Shown piece by piece: positions 1-64,000 of a DNA stretch of 64,000 bases. A program made the translations under genes and the position numbers. The number at the start of each line of letters is the position of its first letter. The stretch's first letter is position 1. Source of the stretch: Arthonia radiata (taxonomy: Eukaryota; Ascomycota; Arthoniomycetes; Arthoniales; Arthoniaceae); contig PSQN01000010.1 in the NCBI GenBank assembly GCA_002989075.1, positions 744,001-808,000 on the forward strand. Direction: 5' to 3'. The notes beneath the pieces are model-generated. The model had not been told where the DNA came from, did no database searches, and saw only the letters and a program-made list of their open reading frames with translations.

Positions 1-747
1 GGCAGTAGCAAGAGGACTGGGTGTCGGGATACGCAGTATCGTGGTCGGCGATGAGATGACAATGCGATGTGAGAGGCTTACCCTAACCCTAATATTTCCC
101 GCGGAATGGAAATGGTGAGTGGATTTCCGGTCGAGGTGCAGTGCGAACCACTTCACGCCAACCGACCCGCTCCGCGACCGCACAGCCGCATCGAAGGCTT
201 CTCGAACGTGCCATGCACGACGCGGCTTGTAGCTGTGGTCGCCGGACCGTAGTGCCCGCGCTGGGGTGAACGAGTGGCTGGTGAGGTGCATTCCGGAAGG
301 GACGGAGGGGTGCTGGACTGGACGGGTTGATTGTGCTAGAACTTACGCAAAAGTGGTTCCAATCCATGAAGGGGTGGCGATCGGCGAGCACGGAACATCG
401 ATGTCGTTCGCATGCTGGGTGGATCAGCTGAAGGTGAGATGGGAGGCTGCAGTAGGTGGTGGGCATGTGATTATGAGATTATGCTGGATGCATGAATTAT
501 GGGTGGCGGCTTAGGCACCCTGGATTCGAGTGTTGAGATTGATGGGGGGTGGCGGCTGTGCCGGTAACAGGATGGAGTAAGCAACATCATTCCGGAGACG
601 TCTTTCTAGCATCAGTAAATCACGCGGTCATACACGGGGAGGTGCAGCAATGGTGGGCGAAGACTTCTCAGTAAGGCAAGGGTCAAAAGAGACGATCAGA
701 GTGTAGTGATAAATAATAATATTGATTCAAGATGAGTATCTCTCAAC
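1..747. other. Intergenic, no gene recognised
   Basis: No convincing gene is seen. The open frames here are short, lack family motifs and overlap each other on both strands. Two telomere-type CCCTAA units lie at about 81-92, far too few for a telomere; such short telo-boxes also occur in fungal promoters. Confidence 0.5.
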
Positions 748-1890
748 TCAAGCCCGATAAGAATACTGATACTGCTTGACCTTGGTGCCATCCTTTGCCA
801 AAAATTGCCGCTCCGTCACATACTCCCGCGCGCGCACATCGCGCGGGTCTTCCAGCATGCCCTTGATCTCTTCCCTGTTCGCGCTCGTCGCGCTCCTCTG
901 CCTCTGCGCTGGTGCCTGTGGAGCTGGCCCAACCGACGTCGCGGCGCGTGACCGTGCGCGCGGCGGGTCAGGTGCTGGCACAAGGAAATCACGTTCGCGA
1001 TCAGGCTCGCTGCGTGCATGTCGGATACCACTTCGCGATGCAGAGCGGTGGCGAGAGCGAGACTCATGGCGATGCTGGCTACGATGTCGGTGATGGGAGC
1101 GGTGGTGGTGACCACTGTCCCGGTATGAGCGTGAGCGGCGCGGTCGATCGTCGTCAACTTCGTAGCGAATGTAGTGGTCGGATTCGTAGATCTCCACGGG
1201 CGCATCCTTAGCTCGAGAGCTACGTCGAGAACGCCGTGATCGCCTCTGATCATCTTCGTGCAAGACGATCTCAGGCGCATCCGGGACTGGTGGAGGTGCG
1301 AGGGACGATCGACGCTGTCGTGTGGGTGGCGCACGGGTCTCTAGGCGTGCGCTGGCGCTCTTTGCGTAGACTTCGGAGTCGCTGCTGAGGTCGTCTTCAT
1401 CCGACTCGTACTGGGTCTGCTTCGAGGTGGCTGGCGCATGGATGAAGACTGGGTATGGATCTGGCTGGGGTAGCTGAGCTGGGTGGAAGTCGGGAAGGCG
1501 CGCAAAGGTGTCTTCAGCGTAAAGCGTGGGTGAGCGCTTCTGGACGATGACAGGCGTTTGTCGTGACCGTTGGCCAAATCCTGACAGGCTCAGGCGATTC
1601 CGTCGTGTGCTGTTCGAAGGAGACCGTTTCTCAGTGTGGACGATCTGGCCATCGGTGATACGGTTAGAGTCGCTTGGTCTGCGCGCTATCGTGTTGTAGA
1701 CAGTCTCGCGCTGCGACGGTGTGACGGACATGTCGAGGGCGCGAAGAGCGTTACGGTGGTGGCGCTGTCGCGAAGGCAAGACGAGAGTTTGATCTGTCGA
1801 TGTCGGCTTTTCATGAAAGCCTTGACGATCAGGCACTGTGACGAGAACATCGGGGTGCCCTTTGGGCAGTTGTTTGATGATGAGACCCAT
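748..1890 (-). CDS. Disordered basic RS/His-rich protein, unknown function
   Basis: A single-exon gene for 380 residues that I do not recognise. The N-terminus (MGLIIKQLPKGHPDVLVTVP) and the C-terminal 45 residues (EEIKGMLEDPRDVRAREYVT and onward) look ordered and are the likely conserved parts. The middle is low-complexity: Arg/Ser pairs at about 200-225, then a long Arg-Ser-His block at about 245-300 (RSHHRHRSQHRHESRSRHRS). Such composition is common in nuclear RNA-associated proteins, but no RRM, zinc finger or other domain is visible, so a nuclear location is only a guess. The first ATG is used; it lies close to an in-frame upstream limit, so a much longer N-terminus is unlikely. Frames on the opposite strand are shadows. 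Confidence 0.6.
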   Translation of the reverse strand: MGLIIKQLPKGHPDVLVTVPDRQGFHEKPTSTDQTLVLPSRQRHHRNALRALDMSVTPSQRETVYNTIARRPSDSNRITDGQIVHTEKRSPSNSTRRNRLSLSGFGQRSRQTPVIVQKRSPTLYAEDTFARLPDFHPAQLPQPDPYPVFIHAPATSKQTQYESDEDDLSSDSEVYAKSASARLETRAPPTRQRRSSLAPPPVPDAPEIVLHEDDQRRSRRSRRSSRAKDAPVEIYESDHYIRYEVDDDRPRRSRSYRDSGHHHRSHHRHRSQHRHESRSRHRSASRSGIRHARSEPDRERDFLVPAPDPPRARSRAATSVGPAPQAPAQRQRSATSANREEIKGMLEDPRDVRAREYVTERQFLAKDGTKVKQYQYSYRA

Positions 1891-3013
1891 TTTGGAGATG
1901 ATTGTCGAGTGTGTGTGAAGACCCGGATAGGATTTAAATTAGGATGGACCGGCGTCGGCTGACAAACCAGTTCACCTAGCTAGAGTCTCGAAAGGAACGA
2001 GAGGTAGCGAGATTCAGAGCTCTACGGCCGCCTAATTGAATAGCGCAAGGCGTATTACTGGGTCCGTGAGTACGAGTGTTGGTGGTGAGTAAAGAGGAGT
2101 CAGGATGGGGAGGCCGGAGCGGGGAACTGGGGAATGTGCACGTCTTAAGTACAGATAGCATCTTGTGAGATGGAGCATGCGACGACACACAATCTGTCCT
2201 TGGGGCCATTCTCTCCATTGGCGATGAGGACAGAGTTGAGTTGCTACGCTTCGTCTGTGCTGCATCTGACAGACCAAGCCTCCGCCCGCTGCAGGCGAGT
2301 TACCAGATCCGGTAAGCGAGATGCACGAAGATACGCTAGCCCCACTGCTCGTGCCGTTCCAAGTGCGGCTCAGCTGGCGTTTGTCTGCCTGCTGACAACC
2401 ATCTCCTTCAATCACCCTCCAGTTTGCTTAAGCTTCTTCTTTCACTGCGCCTCAAATGCCTCCCGCTTCACCTTAGCGGCCGTTGATTGTGCCATTGGAA
2501 ATGCACGTAATACAAGGCTGTGTGCGTCTCTGTCGAATTTGAATGCCCCAGTTCTGCTTGGTGTGTCTGGACTCCACGTCTGGTAAGTACTGAAACCGAA
2601 CAGCCTGATCCAAAGGGGATATTGTTGGCCCCCCATTCATCCTTCATTATTACGTGGGCAGCAACACTCAAAGCACGGGACTGTCCGTGGCATACGTCAC
2701 TTTCAGCTCTCACAATCTCAACAGTCTTCCGCGATCGGCGTACTTGGTTTGTCATCTCTTTTCTCTCGATCTGCAGCAGCTCACGTAGGCGTCCAGGCAG
2801 AATCTACACACCCCCACTTGTACGCCAACGGCAGCCTGCAGTTCCACTGTGGTATACGGAATGTAGGAAAGATTGGCGAGCTTTGACATAGCCAGCAGAA
2901 TTGTTGTATATGAATTCGTCGATCATTGGCGACGCACTAGGCTGTATTCATTCTGAAGGCATGAATGCTGTGACCTAGGCTGGCAAAGTGCGCATCACTC
3001 CGCCCACGTCGGC
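1891..3013. other. Divergent intergenic region
   Basis: This separates the RS-rich gene (-) and GAR transformylase (+), which point away from each other, so it should carry both promoters. Short overlapping frames occur on both strands without family motifs. No tRNA or repeat was noticed. Confidence 0.5.
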
Positions 3014-3688
3014 ATGGCCGGACCTTTCGTTCGCCTTACAGTCTTGATCTCCGGCTCCGGCTCGAATTTACAGGCGCTGATCGATGCCACCACCTCGTCT
3101 AATCCTACAATACCGCACGCTCACATTGTTCGCGTCTTATCAAATCGCAAGAATGCCTATGGTCTTACCAGGGCACAGAATGCCTCAGTACCTACCACGA
3201 CACACAACCTAATCTCGAATGGTTACACAAAGCGTTTCCCGCAATCTGACCCAACTTCAAAAGCTGCCACGCCTGCCGCTCGCGAGGCCTTTGATGCTGA
3301 TGTGGCTTCCTTGATTCTTGCCGACAAGCCCGACATCGTGGTCATGGCTGGCTGGATGCACATCGTCTCGCGACAGTTCCTGCAGCCACTGAGCGAGGCA
3401 GGAGTTGTGATGATCAATTTGCATCCAGCACTACCCGGAGAGTACAACGGCGCGGGAGCAGTTGACCGCGCTTGGGAAGATTGGCAAGCTGGTAAAATCA
3501 AGCGAACGGGCTGTATGATCCACCGCGTCATTGCTGATGTGGACATGGGAGCACCAGTCGTGACAAGAGAGGTTGCTTTTCGCCACGGTGAAACCAAGGA
3601 CCATTTCGAGCAGCGTTTCCACGACGTTGAGCATGAGATTATCGTTGGAGGGACGGAAAGAGTCGTCGAAGAAGCAAGGGCGCGATGA
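3014..3688 (+). CDS. ADE8: Phosphoribosylglycinamide formyltransferase (GAR transformylase)
   Basis: This enzyme transfers a formyl group from 10-formyl-tetrahydrofolate to GAR in de novo purine synthesis, in the cytosol. The 224-residue length fits the stand-alone fungal/bacterial (Ade8/PurN) type rather than the fused animal enzyme. The phosphate-binding loop ISGSGSNLQAL is at 12-22. The folate-site motif MAGWMHIVS is near 111, NLHPALPG follows with N135 and H137, and HRVIADVDMGAPV carries D177. These match the catalytic Asn-His-Asp triad of PurN (N106/H108/D144 in E. coli). The gene is intronless, the frame is intact, and the first ATG lies 12 residues before the P-loop, as in homologues. 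An AATAAA polyadenylation-type signal follows the stop. Identification is firm. Confidence 0.95.
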   Translation: MAGPFVRLTVLISGSGSNLQALIDATTSSNPTIPHAHIVRVLSNRKNAYGLTRAQNASVPTTTHNLISNGYTKRFPQSDPTSKAATPAAREAFDADVASLILADKPDIVVMAGWMHIVSRQFLQPLSEAGVVMINLHPALPGEYNGAGAVDRAWEDWQAGKIKRTGCMIHRVIADVDMGAPVVTREVAFRHGETKDHFEQRFHDVEHEIIVGGTERVVEEARAR

Positions 3689-3710
3689 CACTACCGTTCT
3701 TCTCGCATTG

Positions 3711-3716
3711 AATAAA
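3711..3716 (+). terminator. AATAAA polyadenylation-type signal after ADE8
   Basis: A perfect AATAAA hexamer 23 bases past the GAR transformylase stop, at the usual distance for 3'-end processing. Function is inferred from sequence and position only. Confidence 0.45.
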
Positions 3717-4448
3717 CCACCGCTGTGGACATAAAAGAGACGCTTTCGACCATGCAAACGAAAAGCTTTGGAGACGAGGCGTCGTCAAAGAGATGGTTTA
3801 ATTCTCCGCAGTGCGCAAGGCGTGATAGCATTCGCAAGGTACCTGCAGAGCCCTTAAAGCCCTGGCATCGTTGTCGCAGAGGGAAGAGCAGCAAGATGAT
3901 GAAGAGGACGCTGTGGCATAAACAGTATGCTCTACTTAGCGGCCAAACAGAGCAAAGTCGTCTTGCCACTCAAAGTAAGATTCTCTTCATCAAGTCCACA
4001 ATTTGGACGGAGTTGAGCGCGTTCTTAATCTTACACGTGCGCGTAAGGAACGCAAGGAAGCTCGACCCAATCACTTTCGACCAGCCACTGGTCTCGTCCA
4101 TGGCAGAGGCCAAGAATGCTCAAAACAACCTTGCATTCCACGCGGACCCACCATCAACAACTTTTGCCCGCTTTCGCTATCTCTTCTATAAGTCGTGCGC
4201 TCTGCATGCGGACCTCTGTTTCCCTGCCACCCCCATTCTTCGGCCTACTAATCTAATCTGCTGAAAGCATAGTCGCTCATTTGCCAACAAGCGATCTGTT
4301 CTGCGTTTTCTCTTTTCCCCATATCCTCCAGCGTCGCTTTGCTACCTTCCAGGAGCCCTTCTCTATTCGCTCGCTACAAACTACACACTGTCGGAGACAC
4401 TAGACGAAAAGTTCGGATTTCGTCAGCAGATTGTCAAAGGCCTTGAAG
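3717..4448. other. Promoter region of the GPI-type protein gene
   Basis: No gene is recognised. A TATAAG hexamer at 4187-4192 and a CT-rich tract at about 4301-4340 precede the start codon at 4449. Both are common fungal core-promoter features. Overlapping + frames through this stretch lack motifs and are read as non-coding. Confidence 0.45.
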
Positions 4449-5561
4449 ATGAGCTCCAAGGCATATGCAGTGCTGGCGCTGGCACTGAGCGTAGCCGCTC
4501 AATCATCATCGTGAGTGCGGTTCGTCGTGGGATATAGCTTTTGATAGCTAACATACGGCCTTAGGCCAACCCTGTCAACCATCACATACACCTCATGCAC
4601 CTCGACCACACCATCAGTTACCGTCACGCAATCATGCCACGAGTGTGAAGACATGACAAGCTCCTCTCCAACCGTCCACGAATCGACATACACGATGACC
4701 GTAACGGAACCGTGCCCGGAAGCGTCAGAGTCCGGCTACATGACCGTCAACACAATCACCGTCACGGAGTCCTGCACTGGCGCCACTCCATCCTTCACCG
4801 GCGGCCTACCACCTCAGTACACGACCGCAACCGTGACATGCCATGAGTGCGCATCCACCCCAATGGCGATGCCAGCCACGTACACCTCACTCCCATCGGG
4901 CTGGTCTGGCCCAACGCCATCACCAATGATGTCGTCTATGCCCTCGCCTATGGAATCCCCCATGATGCCAGCCTCGTGGATGCCCTCACCGATGCCTCCA
5001 ATGGAATCTCCCATGGCTTCCAGCGGTATGCCAATGCCCGCACCGATGGCTTCAGGTGGTATGCCCATGCCCTCGCCAATGGCTTCAGGTGGCATGCCCA
5101 TGCCCGCACCGATGGCGTCCGGCGGCATGCCCGCTCCTGCGCCCGCAGCACCAGCGGAATCACCCATGCCCATAACATCTGGCGGCATGCCTGCTCCTAT
5201 GTCGGCACCGATGGCCTCAGGCGGCATGCCGGCACCCACAATGCCTATGCCCGCTCCGGCTGCCCCGTACATGCCGGAGTCCTCCTCACACAAGGCTAAA
5301 GCGGCCACGACGATCTGCCCCGAGGGCATGATGAACGGCTCTGGCGTTTGCGCTTCCCCTATCGTCACGACCGTGGGTGTCACGGACGCTCACAGAACAG
5401 GCATGCCAGTCACTGGTGGATGCGAAGGGGGTGAGATGGGCGAGGCGTGTGCGACGCCGAGTCCGCATGCATGGTACAAAGGCGCGGCAGGGCGTGTGGG
5501 CCCAAGCGTGTGGGTAGGGCTGGCGATGGGTCTGGTGGGCTTGGTCGTTGTGGGATTGTGA
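4449..5561 (+). CDS. Secreted Ser/Thr/Met/Pro-repeat protein, probable GPI-anchored wall protein
   Basis: Two exons (4449-4510 and 4565-5561) join across a 54-bp intron with donor GTGAGT, branch GCTAAC and acceptor TTAG, giving 352 residues. Exon 1 supplies a signal peptide (MSSKAYAVLALALSVAAQSS). The N-terminal half has paired cysteines in Thr-rich strings of the form TVTxSC. Residues about 130-245 are a degenerate tandem repeat of MASGGMPMPxP. The C-terminus has a small-residue cleavage region (KGAAGRVG) followed by a hydrophobic tail (VWVGLAMGLVGLVVVGL), the layout of a GPI-attachment signal. A cell-surface or wall-matrix role is inferred from architecture; no enzyme domain is present. The repeat leaves the antisense strand open for 189 codons, which I treat as a shadow. 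The 3' end switches to a G-rich coding strand. Confidence 0.8.
5030..5260 (+). repeat. Imperfect tandem repeat coding for MASGGMPMPxP units
   Basis: Units of roughly 30-36 bases (ATGGCTTCAGGTGGTATGCC-like, third positions varying) follow each other within the coding region. Such tracts change length readily between strains and often set the stalk length of wall proteins. The exact copy number depends on where degenerate units are cut. Confidence 0.7.
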
Positions 5562-5962
5562 TCTGATGAAGTGGGGTCGTCTGTTTTGTGCAGTGAGGTA
5601 ATGATTCGAGTTTCTGTGGCTTTGTTTCGTGTTTGATAGGGTGTTTAGCTGAATGAATGGTATTTCTTAGTGCTTGGGTTCTCGGTCTGATGATGGGTCG
5701 CCGATTACGGGCCTTGAGGAAAGTTATGTGATTTAAATTTGTCCCAAAGTCTTCCCTTCTCTCTGTTGTTGATATCGAGATCACGTGCATCTTAAGGATA
5801 GACTGAGAACAAGGCCATGATATGTGTGCGCTTTCCACATCAGCAGCGATTGTAGACATCTATACAAGCCTGGTATTCAATTTCCACACAGACGCCACCG
5901 ATCCATCTCCCATCATCCTCCGCTTATAAATTCATCACCACCCCAAACCGCTCACCACCACC
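5562..5962. other. Convergent intergenic region
   Basis: This separates two genes pointing toward each other (3' ends on both sides). It contains only 3'-flank-like, AT-richer sequence; no gene or repeat was recognised. Confidence 0.45.
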
Positions 5963-6685
5963 CTACCTCAACGCCAACGTCAACCTCTCCAACCCCGCCC
6001 CCAACCCCAACCAATCACTCCCCCCCGCCGTCGTCGTCGGCTCCAACATCCCCGCCCTCGCCTCCCCATCCTCCTTCACCAACCCCTCCTCATCTTCCCG
6101 CTTCCTCTTTCTTACCTCCACCAATTCCGCCCGCATCAGCACCATCACCTTCTTACTAACCTTCCCCTCCTTAATTCCACCCTTCCCCTTCCCCGCCACC
6201 AACCCCGCCAGCGCCTCCTCCCGCCCCACATTCCCCCGCCTCATCGCCTCCCCCACCAGCTCGTCCTTCTGCTTGGCAGTTTTCTCCTTCCTCGACGCCG
6301 CCCGCGCTTCCTGCGAGAGACGCCGCTTCGATTTCTGCTGCACTAGCACCTCCTCCGCTTGCTCGCGGGTTAGATTCAGTTCCCGCATTTGGGCTTGCAT
6401 GCGCGTTTCGTGCCGCGCTGCGGATTTCTCCTGTTTGGTTAGGCTGGCCTGCTCGTGCGTTTGGCGTTTTAGCGATTTCTGGCGGGTGAGTTCGGATTCG
6501 GCTGCGGGGCCGGTGAGGCCGGTTTGGGCGGAGAGTTTGGCGAGGCGGGTTGAGTGCGCGGGTCTGTTGCGTTTGCGGGTGCGGTGGGCGGGTTTGGGGG
6601 GTTTGGTTATGCCGGTGGGTTTGGAGGCGGTGTGCGCGGTTTTGGGTGGTCGGGGGTTAGCGAGGCTTAAGCCTTCCATGTCCAT
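5963..6685 (-). CDS. Basic coiled-coil-like protein, unknown function
   Basis: Single exon, 240 residues, not recognised. The start is the first ATG (MDMEGLSLANPRPPKTAHTA). Residues 1-60 are Pro/Lys/Arg-rich; about 60-200 are highly charged and likely helical, with runs such as TRMQAQMRELNLTREQAEEV and KSKRRLSQEARAASRKEKTA. The C-terminus ends in a short Leu/Gly-rich segment (LGLGAGLERLTLALR). Nucleolar or ribosome-biogenesis proteins often look like this, but no domain confirms it. Third-position use changes strongly along the gene: the coding strand is C-rich at the 5' end and G-rich at the 3' end. Coding status rests on length, open frame and composition. Confidence 0.55.
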   Translation of the reverse strand: MDMEGLSLANPRPPKTAHTASKPTGITKPPKPAHRTRKRNRPAHSTRLAKLSAQTGLTGPAAESELTRQKSLKRQTHEQASLTKQEKSAARHETRMQAQMRELNLTREQAEEVLVQQKSKRRLSQEARAASRKEKTAKQKDELVGEAMRRGNVGREEALAGLVAGKGKGGIKEGKVSKKVMVLMRAELVEVRKRKREDEEGLVKEDGEARAGMLEPTTTAGGSDWLGLGAGLERLTLALR

Positions 6686-7540
6686 TTGGAGGAGCGGGGA
6701 GTAGGTGCTGGAATTGGGTATCGGGTGGTGGTGTGGTTTGTGTTAGTGTTCGTGGAGAGTGGTGGTGGTTTGTTTTAGAAATGAGAGTTGTTGTCCAGTG
6801 ATGATTGGTGGCTCTGAATGATCGTTGTGCTTTTGGTGATGTTCGGTGTTGAGTGAGAGTGAAGATTGGATTCCTCGAACGCTGGCGAAAATTATATGCG
6901 GGAGGTGCCGGTTTGGTGTTTCACGAGTCAGGATGGGAGATCTACGGTACGCTAGTCAGCCTTACCCGCCGGTCCCGCTCTCTCTTTGGATGATGAATTC
7001 GAGCACTGGAACTGCCTAAACGGTCAACTACATTGTTTTGCGCATCCTAATGGATCCGATCACACCGGTTATTCAGAGACTGTCAAGTAATGTAAGAACG
7101 AGACTGACACTGTAGGACTGCTGAGAACGTTACGATCTAAGGGTCAAGGGTTGTTGCGGTACGCTAGCTAGCCCTATTGCGGCGCAAGCCTAAGCTTAAC
7201 TTGCAAATCTTTGTGTGACCGCGTGCGAACACTCTCGAACATACTCCGTACTCAAGTCTTGACAACGATGGCTACAATGACCGTTTCCAGGGCTGAGGTC
7301 ATAAAGGGCTAAAACATTGCCCATTTATTTCTCAGGGACGATTGAGGTCCGCGGCGAGCGACGATGCATAGTGACTCAGAGTGCTCAAAGTCTTGCATAG
7401 CCTCAAGGGTAGGTACATAGGCAAGAAGCAACAATGCATGCGCCTTTGCCTGCACATAGATCTTGCGCTTTATCCACGATATATCACGCGTAGGTGATCC
7501 CATCATTGCACCACACTTTTAAGATCGAAAGCCGGTGATC
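6686..7540. other. Divergent intergenic region with a two-copy near-repeat
   Basis: This lies between two genes pointing outward, so both promoters should be here. Two related 21-mers at 6944-6964 and 7156-7176 share the core CGGTACGCTAG and 17 of 21 positions. No gene was recognised; the short frames lack motifs. Confidence 0.45.
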
Positions 7541-9055
7541 ATGGGCAAGCCGCGCAAATCCTCCAAGAGAGAAGACAAAGCGTCTTCCACGGTAGCGGAG
7601 ATCGAAAGCGAGAAACGACGAAAGAGCAACGTGAAAGTTGACTTTGAGATCGATGGCCGCAAGCTGGAAGGAGGCGGGCAGCTACTGCGCGTCGCTTTGT
7701 GTCTCTCCGCCTTGACGGAGAAATCCATTCACGTCACAAATATTCGAGGTAACCGCCAAGGTCAGCGTGGACTCAAGAATCAGCATCTAGCCTGTGCTGA
7801 GGCCCTCGCCGCGGCATGCGACGCTTACACTTACATTGAGGGTGCAAGGGTCGGAAGCCAGGATCTGCTCCTCACGTTTGGACCTCGGAAAAATGTTGAT
7901 GGGTTAACGTATAGCATTACACACAATGGAGAGGAAATCACTGTCCGAAGACTGCGGATCAATTTGCCAACACCAGGAGCGATTACCTTGGTACTGCAGG
8001 CTCTTCTACCCTACCTTCTCTTCGCCAAAGCAACGACCGCAACAGTGCTGAGCGTACGAGGTGGCACGCACACCACTTCATCGCCCAGCATCGACTACAT
8101 TGACTCCGTGCTACTCCCAAACCTAGTTTCGTTTGGCATTCCATCTTGGTGCCTTCAACGCCTCTCGCCGTCCGAACTGCAGCGCACCTTCACAACGTTT
8201 GGCCAGGTAGACTATCTAGTCCGTCCTTTGTCAGATCACTCTTTACGATTGCAGGCCCCTCAAGTTCCTCTCACTTTACCCGAGCCTACAGAGGATGTTA
8301 GCGCAACCGGAGAAATACACGCATACGTCGTATCCAGCTCATCCGCTGACCGATCGAAAAGTCTTGAGGCTATGTCTTACTATCTTGCCAGCTCCATCTT
8401 CTCATCCTCAACCTTCCAGAGCTTTGACATCGTTCGAACACATTTCGCTACCGTAGGATCGCCATCCGTCCAAACTCGTGTCAACCGAAGAGACGACGAA
8501 CATCTCTCATATGAACCTTTTGCTATCGAAACAGGCAAGTCTCGGACCACGTACGTTCTCTTAGTCGCCATACGAAATGATGGGATGAGGATAGGCGCAG
8601 ATCACAGGCAGACATGGTCAAACAAATCTCGGTCGGACAAACCCCGTCAGGACTTGAACGACGGCTCACTGGATAGCGAATGCAAGCGTGCGGCAACTTC
8701 AGCGGTTGCTGCTCTCACGCAAAGCTGGCAAGGATGCGAGCGTTGTGGGACGAATATGGACGAACACATGCGGGATCAAGTCATTATCTTTCTTGGTTTA
8801 CTTGGGGGCAGGATAGCTACTCCAATCCTCTCTAGCAGCGATGAGAGGGGCGAAGATCCCACCCCTGGGGATACTGAGGGCACGCACGGCCTCACCTTGC
8901 ACGCTCAGACGGCAATCTGGGTGACAAAGCTCATGCTTGGAGTTGAGTTCGACGAAGATGGTGCAGGTGTGAAAGAGGGCTGGTTAGCAAAGCAAGAGCA
9001 GGAGCGCAAGCTCGCTGAGCAGCTCCAGTCAATGGACTTCGATGATCAAGCGTAA
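7541..9055 (+). CDS. RNA 3'-terminal phosphate cyclase family protein (RtcA-type)
   Basis: Family members convert RNA 3'-phosphates to 2',3'-cyclic phosphates through an adenylated histidine. The start is the ATG of MGKPRKSSKRED; an in-frame GTG six bases upstream is not credible in a fungus. A basic 30-residue lead is followed by IDGRKLEGGGQLLRVALCLS, the family signature of the active RtcA branch, then IRGNRQGQRGLKNQHLA and RGGTHTTSSPSIDYI. Near the C-terminus, LTLHAQTAIW carries the histidine at the position of the catalytic His. The 504-residue length exceeds the usual 340-400. The surplus lies in the basic lead and in linkers at about 255-400 and near 450. It is more like RTCA than the rRNA-processing paralogue Rcl1, which lacks the catalytic His, but the insertions make substrate assignment uncertain. 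Confidence 0.85.
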   Translation: MGKPRKSSKREDKASSTVAEIESEKRRKSNVKVDFEIDGRKLEGGGQLLRVALCLSALTEKSIHVTNIRGNRQGQRGLKNQHLACAEALAAACDAYTYIEGARVGSQDLLLTFGPRKNVDGLTYSITHNGEEITVRRLRINLPTPGAITLVLQALLPYLLFAKATTATVLSVRGGTHTTSSPSIDYIDSVLLPNLVSFGIPSWCLQRLSPSELQRTFTTFGQVDYLVRPLSDHSLRLQAPQVPLTLPEPTEDVSATGEIHAYVVSSSSADRSKSLEAMSYYLASSIFSSSTFQSFDIVRTHFATVGSPSVQTRVNRRDDEHLSYEPFAIETGKSRTTYVLLVAIRNDGMRIGADHRQTWSNKSRSDKPRQDLNDGSLDSECKRAATSAVAALTQSWQGCERCGTNMDEHMRDQVIIFLGLLGGRIATPILSSSDERGEDPTPGDTEGTHGLTLHAQTAIWVTKLMLGVEFDEDGAGVKEGWLAKQEQERKLAEQLQSMDFDDQA

Positions 9056-9170
9056 GGCTCAGGGCATTTACCTCTACATGCTATCAATCAGAAATGATCT
9101 TATGGTCATCAAATGATATTAAACTCTCTATGTGCAGAATCAAAAAAATTTCAGGTGCACAGCACTTCAT

Positions 9171-11087
9171 CTAGTAAATCCCACTAGCCCGCGCACTCCG
9201 CCACTTCTTGGGCACCATCGGCGTCTGCGGCACGCCCGAATCATACATCCGCGTCACCTCATTGATTTCCTCATAAAACGCCGTATCCCGCGTCTCGCCA
9301 TCCGCCATACGCCGATACCCCACGGGCTTCTTGTAATGCTCCGGCACAGCCGGCATCGGCGGCGCCGTCTTCTCCTTCGCGTCGCTGTACGGATTGCCGA
9401 TCGTGTATCCGCTTATCGGCCGTGAATCGCTGGGATAGATGCTGCTAGGCGGTCGCGCAAACGGACCTGTGTAGTTCGTGAGGTCAACGTCGAAGACCGT
9501 GCTAGCGGTGCTGGCTGGACGCATCGGGCCGGTCAAGGAGGTAAGGTCCTGGCCCACGGCTTTGCTGACCCGTCGATCTGCGAGGCCCGGGTACTTGTCA
9601 GCGCATTTCCGGCACACTTCAACATTAGCCATCGGGGCGTGCTCGTCGCAGACGCAGCACAGCGCCCCTATCTTTGTTTTCTTCCCATGGATGCTCTGCC
9701 GCAGCCGCCGCTCGAGCTTCTCCTCCGCCTGCGCCAGTTCAAGATCCTTCTGCGCTTGATCCCGCTGCAGCGCCTTAGCGAAAACAGTGTTGTTCTTCAG
9801 GCGCTCCTGCTCGTCGTGCTCTGCGCGCTTATCCGCTTCCTTGCGATCGGCCTTTTGGCGCTGGATGATGTCTGCGCGCTTTTTGGAGGTGACTTCAAGG
9901 GCTTCGTCTTCGACGCCGGAGCAGAAGAAGGAGAGCTCGGAGACGTCGGAAGGTTGGCGCTGGAGGGGGTGCGCGAGCTTGTCCATGAGTTTTGAAGCGG
10001 AGGGTTTTTTAGAGTGGTGGGAGGAGGCGGTGGCGGTTGTGGTGGTTGATTGGAGCGAGGCGTGCGGGGAGGCGTGGGTGCTGGTGGGGACGGGTTTGCG
10101 GGCGGGGATGGTGGTGGGTTTTGTGATGGAGGGGACGAAGGCTGTGGGGTTGCCTGGGAGGGGCGTGGGTGTGTAGTCTGTTGGTCGAGTCGGGACCGGC
10201 GGTGGCTTGAAGTCCGTGGCGGCCTTTTTGTTGGAGAGCTCGAGGAAGTTGCTCCATGTTGTGCCGGATGTGTCGCGGTTCTTGGAGTAGTCGAAACCAG
10301 CTGGCTTTTGCTCCTGATGTTGTGGGACATTGACGTAGCCGGTGGGCCGGTGGTCTTGAGGTGTTTGTGGGGCCATAAACGGAAGGATGCTGGCCGCAAG
10401 TGGTGGTTTGCCGTGGCTGTTCTTCTTGGGAGCATGAGAAAAGGCCACAGGAGCCGGAGTCTTGATTGACGGAGCCTGGCTGTTAGCAGTCGCCGGACGA
10501 GTCTGAGATGAAGTTGAAGGACGACGAGACTTACGAGCAGTCTCGCTGCCTGTGAGCTTGCGATCCATCCAGTTGAAAAAGCGGGTTATGCTTCCGCTAC
10601 GCTTGCGGCTTCCATCTCGTTGTTGAATGGACTGGCGTCTAGGCCTACCTTCACGCTGCGTGCGATCGCGCTTCTCTTCTTGCTGCTTTTCATAGTCAGC
10701 ACGCAGCTTGTCCATCTGCTTTTTGCTATATGGCTCGCTATGGTCAGTGGGCTTGCTTGCAGCGGGTTTCTGGTTATGAGGACCTGCCCGCTGATAATTT
10801 GTGTACGGGATCTTGATCTGATCCTGGCTGAAGGGTTCTGCGCGTGCACCGTCAGCTGGAGCACGGTTTTTGTACTCAGGAGGAATGGTTGAGTAGACAA
10901 TACCGTAGCTGCTCTGACGACCCTCGTGTGGGTTCTTCTGAGGGCGTGGCTGGCGCGCTTGAGGAGTGTTCATGTGGGGTTGCGCTGGTTGTAGAGGGAT
11001 TCGCTGAGGTTCGCGCCAGGCATCCTCGCGAATCTGCGTGCTGCGCTTTGAGTTGGGTGATGAGACGCCGCTATTGGTTGCGGGCAT
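9171..11087 (-). CDS. Large disordered protein with a C-terminal C4 zinc-ribbon-like site
   Basis: Single exon, 638 residues, not recognised. The first 390 residues are Pro/Ser/Gln/Lys-rich and probably disordered. A charged helical stretch at about 400-480 (RQKADRKEADKRAEHDEQER and following) looks like a coiled coil. It runs straight into CCVCDEHAPMANVEVCRKCA, a CxxC-x(12)-CxxC pair that could bind one zinc ion, followed by a conserved-looking DKYPGLADRRVSK. The tail is Pro/Tyr-rich with repeated TGPxxRP strings (LTGPMRPAS, YTGPFARPP). A scaffold or adaptor role would fit, but that is inference. Long antisense frames here are shadows of strong base skew. It ends 115 bp from the cyclase stop, tail-to-tail. 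Confidence 0.65.
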   Translation of the reverse strand: MPATNSGVSSPNSKRSTQIREDAWREPQRIPLQPAQPHMNTPQARQPRPQKNPHEGRQSSYGIVYSTIPPEYKNRAPADGARAEPFSQDQIKIPYTNYQRAGPHNQKPAASKPTDHSEPYSKKQMDKLRADYEKQQEEKRDRTQREGRPRRQSIQQRDGSRKRSGSITRFFNWMDRKLTGSETARKSRRPSTSSQTRPATANSQAPSIKTPAPVAFSHAPKKNSHGKPPLAASILPFMAPQTPQDHRPTGYVNVPQHQEQKPAGFDYSKNRDTSGTTWSNFLELSNKKAATDFKPPPVPTRPTDYTPTPLPGNPTAFVPSITKPTTIPARKPVPTSTHASPHASLQSTTTTATASSHHSKKPSASKLMDKLAHPLQRQPSDVSELSFFCSGVEDEALEVTSKKRADIIQRQKADRKEADKRAEHDEQERLKNNTVFAKALQRDQAQKDLELAQAEEKLERRLRQSIHGKKTKIGALCCVCDEHAPMANVEVCRKCADKYPGLADRRVSKAVGQDLTSLTGPMRPASTASTVFDVDLTNYTGPFARPPSSIYPSDSRPISGYTIGNPYSDAKEKTAPPMPAVPEHYKKPVGYRRMADGETRDTAFYEEINEVTRMYDSGVPQTPMVPKKWRSARASGIY

Positions 11088-12666
11088 CGTGGATGGGTTC
11101 GAAATGCTGTCTGTGAGTTAAGCAAGTTTGACGCTCTGCGTCTGTTGTTGCTCGCTGAGCGTTGCTATCAAAGCGAAACGTGTATAGACCGATGTGGAAA
11201 TTGAAAATTGCAATCAGAAGAAACGGAAACAGCGAAGCGACCTGCGCGCCTCAAAGAGAATTAAAAGCGAATATACACAGTGAGAGCACCACCGACGACA
11301 CTGCTTGCTCGACGGTGAGAAAGAGATGACACAAGGTTGGAACACTACACTCACCGGTGGAAAGCCGGCAGCCTGCCTTGGGATGGACAAAGGAATTTTG
11401 CGGGCTTTGAAGCCGATCATGATTGTCTGAAGACAATGGTGCGGCGCAGAAACAATCGCGTGGTTCTTTGTACGTTGCTCTTACCCGCCCAGAGCAAGCT
11501 TCCGTCTGTAGGCCTCGTGGATTGTGACCCGGACATTCTCATCAATTGTGTCGAAGGGTATATTTGATGATTCGAACAACCGCCCAGCTTATTGCATGTA
11601 TCTTGCAGAGTACTCGGTATAAATAAAAACAGTATAGAAAAGACATGCTTCGAAAGTATTTGGACAGCAAGCACGATCGCAGTATGGCCATGGAAGAACG
11701 TTTTGGAGACACTTCAGGTGCAGCACGCCAGGTGCAAAAAGCGAGTCTCGTCCTCCACAGTGACAGCACAATGCTTCTTGAACCTTCAGGCCAGGGCAAA
11801 CTCAAGGCTCACGCCGCGTGGTGACCTGCGCGAGCAAAGGAAACAGAACAGCAGCGTGAGCTTAGAAAACAGGAAACATTCGTCACTACCTTTGGCAGTA
11901 GTGAATTAGCATCAGGTTGTGATACAGACGTTCTACAGGGACTTTACAGATGGCGCGTCTTTCTATGTGAGGGTCTTTCTTGAAAGTTTCCATCAGGTTT
12001 CCTCCGTTTGAGGACTTCGTCGCACAGCTTTTATGTTGTGCCCGCAATACTGTCAGGGCTGTTTCATCTTACTGCTTATGTATCCTTGAATACGGCCATC
12101 TGCGTGTTGAAAGGTAAAAAATTTCAAATAGATTTGAGTGTAGGCTTGACGCGTCGCAACAGAGACGCGAATAAACAAGGGCCAGTCATGTGACTAATCG
12201 AACGAGCGGTATCCATCAGAGAGCTCGAGAGGGACCAAAACTTACCTGGCATACGTCTGTTCATTACTTTACTGTGTGGTTGAAAGATCGAAGTCGTAAC
12301 CAGACGCTGAGACGTATGACGTATCAACGCTTAGCACGTGATCTATTGAAAGTAGCTTAGCGTTTGGAAGCCGTCAGCATGAATGTCTGAACCCTCCTTC
12401 CGTCCTTCATTGTTCAGTCGCTCCCCATTTATTCGCAGCGCACACGGCAACCTGGCCTCTCCTCATGCTTTTCTCCCGCCTTGAAACGCCGCAGTCTCAC
12501 GGGCAGCATGTCCTTTTAATGCTTATGTCCACTTCCTATTCGAAGACCCTCGTTGGGCATGCTGTAAGGGCTGAAGTTGGGGTCGTTCAGCTCAGTCTTC
12601 TCGAAATCGGCCCTTTGGAGTGGTGTCAGAAAGTTGACACGAGCCCGCAGGAATGACGCCGAATAG
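11088..12666. other. Intergenic region, no gene recognised
   Basis: About 1.6 kb between the 5' end of the 638-residue gene and the 3' end of the Hsp70-like gene. Several overlapping short frames occur on both strands, none with motifs or convincing composition. It should hold the promoter of the 638-residue gene. An unannotated non-coding transcript cannot be excluded. Confidence 0.4.
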
Positions 12667-15429
12667 TTACCAAATGACTTCGATGTTATCCTTCTTCAAC
12701 GACGCCTGACTCTTACCCACGCGCCACCCGAATTCGACACTCCCACCCTGCACCCTCAGAGCGATCTGCGTCCATACTTCATACGCATCTTCCCCGTCAA
12801 CGTGAGTCGTTTTGCGGAATCCCCAGTCTTCGATGTTCGCTATAGTCTTCGTCATTTCACCAAAGACGCACACCTCCGAACGTATGGTTCCCTTGCTCTT
12901 CAGAGGCGCATGATCCTTCAGTGGTGCCTCGGTTGCGTACATGACTTGAGTCAATGTCTCCGCAGGTTGTGGCTTTTGGACCGGGACGAGATGGCGCTGA
13001 AAGATCTTTGATAGACGAACCGTGCCCTCAGAGAGGTCTTCGCCTTGTTTGATCAGCCTACAAGCAATGTCAGCCAAAAACATGTTCGGTCAGCAACCAA
13101 ATTAGCAACAGCCGCTTTGGCATCCGACTCATCAATGCGGTATTATCAAATGCGCTGCTAATGGAACAGTAGAACACTCCAGATTACGGTGTGTAGCTGC
13201 TGTGAGGTTCAAGACTTACCTACAATCATATTGTTAGTACCACGGTTACCTAGACAGCAATAGTGCCAGCAGCAATTGGTGTGGAACCGTATTATTAGAT
13301 TCAGCGCCGGTGAATGCGCCGCTTACAAATGATGAGAGTTTTCAGAGTGGGACGCGTGGGTACTGTCAAACTCACCACATAAGCCGATCCTGTACCCAAT
13401 GGTCGGCTTTACCCTTTCTGCCGAGCCCTCCCTTGCTGCGCACGACAAGGTCCTTATCGGTGACCGCATCCCGGTGGAGATGTCGTTCGAATTGCTCATC
13501 CCAAGCGATTCCGTACTGGACCTCTTGCGGCAGCTGATCGAGTTCCGTGCTGCCGTACCGCATGACTGCGCCATGTACGCTGGCAATCTCCTGCTGTTGC
13601 GTCTGACCGGTAATGATAGTGTTCTTCGCAGAGAACTCCGCTTTGATACGGTCAACGAAGTAGGCACAGCTACCCATACCGCCAGGGCTGTGAAGGCGTT
13701 AGCCGGAGCATTCTGCTCAATGTTCCTGAAGAAGGGTCAAAACTCACATTTGAATGATCTTGGACGCATTTTCGGGAACAGCAGCAAGTTGCCTCCTCAG
13801 CATCGCGATGTTCTGTTTGATTACAAAGTCCAGACACCGGCGCACGTCTGAACGATGGACTTTCAGCGGTTTCTGGGCAATGTCAAAGGCTTGCGTTCCC
13901 CCGGGCACCCCGATGATGACCGCTTTATTATCAAGGCTGCGGTTGCCAATATCGAAAGGAATTTTGGTAGTCTTGAAATCCTGTGCAACAAAGGGATCAG
14001 CACGGCACGTTGCGCATTGAGTTGATAAGAACAGTATCCTAGTGCGGGTAGGGTCCTTTGGAGGTTTAGACTCACCTCAAACACGGCTTGCACGACCGCT
14101 TCATACTGCTCCTCGCTCATTCCCAGGCGTTTCGCATCGAGTTTGAATGATTCTTGCTGTTTCAAGGCATTGCAAAATCGCTCGTTGATGAACCAAGATC
14201 CACAAAGGCCAGACTCCGGCTTGCCGCTGGGGGGAAGACTTGTGTTAGTAGCAGTAATAATACGACTCTATGAGACTTGATTGGCTTACATCAACTGGAG
14301 GCTCGCTTTGAACAGATCCGGATGTGGCTCGTTTTCAGTTGCGCTGTCTGAGTGCGGCTCCACGCGGAAGGTGCTATCATAAAGTCTTAGCATGAAAGTA
14401 TGAAGAGGGCAAGAGCTCAAAATGGCGGGAACAAAATTTCAACGAACCTGTAATCTGCTGTGCCCTGAAGAGTTCAGTCAGCAGCAGCGTCTTGCAGATT
14501 TTTGTTCTGGACTTACGCCACCGATGTCGGCCGTTATGATGTACGTGCCAGCCTTGATTTCTCCGTAGAGGTATCTCTCAGCAGCGACGAAGACTGCTGC
14601 GGAAAAGGACTCCGGTACCTGAATGATAGTGAAGATCAGCAAAGCTCGTACAGCGCTCACCAGAGCGATCGAGGAGAAGTTTGAAGGTGCGCTTGAATCT
14701 CGCCGGCGCTTTAGTGCGAACATAGACTGAAACAAACAACACGCGCCCTTCTAGTGAGACTCACCACTCTAACCGAGGATACACCAGTAGCCCGAGCGGC
14801 TTGTACGTATGTTCTTCTGGCAAGTAGCTCGAATAGCTGTGGTATGCAGAGCACGACGTCAATAGGCATCCGTCGGACTGAGGGTCCAGCATGGGATGCC
14901 GCTTCATCCACCACGTGATCGATCATAGCTTTTAAGCACTCTGTTGCGACCTGTTCAACGGTCTTACCCATTTCGCTGATCGTCTTGACAGCCTTTTGGC
15001 CTGAGCGGCGTTGTGTCAGCATCACAGAATGATTAACAGCGGAAGGTATCTAATGAGACGCTTACACATAGGCGTTTCTCGCGCCCACATGGCCAGCTTG
15101 AGCATCTCGATCTCATGATATCCGAGCTCGCCATTGCTGTTTGAAGTACGCAGCTTTTGTTCAGCCTCGAACCCCCAGAAGAGCTTGCCTTGGGCATCAT
15201 AGCAAAGGATCATCGGCGCCGTGATTGTCTTGCTTGGTCCCGTGCGAACCGGTATGACGCGGCCGAATTCTGGCTGGTAACCCTCATAAAGTGTAACAAC
15301 AAAGACTTGCTTGACGCGTGTTGTGCCCAAGTCGATGTCAATGCGCAATCGAGGGTATGCTTCACTACTCTGCTCAGGCTCACTAAGCTCTGGGGAGGCC
15401 GGCCGCTTTCTAGTAGTAGAGGGACCCAT
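12667..15429 (-). CDS. Hsp70-like ATPase of the HSPA12 type, nine exons
   Basis: Exons on the minus strand are 15429-15066, 15000-14765, 14618-14517, 14464-14448, 14373-14290, 14226-14076, 13980-13748, 13687-13376 and 13057-12667. Phases agree throughout and give 629 residues. The actin/Hsp70 ATPase fold is shown by phosphate loop 1 (RIDIDLGTTRVKQ, 30-42), VPESFSAAVFVAAERYLYG in place of the usual SEPEAAALY, and phosphate loop 2 (DIGGGTADYSTF, 231-242). IIQIPGGMGSCAYFVDRIK is the adenosine motif. No canonical substrate-binding domain or EEVD tail follows; the last 130 residues are a beta-rich tail as in HSPA12-like proteins. The fourth exon is only 17 bp and encodes part of phosphate loop 2. 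The last intron is long (318 bp). A 66-bp in-frame segment at 14661-14726 could be an optional exon. The substrate is unknown. Confidence 0.82.
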
Positions 15430-15917
15430 CTACAGCATTTCGTCAGAAGTCTTCAAGAGCTGGTAAAAGCAACAAGATATGTCCCAATATAGAGCTGCTG
15501 CGCCGTTGCTTCTGAAGTTGAGAAGCTTCGAAAAGTATGCAAGTGATGGCGTGCGCACATTGCTTGGGCAAAGGAGACATGTCATGAACTTACAGCGGCT
15601 GAAGGTTAAGTTGACTTTGGGACAGCGAGCGGATCGGAGAGACTACGAGAGGAAGACGCGTGCTGAAGAAAAATTGAGCTGGTTGCCAGAGCGACAAGCG
15701 AGATCGCTCGATCGAAGACGAGCGAGGCAACAAACACTTTGGGAAGGTGTAAGCGATATGACTAATTTACAGAGTGAACAAGTGAGGATCAAGCAGATGA
15801 GTGTCACATGCTAGCCAGAACCTCATTTCACTCCAATCTAAGTCGGCGTCCAGACTTCAACCGTCAACAGATTCCATCGGTCCTGGTCAATTACCATCTG
15901 CGCCGAGTCTCTCCATC
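15430..15917. other. Divergent promoter region
   Basis: Head-to-head spacing between the Hsp70-like gene (-) and the 872-residue gene (+). A + strand frame of about 110 codons crosses it but has no motif and is interpreted as leader sequence. Confidence 0.45.
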
Positions 15918-18536
15918 ATGGCTCCCACGAGGCGGGCAGCCAGCGTAGTCCCCTCCAGTAGGGCAGGCCCGACAGCAACCAACGGTGGTGACTCGCCCTC
16001 CAGCCCATCAACAAATAGCACCACGCGTTATGGTCACATCACAAATGATGCAGCTAAAAGCTACAGAGCTTGTCTGACCTGGGCTGATAACTGCCCAGCT
16101 GGGCTGAGCTGGCGAAAGAAGCGGAGACATTTTGCAGAGTTCTTGAAAATCAACAACTCGGTACTGTTCAAGCAGGCATCTCGCAGCAGCAGTAAGAAGA
16201 TGCCGCATGATGTCCCTTCAATCCAGAATACCTTGTCTCGGCTTTGGCACAATTATGCAACACCCGCAAGCAAAGACCCGAAGCCAACCTTTTGGCACAT
16301 TTCTGAGACCAGAAGCAAAGGGATCGAACCAGATTTTCTGCGTAAGATTGGCTACCAACAAGGCTTCATTGATCCAGACATCGTTTTGAATTCTGATGCC
16401 GAGGGTGATGTTGATGGTAGCAATGGCGTTGAAGAGGGAGGTGTTGATGGAAGCGATTACGGTGCTGAGAACGTTGAAGATGAGGATCAAGAAGAAGAGG
16501 ATGGTCGCACTGGCTCCCATGGTGGTTCTGATGATGATGATGATGATGATGATGAGGAGGAGGATGGGGAGGAAACCACGCCAGAGCATCAGCCCAGGAG
16601 CAAACGCAAAATCCGAACCAGAGAGTCTCAAAGTTACAAGCCTGAGGGCACGTCTCCGAGCCCAGCCACCAAACGGGTGAAGCTAAGCTTTGTACAAAAT
16701 GGGCCACGCGCCAAACCTTCAATGCCACCAAGGCGCTCAGAGACAGAGATTGTAAAGCGCGCGTCTGCTGCTCACCAAAAAGATCGACCCGTCACAATTA
16801 GCGACTCAGAGATCTCCCGTGCTGGGAGTGTAGAGCCGAGTGTCATTACCGAGAACTCACTTACACCAACAGGTCGACCTCAGCCAGAATTTGCTCCTTC
16901 CCCGAAAGGCGCGAAAGATAGTCCGACTGAAAAAACCACATCGATAACTGACACTGATAGCGAAGACTCGACTGCTCACGCGCAAGCAAAACAGCAGCCA
17001 CACACTCCTTCTTCCACGCAACTCGGACGTCGTTCCGCCAGCGCCGTTCCTTCACAGCCTTTCATAGATGCAAGCAACCTGAAGCACGATACACTTGCAC
17101 TGCCAGGTCGTATCATATCGTATCAAGATGCTGAGCATCATAGTCCTTACACACGATCGAAGTCTGCCATTGCAATTCGATCAGAGAATCCGCAAGCTCT
17201 GCAAACACATTTGGACCACCAAGTGCCAGGCTCACGGCTTGAACACTATCCTTCTGAAGTCAGGCAAAACGCAGGTCTCCAAGCAGAGTTGCCGGGTGGT
17301 AAGTCCAGATACCTCGACTTCACCTTGCAACCGCTCCATACTGAGTACCACGGGCCCTGGCTTTGTGGTCCCATTGAGGAGAAAGACTGTACAGCTGAAA
17401 CTCTGAACTCAGGTGTCGTATCACGCGGTTCAGGACCAAGTATAGGACAGTTCACTACTCGCGTCGAAGTCAGCCAACCCGCAGTGTTCCGTCGTCAGCC
17501 AGACCCTGCTGCTACTCTGCCAGCGCCTGGCATCGATCAACATCCAGAGCGTCCTTGCGGCACGGGAACATCGCAACCCGCTGAGCTCGTCAATCATACA
17601 AGCTCCGACCCCCAAGAACACACGCCCTCCAACGTACCACCACCGCCCCGTGCCCTGCCACTCTACAGTGCCGAGCGGTTGGACAAAGGAATGACCGAGT
17701 GCGTCGCAGCCATCGAAAGCGCTGTGCTTGACCTTACTGAAGGCCTCTTTCCCAATGACGCCGCCTCCCATGGCTTCGCGCGCAATCCCTGTGCCGCCCT
17801 TGCACAGATCTACCGCATTGCGACCAGAACAGATGATATTCAAGAGATGATGCTCCGCGGAGGTGACTGGGTCTCTCAGCAGGAGGAGATCTTCAGCCAC
17901 AACGAGGTTCTGCGCAGCCTGACAGCTGCAGCCGTCCAAATGCTTATCTGGAGCCGAGAAACACCCGCACCATGGATGCCCGCCACAAAGTCTCTGGCCC
18001 AGCTAGGCGACGACGAGCAGCACTTCAACGCTATGTTCGCCAGCGACAAGAGCCGACTGAGTACCGCTATAAGTCAGAAAATTGACAAAGCCCGTATCGA
18101 GCGCGAGCTCCACGCGCGTCGCGCCGACATGCCAGTCATACCGGCTGCCGTCAAACAGTACGCTGCGAGGCTCGCCGACGAATTTGTTAGAGCGATCAGT
18201 GAGCACATCAGCTGGGTGATAAAGGACCTGTACTACCATTACCAACAGAAAGTAGAAGAGAGAGTCCCAGCATTCAAGATCGCGATCGGCCGCGTCTTCG
18301 CCATAGCATTGAGGCTGAAGGAGAGGATGCTCGGCACCTGCCCTGGCGCGCGACTGGTCTTCTACTACGGCGAGCAATTTGACCCACTTCGCATGCACAA
18401 CGAATACAATGCGCCAACCAACTCAGTCAAAGCTACGCTGATGCCTGGTCTGGAATACGACGGCGATCTCAAGCCTGGAGAGTGCCGGCGTTGCTTGGTG
18501 AAAGCCAGGGTTCTGCTGAGACGCCGCAATGCGTAG
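15918..18536 (+). CDS. Large unrecognised protein, acidic middle and helical C-terminus
   Basis: Starting at the first ATG (MAPTRRAASVVPSSRAGPTA), this is 872 residues. The frame is open further upstream, but only from a GTG. A compact N-terminal region (about 40-155) is rich in Trp and Lys: ACLTWADNCPAGLSWRKKRR, NTLSRLWHNYATP and PTFWHISETRSKG. Next comes an acidic block with an Asp run encoded by a GAT repeat (about 200-215), then some 350 residues of Ser/Pro-rich linker with basic SKRKIR-like strings suited to nuclear import. The last 300 residues are predicted helical (from DKGMTECVAAIESAVLDLTE) and end in CRRCLVKARVLLRRRNA. A chromatin-associated role would fit this charge pattern, but no domain supports it. 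Possibly lineage-specific. Confidence 0.6.
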   Translation: MAPTRRAASVVPSSRAGPTATNGGDSPSSPSTNSTTRYGHITNDAAKSYRACLTWADNCPAGLSWRKKRRHFAEFLKINNSVLFKQASRSSSKKMPHDVPSIQNTLSRLWHNYATPASKDPKPTFWHISETRSKGIEPDFLRKIGYQQGFIDPDIVLNSDAEGDVDGSNGVEEGGVDGSDYGAENVEDEDQEEEDGRTGSHGGSDDDDDDDDEEEDGEETTPEHQPRSKRKIRTRESQSYKPEGTSPSPATKRVKLSFVQNGPRAKPSMPPRRSETEIVKRASAAHQKDRPVTISDSEISRAGSVEPSVITENSLTPTGRPQPEFAPSPKGAKDSPTEKTTSITDTDSEDSTAHAQAKQQPHTPSSTQLGRRSASAVPSQPFIDASNLKHDTLALPGRIISYQDAEHHSPYTRSKSAIAIRSENPQALQTHLDHQVPGSRLEHYPSEVRQNAGLQAELPGGKSRYLDFTLQPLHTEYHGPWLCGPIEEKDCTAETLNSGVVSRGSGPSIGQFTTRVEVSQPAVFRRQPDPAATLPAPGIDQHPERPCGTGTSQPAELVNHTSSDPQEHTPSNVPPPPRALPLYSAERLDKGMTECVAAIESAVLDLTEGLFPNDAASHGFARNPCAALAQIYRIATRTDDIQEMMLRGGDWVSQQEEIFSHNEVLRSLTAAAVQMLIWSRETPAPWMPATKSLAQLGDDEQHFNAMFASDKSRLSTAISQKIDKARIERELHARRADMPVIPAAVKQYAARLADEFVRAISEHISWVIKDLYYHYQQKVEERVPAFKIAIGRVFAIALRLKERMLGTCPGARLVFYYGEQFDPLRMHNEYNAPTNSVKATLMPGLEYDGDLKPGECRRCLVKARVLLRRRNA

Positions 18537-19028
18537 ATGCAACCGTATCTCTACAGCGTACGTCAGTGCGTTCGCAGGCTGAGATTACCTGGGTACTGAA
18601 GCAGCGCCGGCGTGTCAGTGTTGTAGTTCCTGGGAAACGAGATGTACGACGAGTGATACCTCGCTCTCCCAACGTCTTTAAAATGCCCACATTTCTCTTG
18701 CGTTGCTTTCTCATCTGAGGGACCCGACGGCTTCCCTGAGACGCAGTATACCTGAGCACCCACTGCACCTGTCACCGCAATCATACGCAACCCTCATTCA
18801 CTGCGCCCTTCACCCAGCCCTAGTGTATGTCAACGGCCTATGCATGCGCGCCTCTCTAAGACACGAACACATCCAAGCTTCAACAAGATCGACTGCGCAA
18901 CGTCAACGCTACCATCTCAACACCACAATCAAAAGCCCGTCATATCAAAGAAGCACCATTAATTCATCACCTTCATACCTCATAAGTCTGTTAACTAAAC
19001 TCAGCTCCAGTGTTCACTTGGCTTCACA
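18537..19028. other. Convergent intergenic region
   Basis: Lies between two gene 3' ends. Short frames only; nothing recognised. The right half becomes C-rich as it enters the next gene. Confidence 0.45.
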
Positions 19029-22000
19029 CTACAACTCTACACTCATACTCCTCTCCCTGCCTTTCCCAGCCGCACTTTTCTCACCACCACCGCCCTGTCT
19101 CGCAGCACGCTCAGCCCTCTTCCTCGCCTTCCGCTCCCTCTTCTCCGCCTTCCTCAGCCGTCGTTCCTCTTCGTCCCGTTCTTCGCGTTTCCGTGCTTTC
19201 CGCTCAGCTTTGCGCTGCCGGCGCTCTTGCTCCTCAAGTTCGGCGGCTTCGGCGGCTCTGCGGTCTTTCTTCTCCCGCTTGCGTTGACGTCGAGCTCCGG
19301 CGGCTTCGCCATCCTCAGCGGCGCCAGCGTGGGTCAGCTGCGTATTGATTGCAACAGGTTGGTAAATGGGGAAAGGGCGTTGCTCGGCCAGTGTGGCGGG
19401 CAGGGCGGGTTGCTCTTGCGTCTTCATCGCTTCTCGCCTGGCTTGCTCGTTCCTCCGCTTTCGCTGGCGGCGGCTGAGCTTCGGTTCGGATTGAGTGGGC
19501 TCTTGAGGCGATGTGTGTGGGGACGGAGATTGCGGAGGAGTAGCCACGTCGGCTTGCGCAGGTGCTGGGGAGGATGGCTCTGCATCACAAGCGTGTTCTG
19601 GGGCCGGGATGATGCTATCTCGCTTGTTGTTGCGCCTGCGTTTCTTCTTGGAGGCTGTGGGCGCTGGAGAGAATTCCTGGGGCTGTTGGTGGGGAGCAGG
19701 AGCCTCAGCGGACGGACCGTAGTCGACAAAGTAGCCGTTAAAGCTTTCAGTGGAGTCAGCCGGAGAAGGGGCACGTGGATCGGGTGAGGCCGAAGCAGGT
19801 GGGTCGTCTGCCCCAGAGGCGTCATCGGGATCCTGTAGATCTTGTTCGGACGGGGTCGCCGATGCTTGATAGGTGACCAATCCGGGCTGAGGAGCAATAT
19901 TGTCACGTTCTACCGACTTCATGACCGGGGAGTCGTGGTCCGGCAGAGATTGCGAGGTTGCCGTATTGCTGAGGCCAGTAAAAACTCTGTACGTGTCGAG
20001 TACGGAGTCGGCATCAGCGTACTTGCTGTCTGGCAACCGAGGTATGACGATCTCTTGTAGTCGCCGCTCGAACGTGGGTGGCATTCTTTGTGAGCTCTCA
20101 GGAGATGAATTTAGGCTGGTTCGATTCTGAGCAGAAGCCATTTCGATGGCAGACGGAGGGGACCCGCCAGTATCATCGTTAGGAGTACCGTCTTCGAAGT
20201 GTTTCGATGAGTCGTCGTTGCCAATGCGATGACCTGCGGCACTTCCGCTCGAGGAAGTTAGATTGCTGTGGCCCGAAGTCACGCTCATAGTTTCCCGAGC
20301 GGCCTCGCCTAATTCGAGAGAAGGTTCTCTTTGCCTAATCGGCATAGGGGAAGAAACTCGGTTTGGCGATTGTTCCGAGGATTCAGTAGCAGCGTCGTCC
20401 CCAGCTACATGTCCAGCCTTACGATCACGCCGATTCTCAGAGGGGGCATGTGATCGCATGGCAGATCGTGCTAAGCTTGACTCAACGAGACGCTCGAGCT
20501 CCAATTCGGATGCAGACAATCCGTCTGCATTGGCATCCGAATCTTGGTCTGCTTTACTGCTGGAGAGGCTTGGGGGTCGTATCTCTTCTTTTGAGTCCGA
20601 GGATGGGCGCGCAATCTGAGCTGTGTGATGAGACTCGAGATCCTGGCTTCCTTTGGTTTTGCTTCGCCGTCGAGGCTCAAATGGTGCCGTCTGCGGTGGC
20701 GCATTCCGGTGTGACGCACTTGAATTGACCTCTCCAGATGTTGACCGCTCATCCTTCTTTTGGCCATCAGGTTGCACACTCGCATCACGTGCTCCTGGTG
20801 ACCCAAGTCGCACTGGCGCAGGACTTGCCGGGTCTTCTGCCCCTGCCTCTGTTCCTGCTCCTGCCTGTGCTTCGCTTGCGTCGTCCAGCAATACTTCATC
20901 CAAGGAAGCGAAAGGTTTGGCTGCCATCTGCGCTTCAGCCCGATCTCTCGCCGCACGTCTTTGAGGTTGGCTGTTGAGTATGTCCTCACGATTCATATGA
21001 TCGTTTGCAAGCTTAGCAACCTCGGCTTTCGTTCTTTGAGCGCAGCGACTTGATGAATTGGGCACGGGCAGTGGTTCTATCTTATAACCACCTCCTGACA
21101 GACTTGATGAATTGGACACGGGCAGTGGTTCTATCTTATAACCACCTCCTGACAAACGCTTCGGAACGATGACAGACACAATGGTTGAGTTTTTATCATC
21201 GCCTGTTTTATTTCCGTCGGTCGCAAGAGCCTTCGCATTGGTGACAGCCTTGCTCCAGGTCGCCTGTTGTGCATCTTCCAGTTGGCCTGATACAAGTTTC
21301 AGGTCAGACTTTGACTGCGCCTTACCTACGTCTGCGCTAATCAGTGCCCTCAAGAGAGAGAGACTATCATCGTTGGTGCGAGACTCATGCCCGAGCCAAC
21401 GGAGTGCGTATGCTTCGACGCCGAGACCGCGCCGAAAAAGTGATGAGCTTGCGGCCTCGACTATATCTGGCAAAGGGCGCTCGGTTTGCGCATCTCGACT
21501 AGTATCGGAGGCTTCCGGGATCGCGGACCCTCGAGGGCTGTGCTGAGGATCTGGAGAGGTATTGCGGCTGTTTACAGGGCTTGTTTTCTTCTTTGTAAAA
21601 TGACCTTTATTATCCCGGATCGTATGTCGCGTCGATGAAGCCTCAGAGGTCGTGCTCTCGTTATGCTTGAGCTTGGGGCGAGAACGAGATGCGCCGGTCC
21701 TGGAACGGCCATTCTCGTCTCTTGCGGCGTCTTTGTTTCTTCCAGTATTGCTGTCAACACTTCCATCGTTCTCCTGCTTGAGGTGCAAGCTTGAGTCTCG
21801 TCGCGCTGATGTAGTCGCGTCTTGTACGTGGGTACAAGAGGCTGAGGTTGACTTCGACCGTCTTACAGAGCTACTGCTGCCGGCGAGAAAGCGTCCAGTT
21901 TGGTCCCTGGCTGGAGTGATGGGAGGCACAACGTAAGCGGTAGTATCAGCCCCAAGCGGTATGAATCGACCGTAGCAGTCGCGAACGTTGTGACTGGTCG

Positions 22001-22913
22001 AAGGAGTCGGCCTCCGCCCGTCACTGTGGTCTGAGCGACTTCTTCTAGGAGTGGCTCTGGGGCGCCAATCCCCTAACGCGATTTGACTATCTCGATCTTG
22101 AGCTGCTGATCTTGTCGCGGCGGTACTTGTGGGCGGGTGTGCGCCAATATCGTTTGTGACCTCTCGTTTCCCTTGAAGTGGTGCTTGCTTTGGGGTCGCA
22201 CCGTCGTTGCCTACACTTTTAGACCTCGTTGGTGTCAGAGAGCTGCTCCTTGGTGCAAAGCGACCAGTGCCATCGCGCAGAGCGTGCTTAGAAGGGCTCG
22301 GTCGCTCAGCCGTGCTATTGAGTGACGCCCGTCTGTTCGACGTAGACCCAGACGTAATATCGCGCAGAGGCTGGCTGGACGAGATAGCTTCGGTCTTTGG
22401 CGCGAATCGACCAGTGTTGTCTCGAATCGAATGTTTGACAGCAGGAGAGCCATTGGTAGTGGCTGTCGTCAATCTCTGCCTTTTCGAGCTGGCGGGCTGT
22501 ATGCTGCTTCCGTCTTGAACCGCGCCAGTGCCCCCGCCGGGCTCTCCTGGACTAGAGAAAGCTGCCGACTGTCTCTTCCTCTTTTTGGTACCCTCGCCCT
22601 GCTCTTGAATTGGCATGTCTACCTCAGGTGAAGGGGAACCTCGGAAGCGCTCGCGAGAGTGAGACTCTGAATTGCTGGTCGCGCGCACTCCAGCATCTTG
22701 CGTTGCAGAAGGTTCAGGCGATCGAAAAGGTCCGTGTTGTAGTAGGCCTTTGTTGGATTCTTGTACATTCACCTCGTCCTTGCGCGGTCTATTGATAGGC
22801 GTGAATTGATTTTGGGGCAATGGACTCGAATGCACGAAACTTGCGTCGGCGGAGGAAGATGGTACAGGTGTCTCCTCTGCGGCTTTGAATGGGAACCAGT
22901 TGGGAAGTCGCAT
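19029..22913 (-). CDS. Large disordered protein with repeated RDxxGRF motifs
   Basis: The start is set at MRLPNWFPFKAAEETPVPSS. The frame is open upstream to 23210, but that part reads like non-coding sequence and lacks the Ser/Pro character of the rest. The product is 1,294 residues. Between about 130 and 480 a short motif recurs: IRDNTGRFAPK, LRDGTGRFAPR, VRDCYGRFIPL, ARDQTGRFLAG, ARDENGRSRTG and IRDNKGHFTKK, so R-D-x-x-G-R-F with decay. The middle (ADIVEAASSSLFRRGLGVEA through ALRWLGHESR) may be one ordered segment. A 54-bp duplication encodes GGGYKIEPLPV twice. The C-terminal 100 residues are a Lys/Arg/Glu-rich helix (RKAERKARKREERDEEERRL). GRF-containing basic motifs recall AT-hook-like minor-groove contacts, but function is unknown. 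Confidence 0.65.
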   Translation of the reverse strand: MRLPNWFPFKAAEETPVPSSSADASFVHSSPLPQNQFTPINRPRKDEVNVQESNKGLLQHGPFRSPEPSATQDAGVRATSNSESHSRERFRGSPSPEVDMPIQEQGEGTKKRKRQSAAFSSPGEPGGGTGAVQDGSSIQPASSKRQRLTTATTNGSPAVKHSIRDNTGRFAPKTEAISSSQPLRDITSGSTSNRRASLNSTAERPSPSKHALRDGTGRFAPRSSSLTPTRSKSVGNDGATPKQAPLQGKREVTNDIGAHPPTSTAATRSAAQDRDSQIALGDWRPRATPRRSRSDHSDGRRPTPSTSHNVRDCYGRFIPLGADTTAYVVPPITPARDQTGRFLAGSSSSVRRSKSTSASCTHVQDATTSARRDSSLHLKQENDGSVDSNTGRNKDAARDENGRSRTGASRSRPKLKHNESTTSEASSTRHTIRDNKGHFTKKKTSPVNSRNTSPDPQHSPRGSAIPEASDTSRDAQTERPLPDIVEAASSSLFRRGLGVEAYALRWLGHESRTNDDSLSLLRALISADVGKAQSKSDLKLVSGQLEDAQQATWSKAVTNAKALATDGNKTGDDKNSTIVSVIVPKRLSGGGYKIEPLPVSNSSSLSGGGYKIEPLPVPNSSSRCAQRTKAEVAKLANDHMNREDILNSQPQRRAARDRAEAQMAAKPFASLDEVLLDDASEAQAGAGTEAGAEDPASPAPVRLGSPGARDASVQPDGQKKDERSTSGEVNSSASHRNAPPQTAPFEPRRRSKTKGSQDLESHHTAQIARPSSDSKEEIRPPSLSSSKADQDSDANADGLSASELELERLVESSLARSAMRSHAPSENRRDRKAGHVAGDDAATESSEQSPNRVSSPMPIRQREPSLELGEAARETMSVTSGHSNLTSSSGSAAGHRIGNDDSSKHFEDGTPNDDTGGSPPSAIEMASAQNRTSLNSSPESSQRMPPTFERRLQEIVIPRLPDSKYADADSVLDTYRVFTGLSNTATSQSLPDHDSPVMKSVERDNIAPQPGLVTYQASATPSEQDLQDPDDASGADDPPASASPDPRAPSPADSTESFNGYFVDYGPSAEAPAPHQQPQEFSPAPTASKKKRRRNNKRDSIIPAPEHACDAEPSSPAPAQADVATPPQSPSPHTSPQEPTQSEPKLSRRQRKRRNEQARREAMKTQEQPALPATLAEQRPFPIYQPVAINTQLTHAGAAEDGEAAGARRQRKREKKDRRAAEAAELEEQERRQRKAERKARKREERDEEERRLRKAEKRERKARKRAERAARQGGGGEKSAAGKGRERSMSVEL
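21047..21154 (-). repeat. 54-bp direct tandem duplication inside a coding region
   Basis: Two adjacent 54-bp units (21047-21100 and 21101-21154) differ at a single base, visible as GGGCAC versus GGACAC. The length is a multiple of three, so the frame is kept and 18 residues are duplicated (GGGYKIEPLPV-S/P-NSSS). The near identity shows a recent slippage or recombination event, or possibly an assembly duplication. Confidence 0.9.
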
Positions 22914-23213
22914 TCTGGAGATGCTGCAGGCATTTGCGCCTGCTGCATGGAGATGTAGGTGAGATTGTGAGAGCAATCGCGGAAGATGAGTGTACTTTAC
23001 GCGAGCACTCAAGCTCTTGCACGCGTTAGGTGAAAGCCCGCTATACCTAATTGGGAGGCATCGTCTGAAAAAAGCTTGGCGTTTAGACGCACGCATTGTG
23101 CGACATGCGCAATAACTCATATGATAACGAGATTTGGAGACTGATATGAGGGCACCGTATAGGATTAAGACGTACGTCAATCTTAAGAGCCCTCCGGGCG
23201 AACCTATCATCTC
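22914..23213. other. Short intergenic region
   Basis: Between the start of the RDxxGRF protein and the 3' end of the alcohol dehydrogenase, both on the minus strand. It should hold the promoter of the former. Nothing else was recognised. Confidence 0.4.
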
Positions 23214-25019
23214 TCAAGCCATAGCACCAATCTGTCGTTCTGTCTCAATCTGCTTTTCATCCATTACAATGATGCCCTTTCCAATCATCTTTCCAGACTC
23301 GTAAAAGTCTATAAGCTTCGGCAAATCATGTAGCCCTTTGTATATATTGGTATTGACTGATAACTTGTGCTTGGCGACAACGTCCAGCATGTCCACGGCG
23401 TCGTCAGGACTCGCGATCAGAGAACCAATGATTCGAATGTCTCGAAAGATGAGCTCGTTGAATGGGACAGATATGTTCCCAGGCTGAGCGATCTGGACCA
23501 TCAGGCCGTGCAATCTAGTCACGGCGCATGCCGTAGCGGCGGCTGTAGGTGCATCCGAGACGTTTACGGTAGCATCGACTCCTAACAAAAGCCATCAGCC
23601 ACAGCATCCCTGTAGTGAGAGTAATGCTATTGAACTATGTGTCCAAAGCTACCGCAGGCAAGCTGCAACACGCTGGCCGTCGGCAGAAGTGAGAGACGAA
23701 GAATACAGCGGCTCAGTACTTACCTTGTCCGTTTGTTACCTTCTTCACTTCCTCCATTATTGCTTCGTTACCCTTCCTTGCGTCGACTACGATGTCTGCA
23801 CCGTTCTTTTTGGAAAGTTCAAGGGCGCCGTCGCGAGCATCGACGCCAACTACGTTCAATCCTAAAGCCTGCAAGCCATGGTCTTAGCGTTATGCGTCTT
23901 TCACAGCGCGCACGATGTGACTTGTGAAGCTCAGCTCGAGCTTGTCGAGACAGGTTCCATAGTTTGAATTCCAGGTATGGATGATGTGAGGCGAAGGGGA
24001 AATAGTGTAGGTGCTCTGAACCTACCTTGGCGAATTGAATACCCAAGTGTCCAAGTCCACCGCCGCTACCGACAATAGCAAGCCATTGACCCTGCTTAAG
24101 ATCTGCTTTTGCTACGCCCCGCCACACAGTCAACCCGGCACAGGCCAAGGGAGCTGCAGTCTCGAAGCTCACAGCGTCAGGTAGCTTGGCGGCTGTCCTG
24201 GAGTCTGCTACGAGATAATCGGCGAAAGCACCGTTTGTGGTGACGCCAATCAGCCCCTCAGTCTCCTCGCAATACTGCAGACGAGAACTGTCGCGAGGGG
24301 CCTGACATTCCGCACAAACGCCGCACGGGTGAAAGCCGATGCCCACCATCTGACCGGTGCGTGTTAGCACGATAAGAATTTACAGCGCCCCGAACATTCA
24401 CATACAATTCTATCTCCCTCTTTCAGTGTGGATACAGAGGGCCCGGTAGCGACAACAGTTCCAGCACCCTCATGAGATCCCTGCAACGTTCCGTGTCAGT
24501 ACATGGCGTTTGCGTTTGCACGAGCTGTCAGTAGATGTTCGTCTTAAGCGCCGCGTTCGGTAGCTGGACGTAATGCGGATAAAGGGACCGAAGTCGCGGA
24601 GGCTCCAGACTCACCGTGATCGGCAGCCCTTTGGTCTTGCTTTCGAAGACGCCCTCCAATACCATCAAATCAGTATGGCAGAATGAAGCCACGGCTAGCA
24701 ACAAAGCGTCAGCACAGCTACTTTTGATGGACGTTCACATTGCGAACGAGGTGCTTTTAGGGCGATGCCCGTGCACCAGCTGCCATGCGTTTCGTTATGG
24801 CCCACAGGACAAAGCGTGTGCATGCTTCGAGACTTACCTGTCTTGACAAGGACATCGTAAGGGCCCAACTGCTTCGGCACGGCCGTCTCTTGAATTTTGT
24901 GAGGCTCTTTGTACTTATCAATGCAGTGAGCGAAGTGAGACGAGCATGAGAATGCACGGACGATATACCTTGGTGACTTGCGCCGCAAGCATTTGATTCG
25001 GTAGGCTATCGATGGCCAT
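23214..25019 (-). CDS. Zinc-dependent alcohol dehydrogenase (MDR/Adh family)
   Basis: Seven exons (25019-24969, 24913-24838, 24694-24615, 24480-24406, 24349-24026, 23868-23724, 23581-23214) join in phase to give 372 residues, close to the family length. C48 in ASFCHTDLMV and H72-E73 in GSHEGAGTVV are the catalytic zinc ligands. Cysteines 103, 106, 109 and 121 (PCGVCAECQ, then QYCEE) are the structural zinc lobe, with slightly wide spacing before the fourth. GSGGGLGHLGIQFAKALG is the NAD(P)-binding Rossmann motif. NKRxG-like GKGIIVMDE near the C-terminus is typical of fungal primary ADHs and cinnamyl-alcohol-type relatives. It probably interconverts alcohols and aldehydes in the cytosol; the substrate is not predictable. 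Many introns for such a small gene, but every junction is canonical. Confidence 0.9.
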
Positions 25020-25327
25020 GTTTGGTAATTACACAAGATAGAAGAGAACGCTTACGGGCCTTATCATCGACCTCAGAATACTTTACTTATACATCCAACT
25101 GCAACATGCGTCTAAAGTATGCTTCTTTTAGGCTACTCTTACGTCATTATCTTAGCTCCGAGCTGCAGAGCTTCTCAAATCGTGGACAAAGTGCCTGCAA
25201 AGAAGCTGAAGCTGTCACGCTCCAAATGCTTTGAGGAACAATCAAACCTGCGCCAGCCTTTCAGTGTGCGTGCAAGCATGCATGGTTAACCAGGTCTGGC
25301 GGTGAGACTGCAGGACATTGACGTGCT
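25020..25327. other. Alcohol dehydrogenase promoter / CDK7 3' flank
   Basis: Tandem minus-strand spacing. No gene recognised. AT-rich in the part next to the dehydrogenase start. Confidence 0.4.
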
Positions 25328-26542
25328 TCAGCCATTGCCAGAGAAAAGGGTGCGCGCCACGCCCTTGTATTTCTCCGACTCAAGGTCGCCAGGCTTTCGC
25401 TTTAAATTCTCTGCTGTCTTCTGAATACCGCCAGCTTTGCGTGGTAATCGTTCCTTCGGCGTTGGCTTCGGCGTCGACAACCACCATTTATGCTTGAGGA
25501 TCTGTCTGCAGGAAGGTCGTAGATGAGGATCAAGCTTTAGCATCGACATTAGCAAATCAACGCCCTCCTCGCCAATGACTCCAAATTCACGCATATAGAA
25601 GTCGCGACCCTTCACAGGGCGTATCTTCTCGGGTGGTGTGGGCATGTAGTTTCTCAACCTCGAAACACCCGGCCAGTTGCTATCGGATGGTGTCCCAATG
25701 ACCTCGCATATGAGCTCTGCCTGATGGACATCTGAGCTGCCCGGGAGGAATGGTACTCTCTTGACAATCTCTGCAAATATGGTGCCAATAGACCAGACAT
25801 CGACTGCGCCAGAGTAGTGCTGTGCGCCATACAGAAGTTCCAAAGGTCGGTACCACCTCGTGATCACGTAAGATGTCATCTCTTGTGAGGGGTCACCAAA
25901 GGTACGTGCGAGACCGAAATCTGCGATCTTCATTTCACCATCTGCTGCTATGAGCAAGTTGTTTGGCTTGAGATCGCGATGCAGCACGCCGTTTTCGTGG
26001 CAGAACCAAACTCCACGGCACAGCATGCCCATCCATGCCTTCATGTCCGCGACAGTGTACTTGATGTCACTGCCTTTGTGCCTGTTTTTGATCAATTCCT
26101 CCATGTCGCCGAGTGGAAGATACTCAAGGACCAGGTTGAGATTTTGATCTTTCGTGCTGAAGACATCGTAGAGCGTTATAATGTTCGGATGTCGCAACTC
26201 TTGCAGAGCCTTTATCTCACGAAGAGGGTCCGGCGGCATGCCCACCTCCTCCTCGCGGCTCTTTTTAATCCTCTTCACGGCAATGCGCGTACTGGGATCC
26301 TTCACAATATGTCCAGCGTAGACGAACGCGTACGTGCCTTCGCCGAGTGGCTTGTCATTCCTGAAGTATTTCTTCCTCACCTGCTCGTTCATGTGCTCTG
26401 CCAAGTCCAGTGGTGCCTCATCTTGCGCATCGGGCTTGGTTTGTTTTCCCGGTCCTGCTCCAGTGAGGATAGCGTGAGCTTTTGCTTTACCAGCGGTGAC
26501 CTTCTCAAGAGCTGGGGAAGTTACAGAAGGTGATTTTGCCAT
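25328..26542 (-). CDS. KIN28: CDK7/Kin28-type cyclin-dependent kinase (TFIIH, CDK-activating)
   Basis: A single exon of 404 residues. Kin28/CDK7 phosphorylates the RNA polymerase II C-terminal domain within TFIIH and, in many organisms, the T-loops of other CDKs. The glycine loop GEGTYA is at 67-72 and the catalytic lysine is K90 (IAVKRIK). The PSTAIRE-equivalent helix is PDPLREIKALQELRHPN. The catalytic loop VLHRDLKPNN has D190, and DFGLARTFG is at 208-216. T223 in MTSYVITRWYRPLELL aligns with the activating threonine of CDK7 (T170). The LYGAQHYSGAVDVWSIGTIFAE segment is diagnostic of the CDK7 branch. The usual APE reads P-L-E here, with the key Glu (E235) kept. A 60-residue N-terminal lead and a basic C-tail are extra. 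It shares a 373-bp divergent promoter region with mS41. Confidence 0.92.
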   Translation of the reverse strand: MAKSPSVTSPALEKVTAGKAKAHAILTGAGPGKQTKPDAQDEAPLDLAEHMNEQVRKKYFRNDKPLGEGTYAFVYAGHIVKDPSTRIAVKRIKKSREEEVGMPPDPLREIKALQELRHPNIITLYDVFSTKDQNLNLVLEYLPLGDMEELIKNRHKGSDIKYTVADMKAWMGMLCRGVWFCHENGVLHRDLKPNNLLIAADGEMKIADFGLARTFGDPSQEMTSYVITRWYRPLELLYGAQHYSGAVDVWSIGTIFAEIVKRVPFLPGSSDVHQAELICEVIGTPSDSNWPGVSRLRNYMPTPPEKIRPVKGRDFYMREFGVIGEEGVDLLMSMLKLDPHLRPSCRQILKHKWWLSTPKPTPKERLPRKAGGIQKTAENLKRKPGDLESEKYKGVARTLFSGNG

Positions 26543-26915
26543 GAATGCGGTTGTCTTCCTGCCTCGTCGAAACTATGAGATGAGTCACGTTTGACGATGA
26601 TGACGGGCGGCAATCTGTGCTAAGAGCAAGGCATCGCAGATGCCGTCCGTCCGCTTTTGTTATCGACAGTAAGACATGGGTAAGGGAGTGTAATAAATCT
26701 GGAATGTGGTTTGGTCTTCATTTTAGGTGTCGGGCGAAGACCCTGCCAAGCAATGTCGGAGTGACTCGCGTTGCAGCTCAAAGATGCGGAGTACGTCACG
26801 CAATGTCCCAAAAGCCTACTGTTTAGTCTGTATCTCTGTCCGCCACGCCATCAAAGCATTCCACGCTACAGTTTGAGCGCCTTAGCGATACCCCGTGGCT
26901 AGTCCGCCGACCAAG
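26543..26915. promoter_or_regulatory. Bidirectional promoter region of CDK7 and mS41
   Basis: The two start codons face away from each other across 373 bp, so both promoters must lie here or overlap neighbouring leaders. No TATA box or known operator was identified with confidence. Confidence 0.5.
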
Positions 26916-27782
26916 ATGACGGTACGACAACCGACCGGCGCTCTCCTAAACCGCCTTTCAAAAGCAGCAACTCCACGGCAACACACGCGTTTCAGCATTT
27001 GCCGCTCGTGTATAGCTTCGCAGCGAGACCTACACTCGAGGATCGCAGCACCGCCCGTACCCAAACCAACTCCATTCGTTCCCGATGTCCAAACCTTCCT
27101 CACCGTCATTGGCCGCAAGCTCTCCCAGCATGCCTCGAAGATAGAATCTTGGGATACCCTATTCAGATTGACCTCATCGCAACTACGCGACCTTGGTATT
27201 GAGCCAGCAAGGAATCGGAAATATCTTCTACGATGGCGGGAAAAGTTCAGACACCGTGAATTTGGTATTGGAGGGGATGCAAAACACGTCGGAGAGGGAG
27301 GGGCGGTCGAATGCAGACTAATCGAGACACAGACGCCTGCAGATGAGGGTGCCTCAGCAAGAGCAGCGAGCCTTACATCGAGTCCCGGAACATCGAGAAA
27401 GGTGCTGAATGTGCCATGGACGAATCCGCTAGCTGAGAAGGATGAGGTGCAAAATTCCCAAGAGGCTTCCGCCGAAAAAGAGCAAAAGAAAGAGGCTGTC
27501 TCAGAGACTTCGCCGCAAGGCCCACAGCGACCACCAGCCCTCGATGATAGCGCAATCCGCAGAGCTCATCCCATAGCAGGGGTACGGCACAAGCCTGGTC
27601 ATGGACTCTACGGTCCCTACATGCGAATAGCAAAGGGTAGCCAAGGTCTGGTTGGAGTCATTGAAGCGAGGGAGGGAATCTGGGAGCATCAGAGAGGGCG
27701 AAAGGTCGACGGCGGAGAGCGACGGAAGGCAGAGGTGCGCTTCAAACGCGCGTCGGCTGAGCGAAGAGCCGCGAGGAAGTGA
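26916..27782 (+). CDS. FYV4: Mitochondrial small ribosomal subunit protein mS41 (Fyv4 type, IGR motif)
   Basis: The start is the ATG of MTVRQPTGALLNRLSKAATP; an in-frame GTG 21 bases upstream is discounted. The product is 288 residues. The N-terminus is basic, Ser/Thr-rich and free of acidic residues, as in a mitochondrial import sequence. Next comes the family hallmark, FVPDVQTFLTVIGRKLSQHA (the IGR motif), then ESWDTLFRLTSSQLRDLGIE and the basic RNRKYLLRWREKFR helix. Homologues are a component of the mitoribosomal small subunit. The C-terminal half is a Glu/Lys/Pro linker ending in a basic tail with GLYGPYMRIAKGSQG, as in longer fungal versions. Intronless and intact. The motif order makes the family call firm; assignment to the ribosome follows from established knowledge of Fyv4. 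Confidence 0.85.
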   Translation: MTVRQPTGALLNRLSKAATPRQHTRFSICRSCIASQRDLHSRIAAPPVPKPTPFVPDVQTFLTVIGRKLSQHASKIESWDTLFRLTSSQLRDLGIEPARNRKYLLRWREKFRHREFGIGGDAKHVGEGGAVECRLIETQTPADEGASARAASLTSSPGTSRKVLNVPWTNPLAEKDEVQNSQEASAEKEQKKEAVSETSPQGPQRPPALDDSAIRRAHPIAGVRHKPGHGLYGPYMRIAKGSQGLVGVIEAREGIWEHQRGRKVDGGERRKAEVRFKRASAERRAARK

Positions 27783-28638
27783 GCGTCGTCAGCAGTGATC
27801 TGACAAGCTCTGTGCTCATTGCACAACGCGTCAAAGGAAGAAGATACTAGGTCTGTTAAGGGTGGGTTCGGAGAGTCTGGGCCTGCAGAGACGGACGAGA
27901 CCGACTGTAACAGCTGGAAGTGCTTCGGTTACGTTACTGTACAGATGAGGTACCGTGAAGCACTCATAGGTATCATTATTTTCAAGAGCCGAACGACTTT
28001 GAACCTCGTCGCGTGAGATTCACCGATTAGATATCGCACATGTTCTACGGTGTTGGTTTATCTTCTTCCATCTGATCGCCTGCGCATCCGTGGACTTGGG
28101 GTGCGTTAGCGGCGCACGCTAAGATGCAGCAGTTCACTCTAATGACCGAAAAGGGAAGGCTCATTGGAAATAGCCCCCTTTGGGTTGAAGTTGGGTGTGC
28201 CCCCTGTGTTTCACTCTGCAATTATCTGGATGAACAGCACCACCAACATCGATCTTTTCGCATCCCACGTTCTCTTCATACTCTTTATCTGGCGCGTGCT
28301 CCTGCCCATCACTTCGATTACGACAGCGCACAGGTCCTCGCGACCTCACTACGCGGTTGTACCACTCCGCTTATCCTCCAACCCATGTCCCACCCCACTG
28401 CGCACGCTCCACAAACGCTCGTCCTGTTGCAGTGCCCTTCGACACTACCACGAAGCTGTTTTCTTTGGACGTGATCATGTGCACGAAGCGTACCGTGAGA
28501 CCGTGAGGCGTGCGCACAGGCGCTGGACGTTCTCCAAGCCTGAGCTGCAAAGCGCACAGCACAGGAAAAGTCCATGCTGGGAGCCACTCTGAGCTTCCAC
28601 GAATCCTTATCCACTGACGCGGGCGCATCAAACACGAA
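27783..28638. other. Upstream region of the kinesin gene
   Basis: About 860 bp between two co-directional genes. Pyrimidine-rich stretches just before 28639 are typical of a leader. Short frames on both strands lack motifs. No RNA gene noticed. Confidence 0.45.
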
Positions 28639-31600
28639 ATGTCGGCCTCTCTGCCTCGACCCTCGCGACCCTCGCTGAACGTGCCGGCGTCGAACTCGCC
28701 TGGCCCCAACAGTCCTGGCTCCATACCTATCAGCAAACGAAGCCCGTCTGCGTCTTCAGCTACTGCGTCTCCAGCAGGGACGTCATCGGCAGGCCCATCT
28801 CCCTCAGGACTGCCACGAGTACCATCTTCCTCTGCCATTCCAACGTCCTCTCCCTCGAACCCTCCTCAACAGCCCTTACCCTCGTTGCCTACTGCAGGAG
28901 TAAAGACAATCCGCAAGACAGCAAGCTACAATGTGTTCCCCAAGACGGTCACCCCCAGTCGCCCGCCGAGCACACAATCCACAGCGTCCACGGCCACGAC
29001 ACCGAGAGCTGCAAATAGATCCTCGAGCCTATACACACCCTCAAGAACACAATCCTTGAACACCAATCGCGTATCGACGCTGACCGGTCAGCCTTCAACA
29101 TCAAACAAAAGCGTTCCCTCGACGCCGTCAGGAGGTGTAGCGGATCCGATAAGTGAGCACGTTGGAGAAGAAGGTGACGAACGAGGTCGTCCTCACTCCA
29201 CGCATGGCAAGGACAAAGGCAACGTTGTGATCAGCGTAAGAGTGCGGCCAGAAGCGCAACAAAATGATCAGTCGGCGGCGGCGGCGGCTGCATCAGGAGA
29301 ATGGATGGTCGATGGTCGCCAATCCTTGATCTCGTATCAGGGAAAGGAAGGCGGCGAATACTATTACGGTAAGCTTGTCACTCCGAACATGAACCTGGGT
29401 GCTGATGTGTGCTAGACAACGTTTTCGCCGCTCATGATAAGAATGCAAAAGTTTACGACTCAGCTGCGAAGCGCCTGGTGCGCCGAGTCATGGAAGGCTA
29501 CCACGGCACTGTCTTTGCGTATGGGATGACGGGTACCGGAAAGACGTACTCGATGCAAGGTACAGCAAACTCGCCTGGTGTCATCCCACTCGCGATTACG
29601 GACATTTTCTCCTTCATTCGTGAAACACCTCAACGGGAATTTTTGCTGCGAGTCAGCTATCTCGAAATATACAACGAAAAGATTCATGACCTTCTCAATG
29701 CTCCAGCGCAAACCGCAGGCACTGGACCGCCTCAGCAAGAAGAGATCAAGTTGCGCGAGGACGGCAAGCGTGGCGTGTACGCGAGCCCGCTGAAGGAGGA
29801 GATCGTCCAAAGCCCTACGCAGCTGCTGAGGGTGATAGCCCGTGGCGACCACTCTCGGCGTACCTCCAGTACACAGTTCAACGCACGCTCCTCCCGAAGT
29901 CACGCGGTCGTTCAGATCGTTGTCGAAAGCCGAGAGCGCAATCCTGCCGTTCCGACAGCCGGTGCAGAGGGCAAGCGATCAGGTGCTGTGCCTGGCGGAG
30001 TGCGCGTATCGACGCTGAGCTTGATCGACTTGGCAGGCTCAGAGCGTGCTGCGGAATCAAAGGAACGTCGCACCGAGGGTGCGCACATCAACAAAAGCTT
30101 GCTAACACTGGGTACTGTCATTTCCAAATTGTCAGGCTCCAAGGACAAATCTGGACAGCCCATGGACAAAGATGGGAAGCATCTTCCCTATCGAGACAGC
30201 AAGCTCACGAGACTACTACAGCCGGCCTTATCCGGCAATTCGTTGATCTCGATCTTGTGTACTATCCAGATTGGATCAGCGAACAGTGCCGCTATTGCTG
30301 GGACGCACACAATCGAGACGCTGAACACCTTGAAATTCGCTGCCAGGGCTCGCAATAATATTATCAGCCATGCAAAGAAAGCTGAAGAATCTCACGCAAG
30401 CATTGGCGATGCCGGAAGCCGAGCCCTGTTGGATAGATACCGCATAGAAATCGTTGAGCTCAAGAAACAGTTGGAGAACCAGAACAACGAGGGTCAAAAG
30501 GGACGAGATGAAGAAGAAGAACGCCAAAAGCAAGCTGAGCATGCAGCACGTCGTACGTCTCGGTTCTCCGAATATGCACTACTACTTGGGACGAGAGGCT
30601 AACTAAACCCTCAGATGAGGAGCAGCTACTGGAGATGCAACTTGCGCGCACCGCTCTCAAAGAGAGGATTGATCATCTCAATAAGCTCATGTACGTGGAT
30701 ATGCTCGTCTTTAGCTTGACATCGTGCCTGTCGCTGACTCTGCGCACGATTGTACAGCTTGAGCTCTAAGTCTGTTGGAGTTAACAAACGCTCGATGTCC
30801 TCGTTGAGGAAATCAGAGAATGGCACGACCGGCTACGCAAAATCTTTGCGCTCCTCCTCTGGTAGTGTTCTGAGCTCTGGTAACGACTTGGGTCGAAAAT
30901 CATCACAAACTTCCATCAGGTCCACTTCGACCCTTAAGGAAAACACGATGCAAAACACTTCCCTGACACCAACAGATACTAGTCCTCTTCCAGAGGAAGA
31001 AGAGGAAGACACTTTGGGTGATCTTGGTGATGGCACAGCTTCATCAGCAACCCAGATTAAGAACCTCCAGGCAGATTTGAATGACAAGAATCGGTATATC
31101 GCGACCTTAGAGAAGCGCCTCCTGCAAGCTCGGCGGGCGAGCCGGAGTAGGACGAGCATGACTTTCGGCAGCCGGACCAGTGACACTATACCAGAGGATG
31201 GCTCAGAAGGGGTAGACGCCATTATTCGTGATAAAGATGCTGAAATTGCTGACCTGCGCGCAAGGCTAGATGACAAGGAACGCATGGTGGCGGCATTAAA
31301 GTCGGCTGCACGCAAACGTGACACAGCAGACTCGCGTCCCACAAGCGCATCCCCGGGGTTTGCAGTGGGAAATGGATACTCTCCTCGTGCGTCGATTGCG
31401 TCTGTGCAAGATCTTCCCAATGGGGGTCCTAGACGCACATCTAGCGGAAGTGTAAGAAGTTTCAATCATAATGAGGCCAGACGGGTTAGTCACACCAGTC
31501 CATCTAGCTCGCTGTCGAAGGTCTCTTCTGCGACACAACCCACCCGCAGCGACAGCCTAGCGAGCTCTGAGGCACGGCTGATGAGCCTTGCGGGCGGGAG

Positions 31601-32378
31601 TCCACCGCGGTCGGTCAAGCGTACTCATGGCGTTGATGAGATGACTAGGATGCTAGATGAAATGATTCGGCAGAAGGTCGAAGCCGGCGGCGCTATAAAT
31701 AAGCCACTACCTCGACGGCCAAACAGCCAGCAAATCCCAAGCAACAGTCCAGTCGCACAAGCTCTTGCTGGTGCTTCGCCCGTTGATTCGAGGGCGGGCA
31801 ACACTCCTGATGTTCAGATGGGGGAAGCGCAGACTGCCACACCTTATATCAACGGTCACGTCAGTACCAGATTTGACGGAAGAACGCTGCCAGCGCAGAT
31901 AAACACAAACGGCATCTCTGGGCCAAAGAGTCCAACTGCTGTACCGCGGTCACGAGGCAGCCCCAGCATCGATGCCGGTAAGCTCTCTGGGTGGGAGTCG
32001 GATATTCAGCGGCGACGAAGTCTCAAAAAGGACCATCGGGATCGAGCTGACACTGCAGGGGGTACGCATATGGAGAAGGTATTGAATCAACCGAACGGCG
32101 TATATACACCTAGTACCACAGTCCAGTCAAGCCCGACAGTCCCCCACGAGCCATATCGGGGCCCAACAGAAAGTGCGCCGCCTCTGCCGACCGATAAAAA
32201 GCTGGACAGCAATACAAGTAGTCACAGACTGTCACGGGACCTGCTTCGAGTTGAAGATACAGGCCGAGATCGAGACATTTCCCCTGGAAGCGAGGGAACT
32301 GCAATTCTAGATGAGATGCAAGAAGGCAGTCACAGCAAGAGGAATTCGACGGTTGGTCTGGGCATTGAGGCAAGGTGA
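28639..32378 (+). CDS. kipA: Kinesin-7 motor protein (KipA/Kip2-like)
   Basis: Four exons (28639-29368, 29416-30552, 30615-30690, 30758-32378) give 1,187 residues; phases agree and the introns are 47, 62 and 67 bp. A Ser/Pro-rich N-terminal extension of about 190 residues precedes the motor, which begins at VVISVRVRPE. The P-loop is GMTGTGKTYS (near 280), switch I is NARSSRSHAVVQI, and switch II is LIDLAGSERAAES. The microtubule-binding element is HLPYRDSKLTRLLQPALSGNS. The motor's VSYLEIYNEKIHDLLN and the long N-terminal extension resemble KipA and Kip2, plus-end-directed motors that sustain microtubule growth and hyphal polarity. After the neck come coiled-coil segments (AEIADLRARLDDKERMVAAL) and a Ser/Pro-rich tail. 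The class assignment is good; the exact orthologue is inferred. Confidence 0.88.
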
Positions 32379-32767
32379 CAGGACGGCGTTAATGAGAAGG
32401 TCTAGGATAAAAGCACAGAGGCGGCGTGATGTTAGCCAGAGGAGGGTGAAATGTCGCATTATTTACGGATGGTTATAAGGTCAGCACGGTTGCGGAGTTA
32501 TGATGGGACCTCCTCGTGTTTGCGGTGACGACTATACCCCTACTGTATATTTTTATTCTACTTGGATGGCACTGTCCAGAATAGCTCGCGCAAGCAATGT
32601 ACGATATTTTGAGCGTTTCCGCTGACATACTTCGCCGTGATGAGTGACTGCTGGCGCAAATGCGATCCTAGACCGGTTGCTCCTTCCCGAAGAAAACCCG
32701 ATCTCGGTGCTTTTTATATGTGTGGTATCCCACCAGCTCCAGCAGACGCACGTAGCTCGCTTCCTGT
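32379..32767. other. Intergenic region between kinesin and FAH-family genes
   Basis: Co-directional spacing, AT-richer than the flanks. A + frame overlapping the FAH start region lacks motifs. Promoter function for the downstream gene is presumed. Confidence 0.4.
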
Positions 32768-33715
32768 ATGGCTGCGTTGCCTTTCAAATCACTTTTTAGA
32801 TCCAACCCGTTCACAAGGTCTTTCGCTACGCAAGGTACAGCTATGTCTCGTTTCGAACGCCTGGTCCGCATCAAAGCCGACGGCTACTCTGAACCCGTCT
32901 ACGCCAATGCGATTCTCCCACGCGGGGAGACGGACATCCGCAAAGCGAAAGAAGCTCAAGTCGTGGGTGGAAATATCTTCGCAGGAGGTCAGGTCACCGA
33001 CTCCGTCGTCACGATTAGAAAGTTCTACCCGCCCATCGATCCAAGCCTCGTTGGCACCGTGCGATGTCTGGGCCTAAACTACCGGGAGCACGCCATTGAG
33101 AGCAAGATGCCAATCCCTAAGTACCCGATCCTCTTCTACAAGCCACCTACAGCCCTTGCCGGTCCATTTGACGATATTGTCATCCCGCCAATCGCTCAAC
33201 AGGCGGAGGGTGTCGATTACGAGTGCGAGCTCGTCGCCATCATCGGAAAAGAAGGCAAGGAGATACCAGAGACTCAGGCCTTAGATCACGTCATGGGATA
33301 CTGCGTTGGCAACGACGTATCACATAGAGAATGGCAACTTCAAAGAGGCGGCGGCCAATGGTCAATGGGCAAGTGCTTTGACACTTGGGCACCCTTTGGG
33401 CCAGGCATCGTCAGCAGCGACATCATCAAAGATCCCACGAACTTGACCATCTCCACGAAGGTCAATGACGAGCTGGTACAACAGAGCAACACGCGGGATC
33501 TGATATTCAGCATTGCGCAGACGATCAGCTTTCTCAGTCAGGGCACGACACTTAAACCTGGTGACATGATATGGACGGGCACACCCCAGGGAGTGGGCAT
33601 GGGCAGGAAGCCGCCTCTGTGGCTGAAAGATGGCGACTGGGTTGAAGTCTGCCTTGCTGGTGTGGGCACATGCAAGAACCGGGTCAGGTTTGCAAAGACG
33701 GCTGCTCGTCTGTAA
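32768..33715 (+). CDS. Fumarylacetoacetate hydrolase-family protein (acylpyruvase/FAHD1-like)
   Basis: Single exon, 315 residues. The FAH C-terminal-type domain covers about 90-310: VRCLGLNYREHAIESKMPIP, then PILFYKPPTALAGPFDDIVI, and the metal-binding acidic set E-x-E in VDYECELVAIIGKEGKEIPE with a later Asp in GNDVSHREWQ. GDMIWTGTPQGVGMGRKPP is the conserved substrate-loop motif. Related enzymes hydrolyse acylpyruvates or decarboxylate oxaloacetate with Mg2+. The first 25 residues (MAALPFKSLFRSNPFTRSFA) are basic and lack acids, suggesting mitochondrial import as in FAHD1. A second ATG (MSRFERLV) would give a cytosolic form, so dual targeting from one gene is possible. Not the tyrosine-pathway FAH itself, which is longer with an SH3-like N-domain. 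Confidence 0.88.
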   Translation: MAALPFKSLFRSNPFTRSFATQGTAMSRFERLVRIKADGYSEPVYANAILPRGETDIRKAKEAQVVGGNIFAGGQVTDSVVTIRKFYPPIDPSLVGTVRCLGLNYREHAIESKMPIPKYPILFYKPPTALAGPFDDIVIPPIAQQAEGVDYECELVAIIGKEGKEIPETQALDHVMGYCVGNDVSHREWQLQRGGGQWSMGKCFDTWAPFGPGIVSSDIIKDPTNLTISTKVNDELVQQSNTRDLIFSIAQTISFLSQGTTLKPGDMIWTGTPQGVGMGRKPPLWLKDGDWVEVCLAGVGTCKNRVRFAKTAARL

Positions 33716-33766
33716 TGCGTCGCAGCACTCCCTTGGACAAGAGGCGTGCATTATTCCTTCATTACA

Positions 33767-34720
33767 TTAGAAGTGTAGGGTGCCTGATTGTGTGGAGCGC
33801 CGGACTTTTTCGATCCGACAATGCGCGCACACCTGCGGACCGTCACCCGGCGCTTCAGCAATATGTTCACACCCAGACGCCAACTCAGAAGGCCCGTTCT
33901 CCTGGCCTACCGGCCTGATCTCTTGGTCACTGGCAACCTTCGAGTATACCTCATCTGAAGCGCCGTTGCTCCTGCTGGCAGACGTCATCACAGGCCCGGT
34001 ATTTTGCGCGGCGAGCCTCTCTCGCAGACCGAGTCTGCGTCGAATCAAGAACACGACACTTCCGAGCAGGATCAGTAGGGGAATGCCGACCCCTAGACCG
34101 ACGCCCAGCCCCACGCCGAGGGCAAGCTTGCGTTGTTTTGATGCAGCGGCGAGGAGGTCGTCGTCTGAGAAGCACTTGGGGTCTCCAGCTCTACGACAGC
34201 CTGCTGTCACTTTGTCGGGATCTGTGGTGATGTTGAACGTTGCACTGGACAAGCTCGTCTTCGCGCCATCCCATACATGAAAGACGAAGACTGGCGAGTC
34301 CGAGGTATTGAAAGTATTGGGATATCTATCGTCGCGCCGGTGGTCAGCCTGGTCTCTACGTCTTCTTGGAGCTTTTGCAGCCGCAGAAGGCCCACTCACG
34401 TGTTCACAATCCAATCAAGAGTCACATTCTGGTCGTTGTTGTTCTGTGCTGTCAAATGAGTCAGCACTTCAAGTTGACTCTGCGGATTGCCTGCAAGTAC
34501 CCGCTATTTGTACATCTCCAGGCTGATCTACTTGGTACAGCCAGAGACCCCAGTTCTGGATCCTTGTGTTCAGAAATGACAGCGTTTGGTGCGAGCCATT
34601 GAGCCAGACAGGATTCTGAGCGTAGTCACGCAATGTCGTTGTTCCGGCTGGATTGTACCATTCATCTCCCCAAGCTCTACCGGTGAACAAAAGAAGAGCA
34701 GTCGCAATCCAGAACTCCAT
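33767..34720 (-). CDS. Single-pass type I membrane protein, possible surface sensor
   Basis: Three exons (34720-34501, 34448-34400, 34325-33767) join in phase to 275 residues; none of the exons alone would be recognised. Residues 1-18 (MEFWIATALLLFTGRAWG) are a signal peptide. The outside part (19-155) has N-glycosylation sites such as NGS and NVT, a repeat-like core (DEWYNPAGTTTLRDYAQNPV, LSFLNTRIQNWGLWLY) and a Cys pair. The membrane span (157-184) is GLGVGLGVGLGVGIPLLILL, a strict Gly-x-Gly pattern. A basic RRR stop follows, then a 90-residue Ser/Glu-rich inside tail ending with CAHC. This layout (signal, ectodomain, Gly-rich span, short tail) resembles many poorly studied fungal surface proteins. 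Function unknown. The start is the first ATG in frame; upstream is only a TTG. Confidence 0.75.
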
Positions 34721-36059
34721 TGGATGGGGGGCCAAGATGCTGCGGAGAGTCGCGTTGTTTGAATGTGCAGTCTACCGTCGGGATGGGAGTGCCTCGCTTT
34801 TGAAGAAGCACCAAGCTTTGCGACCAACGTTAGGTTGTTGGAGGCGTGGCTGGTTTTATGCAGACTAAAGTCTGCGATCGCAACTTCGCTACCGCAAAAG
34901 GATGTCCCCGGTTGTTTAGTGCCAGACCCCCGCCTATCACGCTTCGGCACAACATCTGCCTGCTGCAAGGTTGCGCATCCTTCGCGACTCACGCTTTCTA
35001 CTGGCCATCTAAATCGTCAAACTTCACGATACTAACAGAGTACTAACAGAGTCTTGTTCATCAGTCGGATATGGCTCGTTTCAAGGCTTTCCCCCTTGCA
35101 AAGACCGGCCACAGCGGTGAGAAGCATTCGCGTCGCAGCAAGCAACCTTCCGGATCGCCATGGATGGACTGGGATCAAGGAGTGAATACCTTGCAACAGG
35201 CAGACGTCCGCTTGGCAAAGGATCCTCCGCATCCTTCTCAATCCTCGAATGCAAGTGATCGTGCAAAGCGCAGGCTACAACACGCCTTGGGAGACCAAAG
35301 ATTCACGGATCGTCTTGTACATGCTGGTTACTCCGTACGGAGTACACTCTCCCCAATTCAGGCATTGTTCTCTAGGTTGACCTGCAAAAGTATCTTGTCT
35401 TACCCTGCACTTGCTGCATCTCGTCAAGAGCTTTCCTTCTTCCATCGCCCTTGCCATCTCAATGTCCCCTTGATTTTACAGATAATCAGCTGGCCGAGGT
35501 CCGCTAACAACAGCCCCACCTAATTTCTGTAACGTTCATTGGCTCGACAGTATATCTTGGCACTAGAGTCAGGTACTTACGTTGCTATTATTATTATCAC
35601 TCCATGCGTTATGCACGCTCCTGACAGTACAGTCTTTACAATCCAGTACGGTAGAAGAAGCCGTACATGCATATCTCGAAGTATCATGTTGGCATTCCTC
35701 TTTGGCCCGTGCAACCGTGTTGTACGCTACCTTTCTATAACTTTGGGTTCATTCAGCCAGTACGCTTGCTTAACCATTCTTGAAGTCTTATGAGTTTCAC
35801 AGCCCTTTTACGAATCCGAATGGCAGTCATGTCGGCGTAGCGAACGCCGGCTTACACGTATTCACTATGACTTTCCTTAACGAGCGTTCACTTATTCTTC
35901 GTCCTATTCTTCCTTCAGTCCCTCCGTAAACAATAGGCACAAGGAGTCTAAGCAGGTCCTTTAAAGTTTCACTGTTTCACGCATATCTTTAGACTTGTTA
36001 TGCTGCTGCGGCTGTAACTTGTTGATACTGTAACTGATGGGCAGTATAAATGTTGGGCA
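34721..36059. other. Long gene-poor region with a 16-bp palindrome
   Basis: No gene is recognised in 1.3 kb. An 11-bp tandem (TACTAACAGAG) occurs twice at about 35030-35051. A perfect 16-bp palindrome, TACTCCGTACGGAGTA, lies at 35329-35344. The 35,520-36,000 part is AT-richer than the rest of the window and its short frames look random. Confidence 0.5.
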
Positions 36060-36480
36060 TCGAGGCTCTCGAGCAGTACTATTATCTAGCAGCGACGCTC
36101 TCGAGCAGCAACAGTCGCCAGCAGTACTATTACTAAGCAGCAACACTCTTTCGTAGCAACGCTCACGAACAGCGGCACACTCAATCAAGAATACCCTCGA
36201 GTATCATTACTCTGGAGTAGCACAACTCTCATGGAGCGACGCTCTCACGCAACAATACCGCCACTCAGCCTCAAACCCTTCCAGAACTGATACCTCGTTG
36301 CTTCATAATCGGATTCCTTCAAAATAACACCAGTAAGCATCGACTCCCCCTCATAGCGACGCAGGCCGTAGTAGTGTCCTCATAGCAATACCCTCCCGCG
36401 ACAGCGCTCGCAGTATCGACACGACCAGCTCCTCCCGACATCGTCCCTCAACAACGCAACCTCGATTACCGCCTCGCAGT
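36060..36480. repeat. Degenerate short tandem repeats with GCTCTCGAGCAG cores
   Basis: The 12-mer GCTCTCGAGCAG occurs at 36065-36076 and again 32 bp on at 36097-36108. The 12-mer GCAGTACTATTA occurs at 36073-36084 and 36121-36132. Further decayed copies (AGCAACGCTC, AGCGACGCTCTC, ATAGCGACGC) extend to about 36480. It reads as an old minisatellite. No coding role is apparent. Confidence 0.55.
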
Positions 36481-36928
36481 CCAAGCTCGCCGTCACGCTA
36501 GGGACAGATCCTCATGCTCAACCATAGCACAAACCAGCCCAATGCTCGACGCGCTCTCGCGGGAGACACCTTCCGCGTCCACCGACACAGTACGCCCGCG
36601 TCGCCGCGCAGATCGCTGGCGCCACCACACCAGTGTCCTGCCGTCCACCGACCCTTCATCAGGCGCTGCGTCAACGCATGCCTCAGCCCACCTCTACGCC
36701 TAGCTCGCAGCGCCCATAACTCTCACGACCCCACTCATATACTCTTCGGCATACCAACCACACTCGACAGCTCCACACCCCCAGACCTCCCACAGCATGA
36801 CAGCCACACTCGACAACTCCACATCCCCAGACATCCCACAGCACCCACTGTATCCCACACATCCGCAAATCGTCCAGCATCCACCCTCAGCAGGCGTCCC
36901 CCCTCCCCTTCCCACCACCTCATGCTCT

Positions 36929-37435
36929 TCACCCGCTACTCACCCTCCCACTACCCCTCCCCACAAACGCCTCAACCCTCCTCCCGTCTCCACTCCACAT
37001 ATCACTCCACCCCACCCCTCTCTCCTCAACCGCCTCGTCACACACGACAAACCACAGCCCGCCCCGCACGCGGAAAACATGCGCGTACACGCTCGGTTTC
37101 ACAGAATGCGGGCCGCCCCGCAGGCTTTGCGCGCGCTCCCAGCGGCCTGTCGCTACGCGGAGTGATCCGTCTGGGCTGTAGAGGACTGTGTCGAAGGCAC
37201 CGGTGGAGAGGAGGGCGTTGAACTTTTGGGTGAGGAGTGCGGATTTGTGGGCGGCGGAGTGGGGGGTGAGGGAGGTCCAGGCGAGGGTGTGGATTATGAG
37301 GGCGGTGGTGATGGTGGTGGTCGGGGCGGAGGAAGGGTGTGTGTGGTTCAGATGGGTGGGGAGGCGGATGATGTGGCTGATGGTGGTGTGGGGGCTGGGG
37401 TCTTGGTGCAGGGCGGTGAGGGAGAAGAGGAACAT
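36929..37435 (-). CDS. Doubtful hypothetical protein in a strongly skewed block
   Basis: An open frame of 168 residues starting MFLFSLTALHQDPSPHTTIS. The segment FDTVLYSPDGSLRVATGRWE to YAHVFRVRGGLWFVVCDEAV looks protein-like. The first 60 residues are His/Thr/Pro-rich, as expected from a C-rich strand. Overlapping + frames reach 235 codons in Pro/His-rich low complexity. The minus frame is preferred because its C-to-G change along the coding strand matches neighbouring accepted genes. No family recognised; it may be an artefact of base composition. Confidence 0.3.
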   Translation of the reverse strand: MFLFSLTALHQDPSPHTTISHIIRLPTHLNHTHPSSAPTTTITTALIIHTLAWTSLTPHSAAHKSALLTQKFNALLSTGAFDTVLYSPDGSLRVATGRWERAQSLRGGPHSVKPSVYAHVFRVRGGLWFVVCDEAVEERGVGWSDMWSGDGRRVEAFVGRGSGRVSSG

Positions 37436-38261
37436 CGCTGTTGTGGTGCAGGCCAGAAATAATTAATCAGCGCTGCCGTCGCCAGTCGAGGTGTCTAGCT
37501 CACACACTTGTAAGATTCGTAACGCGCAATGTTGAAAGGCATTGGGACGACATTGGTGAGGGACTGACGCCAGCTGTCGCGAAGATATCGGCCGTGTTGG
37601 GAAAGTCACCTCTGCGAATGCGCGAGCGCTGTCTATCTGGTGAGTACATTAGACGCCGCGACTATGACGATCGGGCTAAACTGCGTACGCACTGAGGCCG
37701 TGACGCGGTGATCTCGCTTTGGCTGTCCCACGGAGCCGCCGTTGTAGACTGTCGCACGTCTGCCTGCCATCGCATTGCTCGAACGGACGAGTTGGGTCAT
37801 AAACCAATTCCTGCATGCCCTGGGACTGAAAACATGCCACCATGTTCCCTCATTCCATGCGATTGACGTGGCCAAACAAACCGTGTCTCCCCTCGAAGCA
37901 ACGAGACCTCCGGGCGAAGACATCGCGCCGGCTGATCTTAAGCTGAGACGTGACACGGCTGTGACGCTGGAGGCGGAGACGCGCGCGACGTTCTTGCCTT
38001 GGTGCCGTGGTAGAGTTGCTAGGTTGATGACAGAGGCGATGCAGAATGGCTATGTTCGAGGATGAGGAGCTCCGGCTTCGATGCGTAGATCTGTCGCTTT
38101 CCACGGCTGGCGTTGGTGTGCGCGAGCGCGAAGAGCGGGTGTCAGCTCGATTAGCGCGAAGGGCGTTGCGAGAACGCGGTGTGGTGCTGAAGGAGGAGAG
38201 GGGTTCGTGGTCCGCATGGATTCGCATATCGTGAGGCGATGATAATGAGATGTGTGCCTTT

Positions 38262-38288
38262 GGGGGGGGGNNNNNNNNGGGGGGGGGG
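38262..38288. other. Assembly gap (8 N) inside a poly-G run
   Basis: Nine G, eight N and ten G in a row. The N run is short and flanked by the same base on both sides, so it probably marks an unresolved homopolymer rather than missing unique sequence. The true length of the G run is unknown. Confidence 0.95.
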
Positions 38289-38572
38289 TGGTTCCGAGGA
38301 GGAGCGTGCATGGGTGACAGTATGGGCGTGATAAGATTCTGTGTGTAGATGTGAGAGAGAGAGAGAGAGCGTGAATGTAAGTGTGAATGTATCTAAGGGC
38401 GAAGGGACTGTATGAATGAGCCGGGACCGTAGGCGGGCTAAGTGAATCTACTAGTGAAGCGTAAGTATCACGTTAGAAGGAACCCACAACCGCAGAGAAG
38501 CCTTAGTGAGCATTGGGATATATTCAAACCTGCACTGTGGGAACCAATGGATATTACTCTACAAGCCTAGCG

Positions 38573-38827
38573 TCACGAGTGACCGCCACGCCTCCGTGCA
38601 CGCAAATCTTCCACGGCCTCTTTCCTCAATTGAGCGAACGGTAGTTTCTTCAGGTCCTTCATGTCTTCTTTCGTCAATTCGATGTCGCCCAAATGTCTGG
38701 CGCCAGTCAATGTGGTGTTGAGACGCGGTGAAATTGCACCGTGGTCTCGTGCGTTCTCAATGGAGGTTACAGCCACATCCGCATCTGTTACTCTAATCTC
38801 ATCGTCAGGATCGGGTTCAGTCTTCAC
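38573..38827 (-). CDS. Small acidic/basic protein frame just past VelB
   Basis: A frame of 84 residues (MKTEPDPDDEIRVTDADVAV to EAVEDLRARRRGGHS) begins 54 bp past the VelB stop on the same strand. Its composition looks like real protein, with an amphipathic LTKEDMKDLKKLPFAQLRKE helix. A TTCTCCCCAG acceptor-like site sits exactly before its second codon, so it could be a 3' exon joined from elsewhere. I could not find a canonical donor in VelB that would join it. Separate gene, alternative VelB tail and chance frame are all open. Confidence 0.35.
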   Translation of the reverse strand: MKTEPDPDDEIRVTDADVAVTSIENARDHGAISPRLNTTLTGARHLGDIELTKEDMKDLKKLPFAQLRKEAVEDLRARRRGGHS

Positions 38828-38881
38828 CTGGGGAGAAGTCGATCGGTCGGGGCTGATTGAGCGGCTTTGAGTGGGAGATGA

Positions 38882-40297
38882 CTAGTCATCCTCGTCCTCC
38901 TCTTTGCCTTTGCCTTCCTTTCTTATAGGAATTTTGACGCCTTGTTGAGCAAAGCATTTGCTGAGCGTCGTCGACTCTTTGACGCCTGGGAACTTCTTGG
39001 CGCTGTGGACCTGGAAGGCATCGGAGAAGCATGTGGCCTATGCAGCAGGTTAGCATATACCATGCATGCACAGCGATGTTAGATGATGTATCATGTCTTG
39101 GTATGGTGTCCGCATGCTTGTGAACTTACTAAGACTGGACAGCTGTTCATGGCCAGCTTGTTTGCAGAGCCATTGGTTTGGCTTGAGTCGCTATTTGAAT
39201 CTTGGCTGTTGGGTGATTTGTGATTGTTTGTGGGCTTCGGAGAGGCGCCCATGGAGCCGAGCTCGGAAACGTCGACGAAGGAGAGCTTGAGGCGAAAAGT
39301 GCCTGTAAGATGTTCATCAGCTTATGAGCCCCGCTGTGTGCACTTATAATTGCCAAATATCTAGCGATGACGTTTGCTGGACTTTGAATCAAGTCCTCGC
39401 AATATCTCTCCAGACAGTAATACTGATTGGACTGATGGAAAGAGAGATTGGAAGGGTTGAGAACTCACCTTCCTGCCTCACACTCAAATCCTGCAAGACG
39501 AACCAAAATCCAGCCCTCTCTTCCGTATCACTCAGTAACGCCGCACTTACCGCCACGCTTCCGATCAAGTTTCTTGTGAAGTGCCCGTCGAAACCTCTAT
39601 AACCTCCTTGACCCTGAGGCCCACCATAGAATTGCGGTGGCGGATAACCCGGTGGCATACCGGGATGCGGCGGCGGATACGCAACGGGTACTTGGATAGG
39701 CTGGCCATTTGGGCCCTGTGCCCATGCCATGGTCGTTTGCGGCTCCGGTGGTGGCGGGTACGATGTAGTAGCAGCCATACTGATACTAACGCTGGGAGCG
39801 TTGCTCGAGTGCTTGACGAGATTCGCAGGGGCTGCACCGTCGCCGCGGTAGAGGTCGACATTGAGGACGAAGTGTTGGGCATTGATTTCGGATGGTGGGA
39901 CTTCGCGGCCTGTAGTGAGGTCTTTGATTATAAGGCGGACGCACGGGGGAGGGGTGATGGGGCGACGGTCCTAGATACAAGACGTGAGCTGACATGGCCG
40001 TGCAAGTGTCCAAAAGCTTTGTGTGTTGTTTCGGTTGTTGTATGCGCAGAGGTTCAAGATGATATATGTTTGCTTGACTCCACGTGACGATGCTACTCTT
40101 CAACGTTGCTTCAAGGGAGGAGAAATGGTACTCACCTTGTCACCAAATCCGCACATGCGCGCACGTTCCGGTTGCTGTACGACGTCCAACGAGAAGACAT
40201 AATTGCCGCGCTGGCCATTGTACGGCGATAAGTCGGGAGCGGGAGGTGGTGGAGGACGATGGTACGCAGCATGTGGGTGGGGGTGTGGATATGCCAT
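38882..40297 (-). CDS. velB: Velvet-domain regulator VelB
   Basis: Four exons (40297-40136, 39970-39469, 39302-39130, 39037-38882) give 330 residues. VelB pairs with VeA and, through it, LaeA, or with VosA, to couple development and secondary metabolism to light; it acts in the nucleus. The velvet fold starts after a Pro/His-rich lead: YVFSLDVVQQPERARMCGFG, then DRRPITPPPCVRLIIKDLTT and INAQHFVLNVDLYRGDGAAP. A Pro/Gly/Tyr-rich insertion of about 70 residues (YPPPHPGMPPGYPPPQFYGG) follows, as in VelB but not VeA. The domain resumes with LIGSVAVSAALLSDTEERAG and FWFVLQDLSVRQEGTFRLKL. It closes with FSDAFQVHSAKKFPGVKEST and LSKCFAQQGVKIPIRK. All intron junctions are canonical. The order of motifs and the insertion identify VelB rather than VosA or VelC. 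Confidence 0.93.
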
Positions 40298-41146
40298 GCG
40301 ATCAGATAGAAGACCGCCTAGCGGCCGTTTGCAGCCGTGTTGTCAGTCAGTCAGATGGAAGGTGAACCAGTCGTAGTGGAATGTTGCGCAGCCGTTGATG
40401 AGATGTGTAGCACAAGAGCGGAGGTGTGACGGGAGCTGCCCAACTTCAAAAGGGTCGTCGCGTGGCTGCTCGGACACCTGTCAAGTCTCTTGGCGGTCGG
40501 TTGGGATGTGTAGCTATAGTAAGTGGTGCAGTTGCTGATATCTGATGAACGTCTGTTGAAGATGCTTGCGTTTCATAGAAGTGAGTACCGACAGAGTGGT
40601 TATTAAGAAGATTAGCGAGCGGGCTCTGTGGGTCATTGGAGGAGGATCGAGGAGAAATTACTGGATTAGGAGTATATCATCTGCACGGCCGGGGGGGCAG
40701 GAGCTAACGCTTCAGGTGAACAATTTCACGACAGCGCTGTGTAACAAAAAAGACCTCTGAAAGGCGACTTCGGAAAAGCAGCAGTCAACGCCAGTGTTTG
40801 CTGAGCATCAAAGTTGAGAAGACTCTGCAGATGGACAAGCCCCCGATCGCTACCTGATCACCGTGGACGCTGACGATCCTGACTCGCGACGATCGCCAAT
40901 GAGGCCCAGCGCTGTGGACGCTGGGAGTGGTCCCCGTTTGCCCGTATAGCAGAGGTTCTGCGGCCCGAAAAGAGACCAACGGCTGACAGCTTCAGATTCT
41001 ATCCGCTATCGCACAATGCGTTGTCCAGGTCCATCTAAATCGTATCATATCCATCATGTATATCCATCCGCAGGGGTATCATCTCCAAGACATTTCTGTA
41101 TGCCCGCCATCCAACGCCGCGCTGTAATGAACAAGATACCACCGTC
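40298..41146. other. velB upstream region
   Basis: About 850 bp between the velB start and the permease 3' end, both on the minus strand. It should carry the velB promoter and leader. A CAGTCAGTCAG microrepeat lies near 40350. No gene was recognised. Confidence 0.4.
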
Positions 41147-43109
41147 TTAGCAGAAGAATTTATATGCCTTCTTGCTTCGACTCCACGCTCTCTTCTCCGC
41201 CCGCTCTTCTGCCAGCAGCTCTGCAAGATCAATATCGGTGCGCATACCCGTCCTGAGGTCCATCTCGCTGCAGTGCATCACCCGCGTCCGGAACCAGAAC
41301 TTGTACGGCAGGTAGAATGCCAGTACAATGGGAGCTGCCAAGTATACGGCAAACCAATTCCGAACTCGCTCAATATTGGTCAGCTTTTCGTACCCGATGG
41401 GCGCGAGACCTGTCCAAAATTGTGCAATCAAGACGCAGCTGACCAACACTAGCCCGATCCAGCTGCCGACGACACCTGGCTGTGACACAAAGGCCAGCTC
41501 GTCCAGCGTGTGGCCCTGTACGCGCCAGGCGCGCCGAAAGCGGATATGTGACAGGCAAATGCTGCCCCAGGTGAAGAGAGTGCTTAGACCTGAAAGAGCG
41601 ATCATCCACTGGAATGCGTCTTGTTGCTTGTCTGAGCCTGCAAAGAAGGCGAGGAAACCGAGCCCACAGGACAACATGATCGCTGTGAGCGGCCGGCCCG
41701 TGCGATCGATGTAAGCGAGAATGCGAGGAGCCTGGCCCTGCTCGGCGAGTGATGCGAGGACTCGCGATGAGCCGAAAACGGCTGAGTTGCCGACCGAGAG
41801 AACGGATATGAGCACGACGACGTTGAAGACGGAAGGGAGGACGGCAATGCCTTGTGATTGAGTCAGCCCTGTGCTGAGTTGGAGAGGCAGCGAGCGGGGC
41901 GGTCACTTACCTGCAATGTTGATGGCAATCACGAATGGACTTGCGGTTACGTCTGCCTGGCTGTGTGATGACAGAAGTCTTGGGTCGTCATAGGGGACGC
42001 AAAGTCCCACAAGCGTCAAGCTGACAATGTAGAATAGTGTGATCCGCCAAAAGACTTGTTTCACTGCCGTTGGTAAACTCTTGCGTGGGTTGGTTGTCTC
42101 AGCAGCCGCCAGCCCGACAAGCTCAGTTCCTGCAAACGAGAATGCCGCGTTTGTAAACACACTACACAGACCCTTGAAGCCGTTATTGAATGCGCCCGGG
42201 TTGCGCCAGTACCTGCCTCCAAGAAACCCACCCTCAGGGGAACCTGCAATAACGAGAACGACGCCGAGGACGATGAAGGCGATGACGGCGACGATCTTGA
42301 TGAGCGAGAAGAAAAATTCAGCTTCACCATAGCCTTTGACGCCGAAGAAATTGATACAGCAGATCAGGGCCAGAAATATTATGACCCATGCGTCGCTGTT
42401 GATGCGACCCTGATCCCAGAACTGTATGACGAAACACGCAGAGACGACCTCCAATGGCAAAGCGATCAGCCATTGCAGAGCGTAGTTCCAGCCCATTGCG
42501 AAGCCCCATGCCGGGTCCAGGAAACGGGTTGAGAAGGCTGAGAAGGAACCGGCCACGGGGAACACCACGGCCATCTCACCGAGAGCCTGGACTGTGCAGT
42601 ATACAAGGACGCCGATGAGAGAGAATGCAATCAGGACGGATGCTGGTCCGCCTGATGCCAATGTTGCGCCAGAGCCAACGAAGAAGCCAGTACCTGTGTA
42701 GTAATCATCGTCAGTAATTGATGCGGCTTGTAAAGAAATAGTTGCGTGGCGCTGCTCGCACGCAAATATCGCCTGGCCCAGACGTACCGATTGAACCTCC
42801 TATCGCAATCATCTGTAAATGTCGTGATTTTAAGCTCCTAACCAGAGGACTCGACGCTGTATTGCTCACAGCCTCCTCATAATCAAATTGCTGCCGCTGG
42901 TATGTTCTGACGGGTTTGTCTGGTGCAACCGCGGCATATGGGTCGCGCTTGAACCCATCGAGGACATTATGCCAGGGGCGTTGGCTCTGCTGTGGTGACA
43001 GGTCCGCGCCGTACCCGGTAGGCGAAGGGGAGATGTTCGATCGTCCATTATAGGAATGAGAATCAGAGAGTAGATCTTTGTCGCTGAGCGAGATCGATCC
43101 GTGAGCCAT
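41147..43109 (-). CDS. Amino-acid permease, YAT/APC family
   Basis: Three exons (43109-42788, 42693-41911, 41850-41147) give 602 residues, the usual length. It imports amino acids across the plasma membrane with protons. The N-terminal 90 residues are a Ser/Asp-rich cytosolic tail with two lysines near the start (SDKDLLSD, KRDPYAAV), the type of site used for ubiquitin-driven turnover. Helix 1 carries the signature SLKSRHLQMIAIGGSIGTGF. Later signatures are FAMGWNYALQWLIALPLE and TNAAFSFAGTELVGLAAAET; about 12 spans are visible. The C-terminal tail after FYLPYKFWFRTRV contains RTGMRTDIDLAELLAEE, typical of Gap1/Agp/Dip5-like carriers. The exon-1 end falls within the GSIG|TG helix-1 motif, which validates that junction. 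Substrate range is not predictable. Confidence 0.92.
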
Positions 43110-43678
43110 AAGAGGCTAGGGTTCGCGCGCGAGTTGCGCGACGTATTGGGGAGGTTACAGCAGGTGAGCTGGCCTGTCACGGTTGTGACCTTGGAGGTAC
43201 GTCGCTTGCCTGCTCGGGGCGGGGTTGGGCGGGATCATACGTGTCTATGCATTTGAGGCGTCTGTAGCCAAGAATCTCGTGGTGAGAACGAAGATAGCAC
43301 GAGGGGATAGACGTAAGCAGCAGAATGGCCGAGAGCAGAGAGGGTGGGAGTGGATGTTGGTGGTAACTAGGCGGGTCTTATCGGCGAGCGACGCCATGCC
43401 CTTTTCATCCTGTCAGGGTCCAGATGATAGATTGTGGTTGAGTGCGACCCGTCAAAGACAAGACGAAAGACTAGGTAGGTCCAGAATGTTACAAGTTCAT
43501 GCCAATGCGAGAATGTTGTAAAGATATGCTTTGTTAGCAAGTCGTACAGAGAATTGAAATACAGTACAAATGGTCGTTACATGCCCAGCCCTCATACACA
43601 AATCCCGGAACAGGCCACATCGCTATGCACAACCAACGCCGTCATGCCAAAACATTATCTGCCGTCATGGTCTAGATC
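43110..43678. other. Permease upstream region / kinase 3' flank
   Basis: The permease promoter and the 3' flank of the next gene. A + frame of 98 codons lacks motifs. Nothing else recognised. Confidence 0.4.
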
Positions 43679-46494
43679 TCAGTCGGGCGTCCTCTGAAGG
43701 GCCTTCAGCGTCTCTTCCTGAACCATAGCACCTCCGTTGACATTCCTTGGCGCAGGTGAGCCTTGTAATGTCTGTGCTGGCTGTGGACTGGGGAAGAATT
43801 CGTCAATGCTAGCAGGGCCGTCAACCGGTGAAAAAGCATCGACCTCTTCAATATCGTCTTCATCCTCCTCTTCTATGATTTCGCCGCTTCTTCTACCTTG
43901 GCCCGAAATGCTGCCCTCCGCGCTGCTCGTCGTACTTCGCTTTCGCGCGCTGCTTCCCGGACCGAGCATGGGACCTTTGAAGGCCGTGCGCTTTCGTGTC
44001 GCGAACATAAGACCAGGACTAGGCGGCCCGAGACCGGCAAATGGCGAAGGCGCAGGGCCTTCTTTCGTCAGACTCAGACCTGTAGGAGCCTTAAGCGCAA
44101 GCCGGCTGTTAGTAGGGAAGTTGGGTCCGGTAGGCGTTTTAGGCAAGACCTTGAGCATAGAAAGGTTCGGGCTGGCGCGGCGTCCCATTGAATTGTGCCG
44201 GATAGACAATGTAGGCGAAGCGACGGAGTTGGACGAAGTCGATGAGGCCACCGACAAAGATGCATGATGGCCATGTATAGAACGCATGGATGACACAGAC
44301 GAAGATGTCGACTTGCGGCCGCGAAGATTGCTGCCTGTACTTCGCCTATACGATGAGGACGGCGTCAGAGGTGAAGGGGATATCGAGGGTCGTCTTCCTG
44401 ACCCAGCGCTTGCATTGGTGGCAATGCGCGGTCTGGCTGGATATGTTGAGCGAGATTGTAAGTCTGGGCGTGGCTTCGACATCGATCGTCGAGGCACACT
44501 GCCGTCTGAGTGCAGGCGCACCGGCTCTGGAGCACCAGGTCGTCGCGCCGCGTCAGGATGCAGTGTGTCGTCTTGGCGTAGCTGATTGGGGGACTTTGCG
44601 CGCTTTGACGTCTCTTTGAACCAGTGTTTGATAGAGGCGATCTGCGACATGAAAGGCTGCGGATAGCGGCGCTTCCTCTTCTTAGGCCCGTTTGGGTCGA
44701 CCGAGACAAAATCAGTATTCGCAGCGACCACGGAGATGCCGCTTGCTCGCTTTCGATAATCTCGTTGCGCGGCCTGTGATCGCCTTCGCGGATTGTGCAC
44801 GGTATGTTGCTGATGCTGCAATGGTACTGGGCGTTCTTCCGACGTTGCTTTTGGAGTCGGAGGTAGTGTTTTCGACTTATCAGGCGTCGATTCTTTGATG
44901 CGATCGAGTTGCATGCTCGGACGATTCACCTCACGCCCTCTGGTAATCTGACCAGCCGATTCCTCTTCATCAGCCTCTTTGATAGTTGGTGCGATCCGCT
45001 CCAAACGGGCACTCGCTCCGCTAATCCTTCTTGAAGCCTTAACATCGGCGTCCCTCTCTTTCCTCTTGCGATCTCTTCGCGATTGTTTTCGCTCTTCCTT
45101 CTCCAAAAGCAGCCCCCACCAGCCAGCCAGTGAGTCGCAACGCTGAGATAGAACGTTCTCAATAACCATGTCGATGTTCACTCCCGCGCTCCGCATCCGC
45201 TGTAAGACGTCCTTCTCGAGCGACGTTGTGAAAGGAGCTGGTTGTTGAAGCTTTAAGATTGCCTGCTGATGTGGTGCGTGATCCGCAAGCCAAGGGTTCG
45301 TAAGGATGTCCGCCAATGAAGGCCGGAGAAGCGGCCTTTTGGAAAGCAGCAAATGGATGAGCTCTCTCGCGCCCTGTGGCATAGTGTCCGGGTATTTTGG
45401 CTCTTCTTTCATTATCCGGCTCTTCGTCTGACTTTCGTCATCATCGTCAAATGGCAGCTGTCCACAAAGCAGCGCGTATAGAATAATGCCCAAGCTCCAC
45501 ACGTCCACCTTCTCGGCAGCATATTTCTCGCCCTTGAGCATCTCTGGGGCAGCGTAACAGACCGTACCACACCATGTCTGCAAGTTGCTCGATTTACCCT
45601 CGTATTCGCGCGTGAAGCCGAAGTCGCATAGCTTCACGTTCTGGTTCTTGTCCAACAGTAGGTTTTCCAATTTCAGGTCGCGATGCACACAAGACTTGGA
45701 GTGGACGTAAGAGACCGCGCCTACGATCTGCGCGAAGATGCGCTGAACGAAGCTCGGATCGAGGGGACCATGCTGGGTGAGGTAGTAGTAGAGTTCGTCC
45801 CCTGGTCAAGTCAGAGAGCGCCTTGCGAGCTTGGGTATACGACTAGCGGCGTACCAGGACAATACTCGAGCACCAGCCACACCAAGCTCTCGGTTGTTAT
45901 AACTTCATAGAGGCGCGCAATATGGGGATGTAGGAATTGTCGATGGTGGTGAATTTCACGCGCGAGGTTTGGGTCCGCTTTCTGCGTCGACTTGAGCACG
46001 ACCTGAGTTATTGGTGTCAGTTTTCGTTCTCTGGGTAGTGGTTGCAGGTCACGGACCTTCGAGTCGTTGGTGAGCTTGTGTGTAGCTAGGTAGACTTTGC
46101 CAAAAGATCCCTTGCCAATAACGTGGTGTAGCTGGTAGTTGCCGACATGGCGGAGCTCCGAAGAGCAGAACTCCCTATTGAAAATCAGGGCTCTGCGCAA
46201 GAGTGTGGGACCATGAGGCCTACGTACTCGTGGAGCGCAGTGTATGAGGATGCAAGCTGCGAAGTCGTTAGTCCGTGGTGTTGCACAATCTTGAAACGAG
46301 AGATGAGCGGACCTTGTTTCGGTGACTCTGCAACTCGGCCTTAGATTTACCAGTGGAAGAGAGCATGTGTCGTCGGCGCGTGCATTGGCGTTAGTGATAC
46401 AGAAGATAGTGAGGCCGTTACTGCGTTTTGGTCGTGTTTGCGAAGCAATAGAGTCGTTTGCAAATTGCGGTAGTGTAAAGGGGGCTGCGGACAT
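43679..46494 (-). CDS. Ser/Thr protein kinase, Kin4/Ppk1-like
   Basis: Five exons (46494-46351, 46256-46228, 46174-46057, 46002-45855, 45801-43679) give 853 residues with matching phases. Exon 2 is only 29 bp. The lead SSYTALHEEFCSSELRHVGN precedes the glycine loop IGKGSFGKVYLATHK (77-91); K101 is in VVLKS. LAREIHHHRQFLHPHIARLY and VWLVLEYCPGDELYYYL follow. The catalytic loop is CVHRDLKLENLLLD (D188), then DFGFTREYEG and WCGTVCYAAPEMLKGEKYAA. These match the Kin4/Frk1 and S. pombe Ppk1 branch, linked to spindle-position and stress control. After the kinase domain come about 490 Ser/Pro/Arg-rich residues ending in an acidic EEEDEDDIEEVDAFSPVD region. One donor is GTCCGT, less usual. The initiator is chosen because it gives phase 0 into exon 2. 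Confidence 0.87.
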
Positions 46495-46768
46495 TGGGAC
46501 GAGAAAAGCAGGCGGCCGATCCGGGATTATCAAAGCCACTGAGATCACCAATCTTAACCACGAAGCAAGATACACGCTATCAACGCGATGAAAGTATGCT
46601 GCGAGAGTAACAAAGCAATTGCAATCATCTGTAGTAGCAAGGAAGCTTGCGCCTTCGGAGTTTACCTTAGGCTCAAACGGGCATCTCGTCTTCGTGGCTG
46701 AAGCCAGTGGCGTCGCATTCTCCAAGTACAATAATCACCTATCTATATCCCACGAGACCCCCATCTGT

Positions 46769-49700
46769 CTATTTGTGGCCGTTCGCCAATGGATGTTGCC
46801 CGTTGGCTTTTACTGGTTGCTTGCCTTCCTGAAGCTCGTCTGCTTCCTCACTCTCCTCGTCGTCTTCTTCCTCTTCCTCTCCGTCCTCATCTTCCTCTTC
46901 CTCTCCGTCCTCATCTTCATCTTCATTCTCATCCTCATCTTCATCCTCATCTCCATTATCTTCAAGATCGTCTAGCTCTAGCCCATAGTCGTCTCTATAA
47001 TCCTTCCAGCCTTTGGATGCAGGTGCGAAGCCCGCTTTCTTGAAGTCCTCTACCACCTTGTCTTCCATGACAGGAGCGCAAGTTATAAAGATATTGGCTG
47101 TCTTTGGGTTGAAGAGTGGCACCATGAACTCGCGCATTGCGCCTATGACCTCTTGCTTGGTCACGTGTTGGACTTTTTTCGCAAAGTTCTTCGAATAATC
47201 TTTGGAGATGCCATGGATAGCCTGGTTCATCAAGCTGCTGTACGCGGCGCTGAGCATGGTTTCGCCTTCGCTGGCCACCCCGGTGATGATATTACTGACA
47301 GCATCCTCAAGCCAAAGGTCGTCGAGTTCAGTTTTGCCATTTGCATGGTCCATGATGACCTTTCGACTCGACTCAAAGGCTTTGTAGGCGTTTGGCGACC
47401 TGTAGATGCCGTAGCCCCACAAGCCCTTCTCAATTGAGCGCACGAAGGCAGTGCCGTAGGCAAGACCATTGCCTCGAATCGCAGTCCAAAGCGGCCCTTC
47501 GATCGTTTCGAGGTACGCTTTTGCCACGGTCAAAGCTGGCAGTCGCGGATCCTCGTAGCAGGTGACGCCCTTCGTCTGAACGCCCGCAAAGGACGAGTCG
47601 ATCGTCCGTAGAGGCATTACATGTGTGAGGTTTCCTGGCTCAATGGCCTTCGCCGATCTGGTGGAATGTGCCGAGTTCAATGACGCCAGCGCTTTTTGGC
47701 TACCAAGCCTGTCTGAGATAGTCCGCCATGCAGAGACGGGATTGGCGATCTTTCCGGACTCGAGATCACCGACGACGAAGCACCTGAAGCTTGAGGAGCC
47801 GAGGATGGCTTGACGCACCTTTTGTAGCTTCGTGATCACGATCTGTGGCTCGGTTTGCATCTCACGCAGGATCTCCTTGAGATGCAAGCTCTTGATGAAC
47901 ATGTTCTGACCGCGCGCAGTGCTGTCCCTCGTTGTGTGCACGAACTGAGCCATTGATTTGACAGCATAGTCGCCATCGCGCTTGTCCTGAGCTAAAGATG
48001 CAATCACCTTCTTCAAGCTTGAAAGTAGTCTTTGTTCGTCGAAGATACTGTCGAACATGAAGGCCTTGATCCATTTTATCGCTGCCGCGTACTTCTCAGG
48101 TTCAACGACGATATTGGTGTTCAGTAGCTCTGAGCTGAATTGGCTGGTCAGAGTCTCAGAGTATTCGACAGTGTCGTTCTCGAGTTCAGCGACCACCTCC
48201 TCGAATTCAATGCGCTTGCCGTCACGCAAGATCGGTAGCTCGTAAAAAACCTGGCAGAAGAGCACGGTGAGCGGTCGAAGCTCAGTAGGGATGTCATGCG
48301 TGTTGAAAGCGAGACCCAAACTGACAAAGCTGGACTTGACGTGCTCGTACTGGATGAAGAGCGGGATACCATCATCATCCTTGGTGATGACTTGCTGCAC
48401 TGTGCTGTTAGGCATTGGATCGCGTCGAGCCAAGCCTGCGAAGGCCGTTGATGTCTCAATGAATTTGATGGACTCTGCCGGGGCGATTGGATATTGCTGC
48501 AATAACTCCTTAGGCACAGGCTGTTCGTTCTCCTTCTTAGCCTCTTCGAGTTTCTTCGCTAGATCGTGCATGCCTTTCTTGCCGAGCTTCTTCTGCTGTT
48601 GCTTGACACGTTGCTCCTCATCCTTCTCAAGCTTTTGAGACAGCGCTTGCGAGGGCCTCGCGAAGGTAGTTGCAGTGTTCGCATTAACGAACCACTTGCG
48701 AAAGAAATTGAGCCATTGATCCCCTGTCCATTGGTCGATCACGTCGTATGCTGCCAAACTGCCCAGATCTCGTAGACCGCTACCATCACGGTTGCCGAAG
48801 ATGTGATCGTCAGCTACGTAAGCGATCCAGGTCTCTGGCGTGGACTCCTTCTCCCACTTCGCTACTCGTCTGCTCCTCGCTAAACGATCCTTGAGATACG
48901 TCATATCCAGCGGCTTTTCTGAGGCCTCCTTGAGAAGGTTGTGGAAGCGTTTGGCAACCTTGTCCATCTCCGGAGTCTCAACGTCCGCTAGCTGGAAGAT
49001 GACAAGAGAGTCCAATCGCTCTTTGACCTGGACATAGATTGAGCTCGCAAGCTGCTCTTCTTCAACCAGCGTCCTGTCTAGTAGAGCAACCGGGCCACCA
49101 GAGAGGTACTCGGTGAATACCTTGATCGCAGTCATGGTCAGATTGTTGTTCAAGTTCGGGCCAAGGTAAGCGATCTGAATCTGACCGAGGGACTCGTCGG
49201 CCTCTGGAAATTCAATGGTGACCTTTGAAGACTTTGACAGTTGCGTGGTTCTGTCACTATTTCCCCAAGGCCGATCGAATGATTCCTCGTAGCGAGGCAC
49301 ATGGCCAATGATGGTATCCTCGAACTCGTCCAGCTTTGCCAACAGCTTATCCTGTGCGACGTCGCCGACGACGATGACGCAAATATTCTTTGGCTGATAC
49401 ATGGCACGATGAAAATCGCGGATTCTTTGATTGGTCAAGGTTCGCAGTACTTTAGTCGCGCCTCCAGTGTTGTAATGATAGCCGTTGGTCTTGGGATATA
49501 TTTGCCGTTTTGATGCCATGTCTACAAGATCGTAGACATCGTTTTCACGGCCCTGCATCTCAGAGTAGACCACCCCAGCATCATTGCCAGTGCCATCAAT
49601 GTGATGGACCTCGGTATAGCACGCATCGTCAGACAGTTTGGGAAGGATAAGATGTTCTAGATACACGGGGAGCACGTTCGCAAAGCCTTCTTGTCCGGCT

Positions 49701-50014
49701 GCTTCGAGCTCGTACAGGGTGACATCTTCATCAGTATAGGCATTTGTGTAGCCATATGACCGAGTTGCTAGCCTATCCAAGAAGCCTTTGTTGTATGATC
49801 GGGAGGCAGTGAAGATGAGATGCTCGAGAGTGTGAGGTGCACCACTATCATCCAATATCTCGGTAGCGACAGCGAGTCCACACCAGATCTTTGGAGTTTG
49901 CTGCTGGACGAAAACTACCCGCAGCCCTGTCCGAGATGATTCATACTGTGCGAACTCTACGCCACCATACTCACCCTTGAACTTTTGGATGTTCCTGAAA
50001 TGAGACCCTGCCAT
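46769..50014 (-). CDS. M16-family zinc metallopeptidase (Sdd3/YOL098C-like)
   Basis: 1,081 residues from the ATG of MAGSHFRNIQKFKGEYGGVE; the frame extends 21 codons upstream only from a TTG. The inverted zinc motif HTLEH is at 61-65, and the distal glutamate is in DAGVVYSEMQGREN near 155, both as in active M16 enzymes. The four-domain layout is seen in length and in the second-half pattern (VSLGLAFNTHDIPTELRPLT, VTCYEDPRLPALTVAKAYLE). This subgroup includes yeast YOL098C and nematode C05D11.1, whose substrates are unsettled. It lacks an obvious mitochondrial import sequence, unlike Cym1/PreP. The C-terminus is an Asp/Glu run of about 45 residues after GLELDDLEDNGD, encoded by a CTTCCTC-type repeat on the + strand. 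An active peptidase is inferred. Confidence 0.88.
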   Translation of the reverse strand: MAGSHFRNIQKFKGEYGGVEFAQYESSRTGLRVVFVQQQTPKIWCGLAVATEILDDSGAPHTLEHLIFTASRSYNKGFLDRLATRSYGYTNAYTDEDVTLYELEAAGQEGFANVLPVYLEHLILPKLSDDACYTEVHHIDGTGNDAGVVYSEMQGRENDVYDLVDMASKRQIYPKTNGYHYNTGGATKVLRTLTNQRIRDFHRAMYQPKNICVIVVGDVAQDKLLAKLDEFEDTIIGHVPRYEESFDRPWGNSDRTTQLSKSSKVTIEFPEADESLGQIQIAYLGPNLNNNLTMTAIKVFTEYLSGGPVALLDRTLVEEEQLASSIYVQVKERLDSLVIFQLADVETPEMDKVAKRFHNLLKEASEKPLDMTYLKDRLARSRRVAKWEKESTPETWIAYVADDHIFGNRDGSGLRDLGSLAAYDVIDQWTGDQWLNFFRKWFVNANTATTFARPSQALSQKLEKDEEQRVKQQQKKLGKKGMHDLAKKLEEAKKENEQPVPKELLQQYPIAPAESIKFIETSTAFAGLARRDPMPNSTVQQVITKDDDGIPLFIQYEHVKSSFVSLGLAFNTHDIPTELRPLTVLFCQVFYELPILRDGKRIEFEEVVAELENDTVEYSETLTSQFSSELLNTNIVVEPEKYAAAIKWIKAFMFDSIFDEQRLLSSLKKVIASLAQDKRDGDYAVKSMAQFVHTTRDSTARGQNMFIKSLHLKEILREMQTEPQIVITKLQKVRQAILGSSSFRCFVVGDLESGKIANPVSAWRTISDRLGSQKALASLNSAHSTRSAKAIEPGNLTHVMPLRTIDSSFAGVQTKGVTCYEDPRLPALTVAKAYLETIEGPLWTAIRGNGLAYGTAFVRSIEKGLWGYGIYRSPNAYKAFESSRKVIMDHANGKTELDDLWLEDAVSNIITGVASEGETMLSAAYSSLMNQAIHGISKDYSKNFAKKVQHVTKQEVIGAMREFMVPLFNPKTANIFITCAPVMEDKVVEDFKKAGFAPASKGWKDYRDDYGLELDDLEDNGDEDEDEDENEDEDEDGEEEEDEDGEEEEEDDEESEEADELQEGKQPVKANGQHPLANGHK
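46870..46965 (-). repeat. CTTCCTCTTCCT/CATCTTC microsatellite coding an acidic run
   Basis: The + strand is almost pure pyrimidine. A segment of about 24 bases (CTCTTCCTCTCCGTCCTCAT) occurs twice in direct succession. It encodes the Asp/Glu tail of the M16 peptidase and is a likely site of length variation. Confidence 0.7.
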
Positions 50015-50611
50015 CCTGAACCAGTTTTTGGGTATGAGATGCCTAGTAATGTTGGAGATAAGACCTGAGGATGACAACGGCTTAGGGAGTCATAAGGCGA
50101 ACAAGACTACGAGGATGGAGATGATGATTGCGGATGAGCGTCCAAATGTAGAGCGCATTTCAGCTGCTGCTAAGGTACTTATAAGGCAGAAGCATGATAA
50201 GAAAAGGTCTGTAGTCAGTGGCAGGATCGTTGTCAGGAGCAGGAACGTGGCATCTATCTGCTGGGCCGCGAAATAGCGCTGATGAGAGCCTGATGCGAAA
50301 CTCACGCGGTATGGCTGACCAGCCCCAAAGTCCTGAAGCAGATGTCTTCGTCCACGTCGCCTCTTCCATGAACGCTAGTGTGCCGCTAGCCCCCAAACTC
50401 TGATCTGGAGCAAGTTCCAATCATTTCCCTAAAGGGCAATATATCAAGCGCAATCCATGCTTCCCAAGTCCACGAGTCCCATAATTGGAGGAGCTCCTCC
50501 CAGCTCGCAGTTGAGGCGTGCTCACTCAGCGTCATGTCCGAACACAGCAGTGCAGTATAGATCTTAAAATAAAGAAGGTAAGAACCTCACAGGTATTTCT
50601 CCCCTTCCATC
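50015..50611. promoter_or_regulatory. Divergent promoter region of the M16 peptidase and ZW10 genes
   Basis: The two starts face away across about 600 bp. A minus-strand frame of 86 codons in the middle lacks motifs. A pyrimidine-rich TTTCTCCCCTTCC tract lies directly before the ZW10 start. Confidence 0.4.
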
Positions 50612-53128
50612 ATGGACCGGCAGAGGGATGCAATCGTTGGCTTTGCGATATCTGGACATTATCCCGAAGACAACGACGGAACGCTCTCTGAGAGCTTGCA
50701 GTCAACTTCAATATCTCACGCTCGAGAAAGTCTCGCGCAGGCCAGGCAAGAGGCGGAAACAAACCTCAGGAACATCAGCCAGCAGGTCGCGCCCGATGTC
50801 GATGGCTGGATCGAACGCGCGAAACAGCTACAAGCCGACATTGGACAGTCCCGCAGCATCGCTCGAGCAATAGTAGAACAATCGGAACGGGCAAAAGATA
50901 TTCAAGCAAAGCGGACAGATGCTGCTAAAAACTCACAGCTCCTCAAAGCAGAGACTGCTTTCCATGGGGGCCTTGGGAATACCCTTCGAAATATCAGGAC
51001 TGCCAGAGATCAGCTTGGCGAAGCGAAGAAGGCCGTGGCGGATGGCTCAACGTACAAAGCATTCAAGACTCTACAGGCGCTCGAGGAAACGTTACCAAGC
51101 CTCGGCACTGTGGGAACGACGAACGCTCTCGATTTACTGCGACAAAGGGTGACAGACCTGCGCAGCAGCGTTGTTGAGCAGGCTCGTAATCTCACAAGGC
51201 GAGCTATCGATGTTGAGCGAACAGAACAGCGTCTAATAGTACGGAAGCGAGTGCAATCCATCGCAGGTCAAGAAGTTGGCATAGAAGATACTGTTCGATT
51301 GTCATCCAGCTTGGGGCTTTTGCGCGAAGACATGTCGAGAGTATCTTCTGATCTCGAAGTCGCTGTCACAGGACCAATCTTTCTGAATGGCACTTTCATT
51401 ACGAGAGCCTCATTCGTACAGACGTCAGATGGCGCCCTGCAAGTCTCGCGCTCTGATGCACAAAGCACGAGCAACAATCTAGTCGAGGATCTCATCAAAA
51501 CTTTAAGGTTTTTGCACGACGAAATGCCAAAGCCGGCACGTGACATGCTAGCAGACATGCTTGTGCCCTCTGTGACAGCACATCTCATCTCACAAAAGCT
51601 CCCGGCAGCGCTTGCTGTGAATACCAAGGACACTGGGCACATTGATCGTGTCGTGGCTGAAGTAAGAAAGCTTGCCGATACGCTAAGATCGTTATCCTGG
51701 AGTGGCTGTACAGATTTGGAGGAATGGGCGGATAACATTGCCAAAGCCTGGCTCGCGAGGCGGAGAGAAGCCTCCATCGACGATGTTCGTGGCCTCCTTG
51801 GCAGAGCTCTAGGAACTCGCAAGAGTGTCGAGCATGTTGAGACTCAGGTCGTATCGGCCGATGATGCCATGGTCCAGAATGAGACGGTGCCCACCGATGA
51901 CTGGGATGAAGAGTGGGCAGAAGACGAGGCAGATAACGACGCCTCACGTGCAGTGGAGCATCATCGAGAGGACGAAGAAGAAGACTGGGGAGGCTGGGAT
52001 GCTGACGAGCAGCACACCGCCGGATCCACCACAACGCATGCTAATGGCAGACCAACAAAGTCATTGGATATTGAAGAAAACGAAGGTGCTGGTTGGGATG
52101 ACTGGGACGAGCAAAAACCCACCACCAGTGCCACACAGGCGCCGAAATCCAAGCAAGCTCCGCCAAAAACCAACGGCAACAGCCTTCCGACCCGCAGCAA
52201 GCCAACTCAGCACGAAGTCACTCTCCGCGAAACCTACACAACAACCGCCCTACCTGACGAAATTTACGCCAATATCACCACCCTCATCAGCGACGCACAA
52301 ACCCTCCGCTCACCGTCCTACTCCTCCTCCCCAATCGCACCCGCAGCACCCATCCTCTACACCATTCCCACAATCGCCATCTCCGCCTTCCGCGCCCTCG
52401 CCCCACCCGCCTACGAGCTCCTCCAAGGCGGCAACATGCTCCTCTTCAACGACAGCAACGGCCTCTCCTCCCAACTCAAAGCCCTCCACTCCGATCTCAA
52501 CACCTCCTCCGACCCTGGCCTCTCCCGCCTCAAGCTCCCCTGCGACATCCAATCCCTCGAAGCCTTCGCCCGCCGCAACTACAGCAAAGCCATGGAAGAA
52601 CAACGCACCATCCTCCGCGACCTCATCGACAACGCCCAGGGCTTCGCCAACTGCACCACCCCGCCCTACAAAACCGCCTGCGACGACGCCGTCAGTATGA
52701 CGGTCGCGCACCTCCGCTCCACCGCGGAGCTCTGGAAAACCATCCTAAGCAGGAACGCATGGCTCCAGGCGCTCGGCTCGCTCCTCGGCACCGTCATCGG
52801 CAAGATGCTCGTCGACATCGAGGAGATGAGCGACATCGGCGCCGAGGAGAGTACTCAGCTGAAGCGGTACATCATGGACGTGTCGGCGCTGCAGGAGTTA
52901 TTTGTACACGAGGGGCGGGAGACGGTGGGGCTGTACGTGGGGCAGTGGTTTAAGTTCCAGTATCTGGCGGAGGTGCTGGAGAGCAATTTGGAGGATATCA
53001 AGTTTTTGTGGCGGGAGGGGGGGTTGAGGGGCGAATTTGAGATGGAGGAGGTGGTGGAGTTGGTGGAGGCGTTGTTTGCGGATGGGGAGAGGAGGAGGAG
53101 GGCGATTGGGGAGATAAGGAGGGGTTGA
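50612..53128 (+). CDS. ZW10/Dsl1-type vesicle tether subunit
   Basis: Single exon, 838 residues. The N-terminal half is a string of helices with coiled coil (ARESLAQARQEAETNLRNIS, IGQSRSIARAIVEQSERAKD), as in the ZW10 N-terminal domain. The central linker (about 425-520) carries three Trp-acidic clusters: TDDWDEEWAEDEAD, EEDWGGWDADEQ and GWDDWDEQKP. In yeast Dsl1 such Trp motifs in an acidic lasso bind coatomer subunits, so COPI capture at the ER is inferred. The C-terminal half resembles the ZW10/Dsl1 helical module (YTTTALPDEIYANITTLISD, ISAFRALAPPAYELLQGGNM, KRYIMDVSALQELFVHEGRE). A kinetochore role as in animals is less likely for a fungus. Codon use shifts from C-ending (about 52230-52740) to G-ending (after 52890). 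The stop is 70 bp from the next gene's 3' end. Confidence 0.82.
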   Translation: MDRQRDAIVGFAISGHYPEDNDGTLSESLQSTSISHARESLAQARQEAETNLRNISQQVAPDVDGWIERAKQLQADIGQSRSIARAIVEQSERAKDIQAKRTDAAKNSQLLKAETAFHGGLGNTLRNIRTARDQLGEAKKAVADGSTYKAFKTLQALEETLPSLGTVGTTNALDLLRQRVTDLRSSVVEQARNLTRRAIDVERTEQRLIVRKRVQSIAGQEVGIEDTVRLSSSLGLLREDMSRVSSDLEVAVTGPIFLNGTFITRASFVQTSDGALQVSRSDAQSTSNNLVEDLIKTLRFLHDEMPKPARDMLADMLVPSVTAHLISQKLPAALAVNTKDTGHIDRVVAEVRKLADTLRSLSWSGCTDLEEWADNIAKAWLARRREASIDDVRGLLGRALGTRKSVEHVETQVVSADDAMVQNETVPTDDWDEEWAEDEADNDASRAVEHHREDEEEDWGGWDADEQHTAGSTTTHANGRPTKSLDIEENEGAGWDDWDEQKPTTSATQAPKSKQAPPKTNGNSLPTRSKPTQHEVTLRETYTTTALPDEIYANITTLISDAQTLRSPSYSSSPIAPAAPILYTIPTIAISAFRALAPPAYELLQGGNMLLFNDSNGLSSQLKALHSDLNTSSDPGLSRLKLPCDIQSLEAFARRNYSKAMEEQRTILRDLIDNAQGFANCTTPPYKTACDDAVSMTVAHLRSTAELWKTILSRNAWLQALGSLLGTVIGKMLVDIEEMSDIGAEESTQLKRYIMDVSALQELFVHEGRETVGLYVGQWFKFQYLAEVLESNLEDIKFLWREGGLRGEFEMEEVVELVEALFADGERRRRAIGEIRRG

Positions 53129-53198
53129 ATCGTGGGGTTTCATGCATAAATGGAGATTGGGATTTGACGATGTCTTAGGAGTCAACGTGAGAATCAAT

Positions 53199-53531
53199 TC
53201 ATGGCTTCTGCTGTGTCTCCATCGCACAACGACCCACGAATCTCCGCCCAGCGCTCTCGCCTGCCAACCACTCCGCAGGCGCAAACAGCTTGAACATGCC
53301 CACCCTCCATAGAGTCGGCACACTCGCCCTCATCGCATCCTCCAGCTTTATCTTCTCAGACTCCTGCGCACCCTCTGAAGCGTAGAGAGCGTCGTATCGC
53401 TTGACGTTGGCCAGCAGCGCGCCGATGGTACCTGTGTGGATCTTCTCGCCCGACGGCAGCGTGACGGTGGGCATGGCGGTCCCAAGGGTGGCGCTGTTGA
53501 TTTCTTGGAGGGTGGGCGGGGGGTTGGACAT
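53199..53531 (-). CDS. Small conserved-looking protein, unknown function
   Basis: Single exon, 110 residues, intact. It reads as one compact domain: TLQEINSATLGTAMPTVTLP, SGEKIHTGTIGALLANVKRY, DAMRASVPTLWRVGMFKLFA and PAEWLAGESAGRRFVGRCAM. The alternation of helix with a short strand pair and the C-terminal ESAGRRFVG motif give the impression of a widespread small family, also seen in bacteria. I cannot name it with confidence. No signal peptide, membrane span or zinc site is present. It lies tail-to-tail with the ZW10-type gene. Confidence 0.65.
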   Translation of the reverse strand: MSNPPPTLQEINSATLGTAMPTVTLPSGEKIHTGTIGALLANVKRYDALYASEGAQESEKIKLEDAMRASVPTLWRVGMFKLFAPAEWLAGESAGRRFVGRCAMETQQKP

Positions 53532-54275
53532 TGTGGTGATAATATTGAAGAGGGCTGGGGCAAAGGGGGTTGCGCGAGAGAACGGGTTGCTTGAGGGTGG
53601 GTGGATATGCGGGTGCCGGAAGTCACTTGGGCACTGAGAAGTAGAGGAGTGGTTTTGAAGCTGTTGAACGGGCTCAAAGACAGATGATACACGGTTTCAC
53701 GACTTTTGCGCCCTTTGTATCGCAATGAGGCCGTGTCATCACCGTAACAGCCCGCACTCAGATCCTCCGTCCAAAGCTCCGGAAGTCACTTTCTACAACA
53801 CCGACATATTGTCCCGAGTACACCTCCATCTATCACCATCTCAACGATCAACCAAAAGTCTACGCCAAGTTTCTGGTTCAGTCCACAAAGCGCTCACATC
53901 CTTCGCACGTGACGGACCAGCATTCTGACGAGATGGACTCGTGAAGAGCTCCCCGAACCAGCTCATGAGCTCGTACCACACCTCGTGTCAGCAGACGCGT
54001 GCCCCGCCCCCGCTTTCAGCCTCTCTAGGTTACTTGAGTCTCTTCTCTCGTATCTTCCCTTGACTACCGTCTCTTCGCCCGCAATTCATCCCATCCCATC
54101 ACACTTCACTACAGTCGGCTCAACAGCTCCAATTCAAGCGCAGACGCAAGCCTCGCCCCACCGCTCGCAGCATCATCACCTTTCCCAACAAATAAGACTC
54201 GCAATAGAGCCGCGAGCGGCCATACCAGAGACACACATATCAAGCAAACAGCAAGCAGGTGTGAAAGACGAGATC
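53532..54275. other. Upstream region shared by two divergent small genes
   Basis: This lies between the 110-residue gene (-) and the zinc-ribbon microprotein (+). A CACGTG E-box-type hexamer lies near 53907. A long + frame reaches into the microprotein start but its upstream part is Pro/Ser/His-rich and looks like leader sequence. Confidence 0.45.
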
Positions 54276-54459
54276 ATGGCCCACCCCTCCTGCCCCAAAT
54301 GCGGCGAAGCCGTCCAAGGCACCAAGAAGGAGTGTAGGGCGTGCGGTGCTGTGAGTTTTCTTCACTTTCTCTCTCCACGACCCCCCCCCACCTAGTTTCT
54401 CCTCCAACTTGTCCCGTGGGTTGAATGGCAGCTAACGAGTGCAGTCGTGCCCTCAGTAG
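54276..54459 (+). CDS. Spliced 29-residue zinc-ribbon microprotein
   Basis: Exon 1 (54276-54350, 25 codons) ends exactly at a GTGAGT donor. Exon 2 (54445-54459) adds four residues and a stop after a GCTAACGAGTGCAG branch/acceptor pair. Together they read MAHPSCPKCGEAVQGTKKEC plus RACGASCPQ, so C6-x2-C9 and C20-x2-C23 could hold one zinc, with a further Cys in the last exon. Without splicing the frame runs on into Pro-rich intron sequence. The CPKCG...CRxCG layout is that of a minimal zinc ribbon. I have an impression of similar tiny proteins in other ascomycetes but cannot verify it here. Function unknown. It falls below the usual gene-prediction size limits. Confidence 0.6.
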
Positions 54460-55730
54460 ACACCCTTCCCAGCTTCCACGAAACGATGGATGCCAATGGA
54501 TCACGAATGCATGAAGGAGGATCAGTGAGATGGTACGGATTTGAAGGAGGTTCTTTCATGTTCATTTGGTGGACGAGTTGGGGGGGATAAGATTTGTGCG
54601 TGTGATGAACACGAACGAGGAATGATAGATGAAACGACCGACACGCCGACTTCTTGCTGTGTTGCTCATCCTAAGTATGGCGGTCTTCGTGCTTGCGTCT
54701 ATTGTAGCATGTCGTGAATGTCTACCAGTGTCGAGAAGTACGAACACATGTGCCTATGGGTGCTGCAGAAAATGAATCACGTTTGCTGTACGCTTGCTAT
54801 ACTCGAGCTATACTTTCGCTTTGCTACCTCACAATCCCTGCTTCGTCGCTCAGCAAATCTTTTCCCGTCTTGATGAGCGACGAGAAGATCCAGCGCCCGC
54901 TCAAACTAAGTCCTCATACACGCTCATTCTGCCCATCACGAAGCACACCAGGAGCACATCACAACAGACCATATTATCATGAGGAGAGAGGAAGACAAGC
55001 TCCCAACCGACACGTACTAACACCTCCTTTCTCGATCATCCGCATGCCAAATTAGACTGTAACTGCTCCCGTCCAGCCGTGCGATTCAAGAGCATACACG
55101 CTGAGCAATGGCAGGTAGGAAACCGGCGTCAAATGCTAAACGAAGGCGTGACTGTAGAAGAGCGGCTGCGGTGTTCACGCTCCAGCTTGACAAGCAAATT
55201 CAGTGCTATGCTGAAATCTCACTGGTGGGGAGAAGCGAAGCTTAGAGGGTGTTTGGCTGGTGGGAAGCGGTGCTGACATTGAGCAGCTGCATGGGCTGAC
55301 AAGTGGCATTTATACGAATAAGGCAACGATCGTGCGATTTGCGGTGCCAGTGTTTGGGCTCAGACAGATAAGACGTGAGTATTGCTAAAGGACAGCAAAG
55401 CAGCTGGGATGAGAAGTCAGTGGTCGAGACGATTGGTATCAGGCAGGTGCGGTAGTATTGGTGAGGAAGGAGCATTGAAGAAATCACTGTGCACTGATAT
55501 GGCCTATACATAGGCAGTTTCATCTTATTTTCGAAAGTTATGGGTATAGGCTGAAGCGGTGGTGAGTACTCCAAGGCCGGTCATTGGATGCTCACAGTCA
55601 TGCTCGCTGAAATGCGTCAGCACGATAGCCTCCCCTAGCGCAACGATGCAGCGCCAGCCCTTCCCAATTTGCACCATCCCCAACACCTTCGCAAGCCATA
55701 ATGATAATCACATTGGACCACCAAAGCTCA
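54460..55730. other. Gene-poor region, nothing recognised
   Basis: About 1.3 kb with overlapping short frames of 60-113 codons on both strands, none with motifs or protein-like composition. The first part is the 3' flank of the microprotein gene. Confidence 0.45.
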
Positions 55731-56308
55731 TCACTCCACCCCGTCCGTCGACGCACTCCCCACACTGGCTCGACTCTCCTTACTCCCCCTTCTCCGTCCA
55801 CTCCCCATCTTCTCCAACGCCCTCCCCACAAAGCTGCCGCCCCTCTCCTTCTTCGGCCGCTCCTGACTGTTCACCTTCCCCAACCCCTCTTCATCCTCCA
55901 GCACCGCACTGCCCTCCTCATTCTCCATGACCTTGTGCTTGTTTCCCGCTCCGCCGCGCCCGGTCAACACGGTGCTCTCGACCTGGGCGTCTTTGCGCTT
56001 CACGGGCTCGAGGTCTTGGGCTTCGCGCGATTTCTTGGAGTCGCCGGAGACGATGTTGCCGGAGCCGCCGCGGCCGGTGGTGAAGCGCTGGTTCTTGATG
56101 GTGGGGGTTTCGAGGTCGGCGTCGTCGGAGGTGGTGGGCTTGGGCTTGGAGGAGCGCATGTTGCCTGTGGTGTGTAAGTATTTGCTAGTTCTGAAGTGGG
56201 CGAGGTTGTTTTGTGCGATGCGGTTGGAGAGGACGCAGGTGGGAGTGTGTGAGACGTACCGGCTCCGCCACGGCCTGTGGAAACGTTCGAGATCGTGCCG
56301 ATGGACAT
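55731..56308 (-). CDS. Par32-like protein with TGRGGxGN motifs
   Basis: Two exons (56308-56260 and 56164-55731) with a GTACGT donor and CACAG acceptor give 160 residues; the junction falls inside the first motif. The TGRGGAGN/TGRGGSGN motif occurs three times: STGRGGAG|N near 11-18, FTTGRGGSGN near 43 and VLTGRGGAGN near 82. These spaced repeats define the fungal family that includes yeast Par32, an otherwise disordered protein. Par32 is phosphorylated when TORC1 is inhibited and dampens the ammonium transporters Mep1 and Mep3. The rest is Lys/Ser/Glu-rich and ends with FVGRALEKMGSGRRRGSKES, a likely amphipathic helix and phosphosites. A nitrogen-signalling role is inferred from Par32. The coding strand is C-rich at the 5' end and G-rich at the 3' end. 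Confidence 0.8.
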
Positions 56309-57229
56309 TATAGCAACACGCGTATGCGGTTGACCGTAGTGATTGTGGTGTTCGCCGAGTCGATGCGAGGAGAAGTCTTGCAACGACGAAGAGTTTCTTT
56401 GATTGGAAAACTGTAAGGCGTGACAGACGTGGGTGATGACGACGACCAAAGAATCTGGTTTCTTGCGCTGGTGGACTTGAACAAAGGAAGTCGCAACGTC
56501 CGCTATTTGACTCCTCTCAGTCAATCGAAATTTTCAAAGCGGGGTGGTCTTCCCGCCACGTATGGCCTCTTGGAGCCATCATGAGCGTGTGACCTGATCT
56601 CGATGCCAAGCGGCCTTGCCCAAAGCAGAAGGCAAGGTGGACATCTCGTCACAACGCTCGGCTACACGCAATAGCATCGCTTTCACTTTTGCTGAAGGAA
56701 AGGTGTGGTTTGGAGTGATAGAGGAGGAAGAGAATGTTTACAAGAAAACAGAGACGCGTACCGGGTTGCTAGACGCGTTGAAAGCTTTGGATGCTGGCAA
56801 AAGTGAGAGAGACTGATAGCAGAGATAAGACGAGAAGCGATGTGAGTGGTCGGATTGGAGGTGTCTTCCGGCTACTTCCGACGTCGGATCCGGCCGAGTG
56901 GGAAGGAGCTAGGGACTTGGCGCTCGATTGAGTGTCGCTTAGGAAATCTGGAAGCCGTGGAGATGTGCACCAACAACAAAGAGATTGAAGCGGTGTAGGA
57001 TCCATTGCCTGGAGACATGAAAGAGCACTGTTGAAATGCTTCACAGCAATGAAATTTCCACATCAAACTTGTACCCGCTCTCCCGCAGGAAGCAGCACTG
57101 TGTGGTATCCAACTCGTCCCAATGATCGTACAGAATCCGTCCAAGCCCGCTATATGTGAAGTATATGTCGTAAAAGTCGTAAGCCACCAGCGCCTTGCAA
57201 AATGCCTACCCCAGTATACCGTTTTTTGT
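56309..57229. other. Intergenic region with one unassigned open frame
   Basis: No gene is accepted. At 56616-56816 a + frame reads like protein (IAFTFAEGKVWFGVIEEEEN) but has no ATG, only a TTG, and a stop upstream. It could be a last exon whose first exon I could not locate. The remaining sequence is the 3' flank of the MFS gene. Confidence 0.4.
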
Positions 57230-59045
57230 TCAGATCATATAGCGATACTCCAACGCTCGATCACCCAGATCCACCTTCTCATTCTGATCCGTCAACGCCG
57301 CTTGGCTGGTCATACCCTCGCTGTTTTGGCTCCTCATGATCTTATCTCGTCGCTTGTTCTCATTCCACACGCCGAAGAAGTAGATGATGGCCATGATGAT
57401 TGTGAAGCCATCGAAGGCCAAGCACATGCTGTACGCTGGGATGTACCTGGGCGCGTCCTTGGCGATGAAGGTGTAGACAGCAACGATGCCGCCGGCTTGG
57501 CCAATGCCGATTTGCCATGCGCTGCCGATTGCTCGTCGGTGATGTCCAGCTAGATTCATGTTGAACCAGCACACGGTCGTCGGCAAAGCCATGTAAATGC
57601 CCATGATAAACATGAACAACATGCCGTATCGCAGGTGAATGTCCTTGTAGTTCGAGGCGAGTAGTGTCGCGGTTCCTATCCCGGAGACAACCATACCGAT
57701 GACGATAAATGCAAACCGATGGCGCACCCGGTCAGACACGACGGCGGTAGACATGCCCAGCACCCAAGCACCCGCCCAAGGTGCGACACCGTACAGCTGC
57801 GTCTTCAATGGCGAGTAACCAAAGCCTTTGATGATGGTCGGCGAAAAGAATGAGTATGCGTAGCCCGGGGTCGCACAGCCGAAGTAGAGAAGACCAGCAG
57901 CCCACACCTTCCAATCCGAGAACATGTCCTTGATGTCCCTCAGCGCAATAGGTCGGTCGGCGCCACTGGGACCCTCATTCGCGGCCAAACGTCGCTTGAT
58001 GATTGCTTTCTGCTCGGTGGTCGTCCACTTGGCGTGTTCCGGGAAGTTGGGAAGTAGGAAGTAGAACATGGGTCCCAGAGCTGCGGTGACGGCTCCCTCG
58101 ATGATGAAGATCCAGCGCCACCCTTCGTAGCCACCTTGACCATCCATGTGTCCAATCCCGTACGCAGCGAGACCGCCGAAGGCGCCCGCGAGCGCAATAG
58201 AGTTGTAGAAGAAGGTGAATCGCTTCAGAGCCTCTTCGCGGCGATACCACATGGATATGACGTAGAAAGCTGGGTCATCCTCATCAGCTTCAGATTCCTC
58301 ATCTCATGAACAGATGTATTCCCGTCGGCGCAAGCTCGCAAGCTGAGTCACCGAAAGTCGAGGAGAATAGCTTACCTCCAGGAAACATTGGCACCTCGCA
58401 GCAACCAAGTATGAAGCGCACAGCTACGAGACTACCATAGCTGTGAACGAAGCCTTGACACATACACACGATACCGAACAGCATCGTAAATATGGACACT
58501 TAAAGGAACGTTAGTTATGAGAAGCTGCTGACGGTCGTCACAGCTGAACTTACACCACACGGGCGGCGAGAACTTCTTCAACATCATGTTTGACGGGATC
58601 TCAAACACCAAGTATGGAATGTATTGAACCACAAGCTATTCACGATTCATAAGCCACAGTCGTGAGGCCGGGGAAATTCGCGGGGTGTGGCACTTACGCA
58701 ATTGTTGTACTGATACTTCTTCAATTTCAGCTCCTCTGAGAGACCAAACGATTCCGCGTTGGCGATGTTGACCTTATCCAAGAAGGCAAGCGTGAACATA
58801 AAGCATAGAATGGGTAGTACACGCCAATCTATCTGAGCCAGTAGCTTGGCCTCGGCCTTCTTGTCCAGCTCGGGGACGGCAAGGTCATCGTCGTAAAGAA
58901 CGTTGTGATTCACATTCTTCTCACTGGGGTAAACTTGGCCAATGCTGGAGTCGGAGCTCGTTGGCGGGGACACGCCGTGCTCGCTGGAGAAGATGCCAGG
59001 AGCTTTGGCCCCGTGTTCGGCGGCGCGAGTCTCCGTAAGAGACAT
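57230..59045 (-). CDS. MFS transporter, anion:cation symporter family (Dal5/Tna1-like)
   Basis: Four exons (59045-58698, 58635-58554, 58498-58376, 58269-57230) give 530 residues, with phases matching. The N-terminal tail of about 70 residues is cytosolic; helix 1 begins IDWRVLPILCFMFTLAFLDK, with the ACS-family pattern D-x-x-N in FLDKVNIANA. LVVQYIPYLVFEIPSNMMLK and GSLVAVRFILGCCEVPMFPG are the next signatures, then ISMWYRREEALKRFTFFYNS. The C-half carries NLAGHHRRAIGSAWQIGIGQ and ends in a short charged tail. About 12 spans are seen. Relatives import allantoate, nicotinate, pantothenate or related organic anions with protons; which one cannot be told. In exon 2 the donor is the GTAAGT at T|GTAAGT, chosen because only this restores LSIFTMLFG. 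Confidence 0.9.
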
Positions 59046-60345
59046 ATTGGCGGTAGCAACAGCTGTACACTAGCGAGCGACCACCATGAGAAGCACAAAC
59101 AGACCACCAGACACAGGCAGCAGCACAGCGAAAACGAATGAAGCTGTCAAATTGATGCGGCGTAGTCGGATGGGACAGGACCAGAGGGAGTGGACGAGGG
59201 CCGGGTTTTGGGCGGCAGTTCAATGGCAGGCCTGTCAGTGCGCTCGAGTCGATCCAAGACAAGTGCAGGCTGCGCTAGACCCAGAAACTAGCACGGTTGC
59301 ACCCTGACGTCCAAAGGCGACACCCGCCGCCGCTCGGAGCGTCGTTCCTCGACCACTCAGCGCCTGTGGAGCTGCGCACCTGCAAGTCTTAACGTTAACG
59401 CGCATGCGGCTCCTGTCTTAACACGCGGAGGGGCGAACGACGGAGCTTACCTGTCATTTGGCGGTGACCAACGTTCCTGTTTCCTTCAACGCTTCCAAGG
59501 TCTACAGCATAAATGGATTTACAAGGCTCGACTAAGGAGTCATGGCAGTATTGTTGCAATCTCAGAATACCGAAGCGGAGCTACTCCGCCAGCGAGCCGT
59601 CCTTTTTGTTGCAGCGGAGATGAGACGACAGATTCAAGGAGAGACCTGCCAAGTCGGTGAGGTACTCAAGCAGGCAAAACGTGAGGATGCGGAATAGTGA
59701 CATGGTTCCGGGAGAGGGGTGTCGCTTTTGGAAGCCGAGCCTGTGCTCAAAAAGCCGGTCCAATTGCGCTCCTCGCCGAGTCCCACAACTTTGCTGATCA
59801 TTTTGTTGACGTGCGCTAATCGTTCCAGCAATAAGCGTCCGCGTGGGTTTCGAGTCCCACTCTTGTCGAGCGGTCCGCACCATTTATCGCGTTAGCCGCT
59901 GTGGTTTTGGACGTTCCTGGCCGCACGAGGACGTCCCAAGTGTTCAGGCTCACATCTAGGGTTTCATTTGGACCTCACACCAGGCCGAGTCTTTGTCCAA
60001 AGAGTGACTGCGACTGGCAAAAGGTCATCGCTGACCGCAGGTTGAATAGACTGCGACCATCGCGTCCCCGCATCCTTGGCAGCTGCAGTGGCTTCTTTGA
60101 CCCTTTGCTGATCGCAACCGTTCAAACCTTGCGGCGAGGCATCTGCACCAAGCATCATGAACGGCGCCGGATGTTACTCGGTTCCGTGGTTGTGCCTTTC
60201 GCTACTTCCAAGGTCGAGAAGGCACGATAGTGTGTAGAGCTTCGTTCGACGCACGAGGTGGACACAGGGTGGACGATAACATCGAAGTCACTGTCATCAA
60301 ACAGACTCCAAGTTCACGTACGGACTTGTAGGTGATGCATTAACA
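59046..60345. other. MFS upstream region and AP-3 3' flank
   Basis: About 1.3 kb without an accepted gene. A tRNA T-arm-like string at 59850-59875 was examined and rejected. A 109-codon + frame at 59901-60230 lacks motifs. The part next to 59045 should hold the MFS promoter. Confidence 0.45.
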
Positions 60346-63300
60346 TTATGGCTCGACATCAGGCTCTTCGAAGTGGGCCACGCGTCGTTTCTTCTTCTTC
60401 TTCTTCTTCTGTGGTTTCTCAGGGTCTTGCAGATCCTCTCCTGCAGCTTCTCCGGCAGCCTGAGTCACCTTCTTTTTCTTCTTTTTCTTATCTCGAGGGC
60501 CTTCTGCAAGTGCCGTCTCGGCCGAGCCATCCTCTTCGTTACCGACGTGTCGATCTGCAGCTTTCCCGGCTGCTTCCCCGCTAGGCGCCTTCTTCTTTTT
60601 CTTCTTCTTGACGACCGTTGTCTCAGACTTGGCTTGGATGCGCTCTTGTGCCCTTTGCATCTCCAGACGCAATCGCTCGACCTCCTTCATCGCCTGCGCC
60701 ATCTCCGCCTCTTCAGCTTCTTGTCTTTCGATGTCAAGCTGGGACCTCTTGTCAGTCGTGTTTGACTTTTCGCTGAGCGACAAAGATCCTAAGCCGCTCG
60801 AGTCTACTTGTAGAAATGATCTATTGGCAGTAGCTCGCGGGGCAGTTCCGTTTGCTCCTCTCGCCGGTGTTGAAGGTCTGCTCGTGCTGGATGGCTGGTC
60901 AATGTTCTCGTCCGTGAGAATGTCAACCGTCTTACGAGGTTTCTCCTGCTTCGCCTGGAACGAAGCGTTCGATCTTTGTAAGGGTCGTTGGCTGCTATCC
61001 TCGCCAAGATCAAGCTCCATGATGGGTATTGAGTCCACGTCGAGCTCATCACCATTGCTGGATCGAAGTATGTCATGCACAGGCGTCGCAGTGCCTGAGC
61101 TTCCGCGCGTGCTGGATGATATATAGAACGGATCGTCGCGCAAGTATGCCTGCCGCTCTGCTCGCTTCCTTGCAGCGTTCTCGGGGTCGACCAGGCTAGT
61201 GCTGGCTTGCTGGTATGAATATGGCTCGTCAGCTACTTGCAATCTGTTTGCAGCTGGTTCACCGAAGCTTTGCTGAGGCTTAGATTTTCTGTAATAGTAC
61301 TCGTAGAAGTCTGGATCTTCAGAGATGTCATCAAACGAATCCGTTACTCGCAGAAGCAAGTCAAGATGCTCATTGATTGGCTCGGATAAAGTAACCTCTT
61401 CAGGCACCCCAACTTTGCTTTGTGCGTCTGATGCGACTGGCTTGATCTCTGCGCCAGAAAACAGCGACGGTATGGCTTGAGAGAGCAATAACGGTGCTTG
61501 CTTATACTCCGCTTCGACGACGCCCGGGTCATGACTTACGCTGGCTTCGTTCGCAAGACGCATCAGCTCCAGAAACTCCACAGCAGTCTCTTGCGTCTCA
61601 AGCTCCGGATGTGTCGTCAATTTCTCGAGAAAACGGATCATCCTCGACATGAGTAACGTGACCATCGCCCTCCGTTCTGCAGTCCATAATTGATTGGGGT
61701 CGCTAGTGAGAAATGTAAAGATCTTGATATTAGCTTGAAGGAAAATGTTGAGTGTTGCAGAGGGCAGCTGCACCGCGTCGGCGTGTATGAGAGCGTCCAG
61801 GCAAGCTTGAGCGTCGCTGAGGTGATCTGGAAATTCGCCCGCAACCCAAGCAGCTGGTCCAAACACAGCACTGCTAGCTCCTACACCAGCTGGCATTCCA
61901 AGAGATCTTCGGCTGCCGCAAAGTAGTATTTCGGCAGCTCGTACAGCTTGTCCCCGTGAACTTCTTACTCGCACCGCGACATTGCGCACTTCTTCGCCGA
62001 GTGCGACTGCAATGCCCTTGCCGTCAGAGTTTCTGTCCTTCGCTGCATCTGCAGGAACTGACGGGACGTGGCGGACCAGGTTTAGCAAAGTACTGATGTA
62101 CCAGTCGAAGTCGTTGATGTTGGCGTAGTTGTTCCGTGAGCACATGTCGAGGATGTTCTGAATGATGTTGATCCTGTAGTCATCAGGCAGCTGGGCGGCT
62201 TCCTTCGGTTTTATCTCTCGAGGCTTGATGGACTTCGTTGCGTATTCGTCATCCGAGTCAGCGTAGGGTTCAACGCCACTGTGCATCGCTCGGTCATTCT
62301 CGACGTCATCTGCTTGAGAAGCCAGGGGAGAAGCCTGCAATTGTCGCATGAGGCGGTCGACAACCACTGTCAGGTTTTGCGCATTTACCATGCCTGCAGC
62401 AAGATCCAGCGCACGATGTCGTATGGAAATGTCAGGATCATCAATGCACTCCAGTATGGCGTCTTCGTGGAGTGAGACTAGATAAGGGTGTAGCTCCACG
62501 ATCCTTCCGAACGCGAGTAAAGCCACGTATCTCAGGTTTGGATCGCCTTCGACCGCCAGCATCCCACGTAATTTGGTCACGCAAAGTCGTGCAACCTCAT
62601 CGCCTTCTGTGGTTCCAGCAGCGCTTGTGAGGAGGCCGCCAGTAATGATGCCATTGATGCACTCATACAGCAAAGACATTGCTGGCGTTGTCTGCATGAT
62701 CGTGGTTAGCGGAGGAAGCAATTTCTTCACAAGCCGTGGCTCCAATGGCGTCAGAGTAGCAAAGAGCTTGATGATCTTGATAGCCATCCAATTATTATTG
62801 CTTTCCACGAGTAAGTCAAAGAGCCGCGGAGCGAGAGGCAAGAAGTCTTGAGGTCTGCGCCATCCAAGTTCGCATACTACATTCACGACTGCTGCAGTCA
62901 CGCTGGGATCCTCCGACTCGTCTTGCAGGCGCTCTTTGATCTTGGGCCAGGTTGGCCGTAATGTCTCAGGATATATCAGAGCCAGTCTGTACAAGGTCAC
63001 TATGGTCTTCTTGCGTATGATTGGATTTGAATGAGATAGTCGTGGCAGAAGATCAGAAAGTAGGGAATTTGCCATGGACATGTTGAGGACGTGCGGTATT
63101 GCAACAAGAGGCAGCGATATTGTCGGGGCCATCGGAGATCCCAGATCTTTCTTCAGTTGATTCTCCACAAGCACGAGCACTTCTGTGTCTGATCGAAAGC
63201 TCTGAACTGCTGCCAGGTATGCGACGCGCTTCTGCGGATATTTTTGCGACGACATAACCTCCAGCACATTGAAGGAGGCCCACGACATGTCATGCCCAAA

Positions 63301-63465
63301 CATCTCGAGATAGGTCAACTTCAGTAGTGCCGTCGCTTTTAGGTCCATGTCCTGGCCCTTGATCTCGCGCCTGCATTCTCGAATGCTATCTTGGATGTAA
63401 GCGCGCTCGTTGCCTTTGTGGTTGCGCAGGCCTCGAATGAGGTCGTAGAGGCTCTTTTCGAACAT
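60346..63465 (-). CDS. apl5: AP-3 adaptor complex delta subunit
   Basis: 1,039 residues from the ATG of MFEKSLYDLIRGLRNHKGNE; an in-frame GTG directly before it is discounted. AP-3 sorts cargo from the Golgi or endosomes to the vacuole. The adaptin trunk covers about 1-600: DSIRECRREIKGQDMDLKAT, ALLKLTYLEMFGHDMSWASF, NVLEVMSSQKYPQKRVAYLA and NPIIRKKTIVTLYRLALIYP. These are diagnostic of delta rather than gamma or alpha adaptin. The hinge (about 680-900) is Ser/Pro-rich and followed by a coiled coil (EEAEMAQAMKEVERLRLEMQ). The last 90 residues contain three separate runs of seven lysines, with Gly/Ala/Glu-rich spacers. Such Lys-rich ends also occur in animal delta subunits. Intronless over more than 3 kb. 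Confidence 0.92.
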   Translation of the reverse strand: MFEKSLYDLIRGLRNHKGNERAYIQDSIRECRREIKGQDMDLKATALLKLTYLEMFGHDMSWASFNVLEVMSSQKYPQKRVAYLAAVQSFRSDTEVLVLVENQLKKDLGSPMAPTISLPLVAIPHVLNMSMANSLLSDLLPRLSHSNPIIRKKTIVTLYRLALIYPETLRPTWPKIKERLQDESEDPSVTAAVVNVVCELGWRRPQDFLPLAPRLFDLLVESNNNWMAIKIIKLFATLTPLEPRLVKKLLPPLTTIMQTTPAMSLLYECINGIITGGLLTSAAGTTEGDEVARLCVTKLRGMLAVEGDPNLRYVALLAFGRIVELHPYLVSLHEDAILECIDDPDISIRHRALDLAAGMVNAQNLTVVVDRLMRQLQASPLASQADDVENDRAMHSGVEPYADSDDEYATKSIKPREIKPKEAAQLPDDYRINIIQNILDMCSRNNYANINDFDWYISTLLNLVRHVPSVPADAAKDRNSDGKGIAVALGEEVRNVAVRVRSSRGQAVRAAEILLCGSRRSLGMPAGVGASSAVFGPAAWVAGEFPDHLSDAQACLDALIHADAVQLPSATLNIFLQANIKIFTFLTSDPNQLWTAERRAMVTLLMSRMIRFLEKLTTHPELETQETAVEFLELMRLANEASVSHDPGVVEAEYKQAPLLLSQAIPSLFSGAEIKPVASDAQSKVGVPEEVTLSEPINEHLDLLLRVTDSFDDISEDPDFYEYYYRKSKPQQSFGEPAANRLQVADEPYSYQQASTSLVDPENAARKRAERQAYLRDDPFYISSSTRGSSGTATPVHDILRSSNGDELDVDSIPIMELDLGEDSSQRPLQRSNASFQAKQEKPRKTVDILTDENIDQPSSTSRPSTPARGANGTAPRATANRSFLQVDSSGLGSLSLSEKSNTTDKRSQLDIERQEAEEAEMAQAMKEVERLRLEMQRAQERIQAKSETTVVKKKKKKKAPSGEAAGKAADRHVGNEEDGSAETALAEGPRDKKKKKKKVTQAAGEAAGEDLQDPEKPQKKKKKKKRRVAHFEEPDVEP
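60385..60612 (-). repeat. Three TTC/CTT homopyrimidine runs coding poly-Lys
   Basis: Short microsatellites near 60390, 60470 and 60592 each encode about seven lysines at the end of AP-3 delta. Replication slippage could easily change their length. Confidence 0.7.
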
Positions 63466-63871
63466 CACGTTGGTCGCCTGTCAGCAGACCAAGCTGACCC
63501 AAGCTTGTCTTTTGCTGCACAGAGTCTGTTTCGTCTGAGCTGTTCATTGACTGCATCTCGACGATAAGTTTGCGGCGGTCGGAGGGAGCATCTGTACCAT
63601 CCGCTCGGAGGTGTGTGATCCAGAGAGCCGAAGTGAATTCTGTACGGTCACGCAATGCTTGAAAACACAGAGCAGTCGTGGACCGCAGAAGGAACGATGC
63701 GGTGGACGTCGTGATGGCCGATTTCGAAGTGCCAAGACCTCGAAGATGTCACCAACGAGATTGCGGCTCCGTCTCCATCTTTTTGATGCGATCCTTCTCC
63801 GTTCTCAACCCAGCATGATACCATGATAACGCAGCTGAATTCATAAGCGGTCGATATTCCCGTCCTCTATA
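63466..63871. promoter_or_regulatory. Divergent promoter region of AP-3 delta and the last gene
   Basis: Head-to-head spacing of 406 bp. Frames on both strands are short and motif-free. A TATAATG string sits immediately at the + strand start, too close to act as a TATA box. Confidence 0.4.
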
Positions 63872-64000
63872 ATGTCCGCAGACCTCCTTCGACCGCCTGC
63901 ACATCTGTCACAAGCCGACGCCCTACACCTTTCTCAGCAAGCTCCCTCAACCCTTCGCAAGCACTCCGGTTGGGCTCTACCATGGCCTCTGTCGCTGCTG
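63872..64000 (+). CDS. 5' fragment of a probable EMC2-like TPR protein (runs off the window)
   Basis: An ATG at 63872 opens a frame that stays open to the window end (43 codons): MSADLLRPPAHLSQADALHL, then SQQAPSTLRKHSGWALPWPL and SLL. The pattern LLRPPAxL...LxLSQQAP...LPWPLSLL resembles the N-terminus of fungal homologues of ER membrane complex subunit 2, a TPR protein that helps insert membrane proteins in the ER. The match is from memory of the family pattern and the TPR part is not in the window, so the call is tentative. It is divergent from AP-3 delta. Confidence 0.5.
   Translation, partial: MSADLLRPPAHLSQADALHLSQQAPSTLRKHSGWALPWPLSLL

Follow-up and report, generated by a model that had tools for sequence, protein, structure and literature searches.

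Many genes of Arthonia radiata carry within them a strand asymmetry that leans towards their 3' ends, involves all three codon positions and exchanges C for G with little change in A and T; a minority of genes show it in a very steep form. We analysed a window of 64,000 nucleotides (assembly GCA_002989075.1, contig PSQN01000010.1, positions 744,001 to 808,000, forward strand) together with 250 kb taken elsewhere in the same genome. The switches from C-rich to G-rich sequence are real, exceed those of shuffled sequence and are also present outside the window. We regard them as a gene-anchored asymmetry across the sampled genome of this filamentous ascomycete, probably left by strand-specific mutation or repair tied to the phase of transcription. 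Fungi were already known to have this pattern, of which A. radiata offers a strong case; it does not look like replication origins.

Number and direction of the switches

All eight block pairs in which C-rich sequence had been noted to give way to G-rich sequence go from negative to positive GC skew. The change is from -0.76 (5940-6270) to +0.60 in the paired block, from -0.59 (36600-37000) to +0.65, from -0.52 (52200-52700) to +0.42, from -0.63 (55720-55950) to +0.39, from -0.38 (53200-53330) to +0.55, from -0.39 (19050-19290) to +0.28, from -0.24 (4600-5320) to +0.43, and from only -0.12 (9180-9790) to +0.52. With the setting for strong switches (W=500 bases, threshold 0.25), window and sample together hold 17 C-to-G and 4 G-to-C switches (5 and 3 in the window, 12 and 1 in the 250-kb sample); W=300 with a threshold of 0.40 gives 3 and 1 in the window and 8 and 1 in the sample. 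At W=300 and 0.25, the numbers are 6 and 6 in the window, 16 and 14 in the sample.

The claim that the order is always C then G holds in part: C-to-G prevails among broad or strong switches, with no such lead among moderate ones. G-to-C switches, whose frequency the original prediction had singled out for checking, are equally common at weaker thresholds and outnumbered when switches are broad or strong, and some of them (5828, 53735 and 55628) lie inside the interval for which a single order had been claimed. A gene-independent count of patterns of G-free and C-free runs could not tell one direction from the other in the sequence analysed. It is worth mentioning that a C-to-G order reads identically from either strand, so its being the same for genes on the + and - strands holds no strand information.

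Chance as a source of the switches was rejected by Markov resampling of windows (6 resamples per setting) and, for single genes, by codon shuffling. At W=300, resampling produced neither kind of switch at thresholds of 0.20, 0.25 and 0.30; at W=200, the 6 resamples gave 9 C-to-G and 13 G-to-C switches at 0.20, one of each at 0.25 and none at 0.30. Three neighbouring genes had been described as free of switches. By codon shuffling this is correct for the kinase gene (0.15, p 0.88) and incorrect for the ADH-like gene at 23214-25019 (0.54, p 0.002) and the Hsp70-like gene at 12516-15429 (0.51, p 0.002), which carry smaller switches and whose identities were read from the translations. The Hsp70-like label was given by eye, because a search of the window for the Hsp70 family listed no match. 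Among seven distinct Hsp70-family genes elsewhere, the skew rises in the last 300 bases in four, falls in one and is flat in two; the three without a rise count against the reading we favour.

Position in genes and silent sites

All gene-end counts rest on gene models from a home-made predictor. Every strong C-to-G switch (17/17) lies within these models, which cover 61% of positions, at a median of about 400 bases before the stop codon, and so do all 24 at a lower threshold; the corresponding numbers for G-to-C switches are 2 of 4 and 4 of 13. A tie to gene 3' ends, which the original prediction had offered as one alternative, is in this respect supported. The GC-skew profile of 101 gene ends stands at -0.04 to -0.08 from 1000 to 500 bases upstream of the stop, climbs to +0.13 and +0.23 in the final two 100-base steps and is +0.10 in the first 100 bases past the stop; over all sites, a G bias covers roughly the last 300 bases and runs to about 100 bases beyond the stop. 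In the 100 bases upstream of the start codon it is -0.13 (99 genes). Comparison of the first with the last 100 bases of 70 complete genes showed a significant increase in 37 and a decrease in none; within the last 700 bases, C-to-G switches are seen at p<=0.003 in 24 of these genes and G-to-C switches in 3, and at p<=0.05 in 37 and 12. RNA genes were rejected as an anchor, the window having no tRNA (searched with the bacterial code) and no Rfam match at the gathering threshold.

These observations bear on the fixed replication origin that had been put forward as a source of the skew. Origins firing at the switch points would leave a change from negative to positive, as observed, but the skew does not persist on the scale of a replicon: over 22 switches its mean is about zero beyond 500-600 bases on either side, and its magnitude is at most 0.10 out to 6 kb, most stretches being only 10 kb long. 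The strong switches sit inside genes, switches back from G to C come within hundreds of bases, and both genes switch by more than 0.6 in 2 of 24 convergent pairs. Short extent and location make origins a most improbable cause. Meiotic break hot spots whose repair is GC-biased and differs between the strands would raise a peak of G+C, with C in excess to its left and G to its right. The G+C content does peak at the switch (0.607, against 0.53-0.55 farther off), which a pure exchange of C and G does not explain, and the reach of about 500 bases on each side fits. However, T-to-C and A-to-G repair would alter the AT skew, which barely changes, and hot spots give no reason for a position a few hundred bases before stop codons; we consider them unlikely.

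The asymmetry is found at silent sites. On the coding strand, they are C-biased over most of the gene and G-biased in roughly the last 70 codons: in genes of at least 300 aa, and counting back from the stop, the four-fold skew is -0.09 to -0.33 farther out than 99 codons, -0.03 between 66 and 99 codons, and +0.17 and +0.19 in the last two 33-codon bins. Four-fold switches above 1.0 run C-to-G in 24 of 85 genes and G-to-C in 4. In those 24 genes C falls from 0.55 to 0.16 and G rises from 0.14 to 0.51, values that are extremes because the genes were chosen for that contrast, with A constant at 0.17 and T at 0.14-0.17. The AT skew is +0.05 to +0.12 across the last 1000 bases. Eight of these 24 switches, the strongest at four-fold sites, are over 700 bases away from the stop, which counts against the favoured reading. 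In a set of 42 long genes, how G-rich the end is showed no correlation with how C-rich the block ahead of it is (rho -0.18 to +0.10), and a single cause for both blocks is therefore not required.

The window supplies individual cases. A Met/Pro/Ser-rich protein gene, originally called GPI-type (+ strand, model 3927-5561, last exon 4651..5561, no Pfam match for ORF 4653-5561), switches near 5320-5360, about 200-240 bases before its stop, with four-fold skew going from -0.32 to +0.42. The next gene, convergent with it, is a single exon of 240 aa (5963..6685, - strand, no Pfam match) that switches near 6360, 398 bases before the stop (four-fold -0.70 to +0.93). A single-exon gene of 638 aa (9171..11087, - strand, no Pfam match), convergent with a Pfam RNA 3'-terminal phosphate cyclase gene (7541-9055), switches near 9830, about 660 bases before the stop (four-fold -0.74 to +0.45). 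The ZW10-like gene (50612..53128, + strand, Pfam ZW10_C2) switches near 52819, 309 bases before the stop and with a convergent gene 70 bases away (four-fold -0.86 to +0.87). This neighbour, a short gene of 110 aa (53199..53531, - strand, Pfam DUF7709), is C-rich at 53200-53330, and 53470-53640 is G-rich. A two-exon gene of 160 aa (55731..56308, - strand, Pfam DUF3602) switches near 55957, 227 bases before the stop (four-fold -0.82 to +0.62). The last exon (36929..37437, - strand) of the model at 36929-38311, whose 5' exons are doubtful and which contains a few N, switches near 37151, 223 bases before the stop (-0.65 to +0.58); it was left out of counts requiring a 300-base neighbour because its left neighbour, a 54-codon model, is uncertain. 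In a single-exon gene of 1294 aa (19029..22913, - strand, convergent with 15479-18536, ORF without a Pfam match), the switch lies near 19300, about 286 bases before the stop, and positions 1-2 change more (-0.30 to +0.35) than four-fold sites (-0.28 to +0.08), so silent sites do not lead there.

Protein composition, with Pro/Ser/Thr-rich stretches followed by Gly/Glu-rich tails, might produce such switches. Some of these proteins do have biased tails, positions 1-2 change too in the window genes examined, and silent sites are not leading in 2 of 6. In the other four, third and four-fold positions change more than positions 1-2, and the ZW10-like gene, whose end is a Pfam domain, is among them. 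The four-fold sites therefore leave composition with hardly any probability.

Neighbouring genes and possible causes

We found a tentative link between steep switches and convergent neighbours, resting on small numbers and with several measures showing no effect. The strongest switches occur at 14 of 54 convergent and 1 of 31 tandem ends. For all 91 ends (58 convergent, 33 tandem), the best switch differs between the two classes (Mann-Whitney p 0.009), and Fisher tests gave 24 convergent against 4 tandem at a cut-off of 0.5 (p 0.004), 15 against 1 at 0.6 (p 0.008), 10 against 1 at 0.7 (p 0.052) and 8 against 1 at 0.8 (p 0.15). Four-fold switches above 0.8 are present in 32/52 convergent and 12/33 tandem cases (p 0.028), above 1.0 in 18/52 and 6/33 (p 0.14), and above 1.2 in 11/52 and 2/33 (p 0.07). 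No difference appeared in the skew of the last 300 bases (p 0.47) or in the mean change from -900 to -500 to the last 300 (0.230 convergent, 0.179 tandem, p 0.75), and switch strengths of partners in 24 convergent pairs were uncorrelated (rho 0.13, p 0.56). The G-rich zone is deeper where the neighbour is nearer, and switch position correlated negatively with intergenic distance in 18 settings (rho -0.16 to -0.64), with p<0.05 in 9.

Selection might instead maintain a G-rich transcript end, through C avoidance, an R-loop or a G-rich pause element, that helps the polymerase finish, chiefly between close convergent genes. The slight extension of G-rich ends beyond the stop, the more frequent strong switches at convergent ends, and an excess of candidate R-loop start motifs of the QmRLFS pattern in sense over antisense orientation (37 against 15) across the final 500 bases of 89 genes are consistent with this. 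These motif counts track base composition, antisense motifs prevailing at -1000 to -500 (17 against 12) and past the stop (12 against 3). GGG is rarer in a chosen set of 14 strong genes than in synonymous shuffles of the same blocks (327 against 348.7 +- 8.2), as is CCC (242 against 294.6 +- 9.5). Selection for G runs was rejected on these counts, which also argue against selection for R-loop or G-quadruplex motifs. Selection for a G-rich end leaves the C-rich block ahead of the switch unexplained, and we rate it as possible though unlikely.

We favour the mutational hypothesis of McLean and Tirosh, in which strand-specific mutation or repair changes from one phase of transcription to another; this has probably left the asymmetry, with transcription as the presumed cause. 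The most plausible process would be C:G to G:C conversion. One route might be that a base is lost from single-stranded DNA while it is exposed and that C is then put in opposite the missing base, as in Rev1-type insertion. Weakly constrained genes would carry the sharpest record, and transcription coming from a convergent neighbour, antisense or read-through, may move the switch. A bolder version, which we regard as rather doubtful, is that the switch marks the handover from the facing neighbour's transcription to the gene's own. Silent sites would then be a fossil record of antisense overlap between convergent fungal genes: the G-rich zone would end at a fixed distance, some 700 bases, past the neighbour's stop, and the process would swap C for G with A and T untouched.

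Near-complete switches at silent sites that hardly affect A and T make the cause of fungal gene-end skew testable and narrow the substitution type to C/G exchange. Neighbour orientation and distance are variables on which overlapping-transcript, termination and origin models differ. Close to the ends of fungal genes, the pattern may mislead gene finders based on codons as well as measures of codon usage, a caution for annotation.

Comparison with known patterns

In human genes, GC skew and R-loops at 3' ends were reportedly tied by Ginno and others in 2013 to termination between close genes. The G-rich 3' ends are shared with A. radiata, whereas R-loops were said to be measured there and our pattern is known from sequence alone. 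A C-rich skew near gene starts was described in plants and some fungi by Fujimori and others (2005, PMC555766); the coding-strand C bias before the start codon in our 99 genes resembles it, and the abstract of that work covers 5' ends only.

The closest counterpart is the GC skew of opposite sign that fungal genes have at their 5' and 3' ends (McLean and Tirosh 2011, PMC3315797), so the original view that no described feature predicts such switches does not hold for the gene-average form. In the parts of that paper drawn on here, averages and gradients are reported: 5' C and 3' G in most fungi examined, at silent sites and in UTRs as well, a change that is significant for 33% of C. albicans genes, a largely constant and positive AT skew, a weak correlation with expression, and a cause left open, for which we found no later resolution in the open-access literature. 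A. radiata shares the passage from a C-biased 5' part to a G-biased 3' end (significant in 37/70 genes, reversed in 0/70), the involvement of four-fold sites (-0.09 to -0.33 within the gene body and +0.19 over the final 33 codons), the extension past the coding region (-0.134 before the start, +0.097 after the stop) and a positive, near-constant AT skew (+0.05 to +0.12). This agreement, in the direction of the change, at silent sites, in the reach into UTRs and in an AT skew that is almost flat, counts for the mutational reading. In contrast to the 33% in C. albicans, the fraction here is 37/70, by tests that are similar and not identical. Some single genes of A. radiata switch almost completely at silent sites, and this steepness is possibly new. 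Neighbour orientation, unreported in those parts of the paper, may matter here, a tentative link that is possibly new as well.

Strength and direction of the skew switches

The source genome comprises 33.5 Mb in 16 contigs. The window (C6:744001-808000) was assigned to the nuclear genome of a filamentous ascomycete, since its gene models have introns and include a velvet factor, a kinesin and a DUF3602 gene. The control consisted of 25 stretches of 10 kb drawn from all 16 contigs, with 2 of the 25 flanking the window. Genes were called with a small, purpose-written two-strand gene finder trained on the same sequence, which gave 134 predicted models in the 314 kb of window and sample; some of the models in the window are apparently fusions or have uncertain 5' exons.

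The skew, (G-C)/(G+C), passes from negative to positive in all eight block pairs of the original prediction, weakly in the pair beginning at 9180-9790, and no such switches arose in Markov-resampled windows (W = 300 bases, thresholds 0.20-0.30, six resamples each). The further claim that the order is always C then G is only partly right: strong, wide switches are mostly of this order, with 17 C-to-G versus 4 G-to-C in window and sample pooled (W = 500, threshold 0.25), and the claim fails at moderate thresholds, where the two directions are equally frequent (16 versus 14 in the sample, 6 versus 6 in the window). The directional asymmetry is one of switch strength and width, and sign changes up and down along any sequence must alternate. 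Read from the opposite strand, a C-to-G switch is again C-to-G, so its occurrence in both + and - genes carries no strand information.

Switches matching the strength of those in the window were found on other contigs, in stretches L027, L013, L020 and L031 of the sample; the skew moves from -0.51 to +0.59 near 6640 of L027 and from -0.69 to +0.34 near 6860 of L020. In the left flank of the window, near 600 of stretch L025, it moves from -0.65 to +0.52. Another sampled stretch, L009 (G000:C1:300001-310000), in which the first coding scan retained no segment, possibly has an AT-rich repeat block around 4750, where the surrounding 600 bases have a G+C of 0.28.

Position of the switches within genes

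Predicted genes with 300 or more coding bases, which span 61% of positions, contain all 17 strong C-to-G switches (W = 500, 0.25) and 24 of 24 at threshold 0.20, compared with 2 of 4 and 4 of 13 G-to-C switches, respectively. At W = 300 and 0.25, the counts are 20/22 for C-to-G and 7/20 for G-to-C. C-to-G switches are a median of about 400 bases away from the stop codon. Of the 22 whose stop is known at W = 500 and 0.20, 15 fall no more than 700 bases from it, as compared to 44% of in-gene positions chosen at random, and 14 are nearer the stop than the start.

On average over 101 gene ends, the gene body is mildly C-biased, the last two hundreds of bases reach +0.13 and +0.23, and the skew is +0.10 immediately past the stop before it returns to negative. 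Under codon shuffling, 37 of 70 complete genes had a significant rise from their first 100 bases to their last 100, and none had a significant fall; this is the test here nearest to the one published by McLean and Tirosh.

Averaged over 22 switches, the skew is limited to about 500 bases on either side, and G+C has a maximum of 0.607 versus 0.53-0.55 farther away. G+C also climbs toward gene 3' ends (101 ends, window and sample), with a maximum of 0.571 at 300-400 bases before the stop versus 0.52 at -1500, a rise that C/G exchange does not explain.

Repeats were noted by eye at single loci. The predicted 1294-aa protein of 19029-22913 (- strand), which has no Pfam match, carries an irregularly spaced, recurring RD-x-x-GRF motif (for example RDNTGRFAPK, RDGTGRFAPR, RDCYGRFIPL, RDQTGRFLAG) and two copies of LSGGGYKIEPLPV. 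At 36758-36844, inside a C-rich block, a sequence of about 40 bases is imperfectly repeated in direct orientation. In the Met/Pro/Ser-rich gene (3927-5561, + strand), a MASGGMPMPAP-type repeat at 4900-5250 stands directly ahead of the switch.

Silent sites and the probable cause of the switches

Silent sites show the largest change in four of the six window genes examined. At four-fold sites, the skew goes from -0.86 to +0.87 in the ZW10-like gene (50612-53128, + strand) and from -0.70 to +0.93 in the 240-aa gene (5963-6685, - strand), while codon positions 1-2 shift more than silent sites in the gene at 19029-22913 and about equally with them in the gene at 4651-5561. Four-fold switches above 1.0 run C-to-G in 24 of 85 genes, 16 of them with the switch within 700 bases of the stop, and G-to-C in 4 of 85. 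In those 24 genes, the C fraction drops from 0.55 to 0.16 and the G fraction increases from 0.14 to 0.51, values that are extremes and not averages, the genes having been chosen for contrast; A and T stay steady at 0.14-0.17. On these figures, neither protein composition nor simple C-to-T deamination accounts for the switch.

In 14 strong genes, both GGG and CCC occur less often than after synonymous shuffling of the blocks they lie in, which speaks for a base-composition effect rather than selected G-run structures. Replication origins, considered in the original prediction, were rejected as the source. The cause is most likely strand-specific mutation or repair tied to the phase of transcription; the C/G-only exchange, taken with biochemical considerations, would suggest base loss and C insertion of the Rev1 type.

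Convergent neighbours and the published fungal pattern

A change above 0.6 was found at 14 of 54 convergent versus 1 of 31 tandem ends (Fisher p 0.008), in a comparison on predicted gene models for which many cut-offs were tried. Neighbours had at least 300 coding bases, and 6 of 91 ends were removed for a short neighbour, including the strong switch at 36929. Among 30 convergent pairs, G-richness 350-700 bases before the stop increased as the neighbour came nearer, both at four-fold sites (rho -0.39, p 0.033) and at all sites (rho -0.35, p 0.056); tandem genes showed no such trend (rho 0.13, n 33-34). Convergent and tandem ends were alike in mean change and in the skew of their last 300 bases, significance was only partial at higher cut-offs and by the four-fold measure, and the switches of partners within convergent pairs were uncorrelated. 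For these reasons, and given the many cut-offs and unverified models, the link between the strongest switches and convergent neighbours is treated as a lead that may be new. Among the open-access papers searched for GC skew with convergent genes, antisense transcription and fungi, no study of neighbour orientation was found; the titles retrieved besides McLean and Tirosh concerned mouse B cells, conifer start sites, trypanosomatids and mitochondrial genomes.

McLean and Tirosh (PMC3315797), in whose article a figure legend gives 64 species, report the same pattern as an average in most fungi examined: C at the 5' side and G at the 3' side, including silent sites and UTRs, with a largely constant AT skew. 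The causes proposed there are phase-specific mutation or repair in transcription, or avoidance of C late in transcripts. The switches described here are a strong instance of this already described but unexplained fungal pattern, and their average agrees with the fourth group of McLean and Tirosh.
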